From contig OY282432.1 in the NCBI GenBank assembly GCA_958295985.1, forward strand, positions 3,133,001 to 3,197,000: DNA of 64,000 bases, read 5' to 3'. The first letter of the stretch is position 1. Each line of letters opens with the position of its first letter. The position numbers were made by a program, and so were the translations under genes. Below the pieces are notes generated by a model that saw only the letters and a list, made by a program, of their open reading frames with translations, ran no database searches and was not told where the DNA came from. The stretch is from an uncultured Candidatus Binatia bacterium. Its GTDB lineage: Bacteria > Desulfobacterota > Binatia > UBA9968 > JAJDTQ01. Positions 1 to 64,000 of this stretch are shown piece by piece.

Positions 1-2
1 GC

Positions 3-1268
3 CGCGGATTCGCCCGGTTCCCCATCCCCGTCTCGACGCCCGGGTTCGACAACGGACCCTACATTACCGGAGGACACTGGATCAGCAAGGACCCGGAGAC
101 CGGCGCGCGCAACGTCGGCAACTACCGCGGATTGGTCAAGTCCCCCCTGAGGTGCGGCGCCAACTCGGGCACGCCCCAGGACCTGTCGGCCCACTGGGAG
201 AAGTGCCGGGAGCGGGGCATCCCGCTGGAGGTGGCCATCGCCGTGGGCACGGTGCCGGCGGCCTCGTACACAGCCACCCAGAAGGTGCCGCCGGACATGG
301 ACGAGCTGGCCCTGGCCGGCGGGCTGGCGCGGACTCCCGTCCAGCTCGTCAAGTGCCAGACCGTGGACCTGGAAGTGCCTGCCACCTCCGAGGTGGTCTT
401 CGAGGGCATCATCCCCACCCACTACCTGGAGGAGGAAGGCCCCTTCGGCGAATCCATGGGCTACGTCGACCCCAGGACCATCGGCCCGGTGATGGAGCTG
501 ACGTGCGTCATGCACCGGAAGGACCCCATCTGGGTCTCCATCATCAGCCAGGTGACGCCCAGCGAAAGCTCGAAGATCAAGGCCATGGGCATGAGCACCC
601 TGGTGCACCGCTACCTGAGCCGCAAGGGCTTCGAGTCGGTGCAGGAGGTGTACATGATGGAAGACCTGGTGAACATGAGGCCGTACGTCGCCGTGCGGAT
701 GAAGAAGAAGGACGACGGCGAGCCCCGGCGGGTCATGGACGCCATCCTGCAGTACGGCGACCGGGTGGGGAAGTTCATCGTAACGGTGGACGAGGATATC
801 AACGCCAGTGATCCCGTGGCCGTGACCTGGGCCATCACGCACCGGTGCCAGCCGCACCGGGACGTCACCATCGTGCCCGACCGGCCCTTCGGCGCCACCC
901 CCATCGGCATGGTGGTGAGCCACCCTTCCAGCCGCTACGACAGCACCGACTCCGCGCTGCTGATCGACGCCACCCGCAAGGCCGACCTGCCGCCGCTGTC
1001 GCTGCCGAAGAAACCCTACATGGACCGGGCGGTGGAGATCTGGAAGGAGCTCGGGTTGCCCGAGCTCCAGCTCAAGGAGCCGTGGCACGGCTACCTGATG
1101 GGGCTCTGGCCCGATGAACTGGACGAGGAAGCACGGCTGGCGGCCGCCGGCGAATACGAGAAGGTGGGCGAGAAGCTGAAGGGCACGCGCGTCAACGTGG
1201 GCGAGGGGCAGACCCTTAAATCCATCCGCCTGGAATGGGGCAAGACCCATTCCGGCCGGTCGGTGTGA
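3..1268 (+). CDS. UbiD family decarboxylase, 3' part (5' end outside window)
   Basis: This is the last ~421 residues of a UbiD-type, prenylated-FMN-dependent (de)carboxylase; reading is open from the left edge. The family reversibly decarboxylates aromatic or alpha,beta-unsaturated acids in the cytoplasm. Seen directly: GPYITGG followed by DPETGARNVGNYR (family core, prFMN/metal region) at the left edge, and EGPFGESMGY, whose glutamate belongs to the conserved catalytic Glu-containing stretch. It ends in a long family-typical tail and stops at TGA 1266-1268. A molybdenum hydroxylase trio follows 103 bp downstream on the same strand, suggesting a joint role in oxidative and decarboxylative breakdown of a cyclic acid. 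No ubiX is present. Substrate unknown. Confidence 0.93.
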   Translation, partial: RGFARFPIPVSTPGFDNGPYITGGHWISKDPETGARNVGNYRGLVKSPLRCGANSGTPQDLSAHWEKCRERGIPLEVAIAVGTVPAASYTATQKVPPDMDELALAGGLARTPVQLVKCQTVDLEVPATSEVVFEGIIPTHYLEEEGPFGESMGYVDPRTIGPVMELTCVMHRKDPIWVSIISQVTPSESSKIKAMGMSTLVHRYLSRKGFESVQEVYMMEDLVNMRPYVAVRMKKKDDGEPRRVMDAILQYGDRVGKFIVTVDEDINASDPVAVTWAITHRCQPHRDVTIVPDRPFGATPIGMVVSHPSSRYDSTDSALLIDATRKADLPPLSLPKKPYMDRAVEIWKELGLPELQLKEPWHGYLMGLWPDELDEEARLAAAGEYEKVGEKLKGTRVNVGEGQTLKSIRLEWGKTHSGRSV

Positions 1269-1317
1269 CGGGAGCCTTTGCATCCGCACTTCGGCGGATG
1301 CCGTCTCCGAGGTGTAA

Positions 1318-1338
1318 GGGCGGGTTTCGAACCCGCCC
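1318..1338. repeat. Family R1 intergenic palindrome (copy a)
   Basis: Perfect 9-bp arms GGGCGGGTT / AACCCGCCC around a 3-base centre, lying between the UbiD gene and the molybdenum hydroxylase small subunit. It is one of five R1 copies in the window, all placed 30-80 bp before a plus-strand gene. It may act as a weak hairpin or REP-like unit. Confidence 0.8.
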
Positions 1339-1371
1339 GCGCCCGCATGGCGTAACCGCTCGAGGTCAACG

Positions 1372-1926
1372 ATGAAGAAAGACATGGTACTGAACGTCAA
1401 CGGCGAGGAACACGATATCGAGATCGAGCCCAACCGCCTGCTGCTGGAGGCCCTGCGCGAGGACGTGGGCCTCACCGGCACCAAGGAAGGTTGCAGCATC
1501 GGCGTCTGCGGGGCGTGCAGCGTCATCGTCGACGGCCGGCTCGTGAGTTCCTGCCTGACGCTGGCCGTCACCTGCGAGGGCAAGCGGATCGAGACCATCG
1601 AAGGACTGGCCCGCGACGGCGAGCTGCACCCGCTCCAGCGCTCCTTCGTGCAGTACGGCGGGCTTCAGTGCGGCATCTGCACTCCCGGCCAGATCATGGC
1701 CGCGAAGGCGTTGCTGGACCACAATCCCAACCCCACCACCGACCAGGTCAAGGAATGGATGTCGGCCAATCTGTGCCGCTGCACGGGCTACTACAAGATC
1801 CTCGAATCGGTCATGGCCGTGGTGGAAGGCAAGGTGGAAGCAGGGAAATCCGACGAGGCCGGCCGTCAGGCCAGGATCCAGAGCCTTTACCAATCGGACA
1901 CCTACAAGAGCGACGCCTCCGACTAG
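1372..1926 (+). CDS. (2Fe-2S) small subunit of xanthine dehydrogenase-type molybdenum hydroxylase (CoxS/XdhC-like)
   Basis: 184 residues, the usual length for CoxS-like subunits, which pass electrons from the molybdenum centre to FAD. The N-terminal plant-type ferredoxin cluster is visible as CSIGVCGACSV with a further Cys in SSCL. The C-terminal cluster is visible as CGICTPGQIM and NLCRCTGYYKI. The ATG at 1372 has GAGGT about 5 bases upstream. The tail after the second cluster is hydrophilic and slightly longer than usual. It is followed 32 bp later by the large subunit and then the FAD subunit, giving the order S-L-M. The complex is cytoplasmic and probably hydroxylates a heterocyclic or aromatic substrate. 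Confidence 0.95.
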   Translation: MKKDMVLNVNGEEHDIEIEPNRLLLEALREDVGLTGTKEGCSIGVCGACSVIVDGRLVSSCLTLAVTCEGKRIETIEGLARDGELHPLQRSFVQYGGLQCGICTPGQIMAAKALLDHNPNPTTDQVKEWMSANLCRCTGYYKILESVMAVVEGKVEAGKSDEAGRQARIQSLYQSDTYKSDASD

Positions 1927-1958
1927 GAACGAAGGACGGCTGCCTTTATGGGGGAGAC

Positions 1959-4244
1959 ATGAGCAAGGCCGAAAAGTTCGCGGTGCTGGGACAGAAAGTC
2001 GACCGCTTCGAGGGCTACGACAAGGTGATGGGAAGCGCGGCCTACGTGGCCGACGTCTTCCTGCCGGGAATGTTGACCGGCCGGATCCTGAGGAGCCCCT
2101 TCCCGCACGCCCGCATCCTCAACATCGACACCGGCCGCGCAGAGAAGCTTCGCGGCGTCAAGGCCGTGGTCACCGCCGAGGACACCTTGAAGAAAGGATG
2201 GGGCGTATTCTTTCCGGACCAGTATCCCCTGTCCGTGGGCAAGGCCCGGTACGTGGGCGAGGAGGTGGCGGCAGTGGCGGCCATCGACCGCGACACCGCG
2301 GAGGAGGCGCTGGACCTGATCGAGGTGGACTGGGAGGAGCTGCCCGCGGTGTTCGACGCGGAAGAGGCCATGCAGGACGGCGCCCCGCTCATTCATGAGG
2401 AGAAGGAGAACAACGTTGCACTCACCATCGACGTCGAGCGCGGCGACGTGGACGCGGCTTTCAAGGACTCGGATCTGGTAATCGAGGACACCTTCGAGAG
2501 CGTGCCGCAGTGGCACTCGGCCATCGAGACCATCGGCAGCGTCGCCGACTACTCGGCCAGCGGCAAGTACACCGTCTACATGAACACCCAGACGCTATTC
2601 ATGGCCCGTATGCGCATCGCCTCCGCCCTGGGCGTGCGGGAGGCCGACGTGCGGGTCATCCAGACCGCGGTGGGCGGAGGCTTCGGCGGCAAGTCCTGCG
2701 ACGACAACAACGCGGTGGTGAACGCGATTCTGGCCCGCAAGGCACGACGCCCGGTGAAGATCATCAACACTCGGGAAGAGGAGTTCCTGGCCGGCAGCCG
2801 GCCCCGGGTCAACATGAAGGTCTGGGTGCGCATGGGCTTCAAGCGCGACGGCCGGATCCGCGCCAAGCACATGAGGATCATCGCCGACAACGGCGCCTAC
2901 AGCGGCAAGGCGCCGGCCATCACCGGAGTAGCCGCGCTGCGGCACGACACCTGCTACCAGTACTCCGACGTCCGCTCCGAGGCCTACCTCGTCTACACCA
3001 ACAAGATCCCCACGGGAGCGTTCCGCGGTTTCGGCAACCCGTCCGCGGAGTTTTCCGTGGAGCAGATGATGGACATCGCCGCGGACGAACTGGGCATGGA
3101 CCCGTTCGACGTGGCGCGGCTCAACGCCGCCCATCCCGGCTACGTCTCGCCCCACGGCAACCGGGTCATAAGCTGCGAACTCACGCAGTGCGTCGACCGC
3201 ACCGAGCGGATGATCGGCTGGAAGGAGAAGCGGGCCAACCGCAAGCCCAACCGCGGGCTGGGCATGGGCTGCACCGTGCACGTGAGCGGCAAGCGTCACT
3301 TCGGCGACTACGACGGCAGCTCGGCCACCATCAAGATGAACGAGGACGGCAAGGCGTTCATCCTGAGCGGCGAGGGCGAGACCGGCCAGGGGCACTGGAC
3401 CGCCATGTGCCAGATCGCCGCCGAGGAGTTGGGCGTCCCCTTCTCCGACGTGGCCATCTCCGAGGCCGACACCGACCTCGCCACCTTCTGTCTCGGCAAC
3501 TACGCCAGCCGGCTGACCTACGTCGGCGGCAACGCGGTAAAGAACGCCGCCACCAAGGTCAAGGAGCTGCTGTTCGAGACCGCCTCCGAGATGCTGGAGG
3601 CCGACCCCTCGGACCTGGTGTCCCGAGACGGTTTCATTTTCGTGCAGGGCGCGGAGCAGCGCTCCATCAGCGTGGCGGACGTGGTGCGGGGGCGGCAGTT
3701 CCGGCGCGGCGGCGCTCCCATCGTGGCGTCCGGCAGCTTCGACGCCGACTCGGTGAGCCAGGACGGCGAGCGCTTCGGCAACGAGTCCGGCGCCTACAAC
3801 TTCGGCTGCCAGGCGGCGGAGGTGGAGGTGGACCCGGATACCGGCCGGGTAACGGTGATCCAGTACGCGGTGGCGTCGGACTGCGGCACGGTGATCTTTC
3901 CCATCGGCGCCGAGGGGCAGGTGGAAGGCTCCATCGCCCAGGGGCTGGGATACGCGCTCATCGAAGGCATCCGCATGGAGGAAGGCCGCCCGGTCAATCC
4001 CAACTTCAGCGACTACCGGCTGGCGTCCATGCGCGACATGCCCAACCTGGTGCACGAGTTCGCGGATTCCTATGAGCCCACGGGTCCCTTCGGCGCCAAG
4101 GGCCTCGGCGAGCTGGGCATGGACCCGGTGGCGGCCATCATCAGCAACGCCGTCTACGACGCTGTGGGGGTACGCATCAAGACCCTCCCCATCACCGCGG
4201 AAAAGGTGCGGCGCGCCATTCAGGAAAAGAAGAACAGGAGCTGA
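1959..4244 (+). CDS. Molybdopterin-binding large subunit of xanthine dehydrogenase-type hydroxylase
   Basis: 761 residues. The start was set at ATG 1959 because GGGGGAG lies just upstream; the open frame extends further left only as a shadow of the small subunit gene. The N-terminal aldehyde oxidase/xanthine dehydrogenase a/b hammerhead domain begins with DRFEGYDKVMGSAAYVAD. Molybdopterin-binding motifs are GGGFGGKS, GAFRGFGNP, GEGETGQGHW and the C-terminal AKGLGELG carrying the catalytic Glu. The active-site loop reads GAFRGFG, so the form I CO dehydrogenase motif (AYXCSFR) is absent and a true CO dehydrogenase is unlikely. Neighbours are the matching small subunit and FAD subunit. Substrate not predictable. 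Confidence 0.95.
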   Translation: MSKAEKFAVLGQKVDRFEGYDKVMGSAAYVADVFLPGMLTGRILRSPFPHARILNIDTGRAEKLRGVKAVVTAEDTLKKGWGVFFPDQYPLSVGKARYVGEEVAAVAAIDRDTAEEALDLIEVDWEELPAVFDAEEAMQDGAPLIHEEKENNVALTIDVERGDVDAAFKDSDLVIEDTFESVPQWHSAIETIGSVADYSASGKYTVYMNTQTLFMARMRIASALGVREADVRVIQTAVGGGFGGKSCDDNNAVVNAILARKARRPVKIINTREEEFLAGSRPRVNMKVWVRMGFKRDGRIRAKHMRIIADNGAYSGKAPAITGVAALRHDTCYQYSDVRSEAYLVYTNKIPTGAFRGFGNPSAEFSVEQMMDIAADELGMDPFDVARLNAAHPGYVSPHGNRVISCELTQCVDRTERMIGWKEKRANRKPNRGLGMGCTVHVSGKRHFGDYDGSSATIKMNEDGKAFILSGEGETGQGHWTAMCQIAAEELGVPFSDVAISEADTDLATFCLGNYASRLTYVGGNAVKNAATKVKELLFETASEMLEADPSDLVSRDGFIFVQGAEQRSISVADVVRGRQFRRGGAPIVASGSFDADSVSQDGERFGNESGAYNFGCQAAEVEVDPDTGRVTVIQYAVASDCGTVIFPIGAEGQVEGSIAQGLGYALIEGIRMEEGRPVNPNFSDYRLASMRDMPNLVHEFADSYEPTGPFGAKGLGELGMDPVAAIISNAVYDAVGVRIKTLPITAEKVRRAIQEKKNRS

Positions 4245-4247
4245 ATC

Positions 4248-5111
4248 ATGCGGGCGCGTTTCGATTACCTCGAGCCCACGGGCCTCGACGAGGCCTGCCG
4301 GCTGCTCCGGGAGCACGGCGGCGACGCCAAGCTGCTGGCCGGCGGCACCGCCCTGGTGATGTGGATGCGCATGGGCCTGTTGAGCCCGAAGTTCGTCATC
4401 AACCTCGACACCGTCACGGGCCTCGACGGCATCGCCTTCGACCCTTCCGACGGCCTGCGCATCGGCGCCGGCGTCAAACACCGGGACCTGGAGCTTTGTC
4501 CGGAGGTGCAAGAGCACTATCCCCTGCTCCAGGAGACCTTCTACAAGGTGGCGCAGCCGCGGATCCGGCTGATGGCCACGGTGGGCGGCAACCTGAGCCA
4601 CGGCGACCCGCTCACCGACCCGGGGGCCGCCTTCATGGCGCTGGACGCGGAGGTGACGCTCCGCAGCAGCCGCGGCGAGCGCACGCTGTCGGTGGAGGAC
4701 TTCTTCGTCGATTACTACGAGACCGCCCTGGAGCCCGACGAGATCCTGACCTCCATCCACGTGCCGCCCCCCGCCGGGCCGGCCTGGTCCCACATCAAGT
4801 TCACGCCTCGGAGCGAGGAGGACTTCGCCACCGTGGGCGTGGCGGTCACCATGACCGGCGAAGGCATCCGTTGCGACGACGCGCGCATCGCCCTCAACTC
4901 CGTGGGCCCCGTCATCTTCCGCGCTCGGGCCGCGGAAGAGGTCCTGCGCGGCAGGGAGATCACGCCGTCCGTGCTGGAGGAGGCGGGAGCCGCGGCCGCG
5001 GAAGCATCCGACCCCATCGAGGACGTACGGGGCTCCTCGGAATACAAGCGCGAGCTCGTGGCCGTGTTCGTGCGCCGGGCCGTCGAACGGGCGGCCGCGC
5101 AGCTGGGCTGA
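4248..5111 (+). CDS. FAD-binding medium subunit of molybdenum hydroxylase (CoxM-like)
   Basis: 287 residues, standard for the FAD subunit. The N-terminal FAD_binding_5 region contains LLAGGTALVMWMRMG (the AGGT/S FAD motif), then the second FAD motif ATVGGNLSHGDPLTDPG near residue 107. The C-terminal CO_deh_flav_C domain spans about residues 180-285. AGGAG precedes the ATG at 4248, only 3 bp after the large-subunit stop, indicating tight co-transcription. It accepts electrons from the 2Fe-2S subunit and passes them to an acceptor not visible here. Confidence that the three genes form one enzyme is high. Confidence 0.95.
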   Translation: MRARFDYLEPTGLDEACRLLREHGGDAKLLAGGTALVMWMRMGLLSPKFVINLDTVTGLDGIAFDPSDGLRIGAGVKHRDLELCPEVQEHYPLLQETFYKVAQPRIRLMATVGGNLSHGDPLTDPGAAFMALDAEVTLRSSRGERTLSVEDFFVDYYETALEPDEILTSIHVPPPAGPAWSHIKFTPRSEEDFATVGVAVTMTGEGIRCDDARIALNSVGPVIFRARAAEEVLRGREITPSVLEEAGAAAAEASDPIEDVRGSSEYKRELVAVFVRRAVERAAAQLG

Positions 5112-5156
5112 CCCCAGCGTGGCGGCCCGTGCCGATCGACAGCGCCGTGCGGGCGC

Positions 5157-5177
5157 GGGCGGGTTTGAAACCCGCCC
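5157..5177. repeat. Family R1 intergenic palindrome (copy b)
   Basis: Nearly full palindrome GGGCGGGTTT / AAACCCGCCC with a single central base. Flanking GCGC/GCGC bases prolong the possible stem. It lies between the molybdenum hydroxylase operon and the first FAD oxidoreductase gene. Confidence 0.8.
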
Positions 5178-5195
5178 CTGCGCCCCCGTATCCCC

Positions 5196-6815
5196 ATGGC
5201 GCAGGCACTCAGCATACCGGGAACACCCCTCATGACCATGGACGAAAACTGGGACGTGATCCTCATCGGCGCGGGGCAGAACAACTTCGCCCTGGGTACC
5301 TATCTGGGCATGGCGGGCCTTGAGACCGTCATCTGCGAAAGCCGGCTGGAGAACGGCGGCCGGCTCTTTTCCGAAGAGATCACCCTCCCGGGCTACTGGC
5401 ACAACAGTCTCGCCTACTTCCAGGACAACCGTGAGCTCTCTCCGGTATGGCGGGAGCTGGACTGGGAGAACGGCCACCACGCCGAGTTCGTCACGCCGCC
5501 GGTGATCAGCTCGCTGCTGTTGCCCGACGGCGCCTCGGTGTCCCATCACCAGGATCTGGACGGCACCCTCGCGTCCGTGGCGCAGCATTCGGCCGAGGAC
5601 ACCGCGGCCTGGAAAGACGTCCACCAGCGGTTTCGCGCCATCGTCCGCGATATCGTCATCCCCTCGTACTATGCGCCGCCCGGACCCCAGGGCGAGCTTG
5701 AACAACGCATCGAGGCCATGCCGGCCGGGGCGGACTTCAACCGCTTCTCGCGCATGACCGCTGCCCAACTGGCGGAGCGCCTGTTCACCAGCGAGGCGGT
5801 ACGGACCCTGGTGCTGTCCCAGATGACCATTCCCCGGGGCTGGGCGCCGGACTACCCGGGCGGCGGGCGCGAGTTGTTGGCGCTGATCGCCGGGGACGAG
5901 GCGCCGCAGCTTGCGCGCGGCGGCTCCCATTCCATCGCCCAGGTGCTGCAACGGGCCTACGTGAAGAACGGCGGCCAGATCCGGGCGCTCCATCACGTGG
6001 AGAAGATCCTGGTGGACGGCGGCCGGGCCGCAGGCGTCCGTCTGCGGGACGGCCGCGAGTGGAAGGCGCGGCTGGCGGTGGTGTCCAACGTGGACCCCTA
6101 CGGCACGTTCATCGAGATGGTGGGCGAAGAGTACCTGGAGCAGGACTTTTCGCAGGCCGTCCGCGCCATCGAGCCGGACGAGTTCTCCTACTTCCAGGTG
6201 CATCTGGCACTGAAGGCGCCGCTCCGGTTCGCGGTGCACGAAGCAGCGGACGAAGCCGTGGGCATGGCCATGAACGTCAACTACGGACCCCGCTCCGCCG
6301 ACGACCTGAAGCTGATGTGGAACGAGATCCGCGCCGGCGAGTTCCCCGGGCACTTCTGCTTCCATGTCACCTGCCCGACCCGGTTCGACCCGTTGCAGGC
6401 GCCCCCGGCCAAGCACACCGCGTCGCTGTTCATGCCGGTCCCCTACCAACTCAAGGGCCGGCGGCCGGAGGAGTGGGTGGGCCTCAAGAACGACTTCATG
6501 GAACGGGTGCTTTCGGAATTGCGCGGCGTCGCCACCAACCTCACGGACGACAACATCGTCATGAAGGTGGCCATGGACCCGTTCTACCTCGCGGGCCGCT
6601 GGCAGAACATGCGCCGGGGTTCGGTGTGGGTGGCCCGGAAGACGGTGGACCAGATGGGCGAGAACCGCCCTATCCCGCAACTGGCCCGCTACCGAACGCC
6701 CATCCGGGGGCTCTATCAGGTGGGCGTGGCCACGCATCCCGCGGACGCGGTCATCGCCGGCTCCGGAAGGGCCGCGTGGAGCGTCCTCCGGCAGGACCTT
6801 CACCTCGGAAGGTGA
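5196..6815 (+). CDS. FAD-dependent oxidoreductase, phytoene desaturase/carotenoid isomerase type (paralogue 1)
   Basis: 539 residues (start at ATG 5196; internal ATGs at 5232 and 5238 are equally possible and place the Rossmann motif nearer the N-terminus). The family (NAD(P)/FAD-dependent oxidoreductase, CrtI-like) oxidises or isomerises hydrophobic or CoA-linked compounds. The dinucleotide motif reads DVILIGAGQNNFALG, where the third glycine of GxGxxG is Asn. The downstream ESRLENGGR matches the usual E(x5)GGR loop. The C-terminal FAD-binding motif GLYQVGVATHPADAVIAGSGR is recognisable. A close tandem paralogue follows 38 bp later, so a heterodimer or consecutive steps are possible. A carotenoid role is unlikely, as no carotenoid genes are nearby. 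Confidence 0.85.
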   Translation: MAQALSIPGTPLMTMDENWDVILIGAGQNNFALGTYLGMAGLETVICESRLENGGRLFSEEITLPGYWHNSLAYFQDNRELSPVWRELDWENGHHAEFVTPPVISSLLLPDGASVSHHQDLDGTLASVAQHSAEDTAAWKDVHQRFRAIVRDIVIPSYYAPPGPQGELEQRIEAMPAGADFNRFSRMTAAQLAERLFTSEAVRTLVLSQMTIPRGWAPDYPGGGRELLALIAGDEAPQLARGGSHSIAQVLQRAYVKNGGQIRALHHVEKILVDGGRAAGVRLRDGREWKARLAVVSNVDPYGTFIEMVGEEYLEQDFSQAVRAIEPDEFSYFQVHLALKAPLRFAVHEAADEAVGMAMNVNYGPRSADDLKLMWNEIRAGEFPGHFCFHVTCPTRFDPLQAPPAKHTASLFMPVPYQLKGRRPEEWVGLKNDFMERVLSELRGVATNLTDDNIVMKVAMDPFYLAGRWQNMRRGSVWVARKTVDQMGENRPIPQLARYRTPIRGLYQVGVATHPADAVIAGSGRAAWSVLRQDLHLGR

Positions 6816-6853
6816 ACCGCCCTGGCGAGCTGATGCACGAAGGCAGGTGAATC

Positions 6854-8497
6854 GTGGCGAAGTTGCTGCATTACGACGGCGTGGTGATCGGCGCCGGGCA
6901 CAACGGCATGGTCTGCGCCGGCTACCTGGGCAAATCCGGACAGAAGATCCTCGTGATCGAGAAGAACATGGAGGTGGGCGGGGGACTCGACTCCCACGAG
7001 GACCGGAACTATCCGGGGTTCTGGCACAATATCCACTCGGTGTTTCACCGCGGCCTGATGATGCTGCCCTGGTTCCGGGACCTCGAAATGGAACGCATGG
7101 GCATCCACTACTACAAGCCCGACCCCGGGGTGGTACAGCACTTTCTCGACCGCACCTACCTGGGCTGGTTCGCCGACGTCGAGCGGACCATCGCCACCAT
7201 CGAGCGGTATTCCCGGAAGGACGCCGCCGCGTTCCGGGACATCTGGAGCCGCTGGCAGCCGGTGGTCAAGAACATCGTCTTCCCCGAGACCTATTGCCCG
7301 CCCATCCCCATGGACGAGAAGCGGCCGCTGCTGGAAGGTCTGGCCGAGGGCCGGGAGTACCTGCGCTACTTCGACACCACGCCGGAACAGTTCATCCTGG
7401 AGCACTTCGAGCATACCCGGGTGCGGGCCTTCATCGGCTTCCTGGCGGTGATGCGGGGCTACGAGCTGGACGCGCCCAACACCGGTTATCTGGTGCCTGC
7501 CATGATCGCCTGGGGGGTGAACCCGCAGCTCTGCCGAGGCACCTCCCACGCCCTGGGCGACAACCTGGCGCACATGCTGTCACACAACGGCGTCGACTAC
7601 GTCGAGGCCGTGGGGGTGGAGCGGATCCTGGTAGAACGGGGCCGCGCCACCGCGGTGGTGCTGGAAGATGGGACGGTGGTGCACGCGAAACGCTTCATCG
7701 CCTCCAACGTCAACCCGGTGGAGACCTTCATCAAGCTGGTGGGGGCGGAGAATCTCGATGTGGACTTCAGCGCCAGGGCGGCGGGCTTCCGCTTCTCCAA
7801 GACCACCCCGATCTTCGCCACCAACCTGGCCCTGAACGAGCGGCCGCGCTACCTCACCGAGGACGAGCACCCGGAGGTGGCCGGCAGCTTCATGCACATC
7901 GTCGGTCTGGAGACCTACGAGGACCTGCGCAACCTGTTCGACGACTGCCGTTCCGGACAACTGCCGCGCAAGCCCTTCATGAACGGCGCCACGCCTTCCC
8001 ATCACGACCCCACGCAGGCGCCGCCGGGCAAGGCCACCGCGTTCATGTGGCAGCTCGCCCCCTACAACCTGTGGGGCAATCCACTCAACTGGGACAAGGC
8101 CAGGGCCGAGTGGTTCGAGCGGCAACTCGGTGTGTGGCGCCAGTACGCGCCCAACCTCACCGACGACAATATCCTGTCGCGCGACTCCACCACGCCGCTG
8201 GACATCGAGCGCCACGACCGCAACATGTACGAGGGGGACTGGATGGTCGGCGAGTATTCCGGCGACCAGGCCCTGGAGAACCGCCCCTTCCCCGGATGGT
8301 CCCAGTACCGCACGCCCGTCTCGGGGCTCTACCTGTGCGGCTCCTCGTGCCACCCCGGCGGCAACATCACCGGCGCCCCGGGATACAACGCGGCCCAGAC
8401 CATCGCCCGGGACCTGGGGCTGAAGCTCTGGTGGGAGCCGCTGGACCTGCGGCGGCAGCTCCGGGAGATGAACGAGCGCGCGGGGGGCGGCGCGTAA
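6854..8497 (+). CDS. FAD-dependent oxidoreductase, phytoene desaturase type (paralogue 2)
   Basis: 547 residues starting at GTG 6854, with AGGCAGGTGA just before it. The Rossmann motif is intact, DGVVIGAGHNGMVCAGYLGKSG, followed by EKNMEVGGGLDS. The C-terminus has GLYLCGSSCHPGGNITGAPGYNA, the classic second FAD/substrate motif of this family. It resembles the preceding gene over its whole length (both share AVPGYWHN-like and LTDDNI segments), indicating tandem duplication. It is probably co-transcribed with its partner and cytoplasmic or membrane-associated. Substrate unknown. Confidence 0.9.
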   Translation: MAKLLHYDGVVIGAGHNGMVCAGYLGKSGQKILVIEKNMEVGGGLDSHEDRNYPGFWHNIHSVFHRGLMMLPWFRDLEMERMGIHYYKPDPGVVQHFLDRTYLGWFADVERTIATIERYSRKDAAAFRDIWSRWQPVVKNIVFPETYCPPIPMDEKRPLLEGLAEGREYLRYFDTTPEQFILEHFEHTRVRAFIGFLAVMRGYELDAPNTGYLVPAMIAWGVNPQLCRGTSHALGDNLAHMLSHNGVDYVEAVGVERILVERGRATAVVLEDGTVVHAKRFIASNVNPVETFIKLVGAENLDVDFSARAAGFRFSKTTPIFATNLALNERPRYLTEDEHPEVAGSFMHIVGLETYEDLRNLFDDCRSGQLPRKPFMNGATPSHHDPTQAPPGKATAFMWQLAPYNLWGNPLNWDKARAEWFERQLGVWRQYAPNLTDDNILSRDSTTPLDIERHDRNMYEGDWMVGEYSGDQALENRPFPGWSQYRTPVSGLYLCGSSCHPGGNITGAPGYNAAQTIARDLGLKLWWEPLDLRRQLREMNERAGGGA

Positions 8498-8546
8498 CGG
8501 CGATGCGGGTTAGGCCACGGCCGCGGTCCGGGGCAAACGCGGGCAC

Positions 8547-8567
8547 GGGCAGGTTTGAAACGCACCC
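8547..8567. repeat. Family R1 palindrome, degenerate (copy c)
   Basis: GGGCAGGTTTGAAACGCACCC matches R1 with several changes that break the outer arms. It lies between the second FAD oxidoreductase and the SDR, in the same relative place as the better copies. Confidence 0.55.
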
Positions 8568-8624
8568 CCGCGACAGCTACGCCGGACGCAGCAGGTGGCA
8601 TTGCCGGTTTTCACTGGAGGACAC

Positions 8625-9371
8625 ATGGGACGGCTCGAGGACAAGGTCGCCATCGTAACCGGCGGCGCCCGCAACATCGGCGCGGTCTACGCCAAGGCGC
8701 TGGCGGCCGAAGGCGCCCGCGTGGTCATCGCGGACGTGCTGGACGGTTCCTCCGCGGCCAGGGCCATCGAAGGGACCGGAGGACAGGCTGTAAGCGTCGA
8801 GGTGGACGTCTCCCGGGAGGACGACACGCTGCGCATGGCGCAGACGGCCATGGACGCGTTCGGGCGCATCGACATCCTGGTCAACAACGCCGCCATCTAC
8901 CTCAGCATCAACCGGCGGCCGTTCTACGAGATCTCCGAGGAAGAGTGGGACCGGGTGACCGCAGTGAACATCAAGGGGGTCTTCCTGTGCGCCAAGGCGG
9001 TGTTTCCCCACATGCGGGACCGTAACGGCGGCAAGATCGTCAACATCTCATCCAACACGGTCATGGCGGGCACGCCGAACTTCCTTCACTACATCGCGTC
9101 GAAGTCCGCGCTCGTGGGCATGACCCGCTCCATGGCACGGGAGCTCGGGGCGCACGGCATCAACGTGAACGCCATCGCGCCGGGCCTGGTGGAGCACGAG
9201 GGGCAGACCGTGCCGGGTGAGATATCCGCGAGCCGCGTGAGCGCGCGGTCCATCCAGCGGCGGCAAGTGCCGGAGGACCTCACCGGCGCCCTGCTCTACC
9301 TGGCCTCTCCCGACAGTGACTTCGTCACCGGCCTGACCCTGGTGGTGGACGGCGGCAACGTCCTGCACTGA
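8625..9371 (+). CDS. Short-chain dehydrogenase/reductase (SDR 1)
   Basis: 248 residues. ATG 8625 was chosen because GGAGG sits 4 bases upstream; an upstream GTG at 8595 has no ribosome site. This is a classical SDR: cofactor motif TGGARNIGAVYAK near residue 13, NNAAI near 90, catalytic Ser in VNISSN and YIASK (Tyr/Lys) near 155. The Rossmann strand ends in ADV, which fits NAD(H) better than NADP(H). It lies in the plus-strand catabolic run between the FAD enzymes and the second UbiD, so oxidation of a hydroxylated intermediate is plausible. Confidence 0.93.
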   Translation: MGRLEDKVAIVTGGARNIGAVYAKALAAEGARVVIADVLDGSSAARAIEGTGGQAVSVEVDVSREDDTLRMAQTAMDAFGRIDILVNNAAIYLSINRRPFYEISEEEWDRVTAVNIKGVFLCAKAVFPHMRDRNGGKIVNISSNTVMAGTPNFLHYIASKSALVGMTRSMARELGAHGINVNAIAPGLVEHEGQTVPGEISASRVSARSIQRRQVPEDLTGALLYLASPDSDFVTGLTLVVDGGNVLH

Positions 9372-9405
9372 CGAGCCCGTAGCCCGCGGGACGATGACCG
9401 CGCAG

Positions 9406-9426
9406 GGGCAGGTTTCAAACCCGCCC
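9406..9426. repeat. Family R1 palindrome (copy d)
   Basis: GGGC-A-GGTTTCAAACCCGCCC: one mismatch in the 5' arm relative to the consensus. It is located between SDR 1 and the second UbiD gene, 48 bp before its start. Confidence 0.7.
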
Positions 9427-9473
9427 GCGCCCCGCACTGCGCTGCCGGCCGACACAACTCCGAGGACACGCTC

Positions 9474-10919
9474 ATGGCGAAGAGTCTCCGCACCTTCCTG
9501 CACGACCTCCAGCGCCTCAGACCCGGAGAAGTGGTCCACGTAAACCGGCCGGTGAACCCGGCGCGTCACGACGTATCCGCCCTGGTGACACAGTTGGCGC
9601 ACCGGAAACAGTTCCCGGCGCTGCTCTTCGAGCATCCCCGGGACCTCTACGGGAGACCCTCCGGGATCCGGCTCGCGATGAACTGCGAGGTCTCCATGGG
9701 CAAGTTCCAGACCGCCCTGGGGGTAGCGCCGGAGACGACCCGCGCCGAGCTGGCGTTGGAGTGCCTGCGCCGGGAGGCCAGCCCGATCCCGCCGCTGGTG
9801 GTGGAGCCGTCCGAGGCTCCGGTCAAGGAGTTGGTCCGGCGAGGTTCGGAGGTAGACCTCTTCGAGTTGCCGGTGATGCGCCACCACGCCCTGGACGGCG
9901 GCCCCTACATCGACATGCCCAGCCTCGGGCGCGACCGCACGTCCGGCGTGTACAACGTGTCCTATCACCGCATGGAGGTGAAGGACCGAAACCACACCGG
10001 CTTCTACCTGTCCTTGCAGCACATGTGGCGCATCTTCCGCGACTACGAGGAGAACGGAGAGGAGTGCCCGGTGGCCGCGGTGACCGGACACCATCCCGCG
10101 TTCAACATCGGCGCCTGCTACCGCGGACCGTTCGAGGCCGATGAGCTCGATATCATCGGCGGTTACCTGCGGGAACCGCTGCGGCTCACTCCGTCCGAGA
10201 CCTTCGGCGACCGCTTGATGGTGCCGGCCGACGCGGAGATCGTCATCGAGGGGGCGCTGATTCCCGGCAGGCGCGTGGTCGAGGGACCCTTCGGGGAGGT
10301 CCACGGCTACGTGGGACCCCAGGGCTTCCGGCAGGCAGCCGTGCTGGAAGTGCGCGCCGTCACCCGCCGCGGGGACGCTATCCACCAGTCCGTCATCACC
10401 CCGGACGGCGACAAGCCGTGGATGGACCTGGCGCGGGAGGGGGCGTACCTGCGCCGCTGCCGCGAGGCCGTGCCCGGAGTGACCGCGGTGTGCAAGAACG
10501 GCCGCCACGCCCTGATGAACGTGTTCATCGCCATGAAGAAGATGTCGGAGGGAGACCCCGGCCGGGCCGCGGCCGCGGCGTTGAGCTTCGACCAGTGCAA
10601 GCACGTGTTCATCTTCGACGACGACATCGACGTCTACGATCCCACCGAGATCCTCTGGGCGCTGGCCACGCGGGTCCAGCCGCACCGTCAGGTGTCGCTC
10701 ATCACCGACCTCATGCGCGGCCCCCTGATCGACCCCTCCATGGACGAGGGCATCCGCACCTCGGCGATGATCGTGGACGCCACGCGGCCGCTGGACCGGC
10801 CCTTCTCGCCGGTGTCCAGGTGCCCCGACGAAGCCTTGAAGCGTATCCGTCTCGAAGACTTCCTGCCACCGGAGGTGGTGGAAGCGATCCCGGTGGACCG
10901 GACGACGTACTGGAGCTGA
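9474..10919 (+). CDS. UbiD family decarboxylase (complete)
   Basis: 481 residues, the normal UbiD length. The start at ATG 9474 is preceded by GAGGAC. Family features in order: N-terminal LRTFLHDLQRLRPGEVVHV; MNCEVSMGKFQTALG; GGPYIDMPSLGRDRTSGVYNVSYHRM, the prFMN/metal-binding core; TGHHPAFNIG; EGPFGEVHGYVGPQ with the catalytic Glu; and a C-terminal DDDIDVYDPTEILWALATR segment. It would use prenyl-FMN made by a UbiX encoded elsewhere. It is the second UbiD in 11 kb; divergence from the partial copy at the left edge suggests a different substrate. Confidence 0.95.
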   Translation: MAKSLRTFLHDLQRLRPGEVVHVNRPVNPARHDVSALVTQLAHRKQFPALLFEHPRDLYGRPSGIRLAMNCEVSMGKFQTALGVAPETTRAELALECLRREASPIPPLVVEPSEAPVKELVRRGSEVDLFELPVMRHHALDGGPYIDMPSLGRDRTSGVYNVSYHRMEVKDRNHTGFYLSLQHMWRIFRDYEENGEECPVAAVTGHHPAFNIGACYRGPFEADELDIIGGYLREPLRLTPSETFGDRLMVPADAEIVIEGALIPGRRVVEGPFGEVHGYVGPQGFRQAAVLEVRAVTRRGDAIHQSVITPDGDKPWMDLAREGAYLRRCREAVPGVTAVCKNGRHALMNVFIAMKKMSEGDPGRAAAAALSFDQCKHVFIFDDDIDVYDPTEILWALATRVQPHRQVSLITDLMRGPLIDPSMDEGIRTSAMIVDATRPLDRPFSPVSRCPDEALKRIRLEDFLPPEVVEAIPVDRTTYWS

Positions 10920-11035
10920 GGCCGCGGCGAACGGAGCCGTGCCGCGCGTTCCCGTGTCGATTTTGCATCCGGGCGGCGAATCCGGTACACCCTGACCCGA
11001 ACCCATCAACCCGGACATCCCGCGAAAGGAGACGC

Positions 11036-11959
11036 ATGCGACTAGGACTCCCGGATTTCGTTTCGAATTCCTATTTCCCCGCGATCGCCGCGGTGGAACT
11101 CGGCTTCTTCAAGGCCGAAGGGCTGGACATGGAGATGGAGCTCATCTTCCCGGTACCCAAGACCTTCGAGGCGCTGAGGGACCACGAGCTGGACTTCGTG
11201 GCTGCCTCGTCCCACGCCACCCTGACCGCGTTCCCGGACTGGAAAGGGGCCAAGCTGCTGGCCGCGCTGGCACGGCACATGTACTGGTTTCTGGTGCTGC
11301 GGTCGGACCTGAACGTCAGGCGCGGCGACATCGAGGCCATCAAGGGCCTCCGCATCGGCGCGGCGCCGGGGGTGGACCTGGGGCTCAAGCGGCTGCTGAC
11401 GGCTGCCGGCCTGGACCCCGAGGCCGACAAGATCCGGATCCAGCCGGTCCCAGGCGCCACCGCCGCCGGCGTCTCCTTCGGCGTGACCGCGGCCAAGGCC
11501 CTGTCCGAAGGCGTCATCGACGGCTTCTGGGCCAACGGCATGGGGGCGGAGGTGGCCGTGCGCCAGGGCGCCGGCACCGTCGTGCTGGACATCCGGCGCG
11601 GTGAGGGACCCGCGGAGGCCCGGGGCTATACCTTCCCCGCGCTGATTACCTCGGACCGGGTGATTGCCGACAACCCCGATGCCGCCGCCGCCGCGGTCCG
11701 GGCGCTGGTCAAGACCCAACGGGCGCTGGTGGAGAATCCCCAGCGCGCCGCGGACGTGGGCAAGGCGTTGTATCCGCCCGAGGAGGCAGGGCTCATCGCC
11801 ACCCTCATCGAACGCGACGTCCCCTACTACGACCCCAGGATCCCGGAACCCGTGGTATCGGACATGAACCGGTTCGCCCGGGACATCGGCCTGCTCGCCG
11901 CACCCGTATCGTACGAGGACGTGGTCGCGGTGCAGTTCAGCCACTTCTGGGAAGGCTAA
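11036..11959 (+). CDS. SsuA/NMT1-like substrate-binding-fold protein without signal peptide
   Basis: 307 residues. The start at ATG 11036 has GAAAGGAG about 5 bases upstream. The fold is that of ABC nitrate/sulfonate/taurine periplasmic binding proteins: LPDFVSNSYFPAIAAVELGFFKAEGLDMEME at the N-terminus, then a GLRIGAAPGVDLGLKRLL hinge and a DGFWANGMGAEVAVRQ region. No hydrophobic leader or lipobox Cys precedes the mature-like start, and no permease or ATPase gene is adjacent. It may be cytoplasmic with a metabolite-binding or enzymatic role (as in THI5/NMT1 relatives), or the true export start may be missing. The family call is firm; the function is uncertain. Confidence 0.75.
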   Translation: MRLGLPDFVSNSYFPAIAAVELGFFKAEGLDMEMELIFPVPKTFEALRDHELDFVAASSHATLTAFPDWKGAKLLAALARHMYWFLVLRSDLNVRRGDIEAIKGLRIGAAPGVDLGLKRLLTAAGLDPEADKIRIQPVPGATAAGVSFGVTAAKALSEGVIDGFWANGMGAEVAVRQGAGTVVLDIRRGEGPAEARGYTFPALITSDRVIADNPDAAAAAVRALVKTQRALVENPQRAADVGKALYPPEEAGLIATLIERDVPYYDPRIPEPVVSDMNRFARDIGLLAAPVSYEDVVAVQFSHFWEG

Positions 11960-11986
11960 CGCCGAACCCTCCAAGGAAGGAACCCC

Positions 11987-12775
11987 ATGGATCTTTCACG
12001 CTTCTCTATGGAAGGACGCACCACCATCATCACCGGCGGCAGCGGCGGCATCGGCCGCTGCTGCGCGCTGGCCTTCGCCCAGGCGGGCTCCAACGTCATG
12101 ATCGCCTCCCTTCCGCCGGAATCCATCCCGCCGGTGGTCCAGGAGGTCGAGGCCCTGGGCGTCGGCGCCGCGGGCCTTGCGGTAGACGTTTCCGAGGAGG
12201 GTCAGGTCAGGGATCTGGTGGCCGCCACCCTGGACCGGTTTGGACGCATCGACGCGCTCCTGAACGTCGCCGGGGGTTCCTACAGCCGAAACCCGTCCAT
12301 GCCGGCGTTTCAGCGCGGGACGCTGCTGGAGCTCGCACCCGAGGACTTCATGGGGGTCTACAACGTCAACGTCAAGACCGCTTTCCTGTGCTCCAAGGCC
12401 GTGGTGCCGCACATGAAGGAACGCGGCAAGGGCGCCATCGTGAATATCGGCTCCATATCCGGCCGCTCGACCAAACACGAACGCCCGAACATGGCCGCCT
12501 ACGGCACGGCCAAGGCTGCGGTCATGAACCTGACCTTTCACATGGCGAACCAGTGGGGGCCGGAGGTGCGGGTGAACGCGGTGGCTCCGGGGATCATTGA
12601 CACGCCCCGGCCGGGCGGCACGAGCCTTGCGCGGATGGAACCGGAGGGACTGGAGAACATTGCGCTGGGGCGGCACGGAAAACCCGACGAGGTGGCCGGG
12701 GTCGCGCTGTTCCTGGCTTCCGACGCGGCCTCATTCGTCAACGCTTCGGTGGTGGACGTCAACGGCGGCGAATAA
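11987..12775 (+). CDS. Short-chain dehydrogenase/reductase (SDR 2)
   Basis: 262 residues. The ATG at 11987 is preceded by AAGGAAGG, 27 bp after the binding-protein gene. Motifs: TGGSGGIGRCCALAF (cofactor), LNVAGGSY in place of NNAG, GSISGRS with the catalytic Ser, and YGTAK. The substitution of NNAG by NVAGG is common in the family. It is the last gene of the plus-strand catabolic run; the convergent prc gene begins 47 bp downstream. Confidence 0.93.
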   Translation: MDLSRFSMEGRTTIITGGSGGIGRCCALAFAQAGSNVMIASLPPESIPPVVQEVEALGVGAAGLAVDVSEEGQVRDLVAATLDRFGRIDALLNVAGGSYSRNPSMPAFQRGTLLELAPEDFMGVYNVNVKTAFLCSKAVVPHMKERGKGAIVNIGSISGRSTKHERPNMAAYGTAKAAVMNLTFHMANQWGPEVRVNAVAPGIIDTPRPGGTSLARMEPEGLENIALGRHGKPDEVAGVALFLASDAASFVNASVVDVNGGE

Positions 12776-12822
12776 CCGGTGTCCCCTCGGGCCAAACACC
12801 CGGACAGGATACCGGAACCCGC

Positions 12823-14940
12823 TCACGGACTCTTCGATGCATCCGGCGAGACTTGGGTGGAGACCGCCGGCGTACGGGTCAACTCGATGAAATCGGCAAG
12901 GACATGGACGGCCTCGTCGAGTATCGGGTCGTCCCCCGATGACGCGGCCGCGGTTTTCTTCTCGTTGTAGGCCTCCAGCTCGGCAAAGCTGGCGAAGGGC
13001 TTCTCGCCCTTGGCGAGGCGCCGGGTGTTCTCGCTCTCGAGCTCCCGGAGCTCTTTGCTCTTCTTTCTTGCTCTCCGCGTCTTCTCGCTCAGCGAGAGGG
13101 TGGTCTCCCCCCGCTCCTTTTCCAGACGCGCGATTCGCGCCTTGAGGTGGGCGAAGTCGGGGTCCGCGTTCACGCGCCGCCGGTGCCTTGCCGCCAGGGT
13201 TGGAAGGTACGGCGCAGGCTCCCCGGCCCGGGAATACCGGGCCTTGTCGATGGAGTCCCACGCGAGGGCGTTGTCCAGCGAGCTTTCGCCCACTTTCGTC
13301 CTGTCGATGACGCCCGGAAGCTCGATGTCGGGAATCACGCCACGGTGCTGGGTGCTTCCCCCGGAGATCCGGTAGAACTTGGCCTGAGTAAGCTTCAGGT
13401 GTCCCCGGCGAATCGGAATGAGGGTCTGCACCGTCCCTTTGCCGAAGGTCTGCCCACCCAACACCACCCCCCTGCCGTAGTCCTGGACGGCTCCGGCGAA
13501 AATCTCCGACGCCGAGGCGCTGAGACGGTTCACCAGGACCGCCAGCGGGCCGCGGTAGATAACCCCCGGGTCCGTGTCCAAGTGAACGCGGATGACCCCC
13601 CGGCCGTCGCGGACCTGCACCACCGGACCTCTATCGATGAACAGGCCCACGAGCTTGATGGCTTCCTGAAGCGCCCCGCCGCCGTTGTTCCGAAGGTCGA
13701 TGACCAGCCCGCCGACCTCGGCCTCCTTCAACTCCGCAATCAACCGTCCGACGTCTCCGGACGTGCTCTTGTAGTTGGGGTCCCCGGCTCGAAGCGCGGC
13801 GAAGTCCACGTAGAAGGTCGGCAACCCGATGACGCCGATCTTCTCCGTGCGCCCCTCGATTTCGACCTCCATGACCCTGCTGTTGGCCTGCTGATCCTCG
13901 AGATCGACCTTGTTGCGAACGATCTTGATGATCCTTCGTTCTTCCGTGGTGCTGACCTGGGGAATGATCTCGAGCCGGACCGTGGTTTCCTTGGGTCCGC
14001 GGATCAGAGAGACCACCTCGTCCAGGCGCATCCCCAGGATGTCCACCATCTCCCCTTCCTCGTCCTGTGCGACACCGACGATACGGTCCCCGGGCTGCAG
14101 GTCACCGGCCTTGTCGGCAGGTCCGCCGGCAACCAGCCGCACCACCTTGACGCTTTCGCCGTCCGCTTGCAGCACGGCGCCGATGCCCTCCAGGGACAAG
14201 CTCATGTGTATGTTGAAGTTCTCGCTCTGATGAGGCGGAAAATATGCGCTATGGGGATCAATGGCCCGAAGGAATGCGTTGGTGTAGAGGCGAAACACAT
14301 CGGTCTTGTTGGTCTGGGCCAGACGAGTCAGTTGGTTGCCGTAACGCCGCCGGAGCGCCTTGCGGACGTCCTCCCGTTTGGTTCCGGCCAGTGTGCGGTT
14401 CAACACGTCGCCCTTGAGTTGCCTGCGCCAACGCGCCCGGAGCTCGGCCACGGACCCCGCCCAGGCGGTATTCTGCCGTGCGAGGCTCTCCTCCTTTTCG
14501 AAATCCAGGGTATCGAAGTCCTCATCGATGATGCGGATCACGAACCGGAGACGTTCGGCCAGCCGCTGCCGGTAGCGATTGAAGATCCTGAACGCGGGAT
14601 CCAGGTCTCCGTTCTTGAGCAGGTCATCCAAGCGTGTCCTGAAGGGCTCGAATTCTTCGATGTCCGCGGCCCAGAAATAACTCCGCGCGGGATCCATGGC
14701 CCCGAGATAGGAGTCGAAGATCCTGCCGGAGGTCTGGTCGTTCAGTGTGATGGACTTGTAGTGACCCTTGGTGAGCTTGTCGAGGATCTCCGTCCCGATG
14801 ACTGCCTGTTGGCGGTCCGGCGACAGCTCCGCCAGCACCGGCTCGGCCGCCGGTTGGGCCCATGCCGGGCCGGTCAGCAGCCAGAGAACCGAAACCGCGG
14901 TTACCAGCCAGCACGTGACGCGTGGACGTGAGTGATGCAT
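12823..14940 (-). CDS. prc: Carboxy-terminal processing protease (tail-specific protease, S41)
   Basis: 705 residues, similar in length to E. coli Prc. Residues 1-29 form a signal peptide ending ...GPAWAQ, so it acts in the periplasm, trimming C-termini of envelope and damaged proteins. Order: N-terminal TSPN domain, PDZ domain (about 235-330, SLEGIGAVLQ...GPADKAGDLQPGD), S41 peptidase core with nucleophile Ser in SASASEIFAGAVQDYG and general-base Lys in FGKGTVQT, and a charged C-terminal DUF3340-type tail. AAAGG precedes the ATG. It is divergent from ispG, with a palindrome between them. Confidence 0.95.
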   Translation of the reverse strand: MHHSRPRVTCWLVTAVSVLWLLTGPAWAQPAAEPVLAELSPDRQQAVIGTEILDKLTKGHYKSITLNDQTSGRIFDSYLGAMDPARSYFWAADIEEFEPFRTRLDDLLKNGDLDPAFRIFNRYRQRLAERLRFVIRIIDEDFDTLDFEKEESLARQNTAWAGSVAELRARWRRQLKGDVLNRTLAGTKREDVRKALRRRYGNQLTRLAQTNKTDVFRLYTNAFLRAIDPHSAYFPPHQSENFNIHMSLSLEGIGAVLQADGESVKVVRLVAGGPADKAGDLQPGDRIVGVAQDEEGEMVDILGMRLDEVVSLIRGPKETTVRLEIIPQVSTTEERRIIKIVRNKVDLEDQQANSRVMEVEIEGRTEKIGVIGLPTFYVDFAALRAGDPNYKSTSGDVGRLIAELKEAEVGGLVIDLRNNGGGALQEAIKLVGLFIDRGPVVQVRDGRGVIRVHLDTDPGVIYRGPLAVLVNRLSASASEIFAGAVQDYGRGVVLGGQTFGKGTVQTLIPIRRGHLKLTQAKFYRISGGSTQHRGVIPDIELPGVIDRTKVGESSLDNALAWDSIDKARYSRAGEPAPYLPTLAARHRRRVNADPDFAHLKARIARLEKERGETTLSLSEKTRRARKKSKELRELESENTRRLAKGEKPFASFAELEAYNEKKTAAASSGDDPILDEAVHVLADFIELTRTPAVSTQVSPDASKSP

Positions 14941-14976
14941 CGGTTGCCTTTCGCGACCGGGTGACGCCGATCGACA

Positions 14977-14993
14977 TCGACTAGTCTAGTCGA
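14977..14993. promoter_or_regulatory. Perfect palindrome between divergent prc and ispG
   Basis: TCGACTAG-T-CTAGTCGA, 8-bp arms with one central base, 37 bp before the prc start. Symmetry and position suggest an operator for a dimeric regulator, but no regulator or other copy is seen in the window. Confidence 0.4.
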
Positions 14994-15196
14994 ACGTTTG
15001 CCCCTCATCAAGGCATGTTGTGGTTTCACGCAACCTGCCCCGGTTGTCCCGGAAAGGTTGTTGCTTCGGAAAGACTTTCACGTTAGCCTTGAAGCAATTC
15101 CTCAGTACGCTTCGAGGCTTGGGACGCTTCGGCGTTCAGTGCGCCTGGGAGCTCATCGCGGTTCGAAGCCCGGTGTGCCTCGAAGGAGCGGAATCC

Positions 15197-16345
15197 GTGA
15201 AACTGCCACGAAACCCCACTCGCGCCGTCCGTATCGGCAGCACCGTGATAGGAGGCGATCATCCCATCGCGGTTCAGAGCATGTGCGCGACCCATACCCA
15301 GGATGTCGCGGCCACCGTGGCGCAGGTCAACGACCTCGTCCGGGCCGGGGCCGACGTGGTCCGCATCGCCGTGGACAGCAAGAAGGATGCGGCGGCATTG
15401 GCGGAGATACGCCGCGCCACCGAAGCCAACCTGTCGGTGGACCTTCAGGAGAACTACCGGCTTGCGAGCGCGGTGGCGCCCCACGTGGACAAGATCCGCT
15501 ATAACCCCGGTCACCTCTACCACCACGAGCGGCAGAAACCCTGGCAGGACAAGGTCAAGTTCCTGGTGGAGGTGGCGACGGCCAACGACTGCGCCATGCG
15601 CGTCGGGGTGAACTGCGGTTCGGTGGACCCGGCGCAGCAGGAAAAGTTTCCCGAGGACGACTCCATCTCGCCCATGCTGGCCAGCGCCTGGGAACACTGC
15701 GAACTGCTGGACAGCCTGGGCTATACGCGCTACTGCGTCTCGCTCAAGGACTCGGATCCGGCCAAGGTCATCGAGGTGAACAAGCGGTTCGCGGCCGAGC
15801 GCCCAGACGTGCCGCTCCATCTCGGCGTCACCGAGGCGGGATTGCCGCCAGACGGGATCATCAAGACGCGCGTCGCCTTCGAGCAGCTCATCAGCCGGGG
15901 CATAGGCGACACCATCCGGGTGTCCCTGACCGTCCCCAATCCGCGGAAACCCGAGGAGATCGCCGCCGGACGCGACATTCTCTCGGACATCGCGGAAGGC
16001 CGGGTGCGCAGCGTCGTGGACTACGGCCGCGACACCCTGAACATCATCAGTTGCCCGAGCTGCTCGCGAGTGGAGAACGAGAACTTCGTGGAGCTGGCGC
16101 AGCAGGTCAAGGAGATGACCTCCTACGCCGCCGAACACGCCATTACCATTGCGGTCATGGGTTGCCGCGTCAACGGACCCGGCGAAACCGACGACGCCGA
16201 CCTCGGGCTGTGGTGCGGCCCCCGGTTCGTCAACCTCAAGCGCGGCAGCGAGACGCTGGGCGCCTTTCCCTACGACGAGATCCTGCCGCGCCTCAAGGAC
16301 GAGCTCGACGACATGATGGCCCGCCAGGCCGGCGCCGCCGATTGA
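15197..16345 (+). CDS. ispG: 4-hydroxy-3-methylbut-2-enyl diphosphate synthase
   Basis: 382 residues, starting at GTG 15197 with AGGAG 8 bases upstream; the open frame reaches 15020 but that extension is not IspG-like. The enzyme converts MEcPP to HMBPP in the MEP isoprenoid pathway with a [4Fe-4S] cluster. The N-terminal TIM barrel is recognisable ([35 protein letters not shown]). The C-terminal cluster ligands appear as CPSCSR and [10 protein letters not shown], with the conserved Glu in the latter. This is the bacterial short form. It is followed 27 bp later by a tRNA-dihydrouridine synthase gene, forming a housekeeping operon with maf. Confidence 0.97.
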
Positions 16346-16372
16346 CACGGCCGGAGCTTGCGCCCTTCCACC

Positions 16373-17536
16373 ATGCACTTCTGGCACCGAATCGAAAAAC
16401 CCATCGTCGGCCTCTCGCCCATGGACGGGGTCACGGACGCCTCGTTTCGCCGGGTGGCGGCCCGATACGGGCGGCCGGACCTGTGCATGACGGAGTTCAC
16501 CAGCGTCGAAGCCATCTGCTGCGGCGCCGACGGGTTCGTGCGGGACCTGTCCTACGGCGACTATGAGCGCCCCGTCCTGGCGCAGATCTACGGCCGGACT
16601 CCCGAGGCCTTCTACCGGGTGGCGCACATCGTCTGCGACCTCGGGTTCGACGGACTCGACATCAACATGGGATGTCCGGCCAAGAACGTGGCCAACAAGG
16701 GTTGCGGCGCCGGGCTCATCCTCAACCCCGAGCTGGCGGTGGCCATCATCCGCGCGGCGCGCCGGGGGCTCCGGGATTGGGCCGCGGGGCAGCGGCTGGA
16801 GGACGTGGGGCTGGCGCCGGACGTGCTGGAGAGGGTCCGTCACATGAACCGCGGACGCATATCGCCGGCGACCCGCAAGCTGATCCCGCTCTCGGTCAAG
16901 ACCCGGGTGGGGTACGACAAGGTGGCGGTGGACGAATGGATTCCGGTGCTGCTGGGCGAGGGGCCGGCTGCCATCTCCCTGCACGGCCGGACGTTGAAAC
17001 AGATGTACAGAGGGCTCGCCGACTGGGAAGCCATCCACCGGGCGGTGGAGCTGGCCCGGGACTTGCCCACGCTGATCCTTGGGAACGGGGACCTCAAGTC
17101 CATGTCCGACGCGGTGGAGCGGATCCGGCAAACCGGCGTGGACGGCGTGCTCCTGGGACGAGGCGCCATGGGAAACCCCTGGGTCTTTCGGGACAAGCAG
17201 TGGGCCAAGGATACCCTGGCCGGGATCTCGAGTCCGGGCGGCGCAGGACTCGACGTGAGCCGGGAAGAGCGCACCCGGGTGCTGCTGGAACACAGCCGCC
17301 ATTTCGAGAGTCTGTGGGGCGAACGGCGCTTTCCGGCCATGCGCAAGCATCTGGCCTGGTACTGCAAGGGATTCCGCGGCGCGGCCCAATGGCGCGCCAG
17401 GATGGTCCGCGCCAGGAACGCCGAAGAAGTGGCCCGCATTGTGGCAGGGGAAGATACCGCGGAGCCGCACGTCAACGCGGGTTTCCCGTTGCCCGACAAC
17501 GACGCCGCAACCCTCGCTGGACCCGGACCGGGCTGA
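16373..17536 (+). CDS. tRNA-dihydrouridine synthase family protein
   Basis: 387 residues from ATG 16373 (an upstream TTG at 16358 is an alternative). The FMN enzyme reduces uridines in tRNA D-loops. Seen: LSPMDGVTDASFR at the N-terminus, GLDINMGCPAKNVANKGCGAGL with the catalytic Cys, SVKTRVGYD, SLHGRT, LGNGD, and GVLLGRGAMGNPW. The C-terminal helical domain is of Dus type (RKHLAWYCKGFRGAAQWR). About 45 extra residues (RRGLRDWAAGQRLEDVG... to MNRGRISPATRKL) lie between the catalytic loop and SVKTR compared with ordinary Dus proteins. It is 6 bp from maf. Confidence 0.93.
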   Translation: MHFWHRIEKPIVGLSPMDGVTDASFRRVAARYGRPDLCMTEFTSVEAICCGADGFVRDLSYGDYERPVLAQIYGRTPEAFYRVAHIVCDLGFDGLDINMGCPAKNVANKGCGAGLILNPELAVAIIRAARRGLRDWAAGQRLEDVGLAPDVLERVRHMNRGRISPATRKLIPLSVKTRVGYDKVAVDEWIPVLLGEGPAAISLHGRTLKQMYRGLADWEAIHRAVELARDLPTLILGNGDLKSMSDAVERIRQTGVDGVLLGRGAMGNPWVFRDKQWAKDTLAGISSPGGAGLDVSREERTRVLLEHSRHFESLWGERRFPAMRKHLAWYCKGFRGAAQWRARMVRARNAEEVARIVAGEDTAEPHVNAGFPLPDNDAATLAGPGPG

Positions 17537-17542
17537 CCCCGC

Positions 17543-18184
17543 ATGCGCATCATCCTGGCGTCGACCTCACCGCGCCGGCACGACATCCTGGCTCTCCTCG
17601 GCGTCCCCTTCGAAGTCCGCCGGCCCGACTTCCGGGAAACCACCCGCGAAGACCTGACTCCGGAGGCCCAGGCACTGGAGCTTGCGCTGGGGAAGGCCCG
17701 GTCGGTAGCCTCCGGCGAACCGGATACACTGGTGGTGGGAGGCGATACCCTGATCGCCTTGGGCGACGAGAAGATCGGCAAGCCCGAGGACCCGGGCCAC
17801 GCCGCGTCGATCCTCCGCCGGCTCTCGGGACGGACGCATCGCATCCTCACCGGCATGGCGATGGTCAACCGCGCCACCGGCCGGGAGTTCACCCACCTGG
17901 AGCGTGTCGACGTGCGCATGCGCCCCTCCACCGACGCTGAGATTGCCGACTACGTAGCTCGCGGCGAATCCATGGACAAGGCGGGCGCGTATTCCATCCA
18001 GGGTGAAGGCCACCGCCTGATCGAGGGATTCCGTGGCGACTATCTCGCCGCGGTGGGCCTGCCGTTGCGACCCATCGCGCAAATCCTCCGGAGCCTCGAC
18101 GCCGAGGTCCCGGAGGACATCGAGAGATTGTACCGCGAACAGTCCCTGTGGACCTGGAGCCAAGTCTCCATGACACCGGGCTAA
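17543..18184 (+). CDS. maf: Maf family nucleoside triphosphate pyrophosphatase
   Basis: 213 residues, beginning MRIILASTSPRRHDIL, the Maf signature. It is followed by VVGGDTLIALGDEKIGKPEDP and the ESMDKAGAYSIQGEG segment typical of the family. Maf enzymes hydrolyse non-canonical NTPs such as dTTP/UTP or modified pyrimidines in the cytoplasm. It begins 6 bp after the dus gene and overlaps the convergent EamA gene by 4 bp at its stop. Subgroup (YhdE/YceF) not assigned. Confidence 0.95.
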   Translation: MRIILASTSPRRHDILALLGVPFEVRRPDFRETTREDLTPEAQALELALGKARSVASGEPDTLVVGGDTLIALGDEKIGKPEDPGHAASILRRLSGRTHRILTGMAMVNRATGREFTHLERVDVRMRPSTDAEIADYVARGESMDKAGAYSIQGEGHRLIEGFRGDYLAAVGLPLRPIAQILRSLDAEVPEDIERLYREQSLWTWSQVSMTPG

Positions 18185-19044
18185 CCCAGCCGCAGCAGCA
18201 CCATGCCCGCCATGATGGTCAGGCTCCCGGGCAGGATCGTACGCACCCGGGCGCGCTCGTGGAACACCAGATAACCCGCGGCCAGGGCGAAGAGGATCTC
18301 GGTTTGCTTGACCGCTTCAACATAGGAGGTGAGGGTCAACTCGTAGGCCAGGCTGTGGCAGACGCTGGTGAGGGAAGCCCATAGCCCCATGGCCATGAAC
18401 GTATTCCCATGACGCGGAACGGCGCGGAAGTGTTTGCGGGAACGGTGCAGCGCCAGGGGAAGCACCATGAGGGAGGCAGCGAGGTAGCCCGCCAGGTTGG
18501 CGAAGTAGACGTCGGACTGGAGGATCAGTAGCTTGACCAGCACGACCGACGGCGCGTAGAAGAAGGCCGCTGCCAAGGTGTACCGCAGGCCCCGGTCGAC
18601 CAGCAGCTCGCGTAGCGGGGCCCAGATCGAGAGGCGGGCCTTCTGCACGTTGAGGAGGTAGACGCCCGCGGCGCTCAGCAGCACGCCCGCCAGCCCGGCT
18701 GCCGAGGGTATCTCGTGCAGGGTCAGGTAGGCGAAGAGCACCAGGAACAGCAGGCTGAGCTTCCACAGCGACGTGACGATGGCGATGCCGGACAGCTTGA
18801 GGGCCTTGGAGAGGCTGAGGGTGGCGATGGACTGGGTCACGCCGAAAGCGACGACGCAGGGCCAGAACCCGTCCTTCAACTCGGGCATCCCGTGCCAGGC
18901 CGAGGCCACGGCCACGAACGGCAGCAAAAACGTGAACCGCCCCCAGACGTTGATGATATCGTCGAGCTCGTGTCCCAGACGCTTCATGGAGATGTTCCGA
19001 AGCACCTGGAACAAGGCGGAGAGAAGCGCCAGTACGAACCACAT
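18181..19044 (-). CDS. EamA/DMT family transporter 1
   Basis: 287 residues composed almost wholly of about ten hydrophobic helices in two EamA halves (roughly 1-140 and 150-287), as in drug/metabolite exporters such as RhaT or YdcZ relatives. The end VFHERARVRTILPGSLTIMAGMVLLRLG is typical of the last helix pair. It sits in the inner membrane. The stop overlaps maf convergently. Substrate unknown; the small-molecule catabolism neighbourhood makes metabolite export plausible. Confidence 0.88.
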   Translation of the reverse strand: MWFVLALLSALFQVLRNISMKRLGHELDDIINVWGRFTFLLPFVAVASAWHGMPELKDGFWPCVVAFGVTQSIATLSLSKALKLSGIAIVTSLWKLSLLFLVLFAYLTLHEIPSAAGLAGVLLSAAGVYLLNVQKARLSIWAPLRELLVDRGLRYTLAAAFFYAPSVVLVKLLILQSDVYFANLAGYLAASLMVLPLALHRSRKHFRAVPRHGNTFMAMGLWASLTSVCHSLAYELTLTSYVEAVKQTEILFALAAGYLVFHERARVRTILPGSLTIMAGMVLLRLG

Positions 19045-19127
19045 GAGCAGGACAGGCTAGCGGCTAAGTGGCGCGAATGCGAATGCGGCCGCGGGCCGTG
19101 TTGCAGGCCCCGTCCCTTCCTCCCCCG

Positions 19128-19153
19128 GATTCCGGGTCAAGCCCGGAATGACG
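19128..19153. repeat. Family R2 palindromic repeat (copy a)
   Basis: Perfect 8-bp arms ATTCCGGG / CCCGGAAT around TCAAG, within the GGATTCC...GGAATGACG pattern known as an abundant intergenic repeat in many bacteria. It is located upstream of the isochorismatase-like gene. Confidence 0.75.
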
Positions 19154-19258
19154 ATTTTGGGGGTTGGGCGCGTGCGTGCGCGACCGGGGCGAAAGGTTTG
19201 ACACCGGGGTTCGTGAAGGGCTATCACGTGTTCATCAAACTCGAAAGGGAGGCCGCCG

Positions 19259-19963
19259 ATGGTTGACAAATTCGAAGATCATTGCTGGCAGGACATCATC
19301 AGCCAGGAGATCATGGACATCTACCAACCCTACCGCAGGGACATCTACGTCGGCGAGCGGCCGGCGCTCCTGGCCATCGACCTCTACAACCTCGCTTACC
19401 GGGGCGGCCCCAAGCCGGTGCACGAGGTGGTCAAGGAGTTCAAGAGCGCCTGCGGCGTGCATGCCTACGACGCCATCGAGCCTACCAAAGAGCTCTTCGC
19501 ACTGGCCCGCGCCCAGGGGCTGCCGGTCTTCTACACCACGAGCGAGACGCGGAAAGAGGTGCAACCCGCTTCCGTACACGCCACCAACCGGCAGATATCG
19601 CGCATGGACGAGGACGACTACGAGATCTACAAGGAATTCGCGCCCGAGCCCGACGACATCGTCATCTACAAGGAGCGGGCCAGCGGCTTTTACGGTACGC
19701 CGCTCATCGCCCATCTCACCAGACTCGGCATCAGCTCACTGATCGTGTGCGGCGAAAGTACCAGCGGTTGCGTCCGGGCCAGCGTGGTGGACGCCTACTC
19801 CAACGGCTACCACGTCTCCATCGTCGAGGAATGCGTCTTCGACCGCAGCATCACGTCTCACAAGGTGAACCTGTTCGACCTGCACCACAAATACGCCGAC
19901 GTCATGAAGCTGGCGGAGGTCAAGCAGCACTTCAACCAGCAGCCCCTCAAGAAGGCGGTGTAG
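19259..19963 (+). CDS. Isochorismatase family cysteine hydrolase
   Basis: 234 residues. AAAGGGAGG precedes ATG 19259. The Asp-Lys-Cys triad is visible: LLAIDLYNLAY (Asp, near residue 40), YKERASGFYGTPL (Lys, near 139) and GESTSGCVRASVVDA (Cys, near 171). The family includes N-carbamoylsarcosine and related amidases, nicotinamidases and isochorismatases; the GESTSGCVR loop resembles the N-carbamoylsarcosine amidase branch more than nicotinamidase. Cytoplasmic. It is divergent from EamA 1 and convergent with the amidohydrolase cluster; a strong hairpin follows its stop. Confidence 0.92.
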   Translation: MVDKFEDHCWQDIISQEIMDIYQPYRRDIYVGERPALLAIDLYNLAYRGGPKPVHEVVKEFKSACGVHAYDAIEPTKELFALARAQGLPVFYTTSETRKEVQPASVHATNRQISRMDEDDYEIYKEFAPEPDDIVIYKERASGFYGTPLIAHLTRLGISSLIVCGESTSGCVRASVVDAYSNGYHVSIVEECVFDRSITSHKVNLFDLHHKYADVMKLAEVKQHFNQQPLKKAV

Positions 19964-19987
19964 GCGAACGCCACCGCCGGCCGGAAT

Positions 19988-20031
19988 ACGGAGAGGGGCG
20001 CGGGAACCGTCTTTCCCGCGCCCCTCTCCGT
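19988..20031. terminator. Perfect 19-bp stem-loop between convergent genes
   Basis: Arms at 19988-20006 and 20013-20031 (ACGGAGAGGGGCGCGGGAA and its exact complement) with a 6-base loop, 24 bp after the isochorismatase-like stop. No long U-run follows on either side, so this is probably a bidirectional transcription stop or mRNA-stabilising hairpin rather than a textbook intrinsic terminator. Confidence 0.65.
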
Positions 20032-20224
20032 CAATCCCATCCTGCCGCCGAACCGGACGATGATCCATCCGGCCACCACCAGGAACACCGGAACGACGAC
20101 GAGCCAAGCCACCGTCCCAGGGTAAGCCAGCCGAAGACCTCCCGTTCGTTTGCCCGCATGTCCGAACCACCCAAGCCTGGAAGCGAGACGCCCCTGCCCC
20201 CCCTTGTGTCCTGTCCGGTACCCC

Positions 20225-21352
20225 CTATTGCAGACTGTAGAGTCTCGCGCTGTTGTCCCAGAAGATCTTGCGCTTCGACGATCCGCGGAGCCCGTCGATC
20301 TTGAGGAAGCTGTCCACCGCTTCCGGCCACCGCGAATCGGAGTGGGGGTAATCCGTCGAGATCACGATGTTGTCGTCCCCGATCCTGCCGACCACATCCG
20401 CCACCAGATCCTCCTCCACGTCCGTGGCGATGTAGCATTGGCGTAGGAAGTACTCGCTGGGATTCAGCGAAAGCGGCGTGTCGCACAGGTCCTTGCGCAA
20501 CTCCCAGCGCTCGTCGAGCCGGTAGAGGACCCACGGCAGCCAACTGCAGTTGCCCTCCAGAAAGGCCACCCTCAAGCGCGGAAACCGCTCCAGCACGCCA
20601 CCGCCGCAGAAACTGCCCACCGCCAGCATGAGCTCGACGGGATTGCGATAGGCGTTGACCAGGATGCCTTCGTTGGGCAGACCCTTGAAGCGCTGGGCCA
20701 CCTGGTCCATCCCGGGGTTGGCCGCCGGGTGAAAGCAGATGGGAACGTCCAGACGCTCCGCCTCGCGCCACAGCGGGTCGAAGCAGCGCTCGTGGATGTG
20801 GCGGCCGTTGGCCGGCTCGGGCACCAGGCACAGGCCGATGGCGCCGAGCTCGGTGACCGCGCGACGGGTCTCGTCCACGGCCATGTCGACATCATGGAGG
20901 GTGATCAGCGCTGAGGGCTTGAGCCTCTCGGTGTTCTCCTTGCAGAAGTCCGCCACCCACTCGTTCCAGGCGCGGCACAGGGCGTTGGCGTACTCCGGCT
21001 CCAGACGGTCGTCGCAGTGGAGCGGGAAGGTGCGGAACAGCACCGCCACGTCCAGACCTTCCACCTCCATGGCCTCCACCTGCGACACGGCATCGTAGTT
21101 TCTTGCCAAAGGCCTGGTGTAGCGATGCGCTACCTTGTCCTCGCCCGGGGTCACGTTGGGTTGCGCCGTAAGCCCGGACTCCCGCACCTGCGCACCGTCG
21201 CCGAACTTGAACTTGACCTGACCATGGCGCTTCCTCGGCTCCCCTCTGGGGATCCGGTCGCCCCATTTGGGGTCCATGTAGTTGAGATAGAGATCATGCG
21301 GCTCGAAGACGTGCATGTCGCTATCGAAGATCTTGAAGCCGTTTCGCGCCAT
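20225..21352 (-). CDS. Amidohydrolase family 2 protein (A1)
   Basis: 375 residues from ATG 21352, chosen because AAAGGAG lies 9 bases upstream; the frame reaches 21385. ACMSD/gamma-resorcylate decarboxylase superfamily: a metal-dependent TIM barrel. Metal ligand candidates are Asp/His in FDSDMH (residues 9-14), His in CFHPAANP and Asp in STDYPHSDS near 334. The C-terminal signature KIFWDNSARLYSL is shared by most paralogues here. It is the closest relative of A5 (29429) and A6 (33162), sharing LYLNYMDPKWGDRIPRG and ROADVE-like barrel segments such as VAFLEGNCSWLPW. Reaction (decarboxylation or hydrolysis) and substrate unknown. Confidence 0.93.
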   Translation of the reverse strand: MARNGFKIFDSDMHVFEPHDLYLNYMDPKWGDRIPRGEPRKRHGQVKFKFGDGAQVRESGLTAQPNVTPGEDKVAHRYTRPLARNYDAVSQVEAMEVEGLDVAVLFRTFPLHCDDRLEPEYANALCRAWNEWVADFCKENTERLKPSALITLHDVDMAVDETRRAVTELGAIGLCLVPEPANGRHIHERCFDPLWREAERLDVPICFHPAANPGMDQVAQRFKGLPNEGILVNAYRNPVELMLAVGSFCGGGVLERFPRLRVAFLEGNCSWLPWVLYRLDERWELRKDLCDTPLSLNPSEYFLRQCYIATDVEEDLVADVVGRIGDDNIVISTDYPHSDSRWPEAVDSFLKIDGLRGSSKRKIFWDNSARLYSLQ

Positions 21353-21406
21353 GGTCGGGACTCCTTTGCCTCGCGCCCGCGCCACCGTGGCCCGGGACGG
21401 TTTCCG

Positions 21407-21559
21407 CTAGTGTCCGGTGAGGATCTTCCGTGCCGCCTTGCGCCACTTCTTGAGATCCTTGGCCTCTTCCATGGCAGGCGCGTTCCAGATCAGCTTGACT
21501 CCGGCTCCGCGCACCCTTTTGGCGGCGTCGGTCTGGGCGCTGGGACCCAACCGGCGCAT
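21407..21559 (-). CDS. 50-residue ORF of unknown function, possibly a gene remnant
   Basis: Reading from ATG 21559 gives about 50 residues ending VKLIWNAPAMEEAKDLKK and then WRKAARKILTGH before TAG. The composition is natural-looking (amphipathic, charged) and unlike a random shadow, but the start lies directly after an in-frame TGA and no ribosome site is evident. It may be the C-terminal scrap of a lost gene between the CoA transferase and amidohydrolase A1. Not recognised. Confidence 0.3.
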   Translation of the reverse strand: MRRLGPSAQTDAAKRVRGAGVKLIWNAPAMEEAKDLKKWRKAARKILTGH

Positions 21560-21617
21560 ACCACATCACGAAAAATCCGGTCAAGCGATCCGCGGCAGCC
21601 GTCCAGCCCCCGCGTCG

Positions 21618-22808
21618 CTAGATCGTTCCTGCTTCGGCGAGTTGGTCGATCCGTTCCTGGCTCAGCCCCAGTTCCCGGAGGATCTCGGCGGTGTGCTCGC
21701 CCAACTCCGGCGGCAAGGCCGAGACCTGGAACGGCGTATCGCTCAGGTTGACGCCGCTCCTGACCGTGTGAATGGTACCGTGTTTCGGATGTTCCAGCTC
21801 CATGATCCGGTCCAGGTGCTTCACCTGAGGGTCGTCGAATACCTCGTCGAGCCGGTTGATGGGAGCGTTGGCCACATCGTGTGCGCTCAGCGCCTCCAGC
21901 CAGTGCTGCCTGGGCCGGGTCTCGACGATGTCCTGCAGCAGGGCCTTGAGGGCGTCGTAGTTCGCCAAACGGTCCTCACGATCCCGGAACCGGGGGTCGT
22001 CCGCCAATTCTGGATGCTCGATGGCCTGGGCGAGGCTCACGAAGAACTTGTTCAGGTGCGAGAGGTGGATGACGAACGGCAGTCCGTCCCCCGCCAGCAG
22101 CGCGTAGACCCCGGCGGAGCGCCCTCGGCTCTCCACGTCCGGAACGTCCCCGGTGGCGAAATACTGAAGGATGCTGCGGCCGATGAACGCCATGGAGGCC
22201 TCCATGAGGGAAGTCTCCACCTTCTGGCCCTTGCCGCTTCTCTCCCGGGCCATCAACGCCGTGAGGATGCCGTAGCAGGCGAACATGCCCCCCAGGTGGT
22301 CCGAGAAGGCCAGGCCCGGCGGCCGAGGCGTGTTGGGATCGATGATCTGACTCAAGAGGCCGGTGAGGCACTGTCCGAGGGTATCGAAGCCCGGTCGTTC
22401 GCGGTAAGGCCCGGTCTGCCCGAACGCCGATATGCCGCAGTAGACAAGACGCGGGTTGAGGTCCCTGAGCCGCTCGTAACCGAGCTCCAGCCGGTCCATC
22501 ACTCCCGGCCGGAAATTCTCCACCACGACGTCCACCTCCGCCGCCATCCGGAGAAAGAGAGCCTTGCCTTCCGGATCACGCAGGTTCAGGGTCATGCTCC
22601 GCTTGTTGCGGTTGTAACTGCGGAACAGCGGACTGTACATGCGCGGCTCCTGCCCCCACTTGCGAAAGGGATCGCCGCCGTTCGTGTTCTCGATCTTCAC
22701 CACCGCAGCTCCCATGTCCGCCAGCAACATGGCCGCGAACGGGCCGGCGATGTAATTGCTGAGATCGAGAATCCTGATGCCGTCGAGAGCTTGTGTCATG
22801 GGTTCCAT
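21618..22808 (-). CDS. CaiB/BaiF family (class III) CoA transferase
   Basis: 396 residues. Family features: N-terminal LDGIRILDLSNYIAGPFAAMLLADMGAAVVKIE, VENFRPGVMDRLELGYE, CGISAFGQTGPYRERPGFD, and FSDHLGGMFACYGILTAL, whose Asp matches the position of the catalytic Asp that carries the acyl anhydride. It ends ...EILRELGLSQERIDQL, normal for the family. It moves CoA between carboxylic acids in the cytoplasm, activating a substrate for further breakdown. It is divergent from A2, with a near-palindrome between them. Confidence 0.95.
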   Translation of the reverse strand: MEPMTQALDGIRILDLSNYIAGPFAAMLLADMGAAVVKIENTNGGDPFRKWGQEPRMYSPLFRSYNRNKRSMTLNLRDPEGKALFLRMAAEVDVVVENFRPGVMDRLELGYERLRDLNPRLVYCGISAFGQTGPYRERPGFDTLGQCLTGLLSQIIDPNTPRPPGLAFSDHLGGMFACYGILTALMARERSGKGQKVETSLMEASMAFIGRSILQYFATGDVPDVESRGRSAGVYALLAGDGLPFVIHLSHLNKFFVSLAQAIEHPELADDPRFRDREDRLANYDALKALLQDIVETRPRQHWLEALSAHDVANAPINRLDEVFDDPQVKHLDRIMELEHPKHGTIHTVRSGVNLSDTPFQVSALPPELGEHTAEILRELGLSQERIDQLAEAGTI

Positions 22809-22843
22809 CCTCCTTCATTGTTTATAGGAACCCTACGATAGGC

Positions 22844-22864
22844 GAGTCAAAGGCGCCTTGACTC
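22844..22864. promoter_or_regulatory. Near-perfect palindrome between divergent CoA transferase and A2
   Basis: GAGTCAA-N7-TTGACTC, with the centre AGGCGCC itself almost symmetrical, lies 36 bp from the CoA transferase start and 60 bp from the A2 start. It is a candidate operator controlling both divergent genes. Confidence 0.4.
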
Positions 22865-22923
22865 ACGAGACTACCGAAGGTATTCGGGTTGAGCAGCCGA
22901 AGGCCTCGGGAAGGGAGATTGCG

Positions 22924-24060
22924 ATGAAGAACGGACTCAAGATCATCGACTCCGACATGCACATCATGGAGCCGCCGGACCTTTGGGAGAACTATGTCGA
23001 CACGCCGTTCAGGCAGCACGCGCCGCGTGTCGTCAACGTTCCGAGCCGGGGCGACTTCAATCTGCTCCTGCTCGACGGCAAGGAACCCCGCGCCAAGAGC
23101 CCGTCGCTGGCCAACGACGCGCGCATGATCGGCAAGCGGCGCCAGTCCACGCGCGAGGACGTGATCAGCTTCGCACGCGCCCAGGGCTTCAACGCCAAAT
23201 CCCAGATCGAGGCCATGGACATCGAGGGCCTGGACGTGGCGGTGCTGTTCCCCACCGCCTGTCTGCACATCATGACCGTGCCGGACATGGACCCGCTGCT
23301 GGCGGAGGCCATTTGCCGGGCCTACAACAACTGGCTCTACGACTTCTGCCAGGAGGACCCCGCACGGCTCAAGGGCGCCGCCATGCTGCCGCCCCACGAC
23401 GTCTCCCTGGCCATTCGGGAAGCCCGGCGCGCGGTGCAGGAGTTGGGCTTCGTCACCGCCTTCCTGCGGGCTACGCCCCTTCCCGGCGACACCTGGTTCG
23501 GCCTCTACTGGGAACCGCTGTGGGCAGAGATGGAGGAACTGGGGATGCCCGTGGGCTTCCACGAGTGCACCAACTCCGGCTACTACCCCCACATCGAGCG
23601 CTTCGGCCAGAACAACCGCCTCATGCGCCACATCTGCAGCCACGTCACCGGCCAGATGGTCACCATGGTGGACATCATCGTGGGCGGCGTGCTGGAACGC
23701 TTTCCGGAGCTCAAGGTGGCGTTTCTCGAATGCAACTGCGGCTGGGCGCCGGCCTGGCTGAGCCGCATGGACACCCACTGGAGCCAGTTGGGCGCCGCGG
23801 ACGCCCCCATGCTCACCATGAAGCCCAGCGAGTACTTCAAGCGCCAGTGCGTCATCGGATGCGAGGGCGAAGAGCGCGAGGTCGGCGCGGTCATCCAGTT
23901 GATGGGCGACGACAACATCGTCTTCTCAACCGACTATCCCCACAGCGATTCGGAGTTCCCCCACGCGGTGGACGCCTTCATGCAACAGGAGCTGCCGGTG
24001 GAGAATGCGCGCAAGATCCTGTGGGACAACTGCGTCAAGTTCTACGGCATCGAAGCGTAG
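22924..24060 (+). CDS. Amidohydrolase family 2 protein (A2)
   Basis: 378 residues; ATG 22924 preceded by AAGGGAG. An in-frame extension to 22858 lacks a ribosome site. Putative metal ligands: IDSDMH (8-13), GFHECTNS, and Asp in STDYPHSDSEF near 336. It shares with A3 the opening MK-GLKI-DSDMH--EP-DLW and the segment SH-MSN/TGQMV-MVDII-GGVLER-P-LKVAFLEC, placing both in one subgroup separate from A1/A5/A6. It is transcribed away from the CoA transferase, so a CoA-ester or acid intermediate may be its substrate; this is inference. Confidence 0.93.
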   Translation: MKNGLKIIDSDMHIMEPPDLWENYVDTPFRQHAPRVVNVPSRGDFNLLLLDGKEPRAKSPSLANDARMIGKRRQSTREDVISFARAQGFNAKSQIEAMDIEGLDVAVLFPTACLHIMTVPDMDPLLAEAICRAYNNWLYDFCQEDPARLKGAAMLPPHDVSLAIREARRAVQELGFVTAFLRATPLPGDTWFGLYWEPLWAEMEELGMPVGFHECTNSGYYPHIERFGQNNRLMRHICSHVTGQMVTMVDIIVGGVLERFPELKVAFLECNCGWAPAWLSRMDTHWSQLGAADAPMLTMKPSEYFKRQCVIGCEGEEREVGAVIQLMGDDNIVFSTDYPHSDSEFPHAVDAFMQQELPVENARKILWDNCVKFYGIEA

Positions 24061-24153
24061 GCCCGGAGGCCGGTCATCCGACCATGCGTCGAGCAGGATA
24101 TCGCGCGCACTCTGCGTACTGTCCAGGAATCTTCGACAGGCACAAGGCGAGCC

Positions 24154-24480
24154 CTACGCCTGCAGCAAGCGTCGCTCCAGCAAAGCCTGCATGTCACGCC
24201 GCCGATCGGCAATGACCAGCACGTTCACGTTGTTCTCGGTCACCCGGTAGATGATCCGGTAGAGCTTGAAGAAAACTTCACGGTACTCTCGAATTCCGAT
24301 ATCCAGCAATTCGTTCGGATGACGTCCGCGCTGGAGTTGTTCGGAAAGGCTGCTGAAAGCCTTTTCAATTCGCTTCAGCACATCATCGGCACGACCCGGT
24401 GAATCATGCCGATCGATGTCATTGCAGATCTCCTCCAGGTCACGCGCCGCATCATCGCTCAACCGCACCAGGAAGGGCAT
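24154..24480 (-). CDS. RelE/ParE family toxin
   Basis: 108 residues. MPFLVRLSDDAARDLEEICNDI is the typical ParE/RelE opening, followed by helices around SLSEQLQRGRHPNELLDIGIREYREVFFK and the core strands YRIIYRVTENNVNVLVIADRRRDMQALLERRLLQ. The ATG overlaps the antitoxin stop in TAATG, so translation is coupled. RelE members cleave mRNA on the ribosome and ParE members poison gyrase; the sequence alone does not decide between them. Cytoplasmic, acting with the Phd/YefM partner. Confidence 0.9.
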   Translation of the reverse strand: MPFLVRLSDDAARDLEEICNDIDRHDSPGRADDVLKRIEKAFSSLSEQLQRGRHPNELLDIGIREYREVFFKLYRIIYRVTENNVNVLVIADRRRDMQALLERRLLQA

Positions 24481-24755
24481 TAGCGGGCCTGCCGGCGCTC
24501 CCGAAGCCGCGCGATGACCTCGGCGGCGGACTGCATCCGACCCGATTCGACCTGAGCGTTTCCCATTGCGAGAATCTTGAGCAGGGCAACTGTCTCCTGC
24601 GTCTGCTCATAGCTGTCGATGTCCTGCACGACCACCTTGGCTTCACCGTTCTGGGTGATGATCAGGGGTTCCCGTCGGTCTCCGAGCGTGCGAATGATCT
24701 CGGCAGCGTGAGCCTTGAGGTAGCTGATGGGCTTGATCTGGCTGGATAGTTTCAT
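24480..24755 (-). CDS. Phd/YefM family antitoxin
   Basis: 91 residues from ATG 24755, with GGAGG 6 bases upstream; the open frame to 24791 is not used. MKLSSQIKPISYLKAHAAEIIRTL and PLIITQNGEAKVVVQDIDSYEQTQETVALLK are diagnostic of the Phd/YefM fold. It binds and neutralises the toxin and represses its own operon. The promoter upstream overlaps a perfect palindrome (24771-24788), a likely binding site for this protein. Confidence 0.92.
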   Translation of the reverse strand: MKLSSQIKPISYLKAHAAEIIRTLGDRREPLIITQNGEAKVVVQDIDSYEQTQETVALLKILAMGNAQVESGRMQSAAEVIARLRERRQAR

Positions 24756-24770
24756 GGGTCGCCTCCACGT

Positions 24771-24807
24771 CAGACTAAATATAGTCTGCAAACGGGTCCA
24801 ATGGCAA
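24771..24807 (-). promoter_or_regulatory. Toxin-antitoxin promoter with embedded operator
   Basis: On the minus strand a -35 box TTGCCA (24807-24802) and -10 box TATATT (24783-24778) are 18 bases apart. The -10 sits inside the perfect palindrome CAGACTA-AATA-TAGTCTG (24771-24788), 16 bp before the antitoxin start. This is the expected layout for autorepression by a Phd/YefM dimer. Confidence 0.7.
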
Positions 24808-24834
24808 GAGTCCCATGAATGCCGATCAGCAGGG

Positions 24835-24890
24835 GTTGAGTGGGAGGAATCGAACCTGCGACTTTCAGGCTGTGAGCCTGCATCCTCCCA
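24835..24890 (-). pseudogene. tRNA-like remnant (3' half, Val CAC-like)
   Basis: Read on the minus strand, an anticodon-arm-like stem-loop CAGG-CTCACAG-CCTG (anticodon position 24874-24872 = CAC) is followed by a variable region and a T-arm with GCAGGTTCGATTCC. No D-arm or proper acceptor 5' strand is present. TGGGAGGA (24841-24848) and TCCTCCCA (24883-24890) form an 8-bp closing helix. It lies immediately after the stop of A3 and downstream of a toxin-antitoxin pair, as expected of a recombination scar at a tRNA. A functional tRNA is unlikely. Confidence 0.5.
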
Positions 24891-25997
24891 TTAAAGATCA
24901 TACAGCCGGGCGCAGTTATCCCAAAGGATCTTCCGCTTGGTTTCCCTGGAGACGCCTTCGACCTCCAGGAACTCTTCCACGGCGTGGGGAAAGTCCGAGT
25001 CCCCGTGGGGGTAATCCGTCGAGTAGACGATGTTGTCGTCGCCGATGAGCTCGGCGACCATGGGCAGCTCCTTTTCCGACTCGGTGGATATCCAGCATTG
25101 CCGCTTGAAGAACTCGCTGGGCTTCAGCTCCGAGATGTTGGGGTTCCGGGCCTTGGCCACGGCGCCGTCCATGCGGTGCAGCATGAACGAGACCCAACCG
25201 CAGTAGCATTCGAGGAAAGCCACCTTCAGCTTGGGGTGGCGCTCCAGCACTCCACCGCCGATGATGTCGATCATGGCCATCATGTTGGACATGGGGTGCT
25301 CGCAGATGTGCCGCAGCAGCAGGTCGTCGCCGAACACGTCGCCCATCTGCCGGACCTCGCCGGCGGAAGCGGCGGAATGAAAGCCCATGGGGATTCCCAA
25401 CTCCTCCAGAGTGGACCACAGGACATCGTAGTAGCGGGAATGCCAAGGCAGGGACCGGAGCGGCTCCGGGCGCGCGAACACGGCCACGAAGCCCAGATCC
25501 TCCACCGCCCGCCGGGCCTCCCTGGCAGCCTCGGTGACGTCGTGGAGGGAGATCATGGCCGCGCCCTTCATCCGGCGGGGGTCGGTCCGGCAGAAGTCGT
25601 GGAGCCAGTTGTTGTAGGCCCGGGCCACCGCGGCGCCGAGCTTGGGTTCCATGTCGTCGCGCATCATGACCCCCAGGCCGATGGACGGATACATGACGGC
25701 CAGGTCGAGTCCCTCCTTCTCCATGGCATCAAGCTGCGACACGCCGTCGAAGCCCCGTGCCCGGGCGTCCGCGATCTCCGAGTCGATGCGCGTGGCGTCG
25801 AAGATGCCGCCGCGGTAGGCCGGCGGGTAGCCCTTGAGGATCTTGCCGTCGACCATGACCATGGCCGAGCTGCGGGTGGTGGTGCTCAGGATCCTGGGCC
25901 CCCGGTCGCGCCACTCGGGCTCCATGTACTTCTCCCACAGGTCCGCGGGCTCGCGCACGTGCATGTCCGAGTCCATGATCTTCAATCCGTCTTTCAT
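24891..25997 (-). CDS. Amidohydrolase family 2 protein (A3)
   Basis: 368 residues from ATG 25997 (GGGGAGAGGAC just upstream; the frame opens at 26027). Putative ligands: MDSDMH (8-13), GFHSAASAGE, and Asp in STDYPHGDSDF near 328. The C-terminus KILWDNCARLYDL is the paralogue signature. Subgroup with A2 by the shared opening and by MIDIIGGGVLERHPKLKVAFLECYCGW. It lies 36 bp downstream of A4 on the same strand, so A4-A3 form an operon, probably preceded by the epimerase at 27564. Its stop abuts the tRNA-like remnant. Confidence 0.93.
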   Translation of the reverse strand: MKDGLKIMDSDMHVREPADLWEKYMEPEWRDRGPRILSTTTRSSAMVMVDGKILKGYPPAYRGGIFDATRIDSEIADARARGFDGVSQLDAMEKEGLDLAVMYPSIGLGVMMRDDMEPKLGAAVARAYNNWLHDFCRTDPRRMKGAAMISLHDVTEAAREARRAVEDLGFVAVFARPEPLRSLPWHSRYYDVLWSTLEELGIPMGFHSAASAGEVRQMGDVFGDDLLLRHICEHPMSNMMAMIDIIGGGVLERHPKLKVAFLECYCGWVSFMLHRMDGAVAKARNPNISELKPSEFFKRQCWISTESEKELPMVAELIGDDNIVYSTDYPHGDSDFPHAVEEFLEVEGVSRETKRKILWDNCARLYDL

Positions 25998-26033
25998 GTC
26001 CTCTCCCCTGCTTGCATCGGTTGTCAAAGCGAC

Positions 26034-27500
26034 CTATAGGCCGGCCCGGAGCCGGCTCGCCGCCATCACCCGGGCTGCCGCCTCCTCACACGCGGTGCCG
26101 GCAAAGAAATCCGGGTTCACGCCGGCATAGAAGCGCACCGCGTTGGTGAAGCTGAAGTCGCGAAAGTCCTCTTCGGTGATGTGCCCCCGGTCCACCAACT
26201 CGTGGGCCTCTGCCACCACCTCGGTCATGTCGGTGACGTCCCAGTGGCCGATGTCCGAGCTCATCATGGCGCCGAGCCGGGCGCCGAAGGGATTGAGCTT
26301 GTCGTTGAAGGCCCAGGCGATCATACGGTCGTCGGCCTCGCAGCCGAAGTAGAAGCGCGGCACGAAGCGGTCGCGGATGTCCTCCGCCCTCTCGATGCCG
26401 CACCGGGACCAGTCGTCGAGGACCTCGGGCCGGCGCTGCTTGCGGCCGAGCGAAGCCCGGATCCGGCCGAGCTTCTCCTCGCTTTCGATGCCGCCGTACT
26501 CCGCCACGAGCTTCATCATGAGGTCGACGTCGAGGCTCTCCGGGTCCAGCGCGGCGATGGCATCCCGGTTGCGCTTCTCCCAGTGCTCCAGGATGTCGCT
26601 GTACAGGCCGCACGCCCACCCGACCCCACACTCCAGAAAAGCAAAGTTAAGCATCGGAAAGCGATACGTAACCCCGCCGAAAAACAAGGCTTTGCACATG
26701 GCCTCGCCGGCTGCAGCGAAGTGGCCGATGTGGTTGTACATGTAGTTGGACACCGAGCGCCGGCTGCCCCAACCCTGGCCGCTGGCGTGGGACGTCGGCG
26801 CCACGCCCAGCTCCAGGCAACGCTGCCAGAACGGATCGTAGTCGTGGTCGCTGTCCAGGGCCAGGGTGTCGATGTAGCGGGCGAAGGGCGCCAGGTCCGG
26901 CCGCTCCTTCCGTACCCGCGGGATGGGACGGTCCACGTGGGAGATGACGATGGTCTTGAGACCCAACTCGCGGACGGCGTACTCGGTGTCCTCGATGGCC
27001 TCTTCCGGTGTATGAGTGGGAATCACCGCAGCCGGGGTCATCCGGTCGGAGCATTCGCCGTAAAATTCCGCGTGGAACTTGTTCAACGCGCGACAGGATA
27101 CCCGGCGCAGCTCCTCGTCCTCGAACCGGGGCGGGCCGCTCAACCCCTCGGTGGGATAGAGCACGGCGAAATCGAGTCCCAGCCGGTCCATTCTCTCGTG
27201 CAGCAGGCGCGGCAACGACGCCGTGGCCCGGTCCAGGGTGTTGCGCGCCGGACGCGCCCACCAGGGCGGGCAATGCGCCCGGACGTTGCGACGCTCAACC
27301 TCGGTCATGGAGGACCAGCGACTGTTGGACCGGGCGCTCATGGCTCGGGCGTAGCGATGCGGCATGTCGGCGCCGCCCAACTCCTTCAGGTAGTCGAGGT
27401 AGAGCGGGGTCAGCTCGACGGTGTGGCCGTCGGTGTCGATGACCGGATGGTCGAGCCGGGCGCGGACCGCTTCGGATTCGAAGGTCTGTCCTGAACTCAT
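26034..27500 (-). CDS. Amidohydrolase family 2 protein, long form (A4)
   Basis: 488 residues, about 110 longer than its neighbours. ATG 27500 was chosen over the preceding in-frame GTG. First-strand motif VIDTDGHTVE near residues 20-28. The Asp motif near the end is SSDIGHWDVTDM instead of STDYPH. It ends FRDFSFTNAVRFYAGVNPDFFAGTACEEAAA, resembling a branch of large amidohydrolase-2 proteins. Extra length lies in the N-terminal third (RARWSSMTEVERRNVRAHCP-type segment) and around residues 330-400. Upstream on the same strand, 64 bp away, is an NAD-dependent epimerase. Confidence 0.9.
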   Translation of the reverse strand: MSSGQTFESEAVRARLDHPVIDTDGHTVELTPLYLDYLKELGGADMPHRYARAMSARSNSRWSSMTEVERRNVRAHCPPWWARPARNTLDRATASLPRLLHERMDRLGLDFAVLYPTEGLSGPPRFEDEELRRVSCRALNKFHAEFYGECSDRMTPAAVIPTHTPEEAIEDTEYAVRELGLKTIVISHVDRPIPRVRKERPDLAPFARYIDTLALDSDHDYDPFWQRCLELGVAPTSHASGQGWGSRRSVSNYMYNHIGHFAAAGEAMCKALFFGGVTYRFPMLNFAFLECGVGWACGLYSDILEHWEKRNRDAIAALDPESLDVDLMMKLVAEYGGIESEEKLGRIRASLGRKQRRPEVLDDWSRCGIERAEDIRDRFVPRFYFGCEADDRMIAWAFNDKLNPFGARLGAMMSSDIGHWDVTDMTEVVAEAHELVDRGHITEEDFRDFSFTNAVRFYAGVNPDFFAGTACEEAAARVMAASRLRAGL

Positions 27501-27563
27501 CACTCGCTTCCCTTTTCGTGCGGTTCCCCTTGCGCGCCGGGTCCATGCCGGCGCGCCGCGGCG

Positions 27564-28514
27564 TCACGCCCCCTGCGCCAGCGCGTCCAGGTCGCCGACA
27601 TAGTCCTGCAGCGCCGAGCCCAGGGTGAACTGCGGTTCCCAGCCCAGGTATTCCCTGGCCCGCGTGATGTCCAGCGGCTGCTTCGCGCCCTCATGCGGAG
27701 TCCCGTCCGGCACGACCTCCACCTCCAGCCCCGGGTAGATCGCTCTGGCCTCCGCCACCAACTCGTCGAAGGTAGTCACCAAGCCCGTGCCGATGTTGAA
27801 CACGTTCACCCGCGGCACCGGCACGACCGCCGCCAGATCGACCGCGCGGCCCACGTCCTTGGCGTAGATCCGCTCCAGCGGCCGGGCCTGGCGCCGGGCA
27901 ATCCTGGCGACTCCGCCGTCCCGGCCGCGGGTGAGGAGCGTATGCGTGACAGCGCCGCTCTCGGCCCCACCCAGGAAATGCCCCAGCCCGAACACGTGGG
28001 CCAACCGCACCACCATCAGCTCGAAGCCGAAGATCCCCTGGTACGCCTCCAGCACGAGTTCCTGGACGGCCTTGGAGTTGCCGTAGGCCGTGCTGTCACC
28101 CCGCTGGAGCGTTTCGGGCACGAGTGTCGATCCCTCGAACGCACGGTTGTAGACGCTCAACGTGCTCACGTGCACCACCCGCTGGACTCCGGTCAACCGC
28201 ACCGCCTCGGCGACGTTGATGGTGCCCTGGATATTGACGTTGAAGGCCCAATAGCCCTCCTGGGCCACACGGCCGGCGATGATGGCCGCGGTGTGCAGCA
28301 CCGTATCAATGTCATGAGCCTTGATGATTCCGGTGAGGCCCGGCAGATCCAGCACGTCCCCCTGAAGGGACACGTAGTCCGCGGACCCGAGCTTGCTCTT
28401 CAGAAAATCATCCCGCGGCTGGAAGTCGAGGAAGACCAGACGCTCGCCCCGCACCGCGGCACAGGCCCCGAAGGAGGCCCCAATAAGCCCACTGCCCGTG
28501 ATCAGAGTCGCCAT
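27564..28514 (-). CDS. NAD-dependent epimerase/dehydratase family protein (E1)
   Basis: 316 residues from ATG 28514 (MATLITGSGLIGASFG). Extended SDR: the nucleotide motif reads TGSGLIGAS (G-x-G-x-x-G), catalytic YGNSK (Tyr/Lys) near residue 147, and Ser in HVSTLSVYN. The C-terminal substrate domain closes with LGWEPQFTLGSALQDYVGDL, typical of sugar-nucleotide epimerases/dehydratases. It forms a unit with A4 and A3. A paralogue (E2, 30613) is paired with A5, so amidohydrolase-epimerase pairing occurs twice. Confidence 0.93.
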   Translation of the reverse strand: MATLITGSGLIGASFGACAAVRGERLVFLDFQPRDDFLKSKLGSADYVSLQGDVLDLPGLTGIIKAHDIDTVLHTAAIIAGRVAQEGYWAFNVNIQGTINVAEAVRLTGVQRVVHVSTLSVYNRAFEGSTLVPETLQRGDSTAYGNSKAVQELVLEAYQGIFGFELMVVRLAHVFGLGHFLGGAESGAVTHTLLTRGRDGGVARIARRQARPLERIYAKDVGRAVDLAAVVPVPRVNVFNIGTGLVTTFDELVAEARAIYPGLEVEVVPDGTPHEGAKQPLDITRAREYLGWEPQFTLGSALQDYVGDLDALAQGA

Positions 28515-28668
28515 GCCGGGCAATCTAGCATGGACGGCGCGGGGTTGGGAGAGGGGCGCGACTGGCGTGGATTTTGCTCACTTGCATGACGTTCAAGGAA
28601 CCCTGGGCTGGTAAGGGAACTGAGTCAGCAGCCGTTACAGAACGAGGAATCGCGGAGGTGAAACAGTC

Positions 28669-29274
28669 ATGAACTGGACATCCAGTGAGATTGTCGGAGT
28701 CCTGAGTTTTCTCTTGCCCGGATTCGTGTCAGCGGCCATCTTCTACTCACTTACGTCGTATCCCAAACCGAGCCCCTTCGACCGCGTGGTCCAAGCTCTG
28801 ATCTTCACCGTGATTGGGAAGGCCGTCATGGGCGTAGTCCTCTTCTTTGGGTCCATTGTGGACGACGACCCTTGGCGCAAGGAATGGGAACTCCTGCTTT
28901 CTGTCTTGGTCGCTGTTGCCCTTGGACTGCTGACCGCTTACTTCCTCAATCGGGATACGTTGCATCGCCTTCTTCGTCGGCTCGGTGTAACCAGAGAACG
29001 CTCCTACGCGTCGGAGTGGTACTCCGCCTTCTCACTCCATTGCGACTGCTATGTTATGTTACACCTTCAAGGAGGACGTCGCCTTTACGGCTGGCCTGAA
29101 GAATGGCCAAGCCGTCCCGGCGAAGGCCATTTCCGAATCGCGGAAGCCGAATGGCTGACCGATGAAGAGGCGATACCTGCGAAGGGAGTATCAGCGATTT
29201 TGATCCCGGTCGACCAAGTCGAAATGGTCGAGTTCGTGAGTCAAGCAGAACCCGAGGAGTTGAGTGATGGCTAA
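28669..29274 (+). CDS. DUF6338 family membrane protein
   Basis: 201 residues. The N-terminal half has three hydrophobic segments (about 8-27, 40-62 and 72-92: VGVLSFLLPGFVSAAIFY, ALIFTVIGKAVMGVVLFFG, ELLLSVLVAVALGLLTAYF), then a soluble domain with RLYGWPEEWPSRPGEGHFRIAEAEWL, characteristic of DUF6338. Function unknown; members are often found in accessory islands. Base composition is visibly lower in GC than neighbours, and it interrupts two amidohydrolase-epimerase blocks, suggesting recent acquisition. It is translationally coupled to a tiny proline-rich ORF. Confidence 0.85.
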   Translation: MNWTSSEIVGVLSFLLPGFVSAAIFYSLTSYPKPSPFDRVVQALIFTVIGKAVMGVVLFFGSIVDDDPWRKEWELLLSVLVAVALGLLTAYFLNRDTLHRLLRRLGVTRERSYASEWYSAFSLHCDCYVMLHLQGGRRLYGWPEEWPSRPGEGHFRIAEAEWLTDEEAIPAKGVSAILIPVDQVEMVEFVSQAEPEELSDG

Positions 29275-29395
29275 GGAACCGAACCCTCCACCTTCCAGGC
29301 GAGCCGACGACAAACGAAGCGGCCTCTCGCCCAAACCCACAGGCTACAGGAAACCGCCACCACCGCCGGCACCGCCACCTAAGAAGAAGGATTAG
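29267..29395 (+). CDS. 42-residue proline-rich, lysine-ended protein partnered with DUF6338
   Basis: Starts at ATG 29267, overlapping the DUF6338 stop by 8 bases, with GAGGAG 8 bases upstream (CGAGGAGTTGAGTGATG). The product begins MAKEPNPPPSRRADDKRS and ends with a proline run followed by KKKD. It looks like a cytoplasmic ligand-type peptide (polyproline plus basic tail). The overlap and ribosome site argue that it is a real gene. No homologue named; function unknown. Confidence 0.65.
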   Translation: MAKEPNPPPSRRADDKRSGLSPKPTGYRKPPPPPAPPPKKKD

Positions 29396-29428
29396 CGAGC
29401 GCTGTCCGCGTACGGGCTAAGGCGCCGC

Positions 29429-30544
29429 TCAGTTCGCGCCGTAGAGCCTCGCACAGTTGTCCCAGAGAATCTTCTTGAGGGAACTGTTGCTCAGCCCGGG
29501 AGTCTCCATGAACTCCTCCACGGCGTGCGGGTAGTGCGCGTCGATGTGCGGGTAGTCGGTGGAGATGACGATGTTGTCGTCACCGAGCCGGCCGACGACG
29601 TCGGTCACGAGGTACTCGTCCACGTCTACCGAGATGTAGCACTGGTCCAGGAAGTATTCGCTGGGCTTCCGGGACAGGGGCACATCCGTTAGGGCTCCAT
29701 GCAGTTCCGCCCTTTCGTCCAGCCGGTACAGGAGCCACGGCAGCCAGGCACAGTTCCCCTCGAGAAACGCCACCTTGAGGGTCGGGAACTTCTCCAGCAC
29801 GCCGCCGCCGCAGAAGGCCGACACCGCCAGTTGCAGCTCGATGGGGTTGCGCAGCGCCATGGCGATGACGCTGGAGTTGGGGTGGCCGTAGAACTCCCGC
29901 GCCACCTGCTGCTGCTTGGGGTTCGCCGGCGGATGAAAGCACAGCGGCACCTTCAGCCGATCGATCTCCGCCCACAACGGGTCGTAGTAGCGGTCGTGGA
30001 TGCGCCGGCCGTTCACCGGCTCCGGACAGACCGACAGCCCTACCACCCCCAGCTCCGTCACCGCCCTCCGTGCCTCGTCCACGGCCAGGTCCACGTCGTG
30101 CAGCGTCAACAGCCCCGACGCCTTCATGCGTTCCGGCCGCTCGCCGCAGAAGTCCGCGATCCAGTCGTTCCACGCCCGGCACAGGTCGTTGGCGTATTCG
30201 GGCTCGAAGCCGTCGTCGCAATGGAGCGGAGAGGTACGGAACATGACCGCCACGTCGAGCCCTTCGTTGTCCATGGCCACCACCTGGGACGGCGCATCGT
30301 AGCCGTGCTCCAGGGCGTAACCGTAGCGGTCCGCGACCTTGTCCTCGCCGTGCTCCAGCAGTTTCTCCCGCGGCCGCATCACCTTGCCGTTGCCGAGGCT
30401 GAACTCGATGCGGCCGTGCTTGGTGCGGTCCTTGCCGACGGGGATGCGATCGCCCCACTTGGGGTTCATGTACTTCTCATAGAGATCCTGAGCGTCGTAG
30501 ACGTGCATGTCGCTGTCGAAGACCCGGTACCCGTTCCTGGCCAT
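29429..30544 (-). CDS. Amidohydrolase family 2 protein (A5)
   Basis: 371 residues; ATG 30544 with AGAGGAG 7 bases upstream. Ligand motifs: FDSDMH (9-14), CFHPPANP, and Asp in STDYPHIDAHYPHAVEEF; end KILWDNCARLYGAN. It is very close to A1 and A6 (shared KWGDRIP, GL-LTLHDVDLAVDEARRAVTELG and AFLEGNCAWLPWLLYRLDER). E2 lies upstream on the same strand (about 70-80 bp), repeating the E1-A4 arrangement. Confidence 0.93.
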   Translation of the reverse strand: MARNGYRVFDSDMHVYDAQDLYEKYMNPKWGDRIPVGKDRTKHGRIEFSLGNGKVMRPREKLLEHGEDKVADRYGYALEHGYDAPSQVVAMDNEGLDVAVMFRTSPLHCDDGFEPEYANDLCRAWNDWIADFCGERPERMKASGLLTLHDVDLAVDEARRAVTELGVVGLSVCPEPVNGRRIHDRYYDPLWAEIDRLKVPLCFHPPANPKQQQVAREFYGHPNSSVIAMALRNPIELQLAVSAFCGGGVLEKFPTLKVAFLEGNCAWLPWLLYRLDERAELHGALTDVPLSRKPSEYFLDQCYISVDVDEYLVTDVVGRLGDDNIVISTDYPHIDAHYPHAVEEFMETPGLSNSSLKKILWDNCARLYGAN

Positions 30545-30612
30545 TTAGTAGCTCCTCTCTTTGGCTCTGGTTGACTGCTATGAGAGCTGGATCAACTCCG
30601 GGGGAAATCACG

Positions 30613-31683
30613 TTATTCGCGGCGTTCACCGAATCCGGGCCGGTCCCGCCCACCTTGAAGGTGTCGGCGACCCGGTGACAGGTCTCCCAATGTACTGCAC
30701 CAGGGCCGACTTGCGCAAAGCCTCGATCTCCTCGTAGCCCTTGGACAGCATTCGCCCAAGTCCGCGACATAGTCCCTGAAGCCCTCCTCCCTTGTGTATT
30801 GCGGCTCCCATCCCAGCAATTCGCCGGCTCTGGAATGATCCATGGGCTGCTTGACCGGGGTGTCGGGGGGCGGACCGGGCAGGATCTCGACTCCCAAACC
30901 GGGGAGAACCTCCCTGATGGCCCGGGTCAACTCGTCGAAGGTCAGGACCTCCCCGCTGCCGATGTTGAAATTCGTCTCTTCCGGCAGCGGGATGGTGGCA
31001 GCGATGTCGACGGCGCGGCCCACGTCCTTTGCGTAGACGTACTCGAAGTCCGTGGTCAGGGGCCGGGGTACACGAGCCACCTCGCCGCTCAGGCCGCATT
31101 GCATCAGGGTCTGGATGAGCCGGCCACCGGCAGAGCCTCCCTGGAAATGACCGAGCCCGTAGAGTTTCGCGAGGCGGAGGACGACGACCTCGAAGCCGTA
31201 GAGGCGCTGGTATGCCTCCACCATCAGCTCCTTGACCACCTTGGTGTTTCCGTAGAGCACGCCGTCGCCGCGCGGGAAATCCTCGCGCAGCGGCGCAGAA
31301 CAATCACGGCGTTGGTCGTAGACGCTGAGTGAGCTGATCTGGACCAGGCGCTTGACGCCCGCGAGCCGCACCGCTTCGAGGACGTTGACCGTTCCCATGA
31401 CGTTGATCCGGATGCCGGTGTAGGGTGCTTCCGCAACCTTGGTGCCGATCAATCCGGCGGTGTGTACCACGGTGTCCACGCGGTGCTTCGTGATGTGGTG
31501 AAGCAGCGCCGGCAGGTCGAGGATATCGCCCTGTACGAATACGATGTCCGCTCCCGGAACCTTCTTCTCGAGGAATTCGCGGCGGGGTTGCGCGTCATAG
31601 AAGACCAGCCGGGCATCCCTTTGCACCGCGGCCTGGGCGAAGGACGTTCCGACGAGGCCCGAACCGGTAACCAGCGTTGTCAC
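30613..31683 (-). CDS. NAD-dependent epimerase/dehydratase family protein (E2), C-terminus apparently frameshifted
   Basis: Paralogue of E1: MTTLVTGSGLVGTSFAQ nucleotide motif, QISSLSVYDQRRD with Ser, and YGNTK near residue 147. It matches E1 up to GWEPQYTREEGFRDYVADLG (near residue 305). After that the listed frame gives an Arg/Cys-rich tail (ECCPRATRRSRLCASRPWC). The alternate frame continues naturally as RMLSKGYEEIEALRKSALV and on to a stop at 30626. This points to a one-base loss near 30755, either real or a sequencing error. It lies upstream of A5. Confidence 0.85.
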   Translation of the reverse strand: MTTLVTGSGLVGTSFAQAAVQRDARLVFYDAQPRREFLEKKVPGADIVFVQGDILDLPALLHHITKHRVDTVVHTAGLIGTKVAEAPYTGIRINVMGTVNVLEAVRLAGVKRLVQISSLSVYDQRRDCSAPLREDFPRGDGVLYGNTKVVKELMVEAYQRLYGFEVVVLRLAKLYGLGHFQGGSAGGRLIQTLMQCGLSGEVARVPRPLTTDFEYVYAKDVGRAVDIAATIPLPEETNFNIGSGEVLTFDELTRAIREVLPGLGVEILPGPPPDTPVKQPMDHSRAGELLGWEPQYTREEGFRDYVADLGECCPRATRRSRLCASRPWCSTLGDLSPGRRHLQGGRDRPGFGERRE

Positions 31684-31753
31684 GGTACCCTCCGAGGTGA
31701 CCGAACGTCTTTGCGTTGTCCGCGGGACCCTTGGTAACCGGCCTCAAGCGCTT

Positions 31754-33127
31754 TCAGCCGTTGTCCGCCAGGAAGTAGCCGCCCGTGACTGCGTCGTGCC
31801 AGGTCTTGGCAGCGACCGGGGCGACGCCCAGGGGCAGGTCGGCCTCCGGCTTCCAGTAGGAGTGGACGCCGGCCTGGAAGTGGACGAGCGCGGTCTTGGG
31901 AGCGGGTTCCATGCGCGCGTACATGGGCATCACCAGGCTCCGGTAGGTGGCGGCGTCGTGGTCACGGCTGTCCTTGGTGACGCAGAAGAGGACCGGCGGC
32001 ACCGGCTTGACGCCCGGGCCCCGAAGCTCCCGTCCATAACCGAGGAAGTGTTGCACCAGCGCTTCGGTGGCGTCTGTGTCCAGGCCCATGCGCCGGGCCG
32101 AGACCCGGGCGGCTTCTTCCAGCGACGGCTCGATGTTGGCGCTGACGACGTACTCGCACTTGAACTGAGGCCGCGCCCGGGCGGCCTCCCAGGCCTCCAT
32201 GACCTCCTCGATGACCAGCGGCAGGCGCATGAGGGCCACGGGGCCGTCCTGGCCGAGCTTCTCGGGCCCGATGTAGCGCGCCTTGTCGCGCCAGGTGCGG
32301 ATGTAGAGCTCGTAGAAGGGGTCCACGCGGCTGGTTTCGGTCACGCGCCTTTCGAAGTCGCCGATGGCGCCGAGAGAACCGATGACCTTGAGCTTGGCTT
32401 CGTTGATGTAGCCGAAGGCGGAGTTCTCGACGGCCATGACGCCGGCGATGTTGGGCACCCGCTGGGACAGCATGAAGACGAACGGACCGCCGGTGGAGTG
32501 GCCGTGTACGTATACGGAGTACTCCCCGTCCGGAAGATTGCGCGCCATCACCTGCTTGCCGCCCTCCTCGAAGGCCGCTGGCCAGCCCGCAAGACGGTGC
32601 CAGAAGGTGGTGCCGGGCTTGGCATGGAGCACGGTGCGGGTGCCGTACCGTTCGCGGATGGAGCTGTCCTTCACCACCTCGTACTGGTCCGGGGTGATGT
32701 GCTCGCCGCTCAACCAGATGGGCGTGCGAATGGCGCCGTCCGGGTTGATGGTGTCCCCGGGCCAGTTCCGTGACGGGCCGTCCAGAAAGAGACGCCCCGG
32801 ATACGTCATGGTGGCGACCTTGAACCCGAACTTCCCTGCCAGTAGCCGCGCCACCGGCGCCATGGTCTTGAAGTCGCCGTCGCCGCCGGAGAGAAGATAG
32901 ACCCCCGCCTTCCGCCCGTCCGCGCCCACGAGGATCCTTCCGGGGTCCTCGGGCTCGTAGACCTGCGCGCCGATGTCCCAGTCCATCCCCACCGCCTGGA
33001 TGCGGAACAGGTCCTCATACTCCTTGAGCGGGATATCCGGCATCGCCAACACCGCGCCGGAGTCCGCCAGACACTGCTCCCGTGACATCTCCGTCGGTGG
33101 CTTCCAGACGGCGTTCCCCTTCGTCAT
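31754..33127 (-). CDS. Alpha/beta hydrolase-like protein of unknown specificity
   Basis: 457 residues from ATG 33127 (AGGAGAG 5-10 bases upstream). GVYLLSGGDGDFKTMAPVARLLAGKFGFKVATMTYPGR and the nucleophile elbow VHGHSTGGPFVFML (Ser near residue 215) identify an alpha/beta-hydrolase fold. FQAGVHSYW near the C-terminus offers a catalytic His. The protein is longer than common hydrolases, with N-terminal and helical lid additions. No signal peptide. It is located between E2 and A6 on the same strand. Substrate unknown; ester or lactone cleavage in the same pathway is possible. Confidence 0.7.
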   Translation of the reverse strand: MTKGNAVWKPPTEMSREQCLADSGAVLAMPDIPLKEYEDLFRIQAVGMDWDIGAQVYEPEDPGRILVGADGRKAGVYLLSGGDGDFKTMAPVARLLAGKFGFKVATMTYPGRLFLDGPSRNWPGDTINPDGAIRTPIWLSGEHITPDQYEVVKDSSIRERYGTRTVLHAKPGTTFWHRLAGWPAAFEEGGKQVMARNLPDGEYSVYVHGHSTGGPFVFMLSQRVPNIAGVMAVENSAFGYINEAKLKVIGSLGAIGDFERRVTETSRVDPFYELYIRTWRDKARYIGPEKLGQDGPVALMRLPLVIEEVMEAWEAARARPQFKCEYVVSANIEPSLEEAARVSARRMGLDTDATEALVQHFLGYGRELRGPGVKPVPPVLFCVTKDSRDHDAATYRSLVMPMYARMEPAPKTALVHFQAGVHSYWKPEADLPLGVAPVAAKTWHDAVTGGYFLADNG

Positions 33128-33161
33128 CAACGTCTCTCCTATCGAAAACGCCCTCGGCTGC

Positions 33162-34274
33162 TCAGTCCATCCCGTACAGCCGGGCGCAGTTGGTCCATAG
33201 AATCTTCTCGAAGGACTCCTTCTTCAGTCCGGGAAGGGACTGGAAGGTGGCGACCGCCTCCGGCCAGCGGGAGTCGATGTGCGGGTAGTCGGTGGAGAAG
33301 ACGATGTTGTCATCGCCCAGGTAGTCGATGACGCTGACCACGAGTCCTTCGTCCACGTCCGCGGAGATGAAACATTGCTCGCGGAAATACTCGCTGGGCT
33401 TCTTTCGCAGCGGGATTTCCGCCATGGCCCCCTGGAGCTCGCAGTACTCGTCGAGGCGGTACATCAACCACGGCAGCCAGCTACAGTTGCCCTCGAGAAA
33501 GGCCACCCCGCCGGCGCAGAAGGCGCTGACGGCCAGGATCAACTCCACCGGATTGCGCAGGGGATTGACCAGCAGTTGTTCGTTGGGATGCCCCTCGAAA
33601 CGGCGGGACACCTGCACCTGATTGGGCCGGGCCGGCGGATGAAAGCAGATGGGCACGTCGAGTGCCACGGCCTCGGCCCAGAGGGGGTCGAACTCCCGGT
33701 CGTGGATGTGCCGCCCGTTGATGGGCTCCGGGCACAGGGACAACCCCACCGCGCCCAACTCCTTCACCGACCGCCGGGCCTCCCGGACCGCGAGGTCCAC
33801 GTCGTGAAGCGTGATCAATGCCGACCCCTTGAGCCGCGACGGATCGGCGCTGCAGAAGTCCCGCATCCACTCGTTCCAGGCCTTGCAGAGATCGTTGGCG
33901 TAGTCGGGCTCGAAGTCCTCGTTGGTATGCAGCGGCGAGGTGCGGAACTGCACGGCCATGTCCAGTCCTTCCTCGTCCATGGCTTCGATCTGCGAGAAAT
34001 TGTCGTAGTTCCGGCTGGCGGGCCGGGTATACGCGTCTTTCTGACGCTTCTCGTGAAATTCCACCACTTTGCCCGGGGTCCGGATGGGGGTACCGTCGCC
34101 CAGGACATAGCGCGTCATGCCATGGCGTGTAAGCCCCTTTCCCTCCCGTTCCTCCCGCGGCGCTCCGCGGGGGATGCGGTCACCCCACTTGGGGTTCATG
34201 TAGTTGAGGTAGAGGTCGTGCGGCTCGAACACGTGCATGTCGCTATCGAGTATCCTCAAACCGTCTCTCGTCAT
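33162..34274 (-). CDS. Amidohydrolase family 2 protein with internal 9-residue deletion (A6)
   Basis: 370 residues from ATG 34274 (CGGAGG 6 bases upstream); the Arg-rich frame further upstream is not used. Motifs: LDSDMH, CFHPPARP, STDYPHIDSRWPEAVATF, ILWTNCARLYGMD. Closest to A1 and A5, but where they read GGGVLE-FP-L-VAFLEG this protein reads AGGVAFLEG. Nine residues, corresponding to 27 bp near 33507, are missing from a conserved barrel strand. Activity may be reduced or lost. It is 34 bp downstream-to-upstream neighbour of the alpha/beta hydrolase gene on the same strand. Confidence 0.9.
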   Translation of the reverse strand: MTRDGLRILDSDMHVFEPHDLYLNYMNPKWGDRIPRGAPREEREGKGLTRHGMTRYVLGDGTPIRTPGKVVEFHEKRQKDAYTRPASRNYDNFSQIEAMDEEGLDMAVQFRTSPLHTNEDFEPDYANDLCKAWNEWMRDFCSADPSRLKGSALITLHDVDLAVREARRSVKELGAVGLSLCPEPINGRHIHDREFDPLWAEAVALDVPICFHPPARPNQVQVSRRFEGHPNEQLLVNPLRNPVELILAVSAFCAGGVAFLEGNCSWLPWLMYRLDEYCELQGAMAEIPLRKKPSEYFREQCFISADVDEGLVVSVIDYLGDDNIVFSTDYPHIDSRWPEAVATFQSLPGLKKESFEKILWTNCARLYGMD

Positions 34275-34465
34275 GGGATACCTCCGTTCCCGGCGGACCG
34301 TCTCAGCCCTGGTCCGCCTCACCTTCGGTATACGCCTCCGCCGGGAAATCCGCCGCATGCATGACCCGAATGGACGGCCCCTCCTCCCGAAGCGCGCTGC
34401 CGCAACGCGCCTCGGTCTGGTGGAGAGCCACCGGTCCGGCGCCCGGATATACTTGAGGACCTGCG

Positions 34466-34969
34466 TCAGCCGCCGTAGAAGGTCTTCTCTCCCAGATCCT
34501 TGAGAAGGAGCGTGGCGTCATCCGCGCGGCCCGAGATCTCGGCCCTGACGCCGGCCTCCACCACCTCTCCGATGAACACGGAATGGTCGCCCTTCTCCAC
34601 GGTGTCCACGAGCTTGCACTCCACGAACGCAGGCGCATTGGCCAGCACCGGAGCGCCGGTCACGCCCGCGGAAAAGGCTTCGCCGCCTATGGTGTCCCCT
34701 TCCCTTTCCAGCGACTTGAAGAAGGTGAAGGCCAGCCCCTGCTGACCCTTGCCCAAGACATTCAGGGCAAAGGTCCCGGACTCCTTGATGATGCCGTGGG
34801 CACCGGAGTCCGCCTTGACGCCCACCGCCACCAACGGAGGCGCAAAGGAAGCCTGGGTCGCCCAGTTCACGGTGGCCGCGGCCACCCGGCCGTCCCCGGC
34901 TTCACTCGTCAACACGTACAAACCGTAGGGAATCATGCGTAGCGCGGTCTTCTTGGCATCGGCGTCCAT
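34466..34969 (-). CDS. Flavin reductase-like domain protein
   Basis: 167 residues; AAGGAGGAGAGA directly precedes ATG 34969. KTALRMIPYGLYVLTSEAGDGRVAAATVNWATQASFAPPLVAVGV matches the FMN-binding split-barrel of flavin reductases (the GxxAATVNW-like isoalloxazine loop). HGIIKESGTFALNVLG, GAPVLANAPAFVECKL and DHSVFIGEV are further family strands. It may provide reduced FMN to a monooxygenase or act as a small FMN oxidoreductase. It is upstream of A6 on the same strand, 190 bp away. Confidence 0.9.
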   Translation of the reverse strand: MDADAKKTALRMIPYGLYVLTSEAGDGRVAAATVNWATQASFAPPLVAVGVKADSGAHGIIKESGTFALNVLGKGQQGLAFTFFKSLEREGDTIGGEAFSAGVTGAPVLANAPAFVECKLVDTVEKGDHSVFIGEVVEAGVRAEISGRADDATLLLKDLGEKTFYGG

Positions 34970-35067
34970 TCTCTCCTCCTTGAATCTCCCGGAATCGCCC
35001 GCGCCGCCGCCCTGCGCGCGGGCCGTGAATCGACAGCCAAATTAGCAATTCCGGGGGAAGCCGTAAA

Positions 35068-35154
35068 GCTGTGCCCCCGCACCTCTGGAACCCACGTGTG
35101 CAGCCCGGCTCCCCGGCTTCGGCTTGGCTGCTGTGCCCCCGTACTCCCGGAACC
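35068..35154. repeat. Imperfect direct repeat upstream of argC
   Basis: Two ~25-bp units beginning GCTGTGCCCCCG and ending GGAACC, at 35068-35093 and 35130-35154, lie in the 257-bp space between the flavin reductase and argC. They may be duplicated regulatory DNA or slipped repeats. Nothing else is recognised in this gap. Confidence 0.4.
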
Positions 35155-35226
35155 GACCCCTCGGCGCCTGGCGGCGGATGCCAATATCAAACGGATTCTG
35201 GTAAATTTGCAGTCCAGGGCGGCCTC

Positions 35227-36183
35227 ATGCGACCGAAAGTGCACATAGACGGCCACGCAGGCACCACGGGCCTGCGTATACGCGACTGGCTCGCAGGGCG
35301 CCGGGACATCGCGGTGTCCACGCTGGACGAGGACCGGCGCAAGGACGTTGCAGCCCGGCGCGCGGCCATCGAGGCATCAGACCTGACTGTGCTGTGCCTG
35401 CCGGACGACGCCGCGCGGGAAGCCGCGGGGTGGGCGGAGGCGTGCGGCGCGCAGATCATCGACGCCAGCACCGCTCATCGGGTGGCAGAGGGATGGACCT
35501 ACGGGCTGCCGGAGCTTGACGGGGCGCTGCGAGACGCCATCCGCGAGGCCCGTTTCGTGGCCAATCCCGGGTGTTACGCCTCGGCCTTCGTCCTGCTGAC
35601 GCGGCCCCTGGTGGACGCGGAGCTGTTGCCGCACGACACCGCGCTTTCCGTCCATGCCCTGTCGGGTTATTCGGGCGGCGGACGGGGCCTGATCGAACGA
35701 TGGGAGAGCCCCGAGCACGGCTTGAGCGCGTTACCCTATGAGGCGCCTTACGCGCTGGGTGCGCGGCACAAGCACATCCCCGAGATCATGGCCTACAGCG
35801 GCCTCACCGTCGAGCCGCAGTTCGTGCCCGCGGTTGGACCGTTCCGCTGCGGCATGCGGGTGGAGGTGCCGGTTCCGCTCGGCATGGTGCCCATGGGCGG
35901 AAACAGCACGGCGATGCTGGAGTGTCTACGGGAACGCTACGACAACGAACCTTTCGTTCGGGTGGTCCACCATCCGGACCCGCGCGAAGCCCACGAGCGC
36001 ACCCTCGATCCGCGGGCGTGCAACGACACCAACGTCATGGAACTCCACGTGCTGCCCCACCCTTCCGGCCACACGCTGCTGGTGGCCATTCTCGACAACC
36101 TCGGCAAGGGCGCCAGCGGCGTGGCGATCCAGAACCTGAACCTGATGCTCGGCCTTGCCGAGACCGCGCACCTGCCCAACTGA
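35227..36183 (+). CDS. argC: N-acetyl-gamma-glutamyl-phosphate reductase, type 2
   Basis: 318 residues from ATG 35227 (weak GGGCGG upstream); the open frame reaches 35071 but family homology begins MRPKVHIDGHAGTTGLRI. The enzyme is the NADPH-dependent third step of arginine synthesis. Seen: Rossmann start GHAGTTG, the catalytic Cys in NPGCYASAF near residue 117, and HALSGYSGGGRGLIE and ARHKHIPEI, which are typical of the shorter ArgC subfamily. It has no arginine genes beside it; it stands alone among catabolic genes. Confidence 0.95.
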   Translation: MRPKVHIDGHAGTTGLRIRDWLAGRRDIAVSTLDEDRRKDVAARRAAIEASDLTVLCLPDDAAREAAGWAEACGAQIIDASTAHRVAEGWTYGLPELDGALRDAIREARFVANPGCYASAFVLLTRPLVDAELLPHDTALSVHALSGYSGGGRGLIERWESPEHGLSALPYEAPYALGARHKHIPEIMAYSGLTVEPQFVPAVGPFRCGMRVEVPVPLGMVPMGGNSTAMLECLRERYDNEPFVRVVHHPDPREAHERTLDPRACNDTNVMELHVLPHPSGHTLLVAILDNLGKGASGVAIQNLNLMLGLAETAHLPN

Positions 36184-36226
36184 CGCCGGGCGGGGTAACC
36201 CGGCTACACGCCCCTCCACCCCTCCC

Positions 36227-36252
36227 GGATTCCCGTTTTCGCGGGGATGACG
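36227..36252. repeat. Family R2 palindromic repeat (copy b)
   Basis: GGATTCCCG-TTTT-CGCGGGGATGAC, imperfect arms, between the convergent argC and TauE/SafE genes. A second GGGGATGACG follows within 20 bp, suggesting a partial tandem unit. Confidence 0.6.
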
Positions 36253-36327
36253 GAGGGAGGCGCGGGGATGACGGTTTCGGGGCCTGTCGCCATTTCGTAC
36301 AAACCAGGGACTCGGAGTGTCCGTCTC

Positions 36328-37071
36328 CTATCCCGCGACGCCCTGCCAGATCAGTTTGACCTCCATCACGATGATGAGCGTGACGATGACGCGGTTGAAC
36401 CACTGCTTGCTGATATGGGGAGTCACCCGCATGCCCAAGGGCAGGAACAGCGCGATGGGGACGAGCGCGAGCACGCCTTGGCCGAGACCCTCCCGATCGA
36501 ACAGGCCGGCGGCCAGGACAAAGAGGAAATGCATGGTGGTGAGGCCCAGGAACATCGTCGATGCCGCGAAGATGTATGCCTCCTTCTCAAGCTGGAACGC
36601 GCGCACCCACGCCGCCACCACCGCGCTGGACATGCCGGCGGCGCCCTGGGAGACACCGGCCAGGGCCGCGATGACCGGCGAGAGGACACGGCCCCGCCGC
36701 CCAGTGAAACGGATCTCGATTCGAAAGGCCAGCAGCACCAGGTAAGCGCCCACACAAACCGCCAGCGCGAGGGTCAGCATGCGCTCCTCGGCAGTGGCCA
36801 GGAACCAAGTGCCGGCGGCGACGCCCAGGGCGCCCGCCATGGTAGCGAAGACGAGGCCCGGCACGGTGTGGAACCGGGAACGGTAGGACCACATGACCCA
36901 AAAGTTGCTCACCATGTTGGGGATGGTGATGACGACGACGGCCTGCTGGGCCCCCAGGAAGCCCGCCATGATGGGAACGGCGATGAGCGGAAGGCCCATT
37001 CCCGTGGCTCCTTTCGAGAATGCACCGGCGCCCAGCGCGACGAAGATGATCAAGAGGGTTTCGAGGTGCAT
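36328..37071 (-). CDS. Sulfite exporter TauE/SafE family protein
   Basis: 247 residues in about eight hydrophobic helices arranged as two similar halves, beginning HLETLLIIFVALGAGAFSKGATGMGLPLIAVPIMAGFLG. The FSKGxTGMGxPL motif and the second-half GVSQGAAGMSSAVVAAW are characteristic of TauE/SafE (DUF81) anion exporters. Inner membrane. It is divergent from the ABC transporter operon. Members export sulfite, sulfoacetate or organic anions. Confidence 0.92.
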   Translation of the reverse strand: MHLETLLIIFVALGAGAFSKGATGMGLPLIAVPIMAGFLGAQQAVVVITIPNMVSNFWVMWSYRSRFHTVPGLVFATMAGALGVAAGTWFLATAEERMLTLALAVCVGAYLVLLAFRIEIRFTGRRGRVLSPVIAALAGVSQGAAGMSSAVVAAWVRAFQLEKEAYIFAASTMFLGLTTMHFLFVLAAGLFDREGLGQGVLALVPIALFLPLGMRVTPHISKQWFNRVIVTLIIVMEVKLIWQGVAG

Positions 37072-37122
37072 TTCGACAAATCAGTGTCAGGGACCGGAGG
37101 CCGGGTCAAGCCCGCGACCGCG

Positions 37123-37148
37123 GGCGCCGGCGTCATCGTACCGGCGCC
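37123..37148. repeat. 8-bp inverted repeat in TauE/ABC divergent region
   Basis: GGCGCCGG (37123-37130) and CCGGCGCC (37141-37148) flank a 10-base spacer, 107 bp before the binding-protein start. It could be an operator or hairpin; no promoter can be placed with confidence. Confidence 0.3.
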
Positions 37149-37254
37149 ACGGGCTCTTGCGCTCATAACTTCATCCAGAGTAATGTGCGGCTGTCACAAG
37201 CCCGGACGGAAACAAGGGCTATCAGACCGAACCGGCAACAAGGAGGATTTTGCC

Positions 37255-38832
37255 ATGTTGAACGCTTCGAAAAGGCTCCTTCTACTCCTGGTCCTCGTGC
37301 TCCCATTGGCTCTGGCCGCGCCCGCGGTCGCGGCCGATTCCGGAAAGACGCTACGGTACGCTGCCGGGAGCTTCGGCGAGGAGTCCATGGATCCCACCCG
37401 CACCTCCATCAGCGCCTCGCTCGGGCTGGTGGGGCCGCTGTGGGACTGGCTCACCGAGGTGGACGCCGGCGGCAAGCTCACGCCGGGGCTGGCCCTGAGC
37501 TGGAAGCCCGGGGCGGACGGAAAGTCCTGGACTTTCAAGCTGAGGCCCGGGGTCAAGTTTCACGACGGCAGCGAGATGACCGCGGAGGACGCGCAGTTCA
37601 CCCTCATGGAGGGTTTCCGCCGGCCCAAGGCCAAGAGTTCCCGGGTGAGGCAGTTCCGCAAGGGCATCGAGGAGGTTCAGGTCATCGACCGCCACACGGT
37701 GAAAATCGTCACGGCGCGGCCATGGCCCACCTTTCCCTATGACATGTCCAATCAGCCCGGCATCGAGGGCATCGTGCTCCCCAAGGCTTACATCGAGAAG
37801 GTCGGCTGGGACGGCTTCGCCCAGAAGCCCGTGGGCACCGGGGCCTGGAAATTCGTCAAGCACGAGGTGGGCAACTTCGTCGAGTTCGAGGCCGTGAAGG
37901 ACCACTGGCGCATGTCTCCCCGGTTCGACCGTCTCCGCGCCGTGCTGGTACCCGAGGCCTCCACACGCGTGGCCATGCTCAAGACCGGTCAGGTGGACGT
38001 GGCGCGGATCTCCCTCGACGAGGTCCAGGACGTGAGCAAGGCGGGCTTCAAGATCGCCGAGGACCCGCAGCCCACGTCGGTGCGGATCCACCTCTACGCC
38101 ACCTACTACGACAAGGCCGGTCCGGTGAAGGACGTGCGGGTGCGCCAGGCCTTGAACCTGGCCATCGACAAGGTAGAGATCGTGCAGACGCTGCTGCACG
38201 GCAAGGGCAAGCCCGCGGCGGTGTTCCCCATCTCCCCCATCTCCATCGGGTATCCCGCGGACCTGAAGCCGTATCCCCATGACCCGGCCAAGGCCAGGAA
38301 GCTGCTGGCCGAGGCCGGCTATCCCAACGGGTTCTCCATCAAGCTGTTCGCGTTGCCCACGGCCGGCTTCACCCAGTACCGCCAGCTCGCCGAGATCGTG
38401 GCCGGGTACTGGGAGGTCATCGGGGTCAAGACCAGCATCGTCCCCACCGACATCGGGGCGTTTCGTCCGCTCTACATCGCCAACCCGCAGTCTCCCAAGA
38501 TCGTGGGGCAGGCCGGTACCTTCGCGACCACCGGACGCCTCAACGGCGCCGATGATCTGCGTATCTGGTGGTCGGCAAGCGGCAGGATCATCAAGATGGC
38601 CGACAACGTGGACGACCTCGCCCGGAAAGCCGCGGGCGAAGCCACCATCGACGGCATCGCGGCGCAGGTGACGAAGGCCTACGAGGTGCTCCACCGCGAC
38701 TACCGGGGCGTGCCCATCGCCGACGTCAAGGGGATCCTCTGGGCCTACGGCAACGGGGTGACCGGCATCCGGTTGCGGCCCCACCGGGGTTACATCGAGC
38801 CCAGCCTGGTGACCGCGACGCCGGCGAAATAG
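37255..38832 (+). CDS. ABC transporter substrate-binding protein, dipeptide/oligopeptide type (SBP_bac_5)
   Basis: 525 residues; AAGGAGGA precedes ATG 37255. The signal peptide MLNASKRLLLLLVLVLPLAL ends ...APAVAA without a lipobox Cys, so the protein is soluble in the periplasm. SBP_bac_5 features: SMDPTRTS, TPGLALSWKPGADGKSWTFKLRPGVKFHDGSEMTAEDAQFTL, TARPWPTFPYDMSNQPGI, VRVRQALNLAIDK and AGYPNGFSIKL. It is the first gene of a cluster with two permeases and two ATPases. Ligand may be a peptide or another amphiphilic compound; given the neighbourhood, a non-peptide organic substrate is possible. Confidence 0.95.
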   Translation: MLNASKRLLLLLVLVLPLALAAPAVAADSGKTLRYAAGSFGEESMDPTRTSISASLGLVGPLWDWLTEVDAGGKLTPGLALSWKPGADGKSWTFKLRPGVKFHDGSEMTAEDAQFTLMEGFRRPKAKSSRVRQFRKGIEEVQVIDRHTVKIVTARPWPTFPYDMSNQPGIEGIVLPKAYIEKVGWDGFAQKPVGTGAWKFVKHEVGNFVEFEAVKDHWRMSPRFDRLRAVLVPEASTRVAMLKTGQVDVARISLDEVQDVSKAGFKIAEDPQPTSVRIHLYATYYDKAGPVKDVRVRQALNLAIDKVEIVQTLLHGKGKPAAVFPISPISIGYPADLKPYPHDPAKARKLLAEAGYPNGFSIKLFALPTAGFTQYRQLAEIVAGYWEVIGVKTSIVPTDIGAFRPLYIANPQSPKIVGQAGTFATTGRLNGADDLRIWWSASGRIIKMADNVDDLARKAAGEATIDGIAAQVTKAYEVLHRDYRGVPIADVKGILWAYGNGVTGIRLRPHRGYIEPSLVTATPAK

Positions 38833-38874
38833 CCGCGAGCGAGAGGAGATTCCGGCTCACAACCGCGGGGTTCG

Positions 38875-39798
38875 ATGCAACGTTACATCGCCGGCAGGCT
38901 GGTCCAGTGCCTCGTCACCTTGTTGGTGATCAGCCTGCTGGTGTTCGCCCTGGCGCGGCTCACGGGAAACCCGCTCGACGTGATGCTGCCCATCGACGCC
39001 TCGGCCGAGCTCCAGGACGAGATGAGCCGGGAGCTTGGTCTGGACCAGCCCCTATACGTCCAGTACGCCCGGTTCGTGCATCGTCTGCTGTACGCCGACC
39101 TGGGTACTTCGATACGCACCCGGAAGCCGGTGGCCGACCTCATCGGCCAGCGGCTTCCCAACACCCTGAAGCTGGTGAGCGTCTCCACGGTCATGGCCCT
39201 GCTGATCGCGTTGCCGTTGGGGGTCATCGCGGCAACGCGCAAGGGCGGCCTCTGGGACGTCGGAGCGCGCACCGTGGCCCTGTTCGGCCAGTCCGTGCCC
39301 ACCTTCTGGGCGGGCATCGTGCTGATATCCGTCTTCGCCGTCAACTTCGAGCTCCTTCCCGCCGGCCGCAAGGAAGGTATCGAATCCTACGTCCTGCCGG
39401 CCGTGACCCTGGGCCTGTTCGGCTTTATGCTGGCGGGCGTGGTGCGGCTCCTGCGCGGGTCCATGCTGGACGTGCTGGATAGCGAGTACGTCAAGTTCGC
39501 CCGCATCAAGGGACTGGCCGAATCGGTGGTGACCTGGAAGCACGCCTTCAAGAACGCGCTGATCCCGGTGGTGACGTTCGTCGGTTTCTACTTCGGCATC
39601 CTGATGGCCGGCAGCGTGGTGGTGGAGACCGTGTTCGCCTGGCCGGGCATCGGCCGGCTGGCCTTCGAGGCGGTCCAGTGGCGCGACTACCCGGTGATCC
39701 AGGGCGTGGTGCTGCTCGTGTCCACCATCATCCTGGCGGGCAATCTCGTGGTGGATATCCTGTACGCCTACATCGACCCCCGCATTCGCTATGGCTGA
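38875..39798 (+). CDS. ABC transporter permease, DppB/GsiC type
   Basis: 307 residues, about six membrane helices. The N-terminal MQRYIAGRLVQCLVTLLVISLLVFALARLTGNPLDVML is the family opening. The EAA-type coupling loop is EYVKFARIKGLAESVVTWKHAFKNALIPV. The C-terminal AGNLVVDILYAYIDPRIRYG is also typical. The last 8 bp overlap the next permease gene, so the two subunits are translationally coupled. Confidence 0.95.
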   Translation: MQRYIAGRLVQCLVTLLVISLLVFALARLTGNPLDVMLPIDASAELQDEMSRELGLDQPLYVQYARFVHRLLYADLGTSIRTRKPVADLIGQRLPNTLKLVSVSTVMALLIALPLGVIAATRKGGLWDVGARTVALFGQSVPTFWAGIVLISVFAVNFELLPAGRKEGIESYVLPAVTLGLFGFMLAGVVRLLRGSMLDVLDSEYVKFARIKGLAESVVTWKHAFKNALIPVVTFVGFYFGILMAGSVVVETVFAWPGIGRLAFEAVQWRDYPVIQGVVLLVSTIILAGNLVVDILYAYIDPRIRYG

Positions 39799-40681
39799 CT
39801 CCGATATCACCGTGACCGCGGACAGCGACCTTCCCCGCTCCGTGCGCGCCCGCGCGCGCAGGCTGCTGGTGCTTCCCCTGCTGGTCCTCGTCACCTTCGG
39901 CGCCCTCGGCGTGCTGGCCGACGTGGTGGCTCCCTATCCGCCCAACAAGATCGCCCTGAGATCCCGCCTGCTGCCGCCGTTCTGGCAGGCGGGCGGCACG
40001 GTGACGCATCCCCTGGGCACCGACAGGCTGGGCCGGGACATCACCAGCCGCATCATCCACGGCGCGCGTGTATCCATTGCCGCGGGTTTGGCGGCAGTGG
40101 CCGTCGGCGGCGTCATCGGCACCCTGCTGGGGTTGATCTCCGGCTACTACGGGCGCTGGGTAGACACCCTCATCATGCGCACCACCGACGCCATGCTGTC
40201 GTTGCCCATCATCCTGATCGCGTTGCTGTTCGCCGTGATGTTCGGCCCGAGCTTCAGGAACCTCATCCTGGTCCTGGGCCTCGTCATGTGGGCGAGGTTC
40301 GCCCGGCTCGTGCGCGGCGAGGTGCTGAGCTGGAAGGAGCGGGAGTTCGTGGCCCTTGCCCGAGTGGCCGGCTGCTCCTCGTTCCGTATCCTCCAGCGAC
40401 ACATCTTCCCCAACATCGTCAATCCGCTGGTGGTGCTGGCGACCCTTCAGGTGGGTTGGGTCGTCATCGTGGAGGCTTCGTTGAGCTTTCTGGGGGCGGG
40501 AATCCCGCCGCCGACGCCTTCCTGGGGGGCGATGATCGCAGACGGGCGCTCCCACATCACCACGGCCTGGTGGTTGTCGTTCTTCCCCGGCGTGGCGCTG
40601 GTGCTGCTGGTGCTCTCCATCAACCTTTTGGGAGACTGGCTGCGGGATTTCCTGGATCCCAGGACCCGGAACCTGACGTGA
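39791..40681 (+). CDS. ABC transporter permease, DppC type
   Basis: 296 residues. A hydrophilic N-terminus is followed by LVLVTFGALGVLADVVAPYPPNKI; HPLGTDRLGRDITSRIIHGARVSI is the DppC hallmark. The coupling loop is EREFVALARVAGCSSFRILQRHIFPNIVNPL; the end is INLLGDWLRDFLDPRTRNLT. It heterodimerises with the DppB-type partner in the inner membrane. The following 272 bp hold repeat R3a and then the racemase-fold gene. Confidence 0.95.
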   Translation: MADSDITVTADSDLPRSVRARARRLLVLPLLVLVTFGALGVLADVVAPYPPNKIALRSRLLPPFWQAGGTVTHPLGTDRLGRDITSRIIHGARVSIAAGLAAVAVGGVIGTLLGLISGYYGRWVDTLIMRTTDAMLSLPIILIALLFAVMFGPSFRNLILVLGLVMWARFARLVRGEVLSWKEREFVALARVAGCSSFRILQRHIFPNIVNPLVVLATLQVGWVVIVEASLSFLGAGIPPPTPSWGAMIADGRSHITTAWWLSFFPGVALVLLVLSINLLGDWLRDFLDPRTRNLT

Positions 40682-40773
40682 GCAGGCGCCGGACGACGCC
40701 TTGCCACAGTGCGACCTTCGAGATGCCAAGACGATACCGATGGACTTTCACCTGTCGATGTGTGACAGGACAT

Positions 40774-40936
40774 TGGTGTGGTGTCCTCTATAAACGGTGG
40801 ATAAGGTGCGCAGGACTTTTCGTCGTCGGCAAGGCGCGACAACGAGCAGTGGCCCATACCACGCGAGGCGGAGCAACGTAGCCGACGGCGAAAAGGACCA
40901 GCAGATTATCCTCCGTTTATAGAGGACACCACACCA
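40774..40936. repeat. Structured repeat R3, copy a (core plus long inverted arms)
   Basis: Outer arms 40774-40804 and 40906-40936 are complementary at 30 of 31 positions. The enclosed core (40827-40905) aligns without gaps to 42714-42792 at about 66 of 79 positions by hand. The core has its own nested stem (TTTTCGTCGTCGGC / GCCGACGGCGAAAA). The whole unit can fold into one long hairpin, in the gap between the permease operon and the racemase-fold gene, ending 17 bp before that gene. Confidence 0.8.
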
Positions 40937-40953
40937 CTAGAGGAGGCTCCGCT

Positions 40954-41670
40954 ATGTACGGTTACCGCGCCCGAATCGGCTATACGTCCCCGCCCTACCT
41001 GACCGAGACCTTCCCGTACGAGTTCTACAAGATGGTCCCGGAGGGCGTGACGCTCGTCCTCACCACCCTTGCCATCAAGCAGCTTACCGAGCAGGAAACG
41101 ACCCGAAGCGTCGAGATGACCCTGGAGGCGGCCCGGGAAATGGGCAAGGCCGGGGTCGACATCATGGTTTTCGGCGGCGTTCCGCTCAACCTGTCGCTGG
41201 GTTACGACGGGCTCGAGGAGACCCTGCGCAAGACCGAGGAAGAGATCGGCGTTCCGGTGACCTCCAGCATCACCGCGCAGGTGAACGCGCTACGGGCCGT
41301 GGGCGCCAAGAAGCTGACACTCCTTCACCCCTTTACCGACCCCGAGGGTTTCCATGCGGAGTACGTGACCCATTACGGCTTCGAACTGTTGGGGTTCAGA
41401 GGCGCCCAGAAGACCGTGGCGGACCTCGCCACCATCTCGCAGGACGAGGTGAAGGGGATCGCGGAGGCTCTCTACCGCGAGCACCCCGACGCGGACACGC
41501 TCTACATCCCCGCCCCCCACTGGGGCATCATCGAACTCATCGAACCGCTGGAGCAGGAGCTCGGGGTCAACGTCATCGTTGCGATACAGGCCATCGTCTG
41601 GGAGACCCTGCGCCGCTGCGGGGTGAACGACCGGATCAACGGCTACGGCCGCCTGCTCCGCGACTTCTGA
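40954..41670 (+). CDS. Aspartate/glutamate racemase / maleate isomerase-fold protein lacking catalytic cysteines
   Basis: 238 residues; AGGAGG 8 bases before ATG 40954. The architecture is that of maleate cis-trans isomerase/arylmalonate decarboxylase: YRARIGYTSPPYLTETFPYEFYKMVPEGV, then VDIMVFGGVPLNLSLG, VGAKKLTLLHPFTDPEGFHAEYV and TLYIPAPHWGIIELIEPLEQELG. At the two positions where the family has its catalytic Cys pair, this protein has GGVPL and PAPHW. The only Cys is near the C-terminus (LRRCGVN). It may use another chemistry, be a regulator-like binder, or be inactive. It lies between the ABC permeases and ATPases. The paralogue at 45121 retains both Cys. Confidence 0.8.
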   Translation: MYGYRARIGYTSPPYLTETFPYEFYKMVPEGVTLVLTTLAIKQLTEQETTRSVEMTLEAAREMGKAGVDIMVFGGVPLNLSLGYDGLEETLRKTEEEIGVPVTSSITAQVNALRAVGAKKLTLLHPFTDPEGFHAEYVTHYGFELLGFRGAQKTVADLATISQDEVKGIAEALYREHPDADTLYIPAPHWGIIELIEPLEQELGVNVIVAIQAIVWETLRRCGVNDRINGYGRLLRDF

Positions 41671-41701
41671 ACACGGTCCGGGCATACCCGCCCCCCTCCG
41701 A

Positions 41702-42676
41702 TCAGAACAGGTGGCAGGCCACCTCCCGCTCCGGGGCCACCTCCCGGAGCCTCGGCTCCTCTTCCGCGCACCGGGGCATGGCCAAGGGACAACGCGGGTG
41801 GAAACGGCAGCCGGAGGGTGGGTTCATGGGGTTGGGGACCTCGCCCGCCAACACGGTCTCGCCGGACTCCTGTCCCGGCCGGACCGGCAGGGCGGCGGCG
41901 ATGAGCGCCTGGGTGTACGGGTGCAGGGGGTCCGCGTAGAGCGTGTCGGCCTTGCCTTCCTCGACGATCCTTCCCAGATACATCACGGCGACCCGGTGGC
42001 TCAGGTGCCGGGACACGGCCAGGTCATGGGTGATGAGCAGGTAGCTGAGGCCGTGCTCGTCCTGGAGGTCTTTCAGCAGGTTGATGATCTGGCTTCGGAT
42101 GGATGCGTCGAGCGAGGCCACGGGCTCGTCCAGGACGATCAATCGCGAATGGGTCGCCAGCGCCCGGGCCAGGGCGATACGCTGCCGTTGCCCGCCGCTG
42201 AACTCGTGGGGATAGAGCCGGGCGAAGGCCGCGTCGAGGTTGACGTCCTTCAGGACCTCCGCCACCCGCTCGCCCACTGCCTGCCGCGACAGCCCGGCGT
42301 TCACCACCAGCGGCTCGCCGACGATGTCGCCCACGCGCATCCTGGGGTTGAGCGAGCTCTGGGGGTCCTGGAAGACGGCCTGCACGGTGCTCCGGTACTG
42401 TTGCAGGTCGCTGCCCGCCATCCGTTCCAGGCTGACCCCCTGGTAGAGGATCTCACCGCCGGTGGGGCGCTCCAGCAACAAGACCATCCTGGCCGTGGTG
42501 CTCTTGCCGCAACCCGACTCCCCTACCAGTCCCAGGGTCTCGCCGGCGTCGATGTGAAAGCTGACCTCCTCCACCGCGCGGACCCAGCCGACGTTGCCGC
42601 CAAGGATCAACCCCTTGGTGACGGGGAAACGCTTACTGACGTTCCTGGCTTCCAGCAGGGTGGTGTCGCGTTTCAT
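41702..42676 (-). CDS. ABC transporter ATP-binding protein, DppF/OppF type
   Basis: 324 residues from ATG 42676 ([19 protein letters not shown]). The apparent extension upstream is translated repeat R3b. Walker A is [16 protein letters not shown], the Q-loop is followed by signature [16 protein letters not shown], Walker B is [12 protein letters not shown], the His switch is LLITHDLAV, and the oligopeptide-transporter C-terminal [22 protein letters not shown] segment is present. It works with the DppD-type ATPase 150 bp upstream and the permeases at 38.9-40.7 kb, although the ATPases are on the opposite strand. Confidence 0.96.
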
Positions 42677-42819
42677 GGACGGGCTCGTGAAGACGTGCAG
42701 AAATTCTTGCCGCCGGCAAGACGCGACCACGAGCAGCGGCCGGTACCACGCGCGGAGGAGCCACGCAGCCGGCGGCGAGGAGGACCGGCAGACTCGCAAG
42801 CGCATCCGTGAAACGCGAC
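42665..42819. repeat. Structured repeat R3, copy b
   Basis: The core 42714-42792 is the ungapped relative of 40827-40905. Its flanking arms 42665-42691 and 42793-42819 are complementary at about 21 of 27 positions (GTCGCGTTTCA / TGAAACGCGAC outermost) but share no sequence with the arms of copy a. The left arm includes the start codon region of the DppF-type gene, so the right arm is an inverted near-copy of that gene's first codons. It fills the gap between the two ATPase genes. Confidence 0.75.
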
Positions 42820-42820
42820 G

Positions 42821-43828
42821 CTAGGTTTCATGCTCGTCCTTCGCGTGCAACCAGCAGGCTACGCTGTGGCCCGGGTCGAGCCGGGTCTCCGGCGGGGCCT
42901 CGGACCGGCAGATTGCCATGGCCCTGGGGCAGCGGGGCGCGAACGCGCAGCCGGGGGGCAGGTCGTAGACCAGCGGCGGACTCCCCTCGATGGACGGGAA
43001 CCGGTGGACCTTGCGGTCCATGCGCGGGATGGACTGCAGCAACGCTTCCGTATAGGGGTGCGCGGGACGTTCGAAGAGCGCCTCCACGGTCAGTTGCTCC
43101 ACGATCTTGCCGGCGTACATGACCGCCACCCGGTCACAGATCCGCGCCAGGGTGCCCAGGTCGTGGGTGATGTAGATGATGGACAGGTTCGATTCCTGCT
43201 GAAGCTCCTTCAGCAGCCGCAGGTACTGGGCCTGGATGGTGACGTCCAGGGAGGTGGTGGGCTCGTCGGCGATGAGGACCTTCGGCCCGGCCGAGATGGC
43301 GGTGGCGCCCACCACCCGCTGGCGCATGCCGCCACTGAACTGATGGGGATAGTCGTTCAGGCGGGATTCCGGCGCGGGGATGCGCACGAGGCTCAGAAGC
43401 TTCGAGACCCTTTCCCGGATTCCGGAACGCGGCACGACGCGGTGGACCCGCAACGGTTCGGCCACCTGGCCGCCGATGGAGAACACCGGATTCAGGGTAC
43501 TCAGGGGATCCTGCAGGATCATGGCGATCCCGCGGCCCCGGACCCGGCGCATCTCCTGCTCCGATATCCGCAGCAGGTCCCGCCCCTGAAACAGCACCTG
43601 ACCGGAGACGATGCGCCCCGCGGGTCCCGGCACCAGCCGCAGGATGGAGAGGCTGGTCATGCTCTTGCCGCAGCCCGACTCGCCCAGCAGTCCCAGGGAT
43701 TCTCTCTCGTTCAGGGTGAAGGAGACGCCGTCCACGGCCTTGCCCGTTCCCCACCGGGTGAAGAAGTGCGTCCTCAGGTCCTTGACTTCGAGCAACGGTC
43801 CGGACGGAGCGTTGGAGTCGGTATCCAT
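42821..43828 (-). CDS. ABC transporter ATP-binding protein, DppD/OppD type
   Basis: 335 residues from ATG 43828, preceded by AAAGGAACC; longer in-frame starts lack ribosome sites. Walker [18 protein letters not shown], signature [15 protein letters not shown], Walker [13 protein letters not shown], His switch YITHDLGTL, and the C-terminal [22 protein letters not shown] region of peptide-transporter ATPases. It is upstream partner of the DppF-type subunit; repeat R3b separates them. The gene is divergent from amidohydrolase A7. Confidence 0.96.
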
Positions 43829-43892
43829 GGGGGTTCCTTTACGGAGCACGGGCATCTTGACACAAAAACCGCGGTAGTAGTAACCACGGGTC

Positions 43893-45083
43893 ATGGAAGA
43901 TTTCACCAACACACTGGTCATCGACGCGGACGGTCACGTCAACGAGGGCGACATCGACTTCAAGCCCTGGCTGCCCGAGAAGTACAAGTCACTGGCGCCA
44001 GTGCGGCTCAAGGACAACCGCGGCGGCAACCGACTGCTGCTGGAGGGCCGCATCTGGCCCGCCAACGAGGGTCCCGGGCCCGGAGTGACGGGCCCCATGA
44101 CCGAGGAGGCGCGAAAGGGCCGCCCGGGAATGACCGACCCCAGGGAACGCCTCAAGGACATGGACCTGGAGGGCATCGACGTGGCCGTGATCTTCGGCAC
44201 GCAGATCGCCCTTACGGTCAACGGCCTGATGGACAAGGGCCTCGCCGGGGCGCTCTGCCATGCGGTCAACCAATGGCTGCTGGAATACTGCTCCGCGGAC
44301 CCGCGGCGGCTGCGCGGCGTGGGCCTCATTCCGTGCCAGGACCCGCCCGAGGCGGTGCGGGAGCTGCACTACCTGGCCGAGCACGGCGCCGCCACGGCCA
44401 TGCTCCCCACCAACGTTTACGGCCGCAACATGGGCGATCCCATGTTCGATCCCATCTACGCCGCCGCCCAGGAGATCGGTATGCCGCTCTCGGTCCACCC
44501 GCAGACGGGGCACGACGGCGTTCCCGGGGTGTCCGGGGTCATGGGCGCCGGGAGCCGGCGCTTCTACAAATACGTCTATGTCCACATGACCGCCTTCCCC
44601 TTCGAGCTGATGATCGCCATGATGCACATGCTCGGCGAAGGCGTGTTCGACCGCTATCCCCGGCTGAAAGTGGCCTACATGGAAGGCGCTGCGGGTTGGC
44701 TGCCCTTCTGGATGGAGCGTTTCGACGAACATATGGAGAAACTGGCGCCGCAGATGCCCGAGATGCGGCGGCGTCCCAGCGAGGTCATCCGGAGCAAACA
44801 GCTCGTCCTGTCATGCGAGTCCGAGGAAACCGGACTGGACCGGGTGCTGGACGCTTCGGGACCGGCCACCGTGCTGTACGCCTCGGACTACTGTCACTGG
44901 GACTGCCACTTCCCCTACTCCGTCAGGGACGTCATCTCGGGCAACGACCTGAGCTTCGCCCAGAAAGAGCGGGTGCTATACCAGAACGCCGTCGAGTTCT
45001 TCGACCTGAAGAACCTGCCGGAACCCAGGGCCCTGGCTTCGGCCACGGGCACGTGGGACGTCGGACACAACGGAGAAGCGTAG
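43893..45083 (+). CDS. Amidohydrolase family 2 protein (A7)
   Basis: 396 residues from ATG 43893 (no clear ribosome site). First-strand motif VIDADGHVNEGD (residues 9-18), SVHPQTGHDG as the central His region, GEGVFDRYPRLKVAYMEGAAGWLPFWMERFDEH, and the late Asp in YASDYCHWDCHFPYSV near 353. The late motif has Cys-His rather than Pro-His after Asp-Tyr. It is a different subgroup from A1-A6. The gene is divergent from the ABC ATPases and followed by a maleate isomerase-type gene 37 bp downstream, with which it probably forms an operon. Confidence 0.93.
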   Translation: MEDFTNTLVIDADGHVNEGDIDFKPWLPEKYKSLAPVRLKDNRGGNRLLLEGRIWPANEGPGPGVTGPMTEEARKGRPGMTDPRERLKDMDLEGIDVAVIFGTQIALTVNGLMDKGLAGALCHAVNQWLLEYCSADPRRLRGVGLIPCQDPPEAVRELHYLAEHGAATAMLPTNVYGRNMGDPMFDPIYAAAQEIGMPLSVHPQTGHDGVPGVSGVMGAGSRRFYKYVYVHMTAFPFELMIAMMHMLGEGVFDRYPRLKVAYMEGAAGWLPFWMERFDEHMEKLAPQMPEMRRRPSEVIRSKQLVLSCESEETGLDRVLDASGPATVLYASDYCHWDCHFPYSVRDVISGNDLSFAQKERVLYQNAVEFFDLKNLPEPRALASATGTWDVGHNGEA

Positions 45084-45120
45084 GCACCCGTCCGTGAACG
45101 CGGAGTCAGGGAGGAACGCC

Positions 45121-45831
45121 ATGGAAAACCACGCACGCATCGGCCTCATCATTCCGTCGGCCAACCGGCTGACCGAGCCGCAGTTCAACCGGTACGCACC
45201 CGTGGACGTGGATATCCACGTAACCCGGCTCCGCATGACCGGAGAATGGCACAAACCGCTTGCGGAACTGCGGGGAGCAATCGAAGAAGCGGCGCGCGCG
45301 GTGTCCGACACCGGGCCGGACATCATCGTGTTTCATTGCACGGCAAGCTCGATGGAGGACGGCCTCGCCGGAGAGGAGCGCGTCACCGAATGGATCAGCC
45401 AAGCCGGCGGCTGCGCCGCCATGACCACCAGCCAGGCCGTCACCGAGGCGTTGAACGCGCTCACGGCGCGGAAGCTCGTGCTCATCAGCCCCTACGTGGA
45501 TGAGACGAACCAGTCGGAACTGCGCTACATGACGGAAGCCGGCTTCGAGGTGATCCACGAGCTGGGGCTGGGACTCCCCGGAAGCGACGCCTATATCGCG
45601 GTCACCCCGGAGCAATGGCTGGACATCGTTTGCGACAACAGCCGGCCGGAGGCCGAAGGCTACTTCCTGAGTTGCACCAACACGCGCATGATCGAGATGA
45701 TCGAAGCCGCCGAGAGCCGCCTGGCCCGTCCCATGGTGTCCAGCAACCAGGCGACGTTGTGGGCGTGCCTGCGGCGAATGGGCCGCTCGACGTCGATCCC
45801 GGGTCTCGGGCGCCTCTGCGCCGAAGGCTGA
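45121..45831 (+). CDS. Maleate cis-trans isomerase / Asp-Glu racemase family protein
   Basis: 236 residues; GGGAGG precedes ATG 45121. RIGLIIPSANRLTEPQFNRYAP is the family opening. The two catalytic Cys positions are intact: VFHCTASSMEDG (near residue 74) and FLSCTNTRMIEMIE (near 185). The closing RPMVSSNQATLWACLRRMG also matches. It isomerises or decarboxylates small dicarboxylates such as maleate or arylmalonates in the cytoplasm. Located directly behind A7, it may act on that enzyme's product or substrate. Confidence 0.92.
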   Translation: MENHARIGLIIPSANRLTEPQFNRYAPVDVDIHVTRLRMTGEWHKPLAELRGAIEEAARAVSDTGPDIIVFHCTASSMEDGLAGEERVTEWISQAGGCAAMTTSQAVTEALNALTARKLVLISPYVDETNQSELRYMTEAGFEVIHELGLGLPGSDAYIAVTPEQWLDIVCDNSRPEAEGYFLSCTNTRMIEMIEAAESRLARPMVSSNQATLWACLRRMGRSTSIPGLGRLCAEG

Positions 45832-45917
45832 AGACGGTTCTCAGCCAATACTGACTGCGCGGACGCAGGGTGCGGACACGGGCGCCGTGAAACCCGCCTC
45901 CACACGGCCTTTCACGT

Positions 45918-45947
45918 TTGACAAGCCGTCACCCCCGGCAGTAAAAA
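45918..45947 (+). promoter_or_regulatory. Possible sigma-70 promoter for the A8-A9-A10 operon
   Basis: TTGACA at 45918-45923 and TAAAAA at 45942-45947 with an 18-base spacer (17 if GTAAAA is used), about 70 bp before the A8 start in an otherwise empty 186-bp gap. The -35 is perfect and the -10 is moderate. Confidence 0.45.
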
Positions 45948-46017
45948 CGGTCAAGGGCACCGTCCGTGCTTCCGCGCGTTCCGACCCGCGGTGCCGATTC
46001 TCCAAGGAGGCAATCCC

Positions 46018-47109
46018 ATGGCAGGAGTCATTGACGCCGATACGCACATCGCCGAGCCCGAGTCGATGTGGAAGTTCTTCGACGAGGACCTGTACCCGCG
46101 CCGGCCGGTGCTGACGTCGATTACCGACGACACGCTGTACGGGACCCGCAACAAGTTCTGGCTCATCGACGGCAACATCTTCCCGAAACCCTCCGGCAAG
46201 GGTGGTTTCAGGCTGGTGACGCCGACTGCCGCGACCTCGGAATCGGAACGGGACGACAGTCTCATCGCCAGCCGCGAGATAACCGACGTCGACGTGCGGC
46301 TGAAGGACATGGACCGCCTGGGCATCGAGACCCAGGTGATCTACCCGACCCTGTTCCTCATCTATCTCACCGACGACGTGGACCTGGAGATCGCGCTGTG
46401 CAAGGCCTACAACCGCTACATGTGGGAGATCGAGGAGAAGGGCCGGAAACGGCTCCGCTGGAACGCCGTGCTTCCCCTGGGCTCGGTGGACGAGTCGGTG
46501 AAGGAGATGCGGCTGGCCAAGGAACACGGCGCCGTGGGTATCTTCTTTCGCGGCATGGAGGGGGAACGGACCCTGGACGACCCCTACTTCTTTCCCGTGT
46601 ACGAAGAGGCCAACTCGCTGGAGCTGCCCATCTGCATCCATACGGGCTCGGGATGCCCCACCCTCACCAACATGTTCGACCTCGAGCGGAACCACACCTT
46701 CGCCCACGGCAGGGTGCTGCCCATCTTCGCCTTCCGGGACCTCATCCACAACCGGATACCGGAGATGTTCCCGAAGCTGCGGTTCGGGTTCATCGAGGCG
46801 TCCGCGGGCTGGGTGCCGTTCATGCTGCACATCCTGCGTCGCCTGCTCAAGCAGCAGTTCAAGTTCGAGTCCAGCGTGGAGCTGTTCCGGAAGTACCGCC
46901 TGTTCGTGGCCTGCGAGGCCGACGAGGACATCCCGTACCTGATCCGCTACATGGGCGAGGACAACATCATCATCGGCTCCGACTACGGCCACACCGATCC
47001 TTCGTTCGAACCGGAGCTGGCGCAGACCATCCGGTCGCGGGAAGACCTGTCGCCGGCCATCGCCGACAAGATCCTGTGCGAGAACCCGAAGCAGCTTTAT
47101 TCTTTTTGA
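46018..47109 (+). CDS. Amidohydrolase family 2 protein (A8)
   Basis: 363 residues from ATG 46018, preceded by AAGGAGG. Motifs: VIDADTHIAEPESMW (4-18), ICIHTGSGCPTLTNMF for the central His, IEASAGWVPFMLHILRRLLK, and the late Asp in GSDYGHTDPSFEPEL. It closely resembles A9 (shared RRPVL, LYG-RN-FWLIDGNI-PKP, SLIASREIT, GAVGIFFRGMEG), showing tandem duplication. This DxDTH-GSDYGH subgroup is distinct from the others. It ends 37 bp before the A9 start. Confidence 0.94.
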   Translation: MAGVIDADTHIAEPESMWKFFDEDLYPRRPVLTSITDDTLYGTRNKFWLIDGNIFPKPSGKGGFRLVTPTAATSESERDDSLIASREITDVDVRLKDMDRLGIETQVIYPTLFLIYLTDDVDLEIALCKAYNRYMWEIEEKGRKRLRWNAVLPLGSVDESVKEMRLAKEHGAVGIFFRGMEGERTLDDPYFFPVYEEANSLELPICIHTGSGCPTLTNMFDLERNHTFAHGRVLPIFAFRDLIHNRIPEMFPKLRFGFIEASAGWVPFMLHILRRLLKQQFKFESSVELFRKYRLFVACEADEDIPYLIRYMGEDNIIIGSDYGHTDPSFEPELAQTIRSREDLSPAIADKILCENPKQLYSF

Positions 47110-47146
47110 GGTGTCCGGCCGCCGTGACGAACGAGAGCCGCGTCCC

Positions 47147-48244
47147 ATGATGATCATCGACTCCGACACGCATATCGCCGAACCCCTCGCCATGTGGGAC
47201 CACATGGACGAGGGAATGTATTCGCGCCGGCCGGTGCTCGCCTCGGTGCCCGAGGATACGCTCTACGGCCCCCGGAACGCTTTCTGGCTCATCGACGGCA
47301 ACATCGTGCCCAAACCCAACGGCAAGGGGAGCTACCGTCTGGTCACGCCGTCGGCCACGAAGCTGGAGTCATCGCGCAGCGACAGCCTCATTGCCAGCCG
47401 CGAGATCACCAGGCCCGAGGTCAGGTTGGCCGACATGGACCGCCTCGGCATCGACGTCCAGGTCATCTATCCGACGCTCTTCCTGGTCTACCTGACCCAC
47501 GACGCCGAGTTGGAAGTCGAACTGTGCCGGGCCTACAACCGCTACATGTGGGAGGTGCACCGCACCGGGCAGAACCGGCTGCTGTGGACCGCGGTGCTGC
47601 CGCTGCTCTCCATCGAAGCCTCCATCGACGAGATGCGGCTGGCCAAGGAACACGGCGCCGTGGGGATCTTCTTTCGCGGCATGGAGGGGGACCTCACCCT
47701 GGACAACCCCTACTTCTTCCCGGTCTACGAAGAGGCCGCCAGGCTGGACCTGCCCATCTGCATCCATACCGGCATGGGGGCGCCGTCGATGATCAACCTG
47801 TTCAGCTTCGAGCGGAACTTCTCGTTCGCCCAGGGCAGGATCCTTCCGGTGTTCGCCTTTCGCGACCTGGTGGCGAACCGCATACCCGAGGAGTTTCCGG
47901 GCCTGCGCTTCGGCTTTATCGAAGCCTCGGCGGGCTGGGTGCCGTTCATGCTGCACGTCCTGAAGCGGCTTCTCAAGAGCGACTGGAAACACAGGTCGGA
48001 CAAGGGTCTGTTCGAGGACTACCGCCTGTTCGTCGCCTGCGAGGCCGACGAGGACGTCCCCTATCTCGTGGACTACATCGGCGAGGACCATATTCTCATC
48101 GGCTCGGACTACGGCCACCAGGACCCCTCCCACGAGCCCGAGCTGACCGCCACCCTCCGCGGCCGGGAGGATATCCCGGAGCGAGTGGCCGACAAGATGC
48201 TGAGCGACAACGCCAAGCGGTTCTACGGGATCGGGGAACCGTAG
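47147..48244 (+). CDS. Amidohydrolase family 2 protein (A9), tandem duplicate of A8
   Basis: 365 residues from ATG 47147; an in-frame GTG at 47111 could add 12 residues. Motifs: IIDSDTHIAEPLAMWDHMDEG, ICIHTGMGAPSMINLF, and late Asp in GSDYGHQDPSHEPEL. It is near-collinear with A8 with no large insertions. Both keep every expected metal-site residue, so both are probably active, perhaps with different side-chain specificity. Confidence 0.94.
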   Translation: MMIIDSDTHIAEPLAMWDHMDEGMYSRRPVLASVPEDTLYGPRNAFWLIDGNIVPKPNGKGSYRLVTPSATKLESSRSDSLIASREITRPEVRLADMDRLGIDVQVIYPTLFLVYLTHDAELEVELCRAYNRYMWEVHRTGQNRLLWTAVLPLLSIEASIDEMRLAKEHGAVGIFFRGMEGDLTLDNPYFFPVYEEAARLDLPICIHTGMGAPSMINLFSFERNFSFAQGRILPVFAFRDLVANRIPEEFPGLRFGFIEASAGWVPFMLHVLKRLLKSDWKHRSDKGLFEDYRLFVACEADEDVPYLVDYIGEDHILIGSDYGHQDPSHEPELTATLRGREDIPERVADKMLSDNAKRFYGIGEP

Positions 48245-48289
48245 GCCCTGCCTCGTCGCTACCCCGCTTCAGAACGAAAGGAGAATCCC

Positions 48290-49351
48290 ATGCGCGCGAA
48301 CGCATTTCCGGTCATCGACGGTGACGGACACATCATGGAGAACGCCAGCGAGATGATGCCGTTCATGGGCGAGAAATACGTGGGCAGCGACGGGCAGCCC
48401 GCCTGGGCCCGCATGTACTCGCTGTTCCCGTCGCTGGACGGATGGACCCGATTGTCGAACATGAGCTCTTCCGGGCTCAGAGACTACCCGGACTGCGACA
48501 TGTGGGTATCGTTCCTGGACGACTGCGGCATCGACCGGACCATCGTCTATCCCACCGCGGGCCTCGGGTTCGGGCTGATCCAGGACCCGGCCTACGCCGT
48601 CAACATCGCCCACGCGTACAACACGTGGCTTCACGACTACTACATGAAGCAAACATCCAGGGTCCTGGGCGCGGCGTTGATCCCGGTGCACAGCGTCGAT
48701 GACGCCGTCAACGAGATGCGGCGCGCCAAGGAGGAGCTGGGCATGCCCGCCGCCGTGCTGCCCTCGGTGAACTCTCTGGGCAAGGGCTACGGCCACGAGA
48801 GCTTCTTCCCCATCTACGAGGAAGCCTGCCGTCTGGACATGGCGCTGGCCATTCACGGGGCGCCCAGCCGCGGCCTCGGGTTCGACTACCTCGACAGCTT
48901 TGCGGAGGTCCACGCGCTGGAGCATCCGATCCCGCTGCTGATTCACCTGACCAACATGGTGTTTCAGGGTGTGTTCGAGCTCTTTCCGGACTTGCGCGTC
49001 GCCTACCTCGAGGCGGGCGCGGGCTGGGTGCCGTTCATGATGGACCGGCTGGACGAGGGCTACGAGCGGCGCGGCAAGAAATGGGCGCCCCGGTTGAAAC
49101 GCTCACCCAGCCAATACATCAAGAGCGGCAGCGTCTACGTCTCCGTCGAGTCCGAGGAACGCACCCTGCCCTTCGTCATCCAGCTTTTCGGCGAGGACCA
49201 TATCTTCTTCGCGTCAGACTATCCCCACGAGCGCCCGCGCGAGGAATACCTCAAGGATATTCCGGAACTGGCGGCGAGAGAGGACGTCTCGGACACGGCC
49301 AAGCGGAAGATCCTGGCCGGCAACGCGAACCGCTTCTACCAGCTGAATTGA
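48290..49351 (+). CDS. Amidohydrolase family 2 protein (A10)
   Basis: 353 residues; GAAAGGAG 6 bases before ATG 48290. Motifs: VIDGDGHIMENASEM (8-22), LAIHGAPSRGLGFDYLDSF, VFELFPDLRVAYLEAGAGWVPFMMDRLDEGYERRG, and late Asp in FASDYPHERPREEYLKDI. It is a third subgroup within the A8-A10 operon. Its stop TGA lies inside the -35 box of the promoter for the following gene. Confidence 0.94.
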   Translation: MRANAFPVIDGDGHIMENASEMMPFMGEKYVGSDGQPAWARMYSLFPSLDGWTRLSNMSSSGLRDYPDCDMWVSFLDDCGIDRTIVYPTAGLGFGLIQDPAYAVNIAHAYNTWLHDYYMKQTSRVLGAALIPVHSVDDAVNEMRRAKEELGMPAAVLPSVNSLGKGYGHESFFPIYEEACRLDMALAIHGAPSRGLGFDYLDSFAEVHALEHPIPLLIHLTNMVFQGVFELFPDLRVAYLEAGAGWVPFMMDRLDEGYERRGKKWAPRLKRSPSQYIKSGSVYVSVESEERTLPFVIQLFGEDHIFFASDYPHERPREEYLKDIPELAAREDVSDTAKRKILAGNANRFYQLN

Positions 49352-49375
49352 CAAAGACAGAGAGTAACCTATAAT
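49348..49375 (+). promoter_or_regulatory. Consensus sigma-70 promoter (TTGACA-16-TATAAT)
   Basis: Perfect -35 TTGACA (49348-49353) and perfect -10 TATAAT (49370-49375) with a 16-base spacer. The -35 overlaps the last codons and stop of A10. It is the only double-consensus promoter noticed in the window and drives the rhodanese-MoeB fusion gene 54 bp downstream. Confidence 0.85.
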
Positions 49376-49428
49376 AGAGACCTGGAAACTTAGTTACTAC
49401 CTCAAAGGGCCTCCGCGAGGGAGAGATC

Positions 49429-50601
49429 ATGGCCAAGACATTTCAGCAGTTGATGGACGAGGCGCGCGACACCGTGAAGGAGTTGTCGCCCCAGCAGGTG
49501 CGCGAGCTGCTACAGAACAACGGCAAGCACGTGGTGCTCGACGTCCGGGAAAAAGAGGAATACCGGGAAGGACACCTGGAGGGCGCGGTATCGGTGCCGC
49601 GGGGTTTCCTTGAAATGAAGATGGACGCCGAGGTGCCCGACAAGTCCACCCCCATCATCGCCTACTGCGCCGGCGGCGTCAGGTCGCTCCTCGCCGGCAA
49701 GGTGATGCAGGAGATGGGTTACGAGGACGTGATCTCCATGTCCGGTGGATATACCGCCTGGAAGAACGAGGGTTATTCATTCGCGCAAGACCGGCAGTTC
49801 ACGCAGGAACAGCTCACCCGATACAGCCGCCATTTCCTGCTCCCCGAGGTGGGGGAAGCGGGACAGGCCAGGCTCCTGGACGCCAAGGTACTGATGGTAG
49901 GCGCCGGCGGCCTGGGGTCGCCGTCCGCCTATTACCTGGCCGCGGCCGGCGTCGGCACCTTGGGAATCGTCGATCACGACGTGGTGGACCTGTCCAACCT
50001 GCAGCGCCAGATCCTCCACACCAACGATCGGATCGGCGAGCTCAAGACGGAATCGGCGCGGCAGACCCTTCAGGGTCTGAACCCGGACGTCAAGGTGGTC
50101 CCCTATGCCGAGCGGCTGAACTCCGAGAACATCATGGAGATCATCGAGGACTACGACATCGTGGTGGACGGCTGCGACAACTTCGCCACCCGCTACTTGG
50201 TGAACGATGCCTGCGTGATGACCGGCAAGCCCAATGTTCACGGCAGCATCTTCCAGTTCGAGGGGCAGGTGTCGGTGTTCCACCCTGGCAACGGCCCGTG
50301 CTACCGCTGCCTCTATCCCGAACCTCCTCCTCCGGGCATGGCGCCGAGTTGCGCCGAGGCCGGGGTACTGGGAGTCCTTCCCGGACTCATCGGCACCATC
50401 CAGGCGGTGGAGACCATCAAGCTCATCCTCGGCAAGGGCGATTCCCTGGCCGGACGGCTGCTCCATTTCAACACGTTGACCATGGAGATCAACACGCTCC
50501 GCCTGCGGCAGGACCCCGAGTGCCCGGTGTGCGGCGAAAAGCCCACCATTCACGAGCTCATCGACTACGAGGAGTTCTGCAATCTCCAGGGAGCGGCCTG
50601 A
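49429..50601 (+). CDS. moeB: Rhodanese-MoeB/ThiF fusion (sulfur-carrier adenylyltransferase)
   Basis: 390 residues; GAGGGAGAG precedes ATG 49429. N-terminal rhodanese domain (about 15-118) with Cys in IAYCAGGVRS. The C-terminal ThiF/MoeB E1-like domain (about 125-385) has ATP motif VLMVGAGGLGSPSAYYLAAAG, DLSNLQRQILH, the catalytic Cys in PPGMAPSCAEAGVLG and zinc pairs CYRC and CPVC. It activates the C-terminal Gly of a ubiquitin-like sulfur carrier (MoaD/ThiS type) and can deliver sulfur. In MOCS3-type proteins the rhodanese is C-terminal, so this order is reversed. A role in molybdopterin supply for the upstream hydroxylase is possible. Confidence 0.93.
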   Translation: MAKTFQQLMDEARDTVKELSPQQVRELLQNNGKHVVLDVREKEEYREGHLEGAVSVPRGFLEMKMDAEVPDKSTPIIAYCAGGVRSLLAGKVMQEMGYEDVISMSGGYTAWKNEGYSFAQDRQFTQEQLTRYSRHFLLPEVGEAGQARLLDAKVLMVGAGGLGSPSAYYLAAAGVGTLGIVDHDVVDLSNLQRQILHTNDRIGELKTESARQTLQGLNPDVKVVPYAERLNSENIMEIIEDYDIVVDGCDNFATRYLVNDACVMTGKPNVHGSIFQFEGQVSVFHPGNGPCYRCLYPEPPPPGMAPSCAEAGVLGVLPGLIGTIQAVETIKLILGKGDSLAGRLLHFNTLTMEINTLRLRQDPECPVCGEKPTIHELIDYEEFCNLQGAA

Positions 50602-50673
50602 GCGGCTTCCGTGAAGGCTACGGCCCTGGAATAGCCCGCAATACCGAAAGACATCATTGCCGTCTCCCCCTCC

Positions 50674-50698
50674 GTCATTCCCGTGACAGCGGGAATCC
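50674..50698. repeat. Family R2 palindromic repeat (copy c, opposite orientation)
   Basis: GTC-ATTCCCG-TGACAG-CGGGAAT-CC: 7-bp perfect arms between the convergent moeB fusion and SDR 3 genes. Confidence 0.75.
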
Positions 50699-50732
50699 AG
50701 GAGGGGTGGAGGGCCGCAACGGCTGTTCGATC

Positions 50733-51452
50733 CTACCGGTAAGGCGTGCGCTGGGGACGGACCGTAATTTCCACCGGACAGGCGGTGGGCGGCGCGGTGA
50801 GAACGAACAGCACCGCCTGGGCCACGTCCTCGGGACGGATCATCCTGGCCCGGTCCAGGCGCCTCACCCGCGGTATCATTTCGGTGTCGACGAAACCGGG
50901 AACGATGGCCGCCACCTTGATCTGGTGCTCCCGGACCTCCTCGAACAGTGACTGGCTAAAGCCGATGAGTCCGGCCTTCGAAGCCGCGTAGGCCGCGGCC
51001 CCCCCCTGCCCCGCCCGCCCCGATATCGACGCGATGTTCACCACCGCGCCCCCTTGCCTCGCCATGAGCGCGGGCAGAACGAGTTGACTCAGGATCATCG
51101 GCGCCAGCAGGTTGACCCGCAGGGTCTGTTCCCAGTCCTGTACCCGGGCCTTGGCGATCTTGGCCTTGATGCCCCAGCCGGCGTTGTTGACGAGGAAGTC
51201 GATGGCGCCGAACCGATCGAGGGTCTGCCGCACCAGCGCGGTGATGTCCTCCTGACTCGACAGGTCGGTGCGGAGCCAGGAAGCCTGTCCGCCCCGTGCC
51301 GCGATCTCGGCCTGCACCGCGGCGAGTTGTTCCGCGCTTCGCGACGCCAGCATGGTACGGCAGCCCTCCCCCGCGGCCAGCCGTGCGATGGCGCGACCGA
51401 TGCCCCGGCCCGCGCCGGTGACGATGCAGACCTTGTCCTGGAGAAGGTTCAC
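50733..51452 (-). CDS. Short-chain dehydrogenase/reductase (SDR 3)
   Basis: 239 residues from GTG 51452, which overlaps the NTF2 gene stop as GTGA, so translation is coupled; longer frames are shadows. Motifs: VTGAGRGIGRAIARLA, NNAGWGIKAK, NIASISGRAG with Ser, and YAASK. Cofactor region LASRS suggests NADP(H). It is the last gene of a cupin-NTF2-SDR operon. Confidence 0.92.
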   Translation of the reverse strand: MNLLQDKVCIVTGAGRGIGRAIARLAAGEGCRTMLASRSAEQLAAVQAEIAARGGQASWLRTDLSSQEDITALVRQTLDRFGAIDFLVNNAGWGIKAKIAKARVQDWEQTLRVNLLAPMILSQLVLPALMARQGGAVVNIASISGRAGQGGAAAYAASKAGLIGFSQSLFEEVREHQIKVAAIVPGFVDTEMIPRVRRLDRARMIRPEDVAQAVLFVLTAPPTACPVEITVRPQRTPYR

Positions 51453-51865
51453 TGAACGGTGGGATGCGGACCCGGCTGGGCCATCATCACGGGCGAGCCG
51501 TGGTGGTGGATCATGAACCAGCCGTCCGGGCGTTGTTCGAAGATATTGGTCGCAAGCACCACCGCGGCGTTGGTCTGCCCCTGCTGGGTGGCGTTCAGGT
51601 TCTCGTACAGCGTGAGCCACGCCAGGTCGCCCCGCACCCGCGTCTGCACGTTGGTCAGCGTGAAACGCATCTGCTGCGTGTTCTCGAAGATCCGCTGCCA
51701 GCTCTCCATGACGGCATCCCAGCCGGACAGCAGCGCCCATCCGGGATGCACGCACTTGACGTAGTCCTCGCGCAGCCAGATTCCTTCCATGCGCTTGAAA
51801 TCGAGACTTTCGAACGCCTCGTAAAAGCGCCGGTTGACGTCGTTCACGGGATCTTCTGCCGTCAT
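51449..51865 (-). CDS. NTF2-like / SnoaL-like nuclear transport factor 2 fold protein
   Basis: 138 residues from ATG 51865; upstream in-frame codons are the R2 repeat and were excluded. NDVNRRFYEAFESLDFKRMEGIWLREDYVKCVHPGWALLSGWDAVMESWQRIF is the typical first half (cone-shaped fold), then a GWFMIHHHGSPVM end. Members serve as ligand-binding or small isomerase/hydrolase domains. It is in operon with SDR 3, which suggests a shared substrate. Exact role unknown. Confidence 0.88.
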   Translation of the reverse strand: MTAEDPVNDVNRRFYEAFESLDFKRMEGIWLREDYVKCVHPGWALLSGWDAVMESWQRIFENTQQMRFTLTNVQTRVRGDLAWLTLYENLNATQQGQTNAAVVLATNIFEQRPDGWFMIHHHGSPVMMAQPGPHPTVQ

Positions 51866-51889
51866 GAGCCCCCTACCCCCACCATCCCC

Positions 51890-51915
51890 GGATTCCCGCG
51901 TCCGCGGGAACGACG
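51890..51915. repeat. Family R2 palindromic repeat (copy d)
   Basis: GGA-TTCCCGCG-TC-CGCGGGAA-CGACG: 8-bp perfect arms with a 2-base centre, between the cupin and NTF2-like genes of one operon. Confidence 0.75.
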
Positions 51916-51995
51916 TATTCGGGGTTCGGTATCGTTTTCGTACCAATGACGCGGACACGGATGGTCCGACTGCTTTCCATTCGTTCGCAGGGCCC

Positions 51996-52322
51996 TCAAT
52001 GGCCCGGGCGCGGGGCCATGACCACCAGCAGCTTCAACTGCTCCGGGCCGGGGTTCTCCACGCCGTGGGGCTCTCCCGACGGCGCCAGCGCCGCCTCGTC
52101 CTTGCCGAGATCCCGCTGCTCCCCGCCGATGCGGAACCGTCCTCTGCCCTCCAGCACGAAGTAGACCTTGTCCGATCCCTCGTGAGTATGCACGTTTTGG
52201 GCCTGTCCGGCCTCGAAGCAGTACACGTCGCAGAACAGCCGCTCGGTTTCGAAGACACCGTTCTTCTTCATCTTCTCGGAAGAGAATCGAGCTACTTCCG
52301 AAACCCTTTTGAACACTTCCAT
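51996..52322 (-). CDS. Cupin domain protein
   Basis: 108 residues from ATG 52322 with GGGAGG upstream. A single cupin: motif 1 HTHEGSDKVYFVLEGRGRFRIGG (metal-binding His pair and Glu) near residues 52-75, and motif 2 PSGEPHGVENPG with the last His. Such proteins are small isomerases, dioxygenases or ligand sensors. It heads the operon cupin-NTF2-SDR; divergent from thiI. Confidence 0.9.
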   Translation of the reverse strand: MEVFKRVSEVARFSSEKMKKNGVFETERLFCDVYCFEAGQAQNVHTHEGSDKVYFVLEGRGRFRIGGEQRDLGKDEAALAPSGEPHGVENPGPEQLKLLVVMAPRPGH

Positions 52323-52404
52323 GAGAGACCTCCCGGGCGAAACGGTCATGGTATCACAGGCGGCTTTCCATGCAAAAGTTCCGTGGATCTGCTATTCCTT
52401 CAGC

Positions 52405-53598
52405 ATGCACTCGGCCCTGGTCCGATACCACGAGATCGCCCTCAAACGCGGCAACCGCGCCTACTTCGTCGAGCATCTCAAGAAGAACCTCAGCACGGCC
52501 TTGCGGGGCATGGGACTCAAGGAGATCCGCAACGCCTCTTCGAGATTGCTGCTGAACTTCAACCAAGACGTAGCGCCGGACGAAGTCGCCGAGCGGCTCG
52601 GCCGCGTCTTCGGCATCGCCAACTTCTCGCTGGTGGAACGTACCGAGAACGACATGGCGGTGCTGGGGGCACGGGTTGTCGAAGCCCTCCAGGGACAGTC
52701 TTTCGACTCTTTCCGCGTCGAGACCCGGCGGGTGGACAAACGTTTTCCGCTGACCTCCAACGACGTCAACCGTGAACTGGGCGCCCTGGTCCAGGCCCAC
52801 TCGGGGGCGCGCGTGGACCTGACCCGACCCGAGCTGACGGTGTCCGTGGAGATCCTGCCGTCGAGCGCCTTCCTGAGCCTGGAACGCGTGCCGGGACCCG
52901 GCGGCCTGCCGGTGGGCGCCAGCGGGCGGCTGGTGTCGCTCATCTCCGGGGGCATCGATTCCCCGGTGTCCTCCTACCGGATGATGCAACGCGGCTGCCG
53001 GCTCATCTTCGTCCACTTCCACAGCAGTCCATTCCTGGACCGCTCGTCCCAGGAGAAGGCCAAAGCGCTCGTGGACATGCTCACCCGTTACCAGTTCGTG
53101 TCGCGGCTCTACCTTGTCCCGTTCGGCGAGATCCAGCGCCGGATCGTCGCTGCCGTGCTGCGCCCGTTGCGGGTGGTGATCTACCGCAGGATGATGCTCC
53201 GGATCGCCTCCACCATCGCCTTGAAGGAACGCGCACGAGCGCTGGTAACCGGGGAGAGCCTGGCCCAGGTGGCTTCCCAGACGCTGCCCAACATCGCGGT
53301 GATCGAGGAGGCCGCGCGACTTCCGGTGCTGCGCCCGCTCATCGGCATGGACAAGCAGGAGATCATCGACCAGGCCATGAACATCGGCACCTTCGAGACC
53401 TCGGTCTTGCCCGATCAGGACTGTTGCCAGCTCTTCGTCCCGAAACACCCGGCGGTAAAGGCCACCCTGCGGCGAGCCCGGGAGGCCGAGGCCGCGCTGG
53501 ACCTGGAGGAACTGGCAAGCCTGGGAGCGGACCACGTCGAAGTCGAGCGCTTTCATTATCCCGAGCCGAAAGAGGACCGCGGGCTGCACGTGGCGTGA
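52405..53598 (+). CDS. thiI: tRNA 4-thiouridine synthase, short form without rhodanese domain
   Basis: 397 residues from ATG 52405 (MHSALVRYHEIALKRGNR is the family start; earlier in-frame starts overlap the divergent cupin gene). THUMP domain about 30-165, PP-loop SGGIDSPVSSYRMMQRGC, GESLAQVASQTLPNIAVIE, and QDCCQLFVPKHP near the C-terminus. The C-terminal rhodanese of E. coli ThiI is absent, as in many bacteria; the separate rhodanese-MoeB protein 3 kb away could help deliver sulfur, which is inference. Confidence 0.95.
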   Translation: MHSALVRYHEIALKRGNRAYFVEHLKKNLSTALRGMGLKEIRNASSRLLLNFNQDVAPDEVAERLGRVFGIANFSLVERTENDMAVLGARVVEALQGQSFDSFRVETRRVDKRFPLTSNDVNRELGALVQAHSGARVDLTRPELTVSVEILPSSAFLSLERVPGPGGLPVGASGRLVSLISGGIDSPVSSYRMMQRGCRLIFVHFHSSPFLDRSSQEKAKALVDMLTRYQFVSRLYLVPFGEIQRRIVAAVLRPLRVVIYRRMMLRIASTIALKERARALVTGESLAQVASQTLPNIAVIEEAARLPVLRPLIGMDKQEIIDQAMNIGTFETSVLPDQDCCQLFVPKHPAVKATLRRAREAEAALDLEELASLGADHVEVERFHYPEPKEDRGLHVA

Positions 53599-53616
53599 CG
53601 GCAGCGCGGGTCGAGG

Positions 53617-53643
53617 CAGGGGCGGGTTCGAAACCCGCCCCTG
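53617..53643. repeat. Family R1 palindrome (copy e, best copy)
   Basis: Perfect 12-bp arms CAGGGGCGGGTT / AACCCGCCCCTG with loop CGA, between thiI and the M20 peptidase and ending 14 bp before its start. The stem could mask that ribosome-binding region. Confidence 0.85.
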
Positions 53644-53657
53644 AACAGGTGCAGAAG

Positions 53658-55067
53658 ATGCAGCTTCGATCATTCATCCGCGAGACCTGGCAGGCGAGCA
53701 TCATCCCGGCGTTGAAGGAGTACATCGCCATCCCCAACGAGTCTCCGGCCTTTGACCCGCAGTGGCGGGAGCACGGACACATGGACCGCGCGGTGGAGCT
53801 CTTCGCGCACTGGGCAAAGGCTCAGAACATTCCCGGTCTGGATCTCCACGTGGCGCGGGCCGAAGGACGGACGCCCCTTCTGGTGATGGAAATACCCGGG
53901 ACGGGACCGGGGACGGTGTTGCTCTACGGTCATCTCGACAAGCAGCCTCCCATGGAAGGATGGCGCCCGGACCTGGGGCCGTGGACACCCGTTCTGGAGG
54001 ACGGCAGGCTCTATGGCCGCGGCGGCGCCGACGACGGTTACGGCATGTTCGCGGCCCTGACCGCGGTCAAGGCACTGAAGCTCGAGGCCGTTCCCTGCGC
54101 CCGTTGCGTCATCCTCATCGAGGCCTGCGAGGAGAGCGGCAGCTTCGATCTCCCTCACTACGTCAATGCGCTGGCGGACCGCATCGGCACGCCGGACTTG
54201 GTGGTGTGCCTGGACTCCGGTTGCGGCGACTACGAACGGATGTGGGTCACCACCTCGTTGCGGGGCGTCATCAACGCCACGCTTTCGGTATCGACCCTGA
54301 CCGAGGGAGTTCATTCCGGCGCGGCCAGCGGCATCGTCCCTTCGAGCTTTCGTATTCTACGGCGCCTGCTGAGCCGCCTGGAGGACGCGAACACCGGGCA
54401 GATCCTGCCGGACGGCCTGCAGGTGGAGATCCCGCCCGATCGGCTGGTCCAGGCCAGGGCCGCGGCGGGAGTGCTCGGCGCGACGCTGCACGAAGGCTAT
54501 CCCTTCCACGCTGGCACCGCACCCGTGGTCGACGATGTCGCCGAGCTGCTGCTGAACCGCACGTGGCGGCCACAACTGGAGATCATCGGCGCCGCCGGAA
54601 TTCCGACCCTTGAGCAGGCCGGCAACGTCCTGCGCCCGGAAACCCGGGTCAAGCTGTCTCTGCGTCTTCCACCTACCGCCGATCCCGGCACCGCGGTGGC
54701 TTGTCTACGGGATACCTTGACCCAGGATCCGCCATACCGGGCCAAGGTGACCTTCAACGCCGGACAAGGCACCGGCGGCTGGAACGCACCGCCGTTCCAG
54801 CCTTGGCTGGAGGATTCCATGACCCGCGCTTCCCGCGAGTTCTTCGGCAGGGACGCCTGCGCCACGGGCGAAGGCGGCACCATCCCGTTCATGGCCATGC
54901 TGGCGGAGAAGTTCCCGAAAGCGCAGTTCATGATCACCGGGGTGCTGGGGCCCAAGTCCAACGCGCACGGACCCAATGAGTTCCTGCACGTCGAAACGGC
55001 CATGAACCTCACGGCCTGCGTCGCGCGCGTGATCCAGGACCACCACCGGGCGGTCAACGGAGTCTGA
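53658..55067 (+). CDS. M20 family metallopeptidase (dipeptidase-like)
   Basis: 469 residues from ATG 53658. M20 features: VLLYGHLDKQPPMEGW (metal His-x-Asp), LYGRGGADDGYGMFAA (bridging Asp), EACEESGS (catalytic Glu pair), lid domain about 190-330 with TEGVHSGAASGIVPS, and GPNEFLHVE near the end. Length and motifs fit the CNDP/dipeptidase branch. Cytoplasmic Zn-dependent hydrolase of small peptides or amide conjugates; it might process material brought in by the peptide-type ABC transporter. Confidence 0.94.
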   Translation: MQLRSFIRETWQASIIPALKEYIAIPNESPAFDPQWREHGHMDRAVELFAHWAKAQNIPGLDLHVARAEGRTPLLVMEIPGTGPGTVLLYGHLDKQPPMEGWRPDLGPWTPVLEDGRLYGRGGADDGYGMFAALTAVKALKLEAVPCARCVILIEACEESGSFDLPHYVNALADRIGTPDLVVCLDSGCGDYERMWVTTSLRGVINATLSVSTLTEGVHSGAASGIVPSSFRILRRLLSRLEDANTGQILPDGLQVEIPPDRLVQARAAAGVLGATLHEGYPFHAGTAPVVDDVAELLLNRTWRPQLEIIGAAGIPTLEQAGNVLRPETRVKLSLRLPPTADPGTAVACLRDTLTQDPPYRAKVTFNAGQGTGGWNAPPFQPWLEDSMTRASREFFGRDACATGEGGTIPFMAMLAEKFPKAQFMITGVLGPKSNAHGPNEFLHVETAMNLTACVARVIQDHHRAVNGV

Positions 55068-55129
55068 CAGGCGCCGCGGTGAGAATACCGGTCGGCGTAT
55101 GACTTTCAGATGGTCGAGTATCGACTTTC

Positions 55130-55245
55130 AAACGGTCCGCGGTGTCCTCCAACAGCCGTAGGCCCCCTTCATTGCCCCAGGGTTCGGAGCACGTAGGCTG
55201 AGTAGGGTCCGGGGAACCCGCACAGGCAGTGGATGAACAGACCTT
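55130..55245 (-). pseudogene. Degenerate fragment of rdgB/HAM1
   Basis: On the minus strand the DNA reads GLFIHCLCGFPGPYSAYVLRT, then (after a frame change) NEGGLRLLEDTADRLK. The intact rdgB at 59435 reads GLFIDGLGGFPGPYSAYVFR followed by TLGNRGVLRLLEGAPDR. DNA similarity extends over about 115 bp. Frameshift, internal stop and loss of both ends show that it is dead. It directly abuts the stop of the HigA-like antitoxin gene. Confidence 0.75.
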
Positions 55246-55249
55246 CACG

Positions 55250-55615
55250 TTAACGTTTTCGACGGATTCCGACGCCCGCACCAAGGACGGACAACTCCCC
55301 TCGCAGAGCCTTACGCTTTCGATCTGTACGGCCGAACTCATCATCGGGCACCAACTTGAGAATCGGACGCATCGACAGCGCGGTCGCGATATCCGCGACC
55401 GTGCGGAGCGTCAGATTTCTGCCACCACCGAATACTTGGGATACGTAACCCGGCGTACGACCCAAACGCTGGGCCAATTCCGTTCGGGTCATGCCGGCAT
55501 CATCAAGGGCCTGCGTCAACGTCTCGGTCACCTCCAAGAGCAGATCTTCTTGCCGAACCAGACGATCGAAGTCCGCGTTGTACTCGACCGGCGAATCGTT
55601 TACGTGCATTTCCAT
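55250..55615 (-). CDS. XRE-family HTH antitoxin (HigA-like)
   Basis: 121 residues. The helix-turn-helix lies at about 43-85: TQALDDAGMTRTELAQRLGR, TPGYVSQVFGGGRNLTLRTVADIATAL. The C-terminal part is Arg/Lys-rich. It is the downstream partner of the toxin: AAGGAG inside the toxin's final codons serves as its ribosome site. It represses its operon and neutralises the toxin. Confidence 0.9.
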   Translation of the reverse strand: MEMHVNDSPVEYNADFDRLVRQEDLLLEVTETLTQALDDAGMTRTELAQRLGRTPGYVSQVFGGGRNLTLRTVADIATALSMRPILKLVPDDEFGRTDRKRKALRGELSVLGAGVGIRRKR

Positions 55616-55620
55616 GACTG

Positions 55621-55995
55621 CTACTCCTTGAAATAGTTGTTGAGATTGTTCACCGCGACGTCCAGATCACGAATCCTGTGTTGATCTCTTTTCTTTTGGA
55701 GCCCGTGAGCGACTACAAACTCTCTTGTTCTTGTCGGCGAGAACGTACCGATAAACCGGAACTGAAAGCTCTTGACCTCCCACAACGCCCATCCGTAGCG
55801 CTCGCCGAGCTTTTTGAATCGCTCTCGAGAGTTCACCCGGCCAGAGCTTGCCAACCGATTGAAGACCGCCTGAATCTTGGCGCGATTGCGTTGATTCAAT
55901 TGCAAAAAGAAATCTCGGGCTGGACTCTTGCCAGACTTGTCGGCTGCCCATACGACTCTACCCCACTCACCCGATGCTGCAATTTGAATCGCCAC
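55621..55995 (-). CDS. HigB/Gp49-like (RelE superfamily) toxin
   Basis: 124 residues. DKSGKSPARDFFLQLNQRNRAKIQAVFNRLASSGRV and RFKKLGERYGWALWEVKS--FRFIGTF match the phage-derived Gp49-like/HigB family of ribosome-dependent mRNA interferases. The toxin precedes the antitoxin (reverse of most TA operons), as in HigBA. Base composition is lower in GC than neighbours, suggesting transfer. The pair sits between an rdgB fragment and a transposase remnant. Confidence 0.9.
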   Translation of the reverse strand: MAIQIAASGEWGRVVWAADKSGKSPARDFFLQLNQRNRAKIQAVFNRLASSGRVNSRERFKKLGERYGWALWEVKSFQFRFIGTFSPTRTREFVVAHGLQKKRDQHRIRDLDVAVNNLNNYFKE

Positions 55996-56009
55996 ACTGA
56001 AGCAGCAAC

Positions 56010-56036
56010 TTTATATATATCTAAACTGAAGGTCAA
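56010..56036 (-). promoter_or_regulatory. Possible promoter of the HigBA-like operon
   Basis: Minus strand TTGACC (56036-56031) and TATAAA (56015-56010) with a short 15-base spacer in an AT-rich patch just upstream of the toxin gene. The alternating TATATATA makes the exact -10 uncertain. Confidence 0.4.
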
Positions 56037-56075
56037 GCTCCCGGGCGAGGTGACGTACGTGTCAGCGTGGGGAGA

Positions 56076-56126
56076 GGGGGTACTCCGGTGGGATGACCAA
56101 GGTCCACAAAGGAAAGGAGTACCCCC
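56076..56126. repeat. 11-bp inverted repeat near transposase remnant
   Basis: GGGGGTACTCC (56076-56086) and GGAGTACCCCC (56116-56126), a perfect 11-bp pair with a 29-base spacer. It could be a hairpin or leftover of an insertion sequence end. It lies in the 393-bp region 55996-56388, the only gene-free stretch over 300 bp; apart from the TA promoter, this repeat and the transposase remnant I see nothing else in it. Confidence 0.5.
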
Positions 56127-56129
56127 GAT

Positions 56130-56207
56130 GCCACGATAGAGAGTCGCAAGGAGGTCCTCGACTACCGCCTGGCCACCGCCGAGAGCGCCGCCCAGTGGGA
56201 ACGGTTG
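56130..56207 (+). pseudogene. Transposase remnant (about 26 residues)
   Basis: The frame at 56130 reads ATIESRKEVLDYRLATAESA followed by AQWERL, a pattern like the catalytic-strand region of DDE transposases (residues after the second Asp, before a LL-DL-RGL continuation). Reading then becomes unrelated. Family not assigned. Confidence 0.4.
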
Positions 56208-56388
56208 ACATTACCCGCTTTCCCCATTCGCTTCAAAAACTCAGAGCCAACTACAGGATCGTCCCGGCTGCCGTTGACAAACAGGTCGATGGAGAGTTTA
56301 GTGTCGAGTCAAACTGCCCCGTCATGGCCGTAACGGCCAGGCTGGAGGGCGGTGAGGCAGAGGCAGTCAACCAAAGGAGGACCCATAC

Positions 56389-57396
56389 ATGAGTAACAGG
56401 AACGGGCGTAAGCGTTTGTCACGTTTGACGATGTGCGCGGTGATGGCCGTCGCCTTGACGGTGCCGTCCGTCGCCGCGGCGGCGGATGCGGTGCAACTCC
56501 GATTCGCAACGGTGGGTCTCGGGTCGGCCTGGTACAACTACGGCGCCGGCATCGCCGACCTGGTGAAGCCCAATCTTCCGGCGGGCTCGACGGTGGACGT
56601 GCTGCCGATTGCCGGCACCATCGGGAACATCAAACTGCTGCAAAGCGGCGAAACCGAACTGGCTCTCAGCTTTCCCATGGCAGCCGCCGAAGGCTGCGGC
56701 GGGTTCGGCACCTTCGACAAGAAGCACGACAAGGTGCGCGGACTCATGGGCGGGCTCGACGTGTATTATTACGGTACCTTCGTGACGGTGAAATCCGGAA
56801 TCGAGTCATGGGAAGAGATCGCCGGCGGCAAGGCGCAAATGCTCACCACCAAGGTCGGCGGTTCCGGCGAGATGGGCTTGCGCCAAATCCTCGCGCTCTA
56901 TGGAAGCAGCAAAGCGGGCGTGGCCAAGAAGGGAGGCAGTGTCAAGTCAATGGCGCGTACGGCCACGGCTGCCGCGATCGGCGACGGCAAGGCCGACGGT
57001 TGGTCCCACGTTGTGACCCGAGGACATCCCGTAGCCACCGAGCTGACGACGCTCACGGACATGAAGATGCTGCCGCTGTCGGACAGTGTGATCAAGGGAA
57101 TGGTCGAAAAGCACGGCTGGGTGGAGGCGGTCATTCCGCCCAACACGTTCAAGGGCCAGACCGCACCCGTCAAGACCGTCAAGGCGGCCACCAACATCAT
57201 GATTCGCGAGGGCGTTTCCGACGATGTCGCTTACACCGTCACCAAAACCGTCATCGAGAACGCGGCCAAGCTGCGGAAAATCCACGCCGGCCTTTCCAAC
57301 TTCGACCCGAAAGACGCGGCCAAGGCCGGGCTGATCGGCAACTGCCCGTTCCATCCCGGCGCGATCAAGTACTATAAAGAGAAGGGCATGATGTAG
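56389..57396 (+). CDS. TRAP transporter solute receptor, TAXI family
   Basis: 335 residues; AAAGGAGG 10 bases before ATG 56389. Signal peptide about 1-32 (MAVALTVPSVAAAADA), then LRFATVGLGSAWYNYGAGIADLVKPNLP, the TAXI opening (ATxGxGSxWY). A family segment GIESWEEIAGGKAQMLTTKVGGSGEMGL is also present. It is a soluble periplasmic receptor that delivers an organic acid (typically glutamate, glutarate or similar) to the fused permease encoded 21 bp downstream. Confidence 0.95.
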   Translation: MSNRNGRKRLSRLTMCAVMAVALTVPSVAAAADAVQLRFATVGLGSAWYNYGAGIADLVKPNLPAGSTVDVLPIAGTIGNIKLLQSGETELALSFPMAAAEGCGGFGTFDKKHDKVRGLMGGLDVYYYGTFVTVKSGIESWEEIAGGKAQMLTTKVGGSGEMGLRQILALYGSSKAGVAKKGGSVKSMARTATAAAIGDGKADGWSHVVTRGHPVATELTTLTDMKMLPLSDSVIKGMVEKHGWVEAVIPPNTFKGQTAPVKTVKAATNIMIREGVSDDVAYTVTKTVIENAAKLRKIHAGLSNFDPKDAAKAGLIGNCPFHPGAIKYYKEKGMM

Positions 57397-57417
57397 CCTT
57401 CCGAGCCCCGTGCCGCG

Positions 57418-59349
57418 ATGGCTTCGCTCGGCTTGCCCGTCGTGCTACCGACCCTGCCGGCTCGCGTTGTCCGCTACGTCTATGCGGGCAGCGCGCTGGC
57501 ATGGTGCTTCGTGCAGTTCCTGCCGTTATACACGGGCGGATACGAGTACGAGATCGTTCTGCTGAGCACACACGTAGGCTCGGCGGTGGCCATCGCCCTG
57601 ATGATAAACGGGGTCGCCGGCGCAAGGCGGCGCGAGGGAGAAGGCGTTCCCCTTCTCGACATGGTCCTGGTCGGCGCCGCCCTTGCGTGCGCGGCGTATT
57701 TCGTGAGTCAGGGGCAGAGGGTGGCGGAGCGCACGGAGGGTGTGGACGCCGTCCATGCTCTCGACTACGTTGCCGGCATCGTTTTCATCGCGATTCTGCT
57801 GGAAGCATGCCGGCGGGCCGCCGGCTCCACGCTCATGTTGGTTGGGGCCGTGTTCATCGCATACGTCTTCACCGGCCCCTATCTCCCCGACCCGATATCC
57901 CATCGCGGACTGTCCCTCAAGCGGTTCATCGACCTTCAGGTGCTCTCGACGTCGGGCATGTTCGGAACGCCGGTCTCGGCGTCGGCGAACATGGTCTTCT
58001 ACTTCGTACTGGTCGGCGCATTTCTCGAACGTTCGGGGGCCGGCAAGCTGTTCGTCGACATCGCCTATGGAGCCACCGCCCGGTCCTGGGGCGGCGCCGG
58101 CAAGGCGGCGGTCATTGCCTCTGCCTTGTTCGGAACGGTTTCGGGCAGCGCCGTTGCCAACGTGCTGCTCAGCGGCCTGATGACCATCCCGCTGATGATC
58201 CGTTCGGGCTTCAAGCGCACGCTTGCCGGCGCCATCGAGGCGACGGCGTCGACCGGAGGCCAGCTCGCACCACCCATCATGGGCGCGGCCGCCTTCATTC
58301 TCGCCGACGTCGTCGGCGTGCGCTACGTCGAAGTGGTGTCCGCGGCCATTGTGCCGGCGGTCCTGTATTACACGTCGCTATTCCTGTTGGTGCACTTCTA
58401 CAGCCTGCGCAACGGGCTCAAGCCCGATTTCGATCTGCCGGTCCGGGAGCACCTGGCCGGACTTGCCGAGCGGTGGCATCTCCTGATCCCTCTCGGCTTC
58501 ATGATCTACCTGCTCATCTCTCAATTTTCCTTGATGACCACCGGTTCCTACACCATCGGCCTCATCATCCTGGTCAGCTTGCTCCGCAAAGCGACCCGAA
58601 TGAGACCCCGTCTGATTTTCGAAGCCGTGACGGGTGGCGTGCGCTCGGCCTCCGAAGTGGCGATTCCTTCCGCGGTCGCCGGTATCATCGTGGGAACCCT
58701 GGTGCATACGGGCATGGCGCTGCGACTTCAGCGGTGGCTTCTGGATATCGCCGGCGACTCGCTCGCCGTTTCGCTCGCCGGGGCCATGGTCCTCACCATC
58801 ATCCTCGGCATGGGGATGCCGACGGCCGCGGCCTATCTGGTCTCCGCCATCCTGGTGGCGCCGGCCCTTCAGACTCTCGGCGTACCGGCTCTACCGGCGC
58901 ACTTGTTCATCCTCTATTTCAGCATACTCTCGATGGTGACGCCGCCGGTGGCGTTGTCGGCCTTCGCCGCGGCGGGTATCAGCGGCGCCAACCTGTGGGG
59001 GACCGGGGCGCGGGCTTTTCTCCTGGCCGTGCCCGGATTTCTCATCCCCTATGCGTTCACCCTCAATCCGGCGTTGCTGTTGATGGGCGGTGCGCAGGAG
59101 ATTCTTCAAGTGCTTGCCACCGCCGCGGGCGGCGTGGCGGTGATGGCCGCGGCATCGGGCGGCTATTTGTTCGGCCCCCTGGCCATGGTCCTCCGCGTGC
59201 CCCTGTTCTGCGCGGGCCCGCTGCTCATCGTGCCCGACCTGGGGACGGACATCATCGGGCTTGGCGCGATCGTCATGATTACCGCTGTTCAGTTCGTTTA
59301 CCAACGAAGGCTCCGCCCCGCCGGCACCCGCCGGCCAGACGAAGACTAG
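57418..59349 (+). CDS. TRAP transporter fused 4TM/12TM permease (TAXI-associated)
   Basis: 643 residues, many membrane helices; DctQ-like N-terminal part (about 1-150) followed by a DctM-like domain. Diagnostic segments: ALFGTVSGSAVANVLLSGLMTIPLMIRSGF, ATASTGGQLAPPIMGAAAFILADVVGVRY, and ILGMGMPTAAAYLVSAILVAPAL. It drives ion-coupled uptake in the inner membrane with its TAXI receptor. It is convergent with rdgB, 85 bp apart. Confidence 0.95.
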   Translation: MASLGLPVVLPTLPARVVRYVYAGSALAWCFVQFLPLYTGGYEYEIVLLSTHVGSAVAIALMINGVAGARRREGEGVPLLDMVLVGAALACAAYFVSQGQRVAERTEGVDAVHALDYVAGIVFIAILLEACRRAAGSTLMLVGAVFIAYVFTGPYLPDPISHRGLSLKRFIDLQVLSTSGMFGTPVSASANMVFYFVLVGAFLERSGAGKLFVDIAYGATARSWGGAGKAAVIASALFGTVSGSAVANVLLSGLMTIPLMIRSGFKRTLAGAIEATASTGGQLAPPIMGAAAFILADVVGVRYVEVVSAAIVPAVLYYTSLFLLVHFYSLRNGLKPDFDLPVREHLAGLAERWHLLIPLGFMIYLLISQFSLMTTGSYTIGLIILVSLLRKATRMRPRLIFEAVTGGVRSASEVAIPSAVAGIIVGTLVHTGMALRLQRWLLDIAGDSLAVSLAGAMVLTIILGMGMPTAAAYLVSAILVAPALQTLGVPALPAHLFILYFSILSMVTPPVALSAFAAAGISGANLWGTGARAFLLAVPGFLIPYAFTLNPALLLMGGAQEILQVLATAAGGVAVMAAASGGYLFGPLAMVLRVPLFCAGPLLIVPDLGTDIIGLGAIVMITAVQFVYQRRLRPAGTRRPDED

Positions 59350-59434
59350 CCGAGTTGCCGGGACACCGGGACCTTCAGGTTTGTAGATCGGGAAGTCACC
59401 CTGTGGCTCACGTCCTCCTGGATGGTCCAGCCGT

Positions 59435-60004
59435 TTAGCGCGAGTTTCCGGAGTTGTGAATCCAGCGGGCAAGGTTCTCCAGCGCCATGCGGCGGTGGGA
59501 CAGTCGGTTCTTGTCGTGGCCGAGCTCGCCGTAGGTCCTTCCCGAGGCGCCCTCGGCGATGAAGATCGGATCGTAGCCCCAGCCCTCTCCTCTGCACTCC
59601 GGGGCGATGGCGCCGGCCACGGCAGAGGGAAAGCACTGGGGAGAGCCGCGGGGAGAGCAGTAGGCGAACACCGACCGGAACGTCGCGCCTCGGTCCGGGG
59701 CGCCCTCCAGCAGGCGCAGGACACCCCGGTTCCCCAAGGTCCGGAAGACGTAGGCCGAGTAGGGGCCGGGGAAGCCGCCCAGGCCGTCGATGAACAGCCC
59801 GGTGTCCTCCACCATGGCGGGGGCGTCCAGTCTCCGGCATGCCTCCCGGGCCTTCTCCGCGGCGATCTCTTCCAGGACATCCGCCTGGATCTCTCGAAGC
59901 TCCAGCCGCGCCATCACCACGGATATCCGGTAGTCCCCTAGAATGGCGCTTACCTCACTGAATTTGTGCTCGTTGGAGGTGGCGAATTTCAGCGGTTTCT
60001 GCAC
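59435..60004 (-). CDS. rdgB: XTP/dITP diphosphatase (RdgB/HAM1)
   Basis: 189 residues from GTG 60004. FATSNEHKFSEVSAIL (substrate motif SNxxK), EIAAEKAREAC, VEDTGLFIDGLGGFPGPYSAYV (active-site Glu-Asp), GYDPIFIAEGASGRTYGEL and LSHRRMALENL are all present. It hydrolyses deaminated purine NTPs to protect DNA. It is complete; a degenerate fragment of a related copy lies at 55.1-55.2 kb. It is located downstream of tRNA-Gly on the same strand. Confidence 0.95.
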   Translation of the reverse strand: MQKPLKFATSNEHKFSEVSAILGDYRISVVMARLELREIQADVLEEIAAEKAREACRRLDAPAMVEDTGLFIDGLGGFPGPYSAYVFRTLGNRGVLRLLEGAPDRGATFRSVFAYCSPRGSPQCFPSAVAGAIAPECRGEGWGYDPIFIAEGASGRTYGELGHDKNRLSHRRMALENLARWIHNSGNSR

Positions 60005-60040
60005 GGCGTCGAAACGGTCGGGGCTGGAATCGAGGATGTC

Positions 60041-60086
60041 GTCGAAACGGTTCGGAGGGAACAGTTCAAAGGAAACGGTTCAAGGG
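60041..60086. repeat. Short degenerate direct repeats between rdgB and tRNA-Gly
   Basis: GAAACGGTTCGGAGG, GAACAGTTCAAAG and GAAACGGTTCAAGG follow one another, with a further GAAACGGTCGGGG at 60011. Possibly slipped-strand repeats in the tRNA downstream region; no function assigned. Confidence 0.4.
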
Positions 60087-60096
60087 GAGTGGGGGT

Positions 60097-60173
60097 TGGA
60101 GCGGGTGACCGGGGTCGAACCGGCGACCTTATGCTTGGCAAGCATACGCTCTAGCCAACTGAGCTACACCCGC
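60097..60173 (-). tRNA. tRNA-Gly (anticodon GCC)
   Basis: Full cloverleaf on the minus strand: acceptor GCGGGTG/CACCCGC, D-arm TAGCTCAGTTGGCTAGAGC, anticodon arm TATGC-TTGCCAA-GCATA with anticodon GCC, T-arm GCCGG-TTCGACC-CCGGT, discriminator U and an encoded CCA end. Confidence 0.97.
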
Positions 60174-60224
60174 ATCCTGGAGGACTTCCTACCTTATCCG
60201 CCCGCTCTTGTCAATTTGCTCGAC

Positions 60225-60788
60225 TCACCGGGAACGGGCACGCAGGGAACGCAGGAACCGGACGTGATAGTCGACACCGGACCAGACCGCGAGCACGGTG
60301 GAGAGCACCAGGAAGTACATGCCCGCGACGAAGAAGTCGATCCCCAGGTAGGGGTAGTGGACCATCAGCCCCACCAGGGCGAAGGTCTGCACCAGCAGTT
60401 TGTACTTGCCCAGTTGGTCGGCCGGAATCACGATGCCCTCGCCCAGGGCTATGCCGCGCAGCACGGTCACCGCCACCTCCCGGGCGACGATGATGACCAC
60501 CAACCACGCCGGCACGTCCGCATCGCCGGGACGATCGACGGCCACCAGCATGATGAGCGCGGTGACTACCAGGAGCTTGTCGGCCAGGGGATCCAGTATC
60601 TTGCCAAAGTCGGATACGCTCTTGTTCCGCCGCGCCAGATAGCCGTCGAGCATGTCGGTGACGGATGCGACGATGAAGACCAGGGCGGCAAACGCGCAGG
60701 ACACCGGGTCGGTGAAGGCCAGCAGGTAGGCCAGGAAGGGCACCAGAAGGATCCGGAACAGGCTCAGCAGGTTGGGCAGTGTCCACAT
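60225..60788 (-). CDS. pgsA: CDP-diacylglycerol-glycerol-3-phosphate 3-phosphatidyltransferase
   Basis: 187 residues from ATG 60788 (GAGGG upstream). The CDP-alcohol phosphotransferase motif is complete: TDMLDGYLARRNKSVSDFGKILDPLADK (D-x2-D-G-x2-A-R-x8-G-x3-D-x3-D). There are four or five membrane helices and the N-terminal WTLPNLLSLFRILLVPFLAYLLAF is the usual PgsA start. It makes phosphatidylglycerol phosphate at the inner membrane. It begins 15 bp after the EamA 2 stop. Confidence 0.95.
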   Translation of the reverse strand: MWTLPNLLSLFRILLVPFLAYLLAFTDPVSCAFAALVFIVASVTDMLDGYLARRNKSVSDFGKILDPLADKLLVVTALIMLVAVDRPGDADVPAWLVVIIVAREVAVTVLRGIALGEGIVIPADQLGKYKLLVQTFALVGLMVHYPYLGIDFFVAGMYFLVLSTVLAVWSGVDYHVRFLRSLRARSR

Positions 60789-60803
60789 GACGCCGGCGGA
60801 CCC

Positions 60804-61685
60804 TCATGAAACCGCGTACGGCCACCTGGACCACGCGATCAGCAACACGCCCAGGACGACCATGGAAGTGGCCATGACCTTGCGCCGCGTGATCGGGTCG
60901 GAATCACCCAGGATGAGCGGGGAAAGCCCCAGGGTAAAGAGCGAGAAACAATGGACCAGCGGGGAAACCACCGCGACCTCCGCCATGCCCAGGGCCGTGA
61001 ACATCAGGAAATAGGCGACGAAATGCACGAATCCTATGAGTGCGAAGCAGCCGATCGTCCACCATCCGCAGCTCCTCAACCGCGTCAGGCCGTGGGTCGG
61101 GAAATAGACCGCCGACATGATCAGGAATGACGCGCTCACCGTGATCGTCGCTCCAACCATCGGCGCCGGCCCGGCAAGGAGTCCGAACCGGACCATGTTG
61201 TCCCGCAACGCCGCGAGCAACGCCCCGGATGCCGGGAAGAACAGGTCCCGAGGGCGCCAGGATCTCGATTCGCCCTTCCACGAGAGAAAGACCAGGCCGC
61301 CAACGACGGCCACGGCTCCCAGGAGGTTGGCGGGGCCGGGTTCCTCATCCAGGAGCACCATGGCCAGAAGCACGGCAAAGAGCGGCGCCGAATTGAGAAC
61401 CGCGGTGGCCGCCGAAGCTCCCAGCCTCTCGATACCCTTGAAGGCCACCAGGCGAAAGAGTCCCGGGACCACGAGACCCGAGACCGCGAAGATCAGGTTG
61501 GCGCCGGCCTGAAGCTCCGAGAGGTCGTGGAAGGTGAACAGGAAGAGCCACAGGCACACCCCATTGAAGAACAGGTCCACCACCAAGCCGCTGAAGGGAT
61601 CGAGATACTGGACGCCTCGATGAACCAGCGTTGCCGTGCAGGCAAAGGCCAGGGAGGCCAGCAGGCCCAGGGCGACGGCGAGCAG
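60804..61685 (-). CDS. EamA/DMT family transporter 2, probable CTG start
   Basis: About 293 residues if initiated at CTG 61685; ten hydrophobic helices in two EamA halves. The canonical start (TTG/GTG near 61590-61586) would cut off LLAVALGLLASLAFACTATL plus about 13 further residues, which form the expected first helix of the family. The CTG lies just after the TctA stop (TAA-CAC-CTG) and is preceded by GGGAG, so translation may be coupled to tctA. Located in the inner membrane; substrate unknown. Confidence 0.8.
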   Translation of the reverse strand: MLAVALGLLASLAFACTATLVHRGVQYLDPFSGLVVDLFFNGVCLWLFLFTFHDLSELQAGANLIFAVSGLVVPGLFRLVAFKGIERLGASAATAVLNSAPLFAVLLAMVLLDEEPGPANLLGAVAVVGGLVFLSWKGESRSWRPRDLFFPASGALLAALRDNMVRFGLLAGPAPMVGATITVSASFLIMSAVYFPTHGLTRLRSCGWWTIGCFALIGFVHFVAYFLMFTALGMAEVAVVSPLVHCFSLFTLGLSPLILGDSDPITRRKVMATSMVVLGVLLIAWSRWPYAVS

Positions 61686-61688
61686 GTG

Positions 61689-63206
61689 TTACTCCCGCTT
61701 TCCTTCGGCGCCCTTCCTGGCCTGGTCCTCGAGGGACTTGCCCCTTCGCGTCTGAACCACCGAGTAGGACAGCGTCCCGACCATCAACAGGAAGATGCAC
61801 ACCACGGTGGGTTGCACGAGCCATGCCGCTCCATAGGCACTGCTGGAGATCCACAGATAGTTCTCGACGATGGTGCCCAGCACGAGACCCAGCACGAACG
61901 GCGGCCTCGGCCACTGGAACAGCACCATGATGTACCCGACCACGCCGAAGATGACCGTGACGATCATGTCGCTGAAGTTGTTGTGGGCCGCGAACGCGCC
62001 CAGAAAGACGAACATGAGGAGGAAGGGAATCAGCAAGTGGCCCCTGACGAAAGTGAGCTTCACGAGCTGGTTCAGGAACAGGAAGCTTGCGCCCACGGTG
62101 ATGATGTTGGCCACCACCAGGATCCACACCATGGCAAAGGTCACGTCCAGATGCTTGGTGAGCATCTCCGGGCCGGGGTTCAGCCCGACGATGAGAAAGG
62201 CGCCGAGCAGAATCGCCATGGCGCTGCTGCCCGGGATGCCGAAGGCCACCGTGGGAATCAGGTTTCCCCCTTCCTTCGAATTGTTGGCGGCCCCGGGTCC
62301 CAGCACCCCTTCCACCGCGCCCTTGCCGAACCGGCTCCTGTCTTTGGACGACTGCACCGCGTGGCCGTAAGCCAGCCACTGCGACACGCCGCCGCCAAGG
62401 CCGGGCAAGGCGCCGATGAACGCTCCGATGAAACCGCAGCGCATGGTCAGGCCGAAGTGGCGGAAGGTGTCCTTGACCCCTTCCATCACCCCGGTGATCT
62501 TCCCCACCTTGGCCTCGGCGATGCTGGTGCCGCGCACCGCCAGATCGATGATCTCCGGGATGGCGAAGAGTCCCACCACCACGGGGCCCAGACTCAGGCC
62601 ATCCCAGAGATAGAGAGTTCCCAACGTATAACGCAGCGTCCCGGTCTGGGGATCGACGCCGATGGACGCCAGCATGAGCCCGATGCCGCCGCACAGGAGC
62701 CCCTTGGTGAGCGACGACCCGCTCAGCGAGGCAATGAAAGTGATGCCCAGAATCGCCAGCATGAACAGTTCGGGAGAGCCGAAGAACAACACCAGCGGGC
62801 GCATGATGGGAATCGCAAGGGCCAGGATCAGCGCGCCTTCGAGCCCCGCCACCAGCGAGCTCATGAGCGCTGCGCCCATGGCCCGGCCGGCCTCCCCATT
62901 CTTGGTCATGGGGTAGCCGTCCATGATGGTGGCCGCGGCCGTGCCTTCTCCCGGGATGCCGAAGAGGATCGAGGTGAGGTCACCGGTGGTGCCGGTGATG
63001 GCGTGCATGCCCAGGAGAAAGGCAAAGGCCGAGATCGGCTCCCCGATCTTGTAGGCGAAGGGGAGCATCAGCGCCAGGGTGGCCAAGCCGCCCAGGCCGG
63101 GGAGAATCCCCACGATGAATCCCACCAACGCGCCCAGGAGCAGAAAGCCGAAGGCAGGCCAGGAGAGGACGTGAAGCAGTCCCTCTATGAAGGCGTCGAG
63201 CATCAT
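61689..63206 (-). CDS. Tripartite tricarboxylate transporter permease TctA
   Basis: 505 residues with about eleven membrane helices. Family hallmarks: GILPGLGGLATLALMLPFAYKI, TSILFGIPGEGTAAATIMDGYPMTKNGEAGRAMGAALMSS, and GGVSQWLAYGHAVQSSKDRSRFGKGAVEGVLGPGAANNSKEGGNLIPT. It works with the periplasmic TctC protein 10 bp upstream. GGGGAGG overlaps the TctC stop as the ribosome site. No separate TctB gene is seen in the next positions, unless the last two helices of TctA substitute for it. Confidence 0.95.
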   Translation of the reverse strand: MMLDAFIEGLLHVLSWPAFGFLLLGALVGFIVGILPGLGGLATLALMLPFAYKIGEPISAFAFLLGMHAITGTTGDLTSILFGIPGEGTAAATIMDGYPMTKNGEAGRAMGAALMSSLVAGLEGALILALAIPIMRPLVLFFGSPELFMLAILGITFIASLSGSSLTKGLLCGGIGLMLASIGVDPQTGTLRYTLGTLYLWDGLSLGPVVVGLFAIPEIIDLAVRGTSIAEAKVGKITGVMEGVKDTFRHFGLTMRCGFIGAFIGALPGLGGGVSQWLAYGHAVQSSKDRSRFGKGAVEGVLGPGAANNSKEGGNLIPTVAFGIPGSSAMAILLGAFLIVGLNPGPEMLTKHLDVTFAMVWILVVANIITVGASFLFLNQLVKLTFVRGHLLIPFLLMFVFLGAFAAHNNFSDMIVTVIFGVVGYIMVLFQWPRPPFVLGLVLGTIVENYLWISSSAYGAAWLVQPTVVCIFLLMVGTLSYSVVQTRRGKSLEDQARKGAEGKRE

Positions 63207-63216
63207 GGCCTGTCAG

Positions 63217-64000
63217 CTACCTCCCCAGGAGCCCCCTGACGCCGTCCACCACCTCTTTGGGCTGGCTTACGACGCTCTTGGCCACCTTCTGCAGCTCCTC
63301 GCCCCTCAGCAGCTTATAGGGTACCATCCGCCCCTTCTTCGCCTCGGCCGCCAACTCCGGGTCCTGCAAGGCCTTGGCGTAAGCGTCGCGCAACATCTTC
63401 ACGCGGTCTGCCGGTACACCCGGCGCGACACCGAACGGGCGCCCGAAGTCGCCGCTGGCGAAGATCACCTTGGACATGGCCCGGACCAGCTTCGGGGCAT
63501 TGTACTTGTCGAACAGCTCAGTGAGGGTGGGCACGTCCTTGAGCCTCGGATCCCGCTCCTGTCCACTCTGAGCGAGCTGCTTGACGAACTTGTTCTTGTG
63601 CCAGGTCAGATAGGGCTCCCGGCCGAAGTGCGGGGGAATGGTCATGCCACGGCAAAGCACCTCCCCTCGTTCCACCGCCAGATCGATCTCGCTGCCGCCG
63701 GGATAACCCATGACGAAATTGAAATTCGCTCCCACACCCTTCTCCAGGATCTTGCCCATGAGATAGCTGTTGCCCGCGGTCCCGGAGCTGCCGAGTCTGG
63801 CCGGGTCCTTCTTGTTCTTGATCAGGTCGTCGACGCTCTGGTATTTCGAGTCGCTGCGGCAGAAGAGCACCGAGTGGCTCACTTCCTGCGTGCCGATCCA
63901 CTGGAACTTGGCGATGTCGAAGCGCACCTCCTTCCGTCCTACGACCTGGTCCAGGTACAGTCCGGCCAACGGCATAACGAGGGAAGTGCCGTCCTGCTTG
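63217..64000 (-). CDS. TctC/Bug family solute-binding protein, 5' part cut by window edge
   Basis: The last ~261 residues of a tripartite tricarboxylate transporter receptor. Open to the right edge with KQDGTSLVMPLAGL, then FQWIGTQEVSHSVLFCRSDSKYQSVDDLI, LGSSGTAGNSYLMGKIL and FGVAPGVPADRVKMLRDAYAKALQDPELAAEAKKG, all typical of TctC. The signal peptide lies outside the window. Delivers a carboxylate to TctA. Confidence 0.93.
   Translation of the reverse strand, partial: KQDGTSLVMPLAGLYLDQVVGRKEVRFDIAKFQWIGTQEVSHSVLFCRSDSKYQSVDDLIKNKKDPARLGSSGTAGNSYLMGKILEKGVGANFNFVMGYPGGSEIDLAVERGEVLCRGMTIPPHFGREPYLTWHKNKFVKQLAQSGQERDPRLKDVPTLTELFDKYNAPKLVRAMSKVIFASGDFGRPFGVAPGVPADRVKMLRDAYAKALQDPELAAEAKKGRMVPYKLLRGEELQKVAKSVVSQPKEVVDGVRGLLGR

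Follow-up and report, generated by a model that had tools for sequence, protein, structure and literature searches.

Ten amidohydrolase-2 genes in a Binatia bacterium as a probable local cluster within a genome-wide expansion of putative dinuclear oxygenases

The window analyzed here is a 64,000-nucleotide stretch from an uncultured Candidatus Binatia bacterium, and its positions 20225 to 49351 hold ten genes (A1 to A10) whose products were recovered in a Pfam search as members of the amidohydrolase-2 family, PF04909. Their scores range from 34.8 to 121.8 bits, all ten above the gathering cut-off of 26.4, with the lowest value, 34.8 bits, belonging to A4 (26034-27503). This bears out the ten such genes in 29 kb counted in an earlier sequence-only reading. 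The genes and their neighbors are listed below together with the six-ligand site of the amidohydrolase-related dinuclear oxygenases (AROs), a name dating from 2024 that, as used in PMC10811679, covers a handful of enzymes.

20225..21385, minus strand: A1, PF04909, ARO-type six-ligand site
21618..22808, minus strand: CoA-transferase family III protein, in the A1/A2 interval
22858..24060, plus strand: A2, PF04909, six-ligand site plus acid at His+2
24154..24791, minus strand: ParE/Phd-type toxin-antitoxin pair, in the A2/A3 interval
24891..26027, minus strand: A3, PF04909, six-ligand site
26034..27503, minus strand: A4, divergent 489-aa PF04909 protein, six-ligand site
27564..28523, minus strand: NAD-dependent epimerase/dehydratase-like protein, 61 bp from A4
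29429..30544, minus strand: A5, PF04909, six-ligand site
30613..31683, minus strand: second NAD-dependent epimerase/dehydratase-like protein
31754..33130, minus strand: 458-aa protein with a GHSTGG motif
33162..34358, minus strand: A6, PF04909, six-ligand site
34466..34969, minus strand: flavin reductase-like protein, PF01613
35071..36183, plus strand: semialdehyde dehydrogenase-like protein
36247..40681, plus strand: peptide-type ABC importer (family-5 solute-binding protein and two permeases)
40954..41670, plus strand: Amdase protein 1, PF17645
41702..43921, minus strand: two ABC ATPases with an oligopeptide-transporter C-terminal domain
43893..45083, plus strand: A7, PF04909, six-ligand site
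45094..45831, plus strand: Amdase protein 2, PF17645, 11 bp downstream of A7
45991..47109, plus strand: A8, PF04909, six-ligand site
47111..48244, plus strand: A9, PF04909, six-ligand site, 2 bp downstream of A8
48290..49351, plus strand: A10, PF04909, six-ligand site, Glu at His+1 instead of the acid at His+2

Searches of NCBIfam with six of the array proteins (A2, A4, A5, A7, A8 and A10) retrieved no family, and the nearest model for Amdase protein 2 was EutA, with a score below the EutA cut-off. The 458-aa protein found no match in Pfam, NCBIfam or PDB sequences; from its GHSTGG motif it may be an alpha/beta-hydrolase.

The genome is of the Binatia type, its orthologues being 94-97% identical. 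At 4.29 Mb it contains 98 PF04909 matches, of which the array is one portion, and the clustering exceeds chance: the array has ten genes in 29 kb, 2000 random placements of 98 genes on the genome gave a maximum of 9, and 30 gaps between neighboring members are shorter than 5 kb versus 10.3 expected under random placement. A binning artefact can be ruled out, since all 98 matches lie on one 4.09 Mb contig, and is also countered by a single-contig genome of the same genus with at least 116 matches, counted after scoring 121 of its 131 candidates. Genes were called with our own picker, which uses G+C at the third codon position and missed 6 of the 98 matches and 4 of the 80 six-ligand genes.

Alignment of the ten proteins revealed an invariant Asp-x-Asp-x-His motif, just as the sequence-only reading had claimed. 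Its first Asp lies outside the shared ligand set, because the oxygenase PtmU3 reads S-A-D-S-H at this position. Beyond it, six residues (D, H, H, E, D and H, arranged as D-x-H, H, E and D-x-x-H) are likewise invariant in all ten; in A1 they are D23, H25, H219, E277, D345 and H348, followed by D350. The acid following the last histidine stands at His+2 in nine of the ten and is a Glu at His+1 in A10. On the MAFFT alignments that define these ligand classes, the six-ligand set recurs in 80 of the 98 genomic matches, with the acid at His+2 in 59, at His+1 in 14 and at neither position in 7. An HxH motif on the first strand marks 13 of the 98, and none of the array proteins; the ACMSD-type ligands (HxH, and His replacing Glu) are absent from all ten.

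The same six ligands plus an acid at His+2 are found in seven reference structures (PtmU3, DitZ, AibH2, SfbO, 8sm7, 8sm8 and 8sm9), and ACMSD, aligned with these seven, lacks the set. PtmU3, the diiron monooxygenase of platensimycin/platencin biosynthesis (PDB 6omp), thus resembles the array in ligands and following acid; it acts in antibiotic biosynthesis on CoA-linked diterpene substrates, as described in PMC10127204 and PMC7782822. In AibH1H2, the Rhodococcus 2-aminoisobutyrate monooxygenase, the AibH2 ligands D25, H27, H211, E265, D337 and H340 and the acid D342 (numbered as in PMC7782822) match the conserved columns of the ten; the mononuclear AibH1 has no acid after the His, as in the 7 of 80 six-ligand proteins noted above, a likeness that speaks against the oxygenase reading. 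SfbO and three related AROs (PDB 8sm6-8sm9) have the same ligand set as the array. So do the oxidative decarboxylases LynB7 and BarH, likened here by the published modeled residues of LynB7 (D11, H13, H197, E252, D320 and H323, then D325; PMC10127204), although these, unlike the array, belong to cyanobacterial natural-product biosynthesis.

Sequence and fold comparisons point the same way. A profile of the ten ranked PtmU3 (2.1e-56), 8sm7, DitZ, 8sm9, SfbO, 8sm8, 4dzi and AibH2 above every decarboxylase among PDB sequences; A10 by itself had PtmU3 as its top PDB sequence match (2.6e-30), and an HxH paralogue of the genome had ACMSD as its best match. The AF2 model of A5 is confident (pLDDT 94.6), and a Foldseek search with it returned PtmU3, at 25% identity in the fold alignment, and then DitZ as top PDB folds. 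The fold alone is undecisive, because the same search places ACMSD fifth, just behind the oxygenases.

Phylogenetic analysis was performed with FastTree and IQ-TREE, leaving out gamma-resorcylate decarboxylase and three sequences dropped as fragments. Both trees group the array proteins with the seven six-ligand reference structures and apart from HxH proteins. One split (FastTree 0.987, IQ-TREE 99.5) gathers 26 of 30 non-six-ligand proteins, including all HxH forms, with no six-ligand intruder, and ACMSD and 2,3-dihydroxybenzoate decarboxylase also fall outside the array's clade in both trees. A1/A5/A6 (FastTree 0.999; IQ-TREE aLRT 99.8) and A8/A9 (0.993; aLRT 99.3) are clades, A2 and A3 fall within one four-leaf group (IQ-TREE aLRT 92.7), and A4, A7 and A10 stand apart in the FastTree tree; the earlier view of an expanded array of several subgroups, composed as then proposed, is upheld. 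A7 joined AibH2/SfbO in FastTree (0.916), a grouping that IQ-TREE did not recover. SfbO, its three relatives and AibH2 form a clade of their own (1.0), and the supported subclade of PtmU3 includes none of the window's proteins. The ten fall within the six-ligand clade but form no unit of their own, their last common ancestor spanning 170 of 201 leaves (FastTree; 165 in IQ-TREE).

These results weigh directly on the hydrolysis or decarboxylation, by the usual chemistry of PF04909, that had been proposed for the array. Ordinary mononuclear enzymes of the ACMSD or gamma-resorcylate decarboxylase type share with the array both the Pfam family and the fold, as the fifth rank of ACMSD illustrates. 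Nevertheless, ACMSD has HxH and His where the array has D-x-H and Glu, whereas all six dinuclear-oxygenase ligands are present in the ten, whose clade excludes the HxH proteins. On ligands and trees we reject an array of ordinary decarboxylases, and we regard mononuclear decarboxylases or hydrolases of this type as very improbable here. Decarboxylation by an oxidative route stays conceivable, because PMC10127204 assigns oxidative decarboxylation to one ARO, LynB7. By ligand set and by their position with the characterized AROs, apart from the HxH enzymes, the array proteins are candidate AROs.

The locus is conserved in close relatives. Conservation in relatives, on which the sequence-only reading had made a functional array depend, was observed: the order A1 to A10 is kept in full in a same-genus chromosome (G003) and in part in four more closely related MAGs. 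The ParE/Phd-type pair found no match in the G003 region. With dN/dS values of 0.06-0.16, all ten genes are under purifying selection. This and the conserved order speak against neutral accumulation, that is, redundant or decaying paralogues retained by chance. Such decay might be read from A6, an open frame in which an in-frame deletion has removed nine residues before the Glu ligand relative to its orthologues, and from the genomic PF04909 match in frame 3586812, which has lost ligands; yet none of the 98 matches contains an internal stop, and most paralogues are old, because the median identity to the best own paralogue is 50%. We consider this explanation hardly credible. Recent tandem amplification is likewise ruled out as the main cause: for 19 of the 80 six-ligand proteins the genome contains a paralogue that is at least 60% identical, and for 25 of the 80 a gene from a SAR202 (Chloroflexota) genome outscores every own paralogue.

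The surroundings of the genes offer less unity. Homologues of A1/A5 with 69-72% identity occur at five other loci (L012, L015, L021, L022 and L050), where the only array neighbors recovered are ABC permeases (39-46% identity, three of the five loci). Among 81 of the 82 operon partners of six-ligand genes (one, above 1000 aa, was left out), no family dominates in the 25 of 107 families listed. With an ancestor spanning most of the tree and so little shared neighborhood, the idea that the array encodes one modular pathway is weak.

A Rieske neighbor is typical of AROs, though it does not define them. The working partners of AibH2 reported in PMC7782822 are AibH1, a Rieske ferredoxin and a ferredoxin:NAD+ oxidoreductase, all from a single gene cluster, and according to PMC10401708 a small Rieske protein is adjacent in 90% of 555 cases of AibH2-like enzymes, 555 being the 2023 count in UniProt reference proteomes under a strict filter. 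SfbO and its three relatives were themselves discovered via neighboring Rieske genes. Unlike these systems, the array lacks Rieske genes and, in our searches, a PF00175/PF14759 reductase. The genome has 19 Rieske matches, none of which, judged by position, shares an operon with a six-ligand gene, and Rieske is absent from the 25 of 107 partner families listed; the nearest lies about 1.4 kb from a six-ligand gene, within what its neighbors' sequences indicate is a cytochrome bc-type cluster. PF00175 and PF14759 have no match in the genome (G000), and neither an FNR-type nor a GR-type reductase turned up. The flavin reductase-like protein at 34466..34969 is a possible electron source.

This missing electron supply weighs against the oxygenase reading and favors dinuclear enzymes of a non-redox kind, which with two Zn or Mn ions would hydrolyze, hydrate or isomerize related acids and depend on neither O2 nor a reductase. 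Some of the partners, among them amidases, Amdase-type proteins and epimerases, require no oxygenase, and characterized PF04909 enzymes more commonly use one Zn and non-redox reactions, as stated in PMC10401708. Against it, PtmU3, AibH2, SfbO and LynB7, with an equal ligand set, are described as oxygenases in the sources cited above, and the four proteins studied in PMC10811679 were redox-active; for DitZ, no activity report appeared among the literature matches listed, judged by title. We think this alternative unlikely, if a serious contender.

On the basis of these observations, the array is probably a local cluster within a genome-wide hyper-expansion (80 of 98 members) of putative dinuclear ARO-type oxygenases. 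Each paralogue would be a TIM-barrel protein holding two metals (Fe2 or Mn/Fe) by D-x-H, His, Glu and D-x-x-H, and site 2 would be tuned by the acid that follows the last His. Once reduced, the dinuclear center would activate O2 and then hydroxylate or oxidatively decarboxylate a single small acid or acyl-CoA substrate in each paralogue, and the product might be handed to adjoining catabolic genes for dehydrogenases, isomerases, CoA transferases and importers.

Six low-copy control genomes of the same phylum, selected for few copies, have the six-ligand site in none of 40 proteins (3 of 43 rows removed, two as partial matches and one below the cut-off). The 2.8 Mb SAR202 genome has it in 84 of 97 PF04909 proteins, with members in all eight large supported subclades; that six of these contain no reference structure counts against the oxygenase reading. 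Among 59 genomes surveyed, G042 is an outlier in its order, with at least 99 candidates versus at least 52 in the next highest, and COX1 was found in G000, G003 and G042. It is quite possible, though we propose it tentatively, that uncultured aerobic bacteria of the Binatia type and of one SAR202 lineage share about 80 AROs per genome, an unrecognized oxygenase arsenal that would be fed by a reductase. By our estimate from genome size it would make up 2-3% of genes, hidden under the amidohydrolase label and directed at diverse dissolved or host-derived organic acids, and would be akin to the P450 or Rieske expansions elsewhere.

Among the literature matches listed, all open-licence papers, there is no printed report of such a PF04909 expansion in these groups; two of the listed papers that contain the term PF04909 deal with fungal gene families. 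In SAR202, the families that Saw et al. 2020 described as expanded are flavin monooxygenases, enolases and ring-hydroxylating dioxygenases; "amidohydrolase" is absent from the main text of that paper and from the Binatota genome analysis. SAR202 paralogues of COG3618, a relative of the family, are assigned in PMC10444878 to lactone and sugar-acid use. If the six-ligand site denotes an oxygenase here too, annotation has misled on the substrates that these bacteria oxidize, and the two genomes contribute 164 new candidates, the majority of them from subclades that have no reference structure; about 80 such genes per genome hint at a large overlooked capacity for organic-matter oxidation.

The expanded amidohydrolase-2 array proposed in the sequence-only reading is borne out: ten PF04909 genes, A1 to A10 in ascending order, lie at 20225-49351, and their array is real and conserved. 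They are interspersed with genes for a CoA transferase, two epimerase-like proteins, two Amdase-family proteins, and a peptide-type ABC importer, and further genes of the array code for a flavin reductase, a semialdehyde dehydrogenase, and a ParE/Phd pair. Judging from the intergenic gaps, three gene strings look like operons. The features concerned are as follows.

24154-24791, ParE/Phd toxin-antitoxin pair, between A2 and A3
31754-33130, 458-aa protein with a GHSTGG motif
34466-34969, flavin reductase, within the array
First string, minus strand: A6, the 458-aa protein, epimerase, A5
Second string, further on, minus strand: epimerase, A4, A3
Third string, plus strand: A7, Amdase, A8, A9, A10, with a 160-bp gap between Amdase and A8

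Searches of Pfam, NCBIfam, and PDB retrieved no match for the 458-aa protein. Its GHSTGG motif suggests an alpha/beta-hydrolase; its gene stays next to the epimerase gene in close relatives. The neighborhood comparison put forward with the sequence-only reading recovered all ten genes in order in a genome of the same genus (G003), where almost all of their neighbors are also collinear, and partial array order in four further MAGs (L001 with L018, L002 with L020, L009 with L016, and L017). A1 to A10 are 90 to 95% identical to their G003 counterparts, with dN/dS values of 0.06 to 0.16 (0.09 to 0.20 for nine neighbors). The syntenic G003 region yielded no match to the ParE/Phd pair, and compared with the window it is longer by about 7 kb between A5 and the epimerase gene (L225-L226, ~198.6 to 205.7 kb of G003:C1) and by about 4 kb between A6 and the gene for the flavin reductase. 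Orthologs of A5 occur at 94 to 97% identity in Candidatus Binatia MAGs (L001, L002, and L003; Candidatus Binatota includes Binatia) and at 95% in a MAG titled Deltaproteobacteria bacterium (L009); several of these close-relative MAGs presumably come from sponges. Homologs at 37 to 54% identity are found in Rokubacteria, SAR202/Dehalococcoidia, and other MAGs. At five loci with homologs at 69 to 72% identity (L012, L015, L021, L022, and L050), the recurring neighbors are ABC permeases only (3/5 loci), and one SAR202 locus (L048) encodes, within 21 kb, distant homologs of the epimerase (36%), Amdase (35%), and CoA transferase (33%). Orthologs in L001, L009, and L225 have nine residues between FCAGG and VAFLEGN that are missing from A6 (33162-34358). 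The missing stretch immediately precedes the Glu ligand (see below), so that A6 may be impaired, or there may be an assembly error at this point.

The array is one part of a genome-wide hyper-expansion. The genome, whose 4.29 Mb include the window at C1:3133001-3197000, has 98 PF04909 matches (97 above the cutoff), and these genes are clustered, with 30 neighbor gaps of <5 kb against 10.3 expected; ten genes in 29 kb exceed the random maximum of nine (2,000 trials). At least 116 matches were found in G003, at least 125 in another genome of the same order, 78 in a Rokubacteria genome, and 17 and 41 in two Dehalococcoidia genomes. Among 141 genomes listed from a same-phylum draw of 148, eight have at least 20 first-look candidates, including the present one with 109; scoring in this draw extended to at most 15. 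A 2.8-Mb SAR202 genome (G042) has 99 PF04909 rows, representing 97 genes, and, with 99 candidates, stands out as an outlier in a 59-genome draw of its order, where the others have at most 52.

Several lines of evidence bear on the chemistry of these proteins. A profile of A1 to A10 searched against PDB retrieved PtmU3, 8sm7, and DitZ, followed by 8sm9, SfbO, 8sm8, 4dzi, and AibH2, all eight ahead of every decarboxylase. A10 alone and two other paralogs sharing its metal ligands have PtmU3 as their best PDB match (2.6e-30 for A10), and one paralog with an HxH first-strand motif has ACMSD (4.5e-25); in single-sequence searches, decarboxylases are interleaved with the lower-ranking oxygenases. 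An AF2 model of A5 (mean pLDDT, 94.6; built from 33 sequences) ranks PtmU3 first (TM, 0.82/0.85) and DitZ second, with ACMSD so close behind that fold alone cannot tell oxygenase from ACMSD chemistry.

Residues invariant in A1 to A10 include D21, D23, H25, H219, E277, D345, and H348 (A1 numbering). The ligands of AibH2 are D25, H27, H211, E265, D337, and H340, with D342 as a nearby acid that has no equivalent in the mononuclear AibH1 (PMC7782822), and a model of LynB7 gives D11, H13, H197, E252, D320, H323, and D325 (PMC10127204). In an alignment of the 98 proteins of this genome, 97 of G042, and nine references, PtmU3, DitZ, AibH2, SfbO, 8sm7, 8sm8, and 8sm9 (7/7) have six ligands (D-x-H, H, E, and D-x-x-H) and an acid two residues after the last His, whereas ACMSD has HxH and a His replacing the Glu. 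We found no published account of DitZ function. The six ligands are present in 80/98 proteins of this genome (acid at +2 in 59, at +1 in 14, and at neither in 7; HxH in 13; other in 5) and in 84/97 of G042 (56, 18, and 10; HxH in 7; other in 6). The Asp-x-Asp-x-His motif emphasized in the sequence-only reading is invariant in all ten, but its first Asp falls outside the shared ligand set, as PtmU3 and DitZ have Ser there. None of the 40 proteins used, out of 43 PF04909 rows, from six low-copy control genomes of the same phylum has the six ligands (HxH, 23/40; other, 17/40), so that, within the reach of these controls, the expansion is of one class and not of PF04909 at large. In locus L123, two six-ligand genes adjoin on the same strand (4992-6113 and 6224-7327), and just one of them has the acid, a pairing that recalls AibH2 and its mononuclear partner AibH1.

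Phylogeny separates the same groups. In a FastTree of 201 sequences, a single branch (0.987) sets apart 26/30 non-six-ligand proteins, including all with HxH, and no six-ligand protein falls among them; the other four are partial or have lost ligands. IQ-TREE reproduces this split (aLRT, 99.5). The six-ligand clade has 175 leaves, among them these four non-six-ligand proteins and all seven references (0.986). The common ancestor of A1 to A10 spans 170 leaves (165 in IQ-TREE). A1, A2, A3, A5, and A6 all belong to one clade of 19 leaves, ten of which are SAR202 proteins (0.978; IQ-TREE, 96.9). A7 groups with AibH2/SfbO in FastTree (0.916) but not in IQ-TREE, and we therefore claim no placement for it. 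All eight subclades with support of at least 0.9 (5 to 41 leaves) mix this genome and G042 (4/8, 18/23, 4/4, 19/22, 3/1, 2/5, 9/10, and 9/10 members), together holding 68 of the 81 leaves of this genome and 83 of the 87 of G042, and two of the eight contain a reference structure. The two genomes share 29 reciprocal best hits (of 80 and 84 proteins; median identity, 56%; maximum, 76%), suggestive of interphylum gene transfer or very old shared paralogs.

By ligands and phylogeny, A1 to A10 can be assigned to the known class of amidohydrolase-related dinuclear oxygenases (AROs), whose name, definition, and structures are given in PMC10811679. Dinuclear oxygenases are their most likely identity, rather than the conventional hydrolases or decarboxylases first suggested. 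If they work as SfbO, AibH2, and PtmU3 do, their dinuclear center, once reduced, would bind O2 and give a high-valent intermediate that oxidizes a C-H bond; as LynB7 shows, the outcome might also be oxidative decarboxylation. Substrates linked to CoA, as for PtmU3, would be consistent with the CoA transferase encoded next to A1 and A2. COX1 is present in all three genomes tested, making O2 respiration likely.

The main rival remains a six-ligand site that is dinuclear but non-redox, and the missing electron donor speaks for it: no Rieske partner was found for the six-ligand proteins of this genome, although an adjacent Rieske protein accompanies 90% of AibH2-like proteins (PMC10401708). The 19 Rieske matches of the genome include 13 in oxygenase-sized frames (409 to 561 aa), yet searches for PF00175 and PF14759 reductases gave no match there; the translated frames place the Rieske protein beside 3765845 in the company of a cytochrome b and a multiheme protein. 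For the oxygenase reading, the flavin reductase of the array is one candidate donor. Besides its six-ligand genes (L132-L183), G042 has 37 Rieske rows, 33 in frames of >400 aa, and two PF00175 matches; this Rieske count agrees with the ring-hydroxylating dioxygenases reported for SAR202 group VII (PMC6946804).

A single modular pathway, as first envisaged, finds no support in the operon partners (n = 81) of 76 six-ligand genes, which are spread over unrelated families: Cupin_2 (4), Amidase, MFS, Epimerase, and Amdase (3 each), and 102 others with at most three members each; 23/76 have no same-strand neighbor within 120 bp. Since the copies adjoin unrelated catabolic genes, we interpret the six-ligand proteins as catalyzing the first steps of numerous small pathways.

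What is new is the scale of the expansion and the absence of the usual redox partners. We found no report of an ARO-type expansion in the open-access literature searched, and the term "amidohydrolase" is absent from the main texts of papers on SAR202 (PMC6946804), its cultivation (PMC10444878), Binatota (PMC8262859), and sponge Binatota (PMC9999580). PF04909 is mentioned in two papers on fungal gene families. COG3618, named among abundant SAR202 paralogs (PMC10444878), is, by the title of a reference, an amidohydrolase group, and the abundance of a different branch of the family in SAR202 is thus known already.
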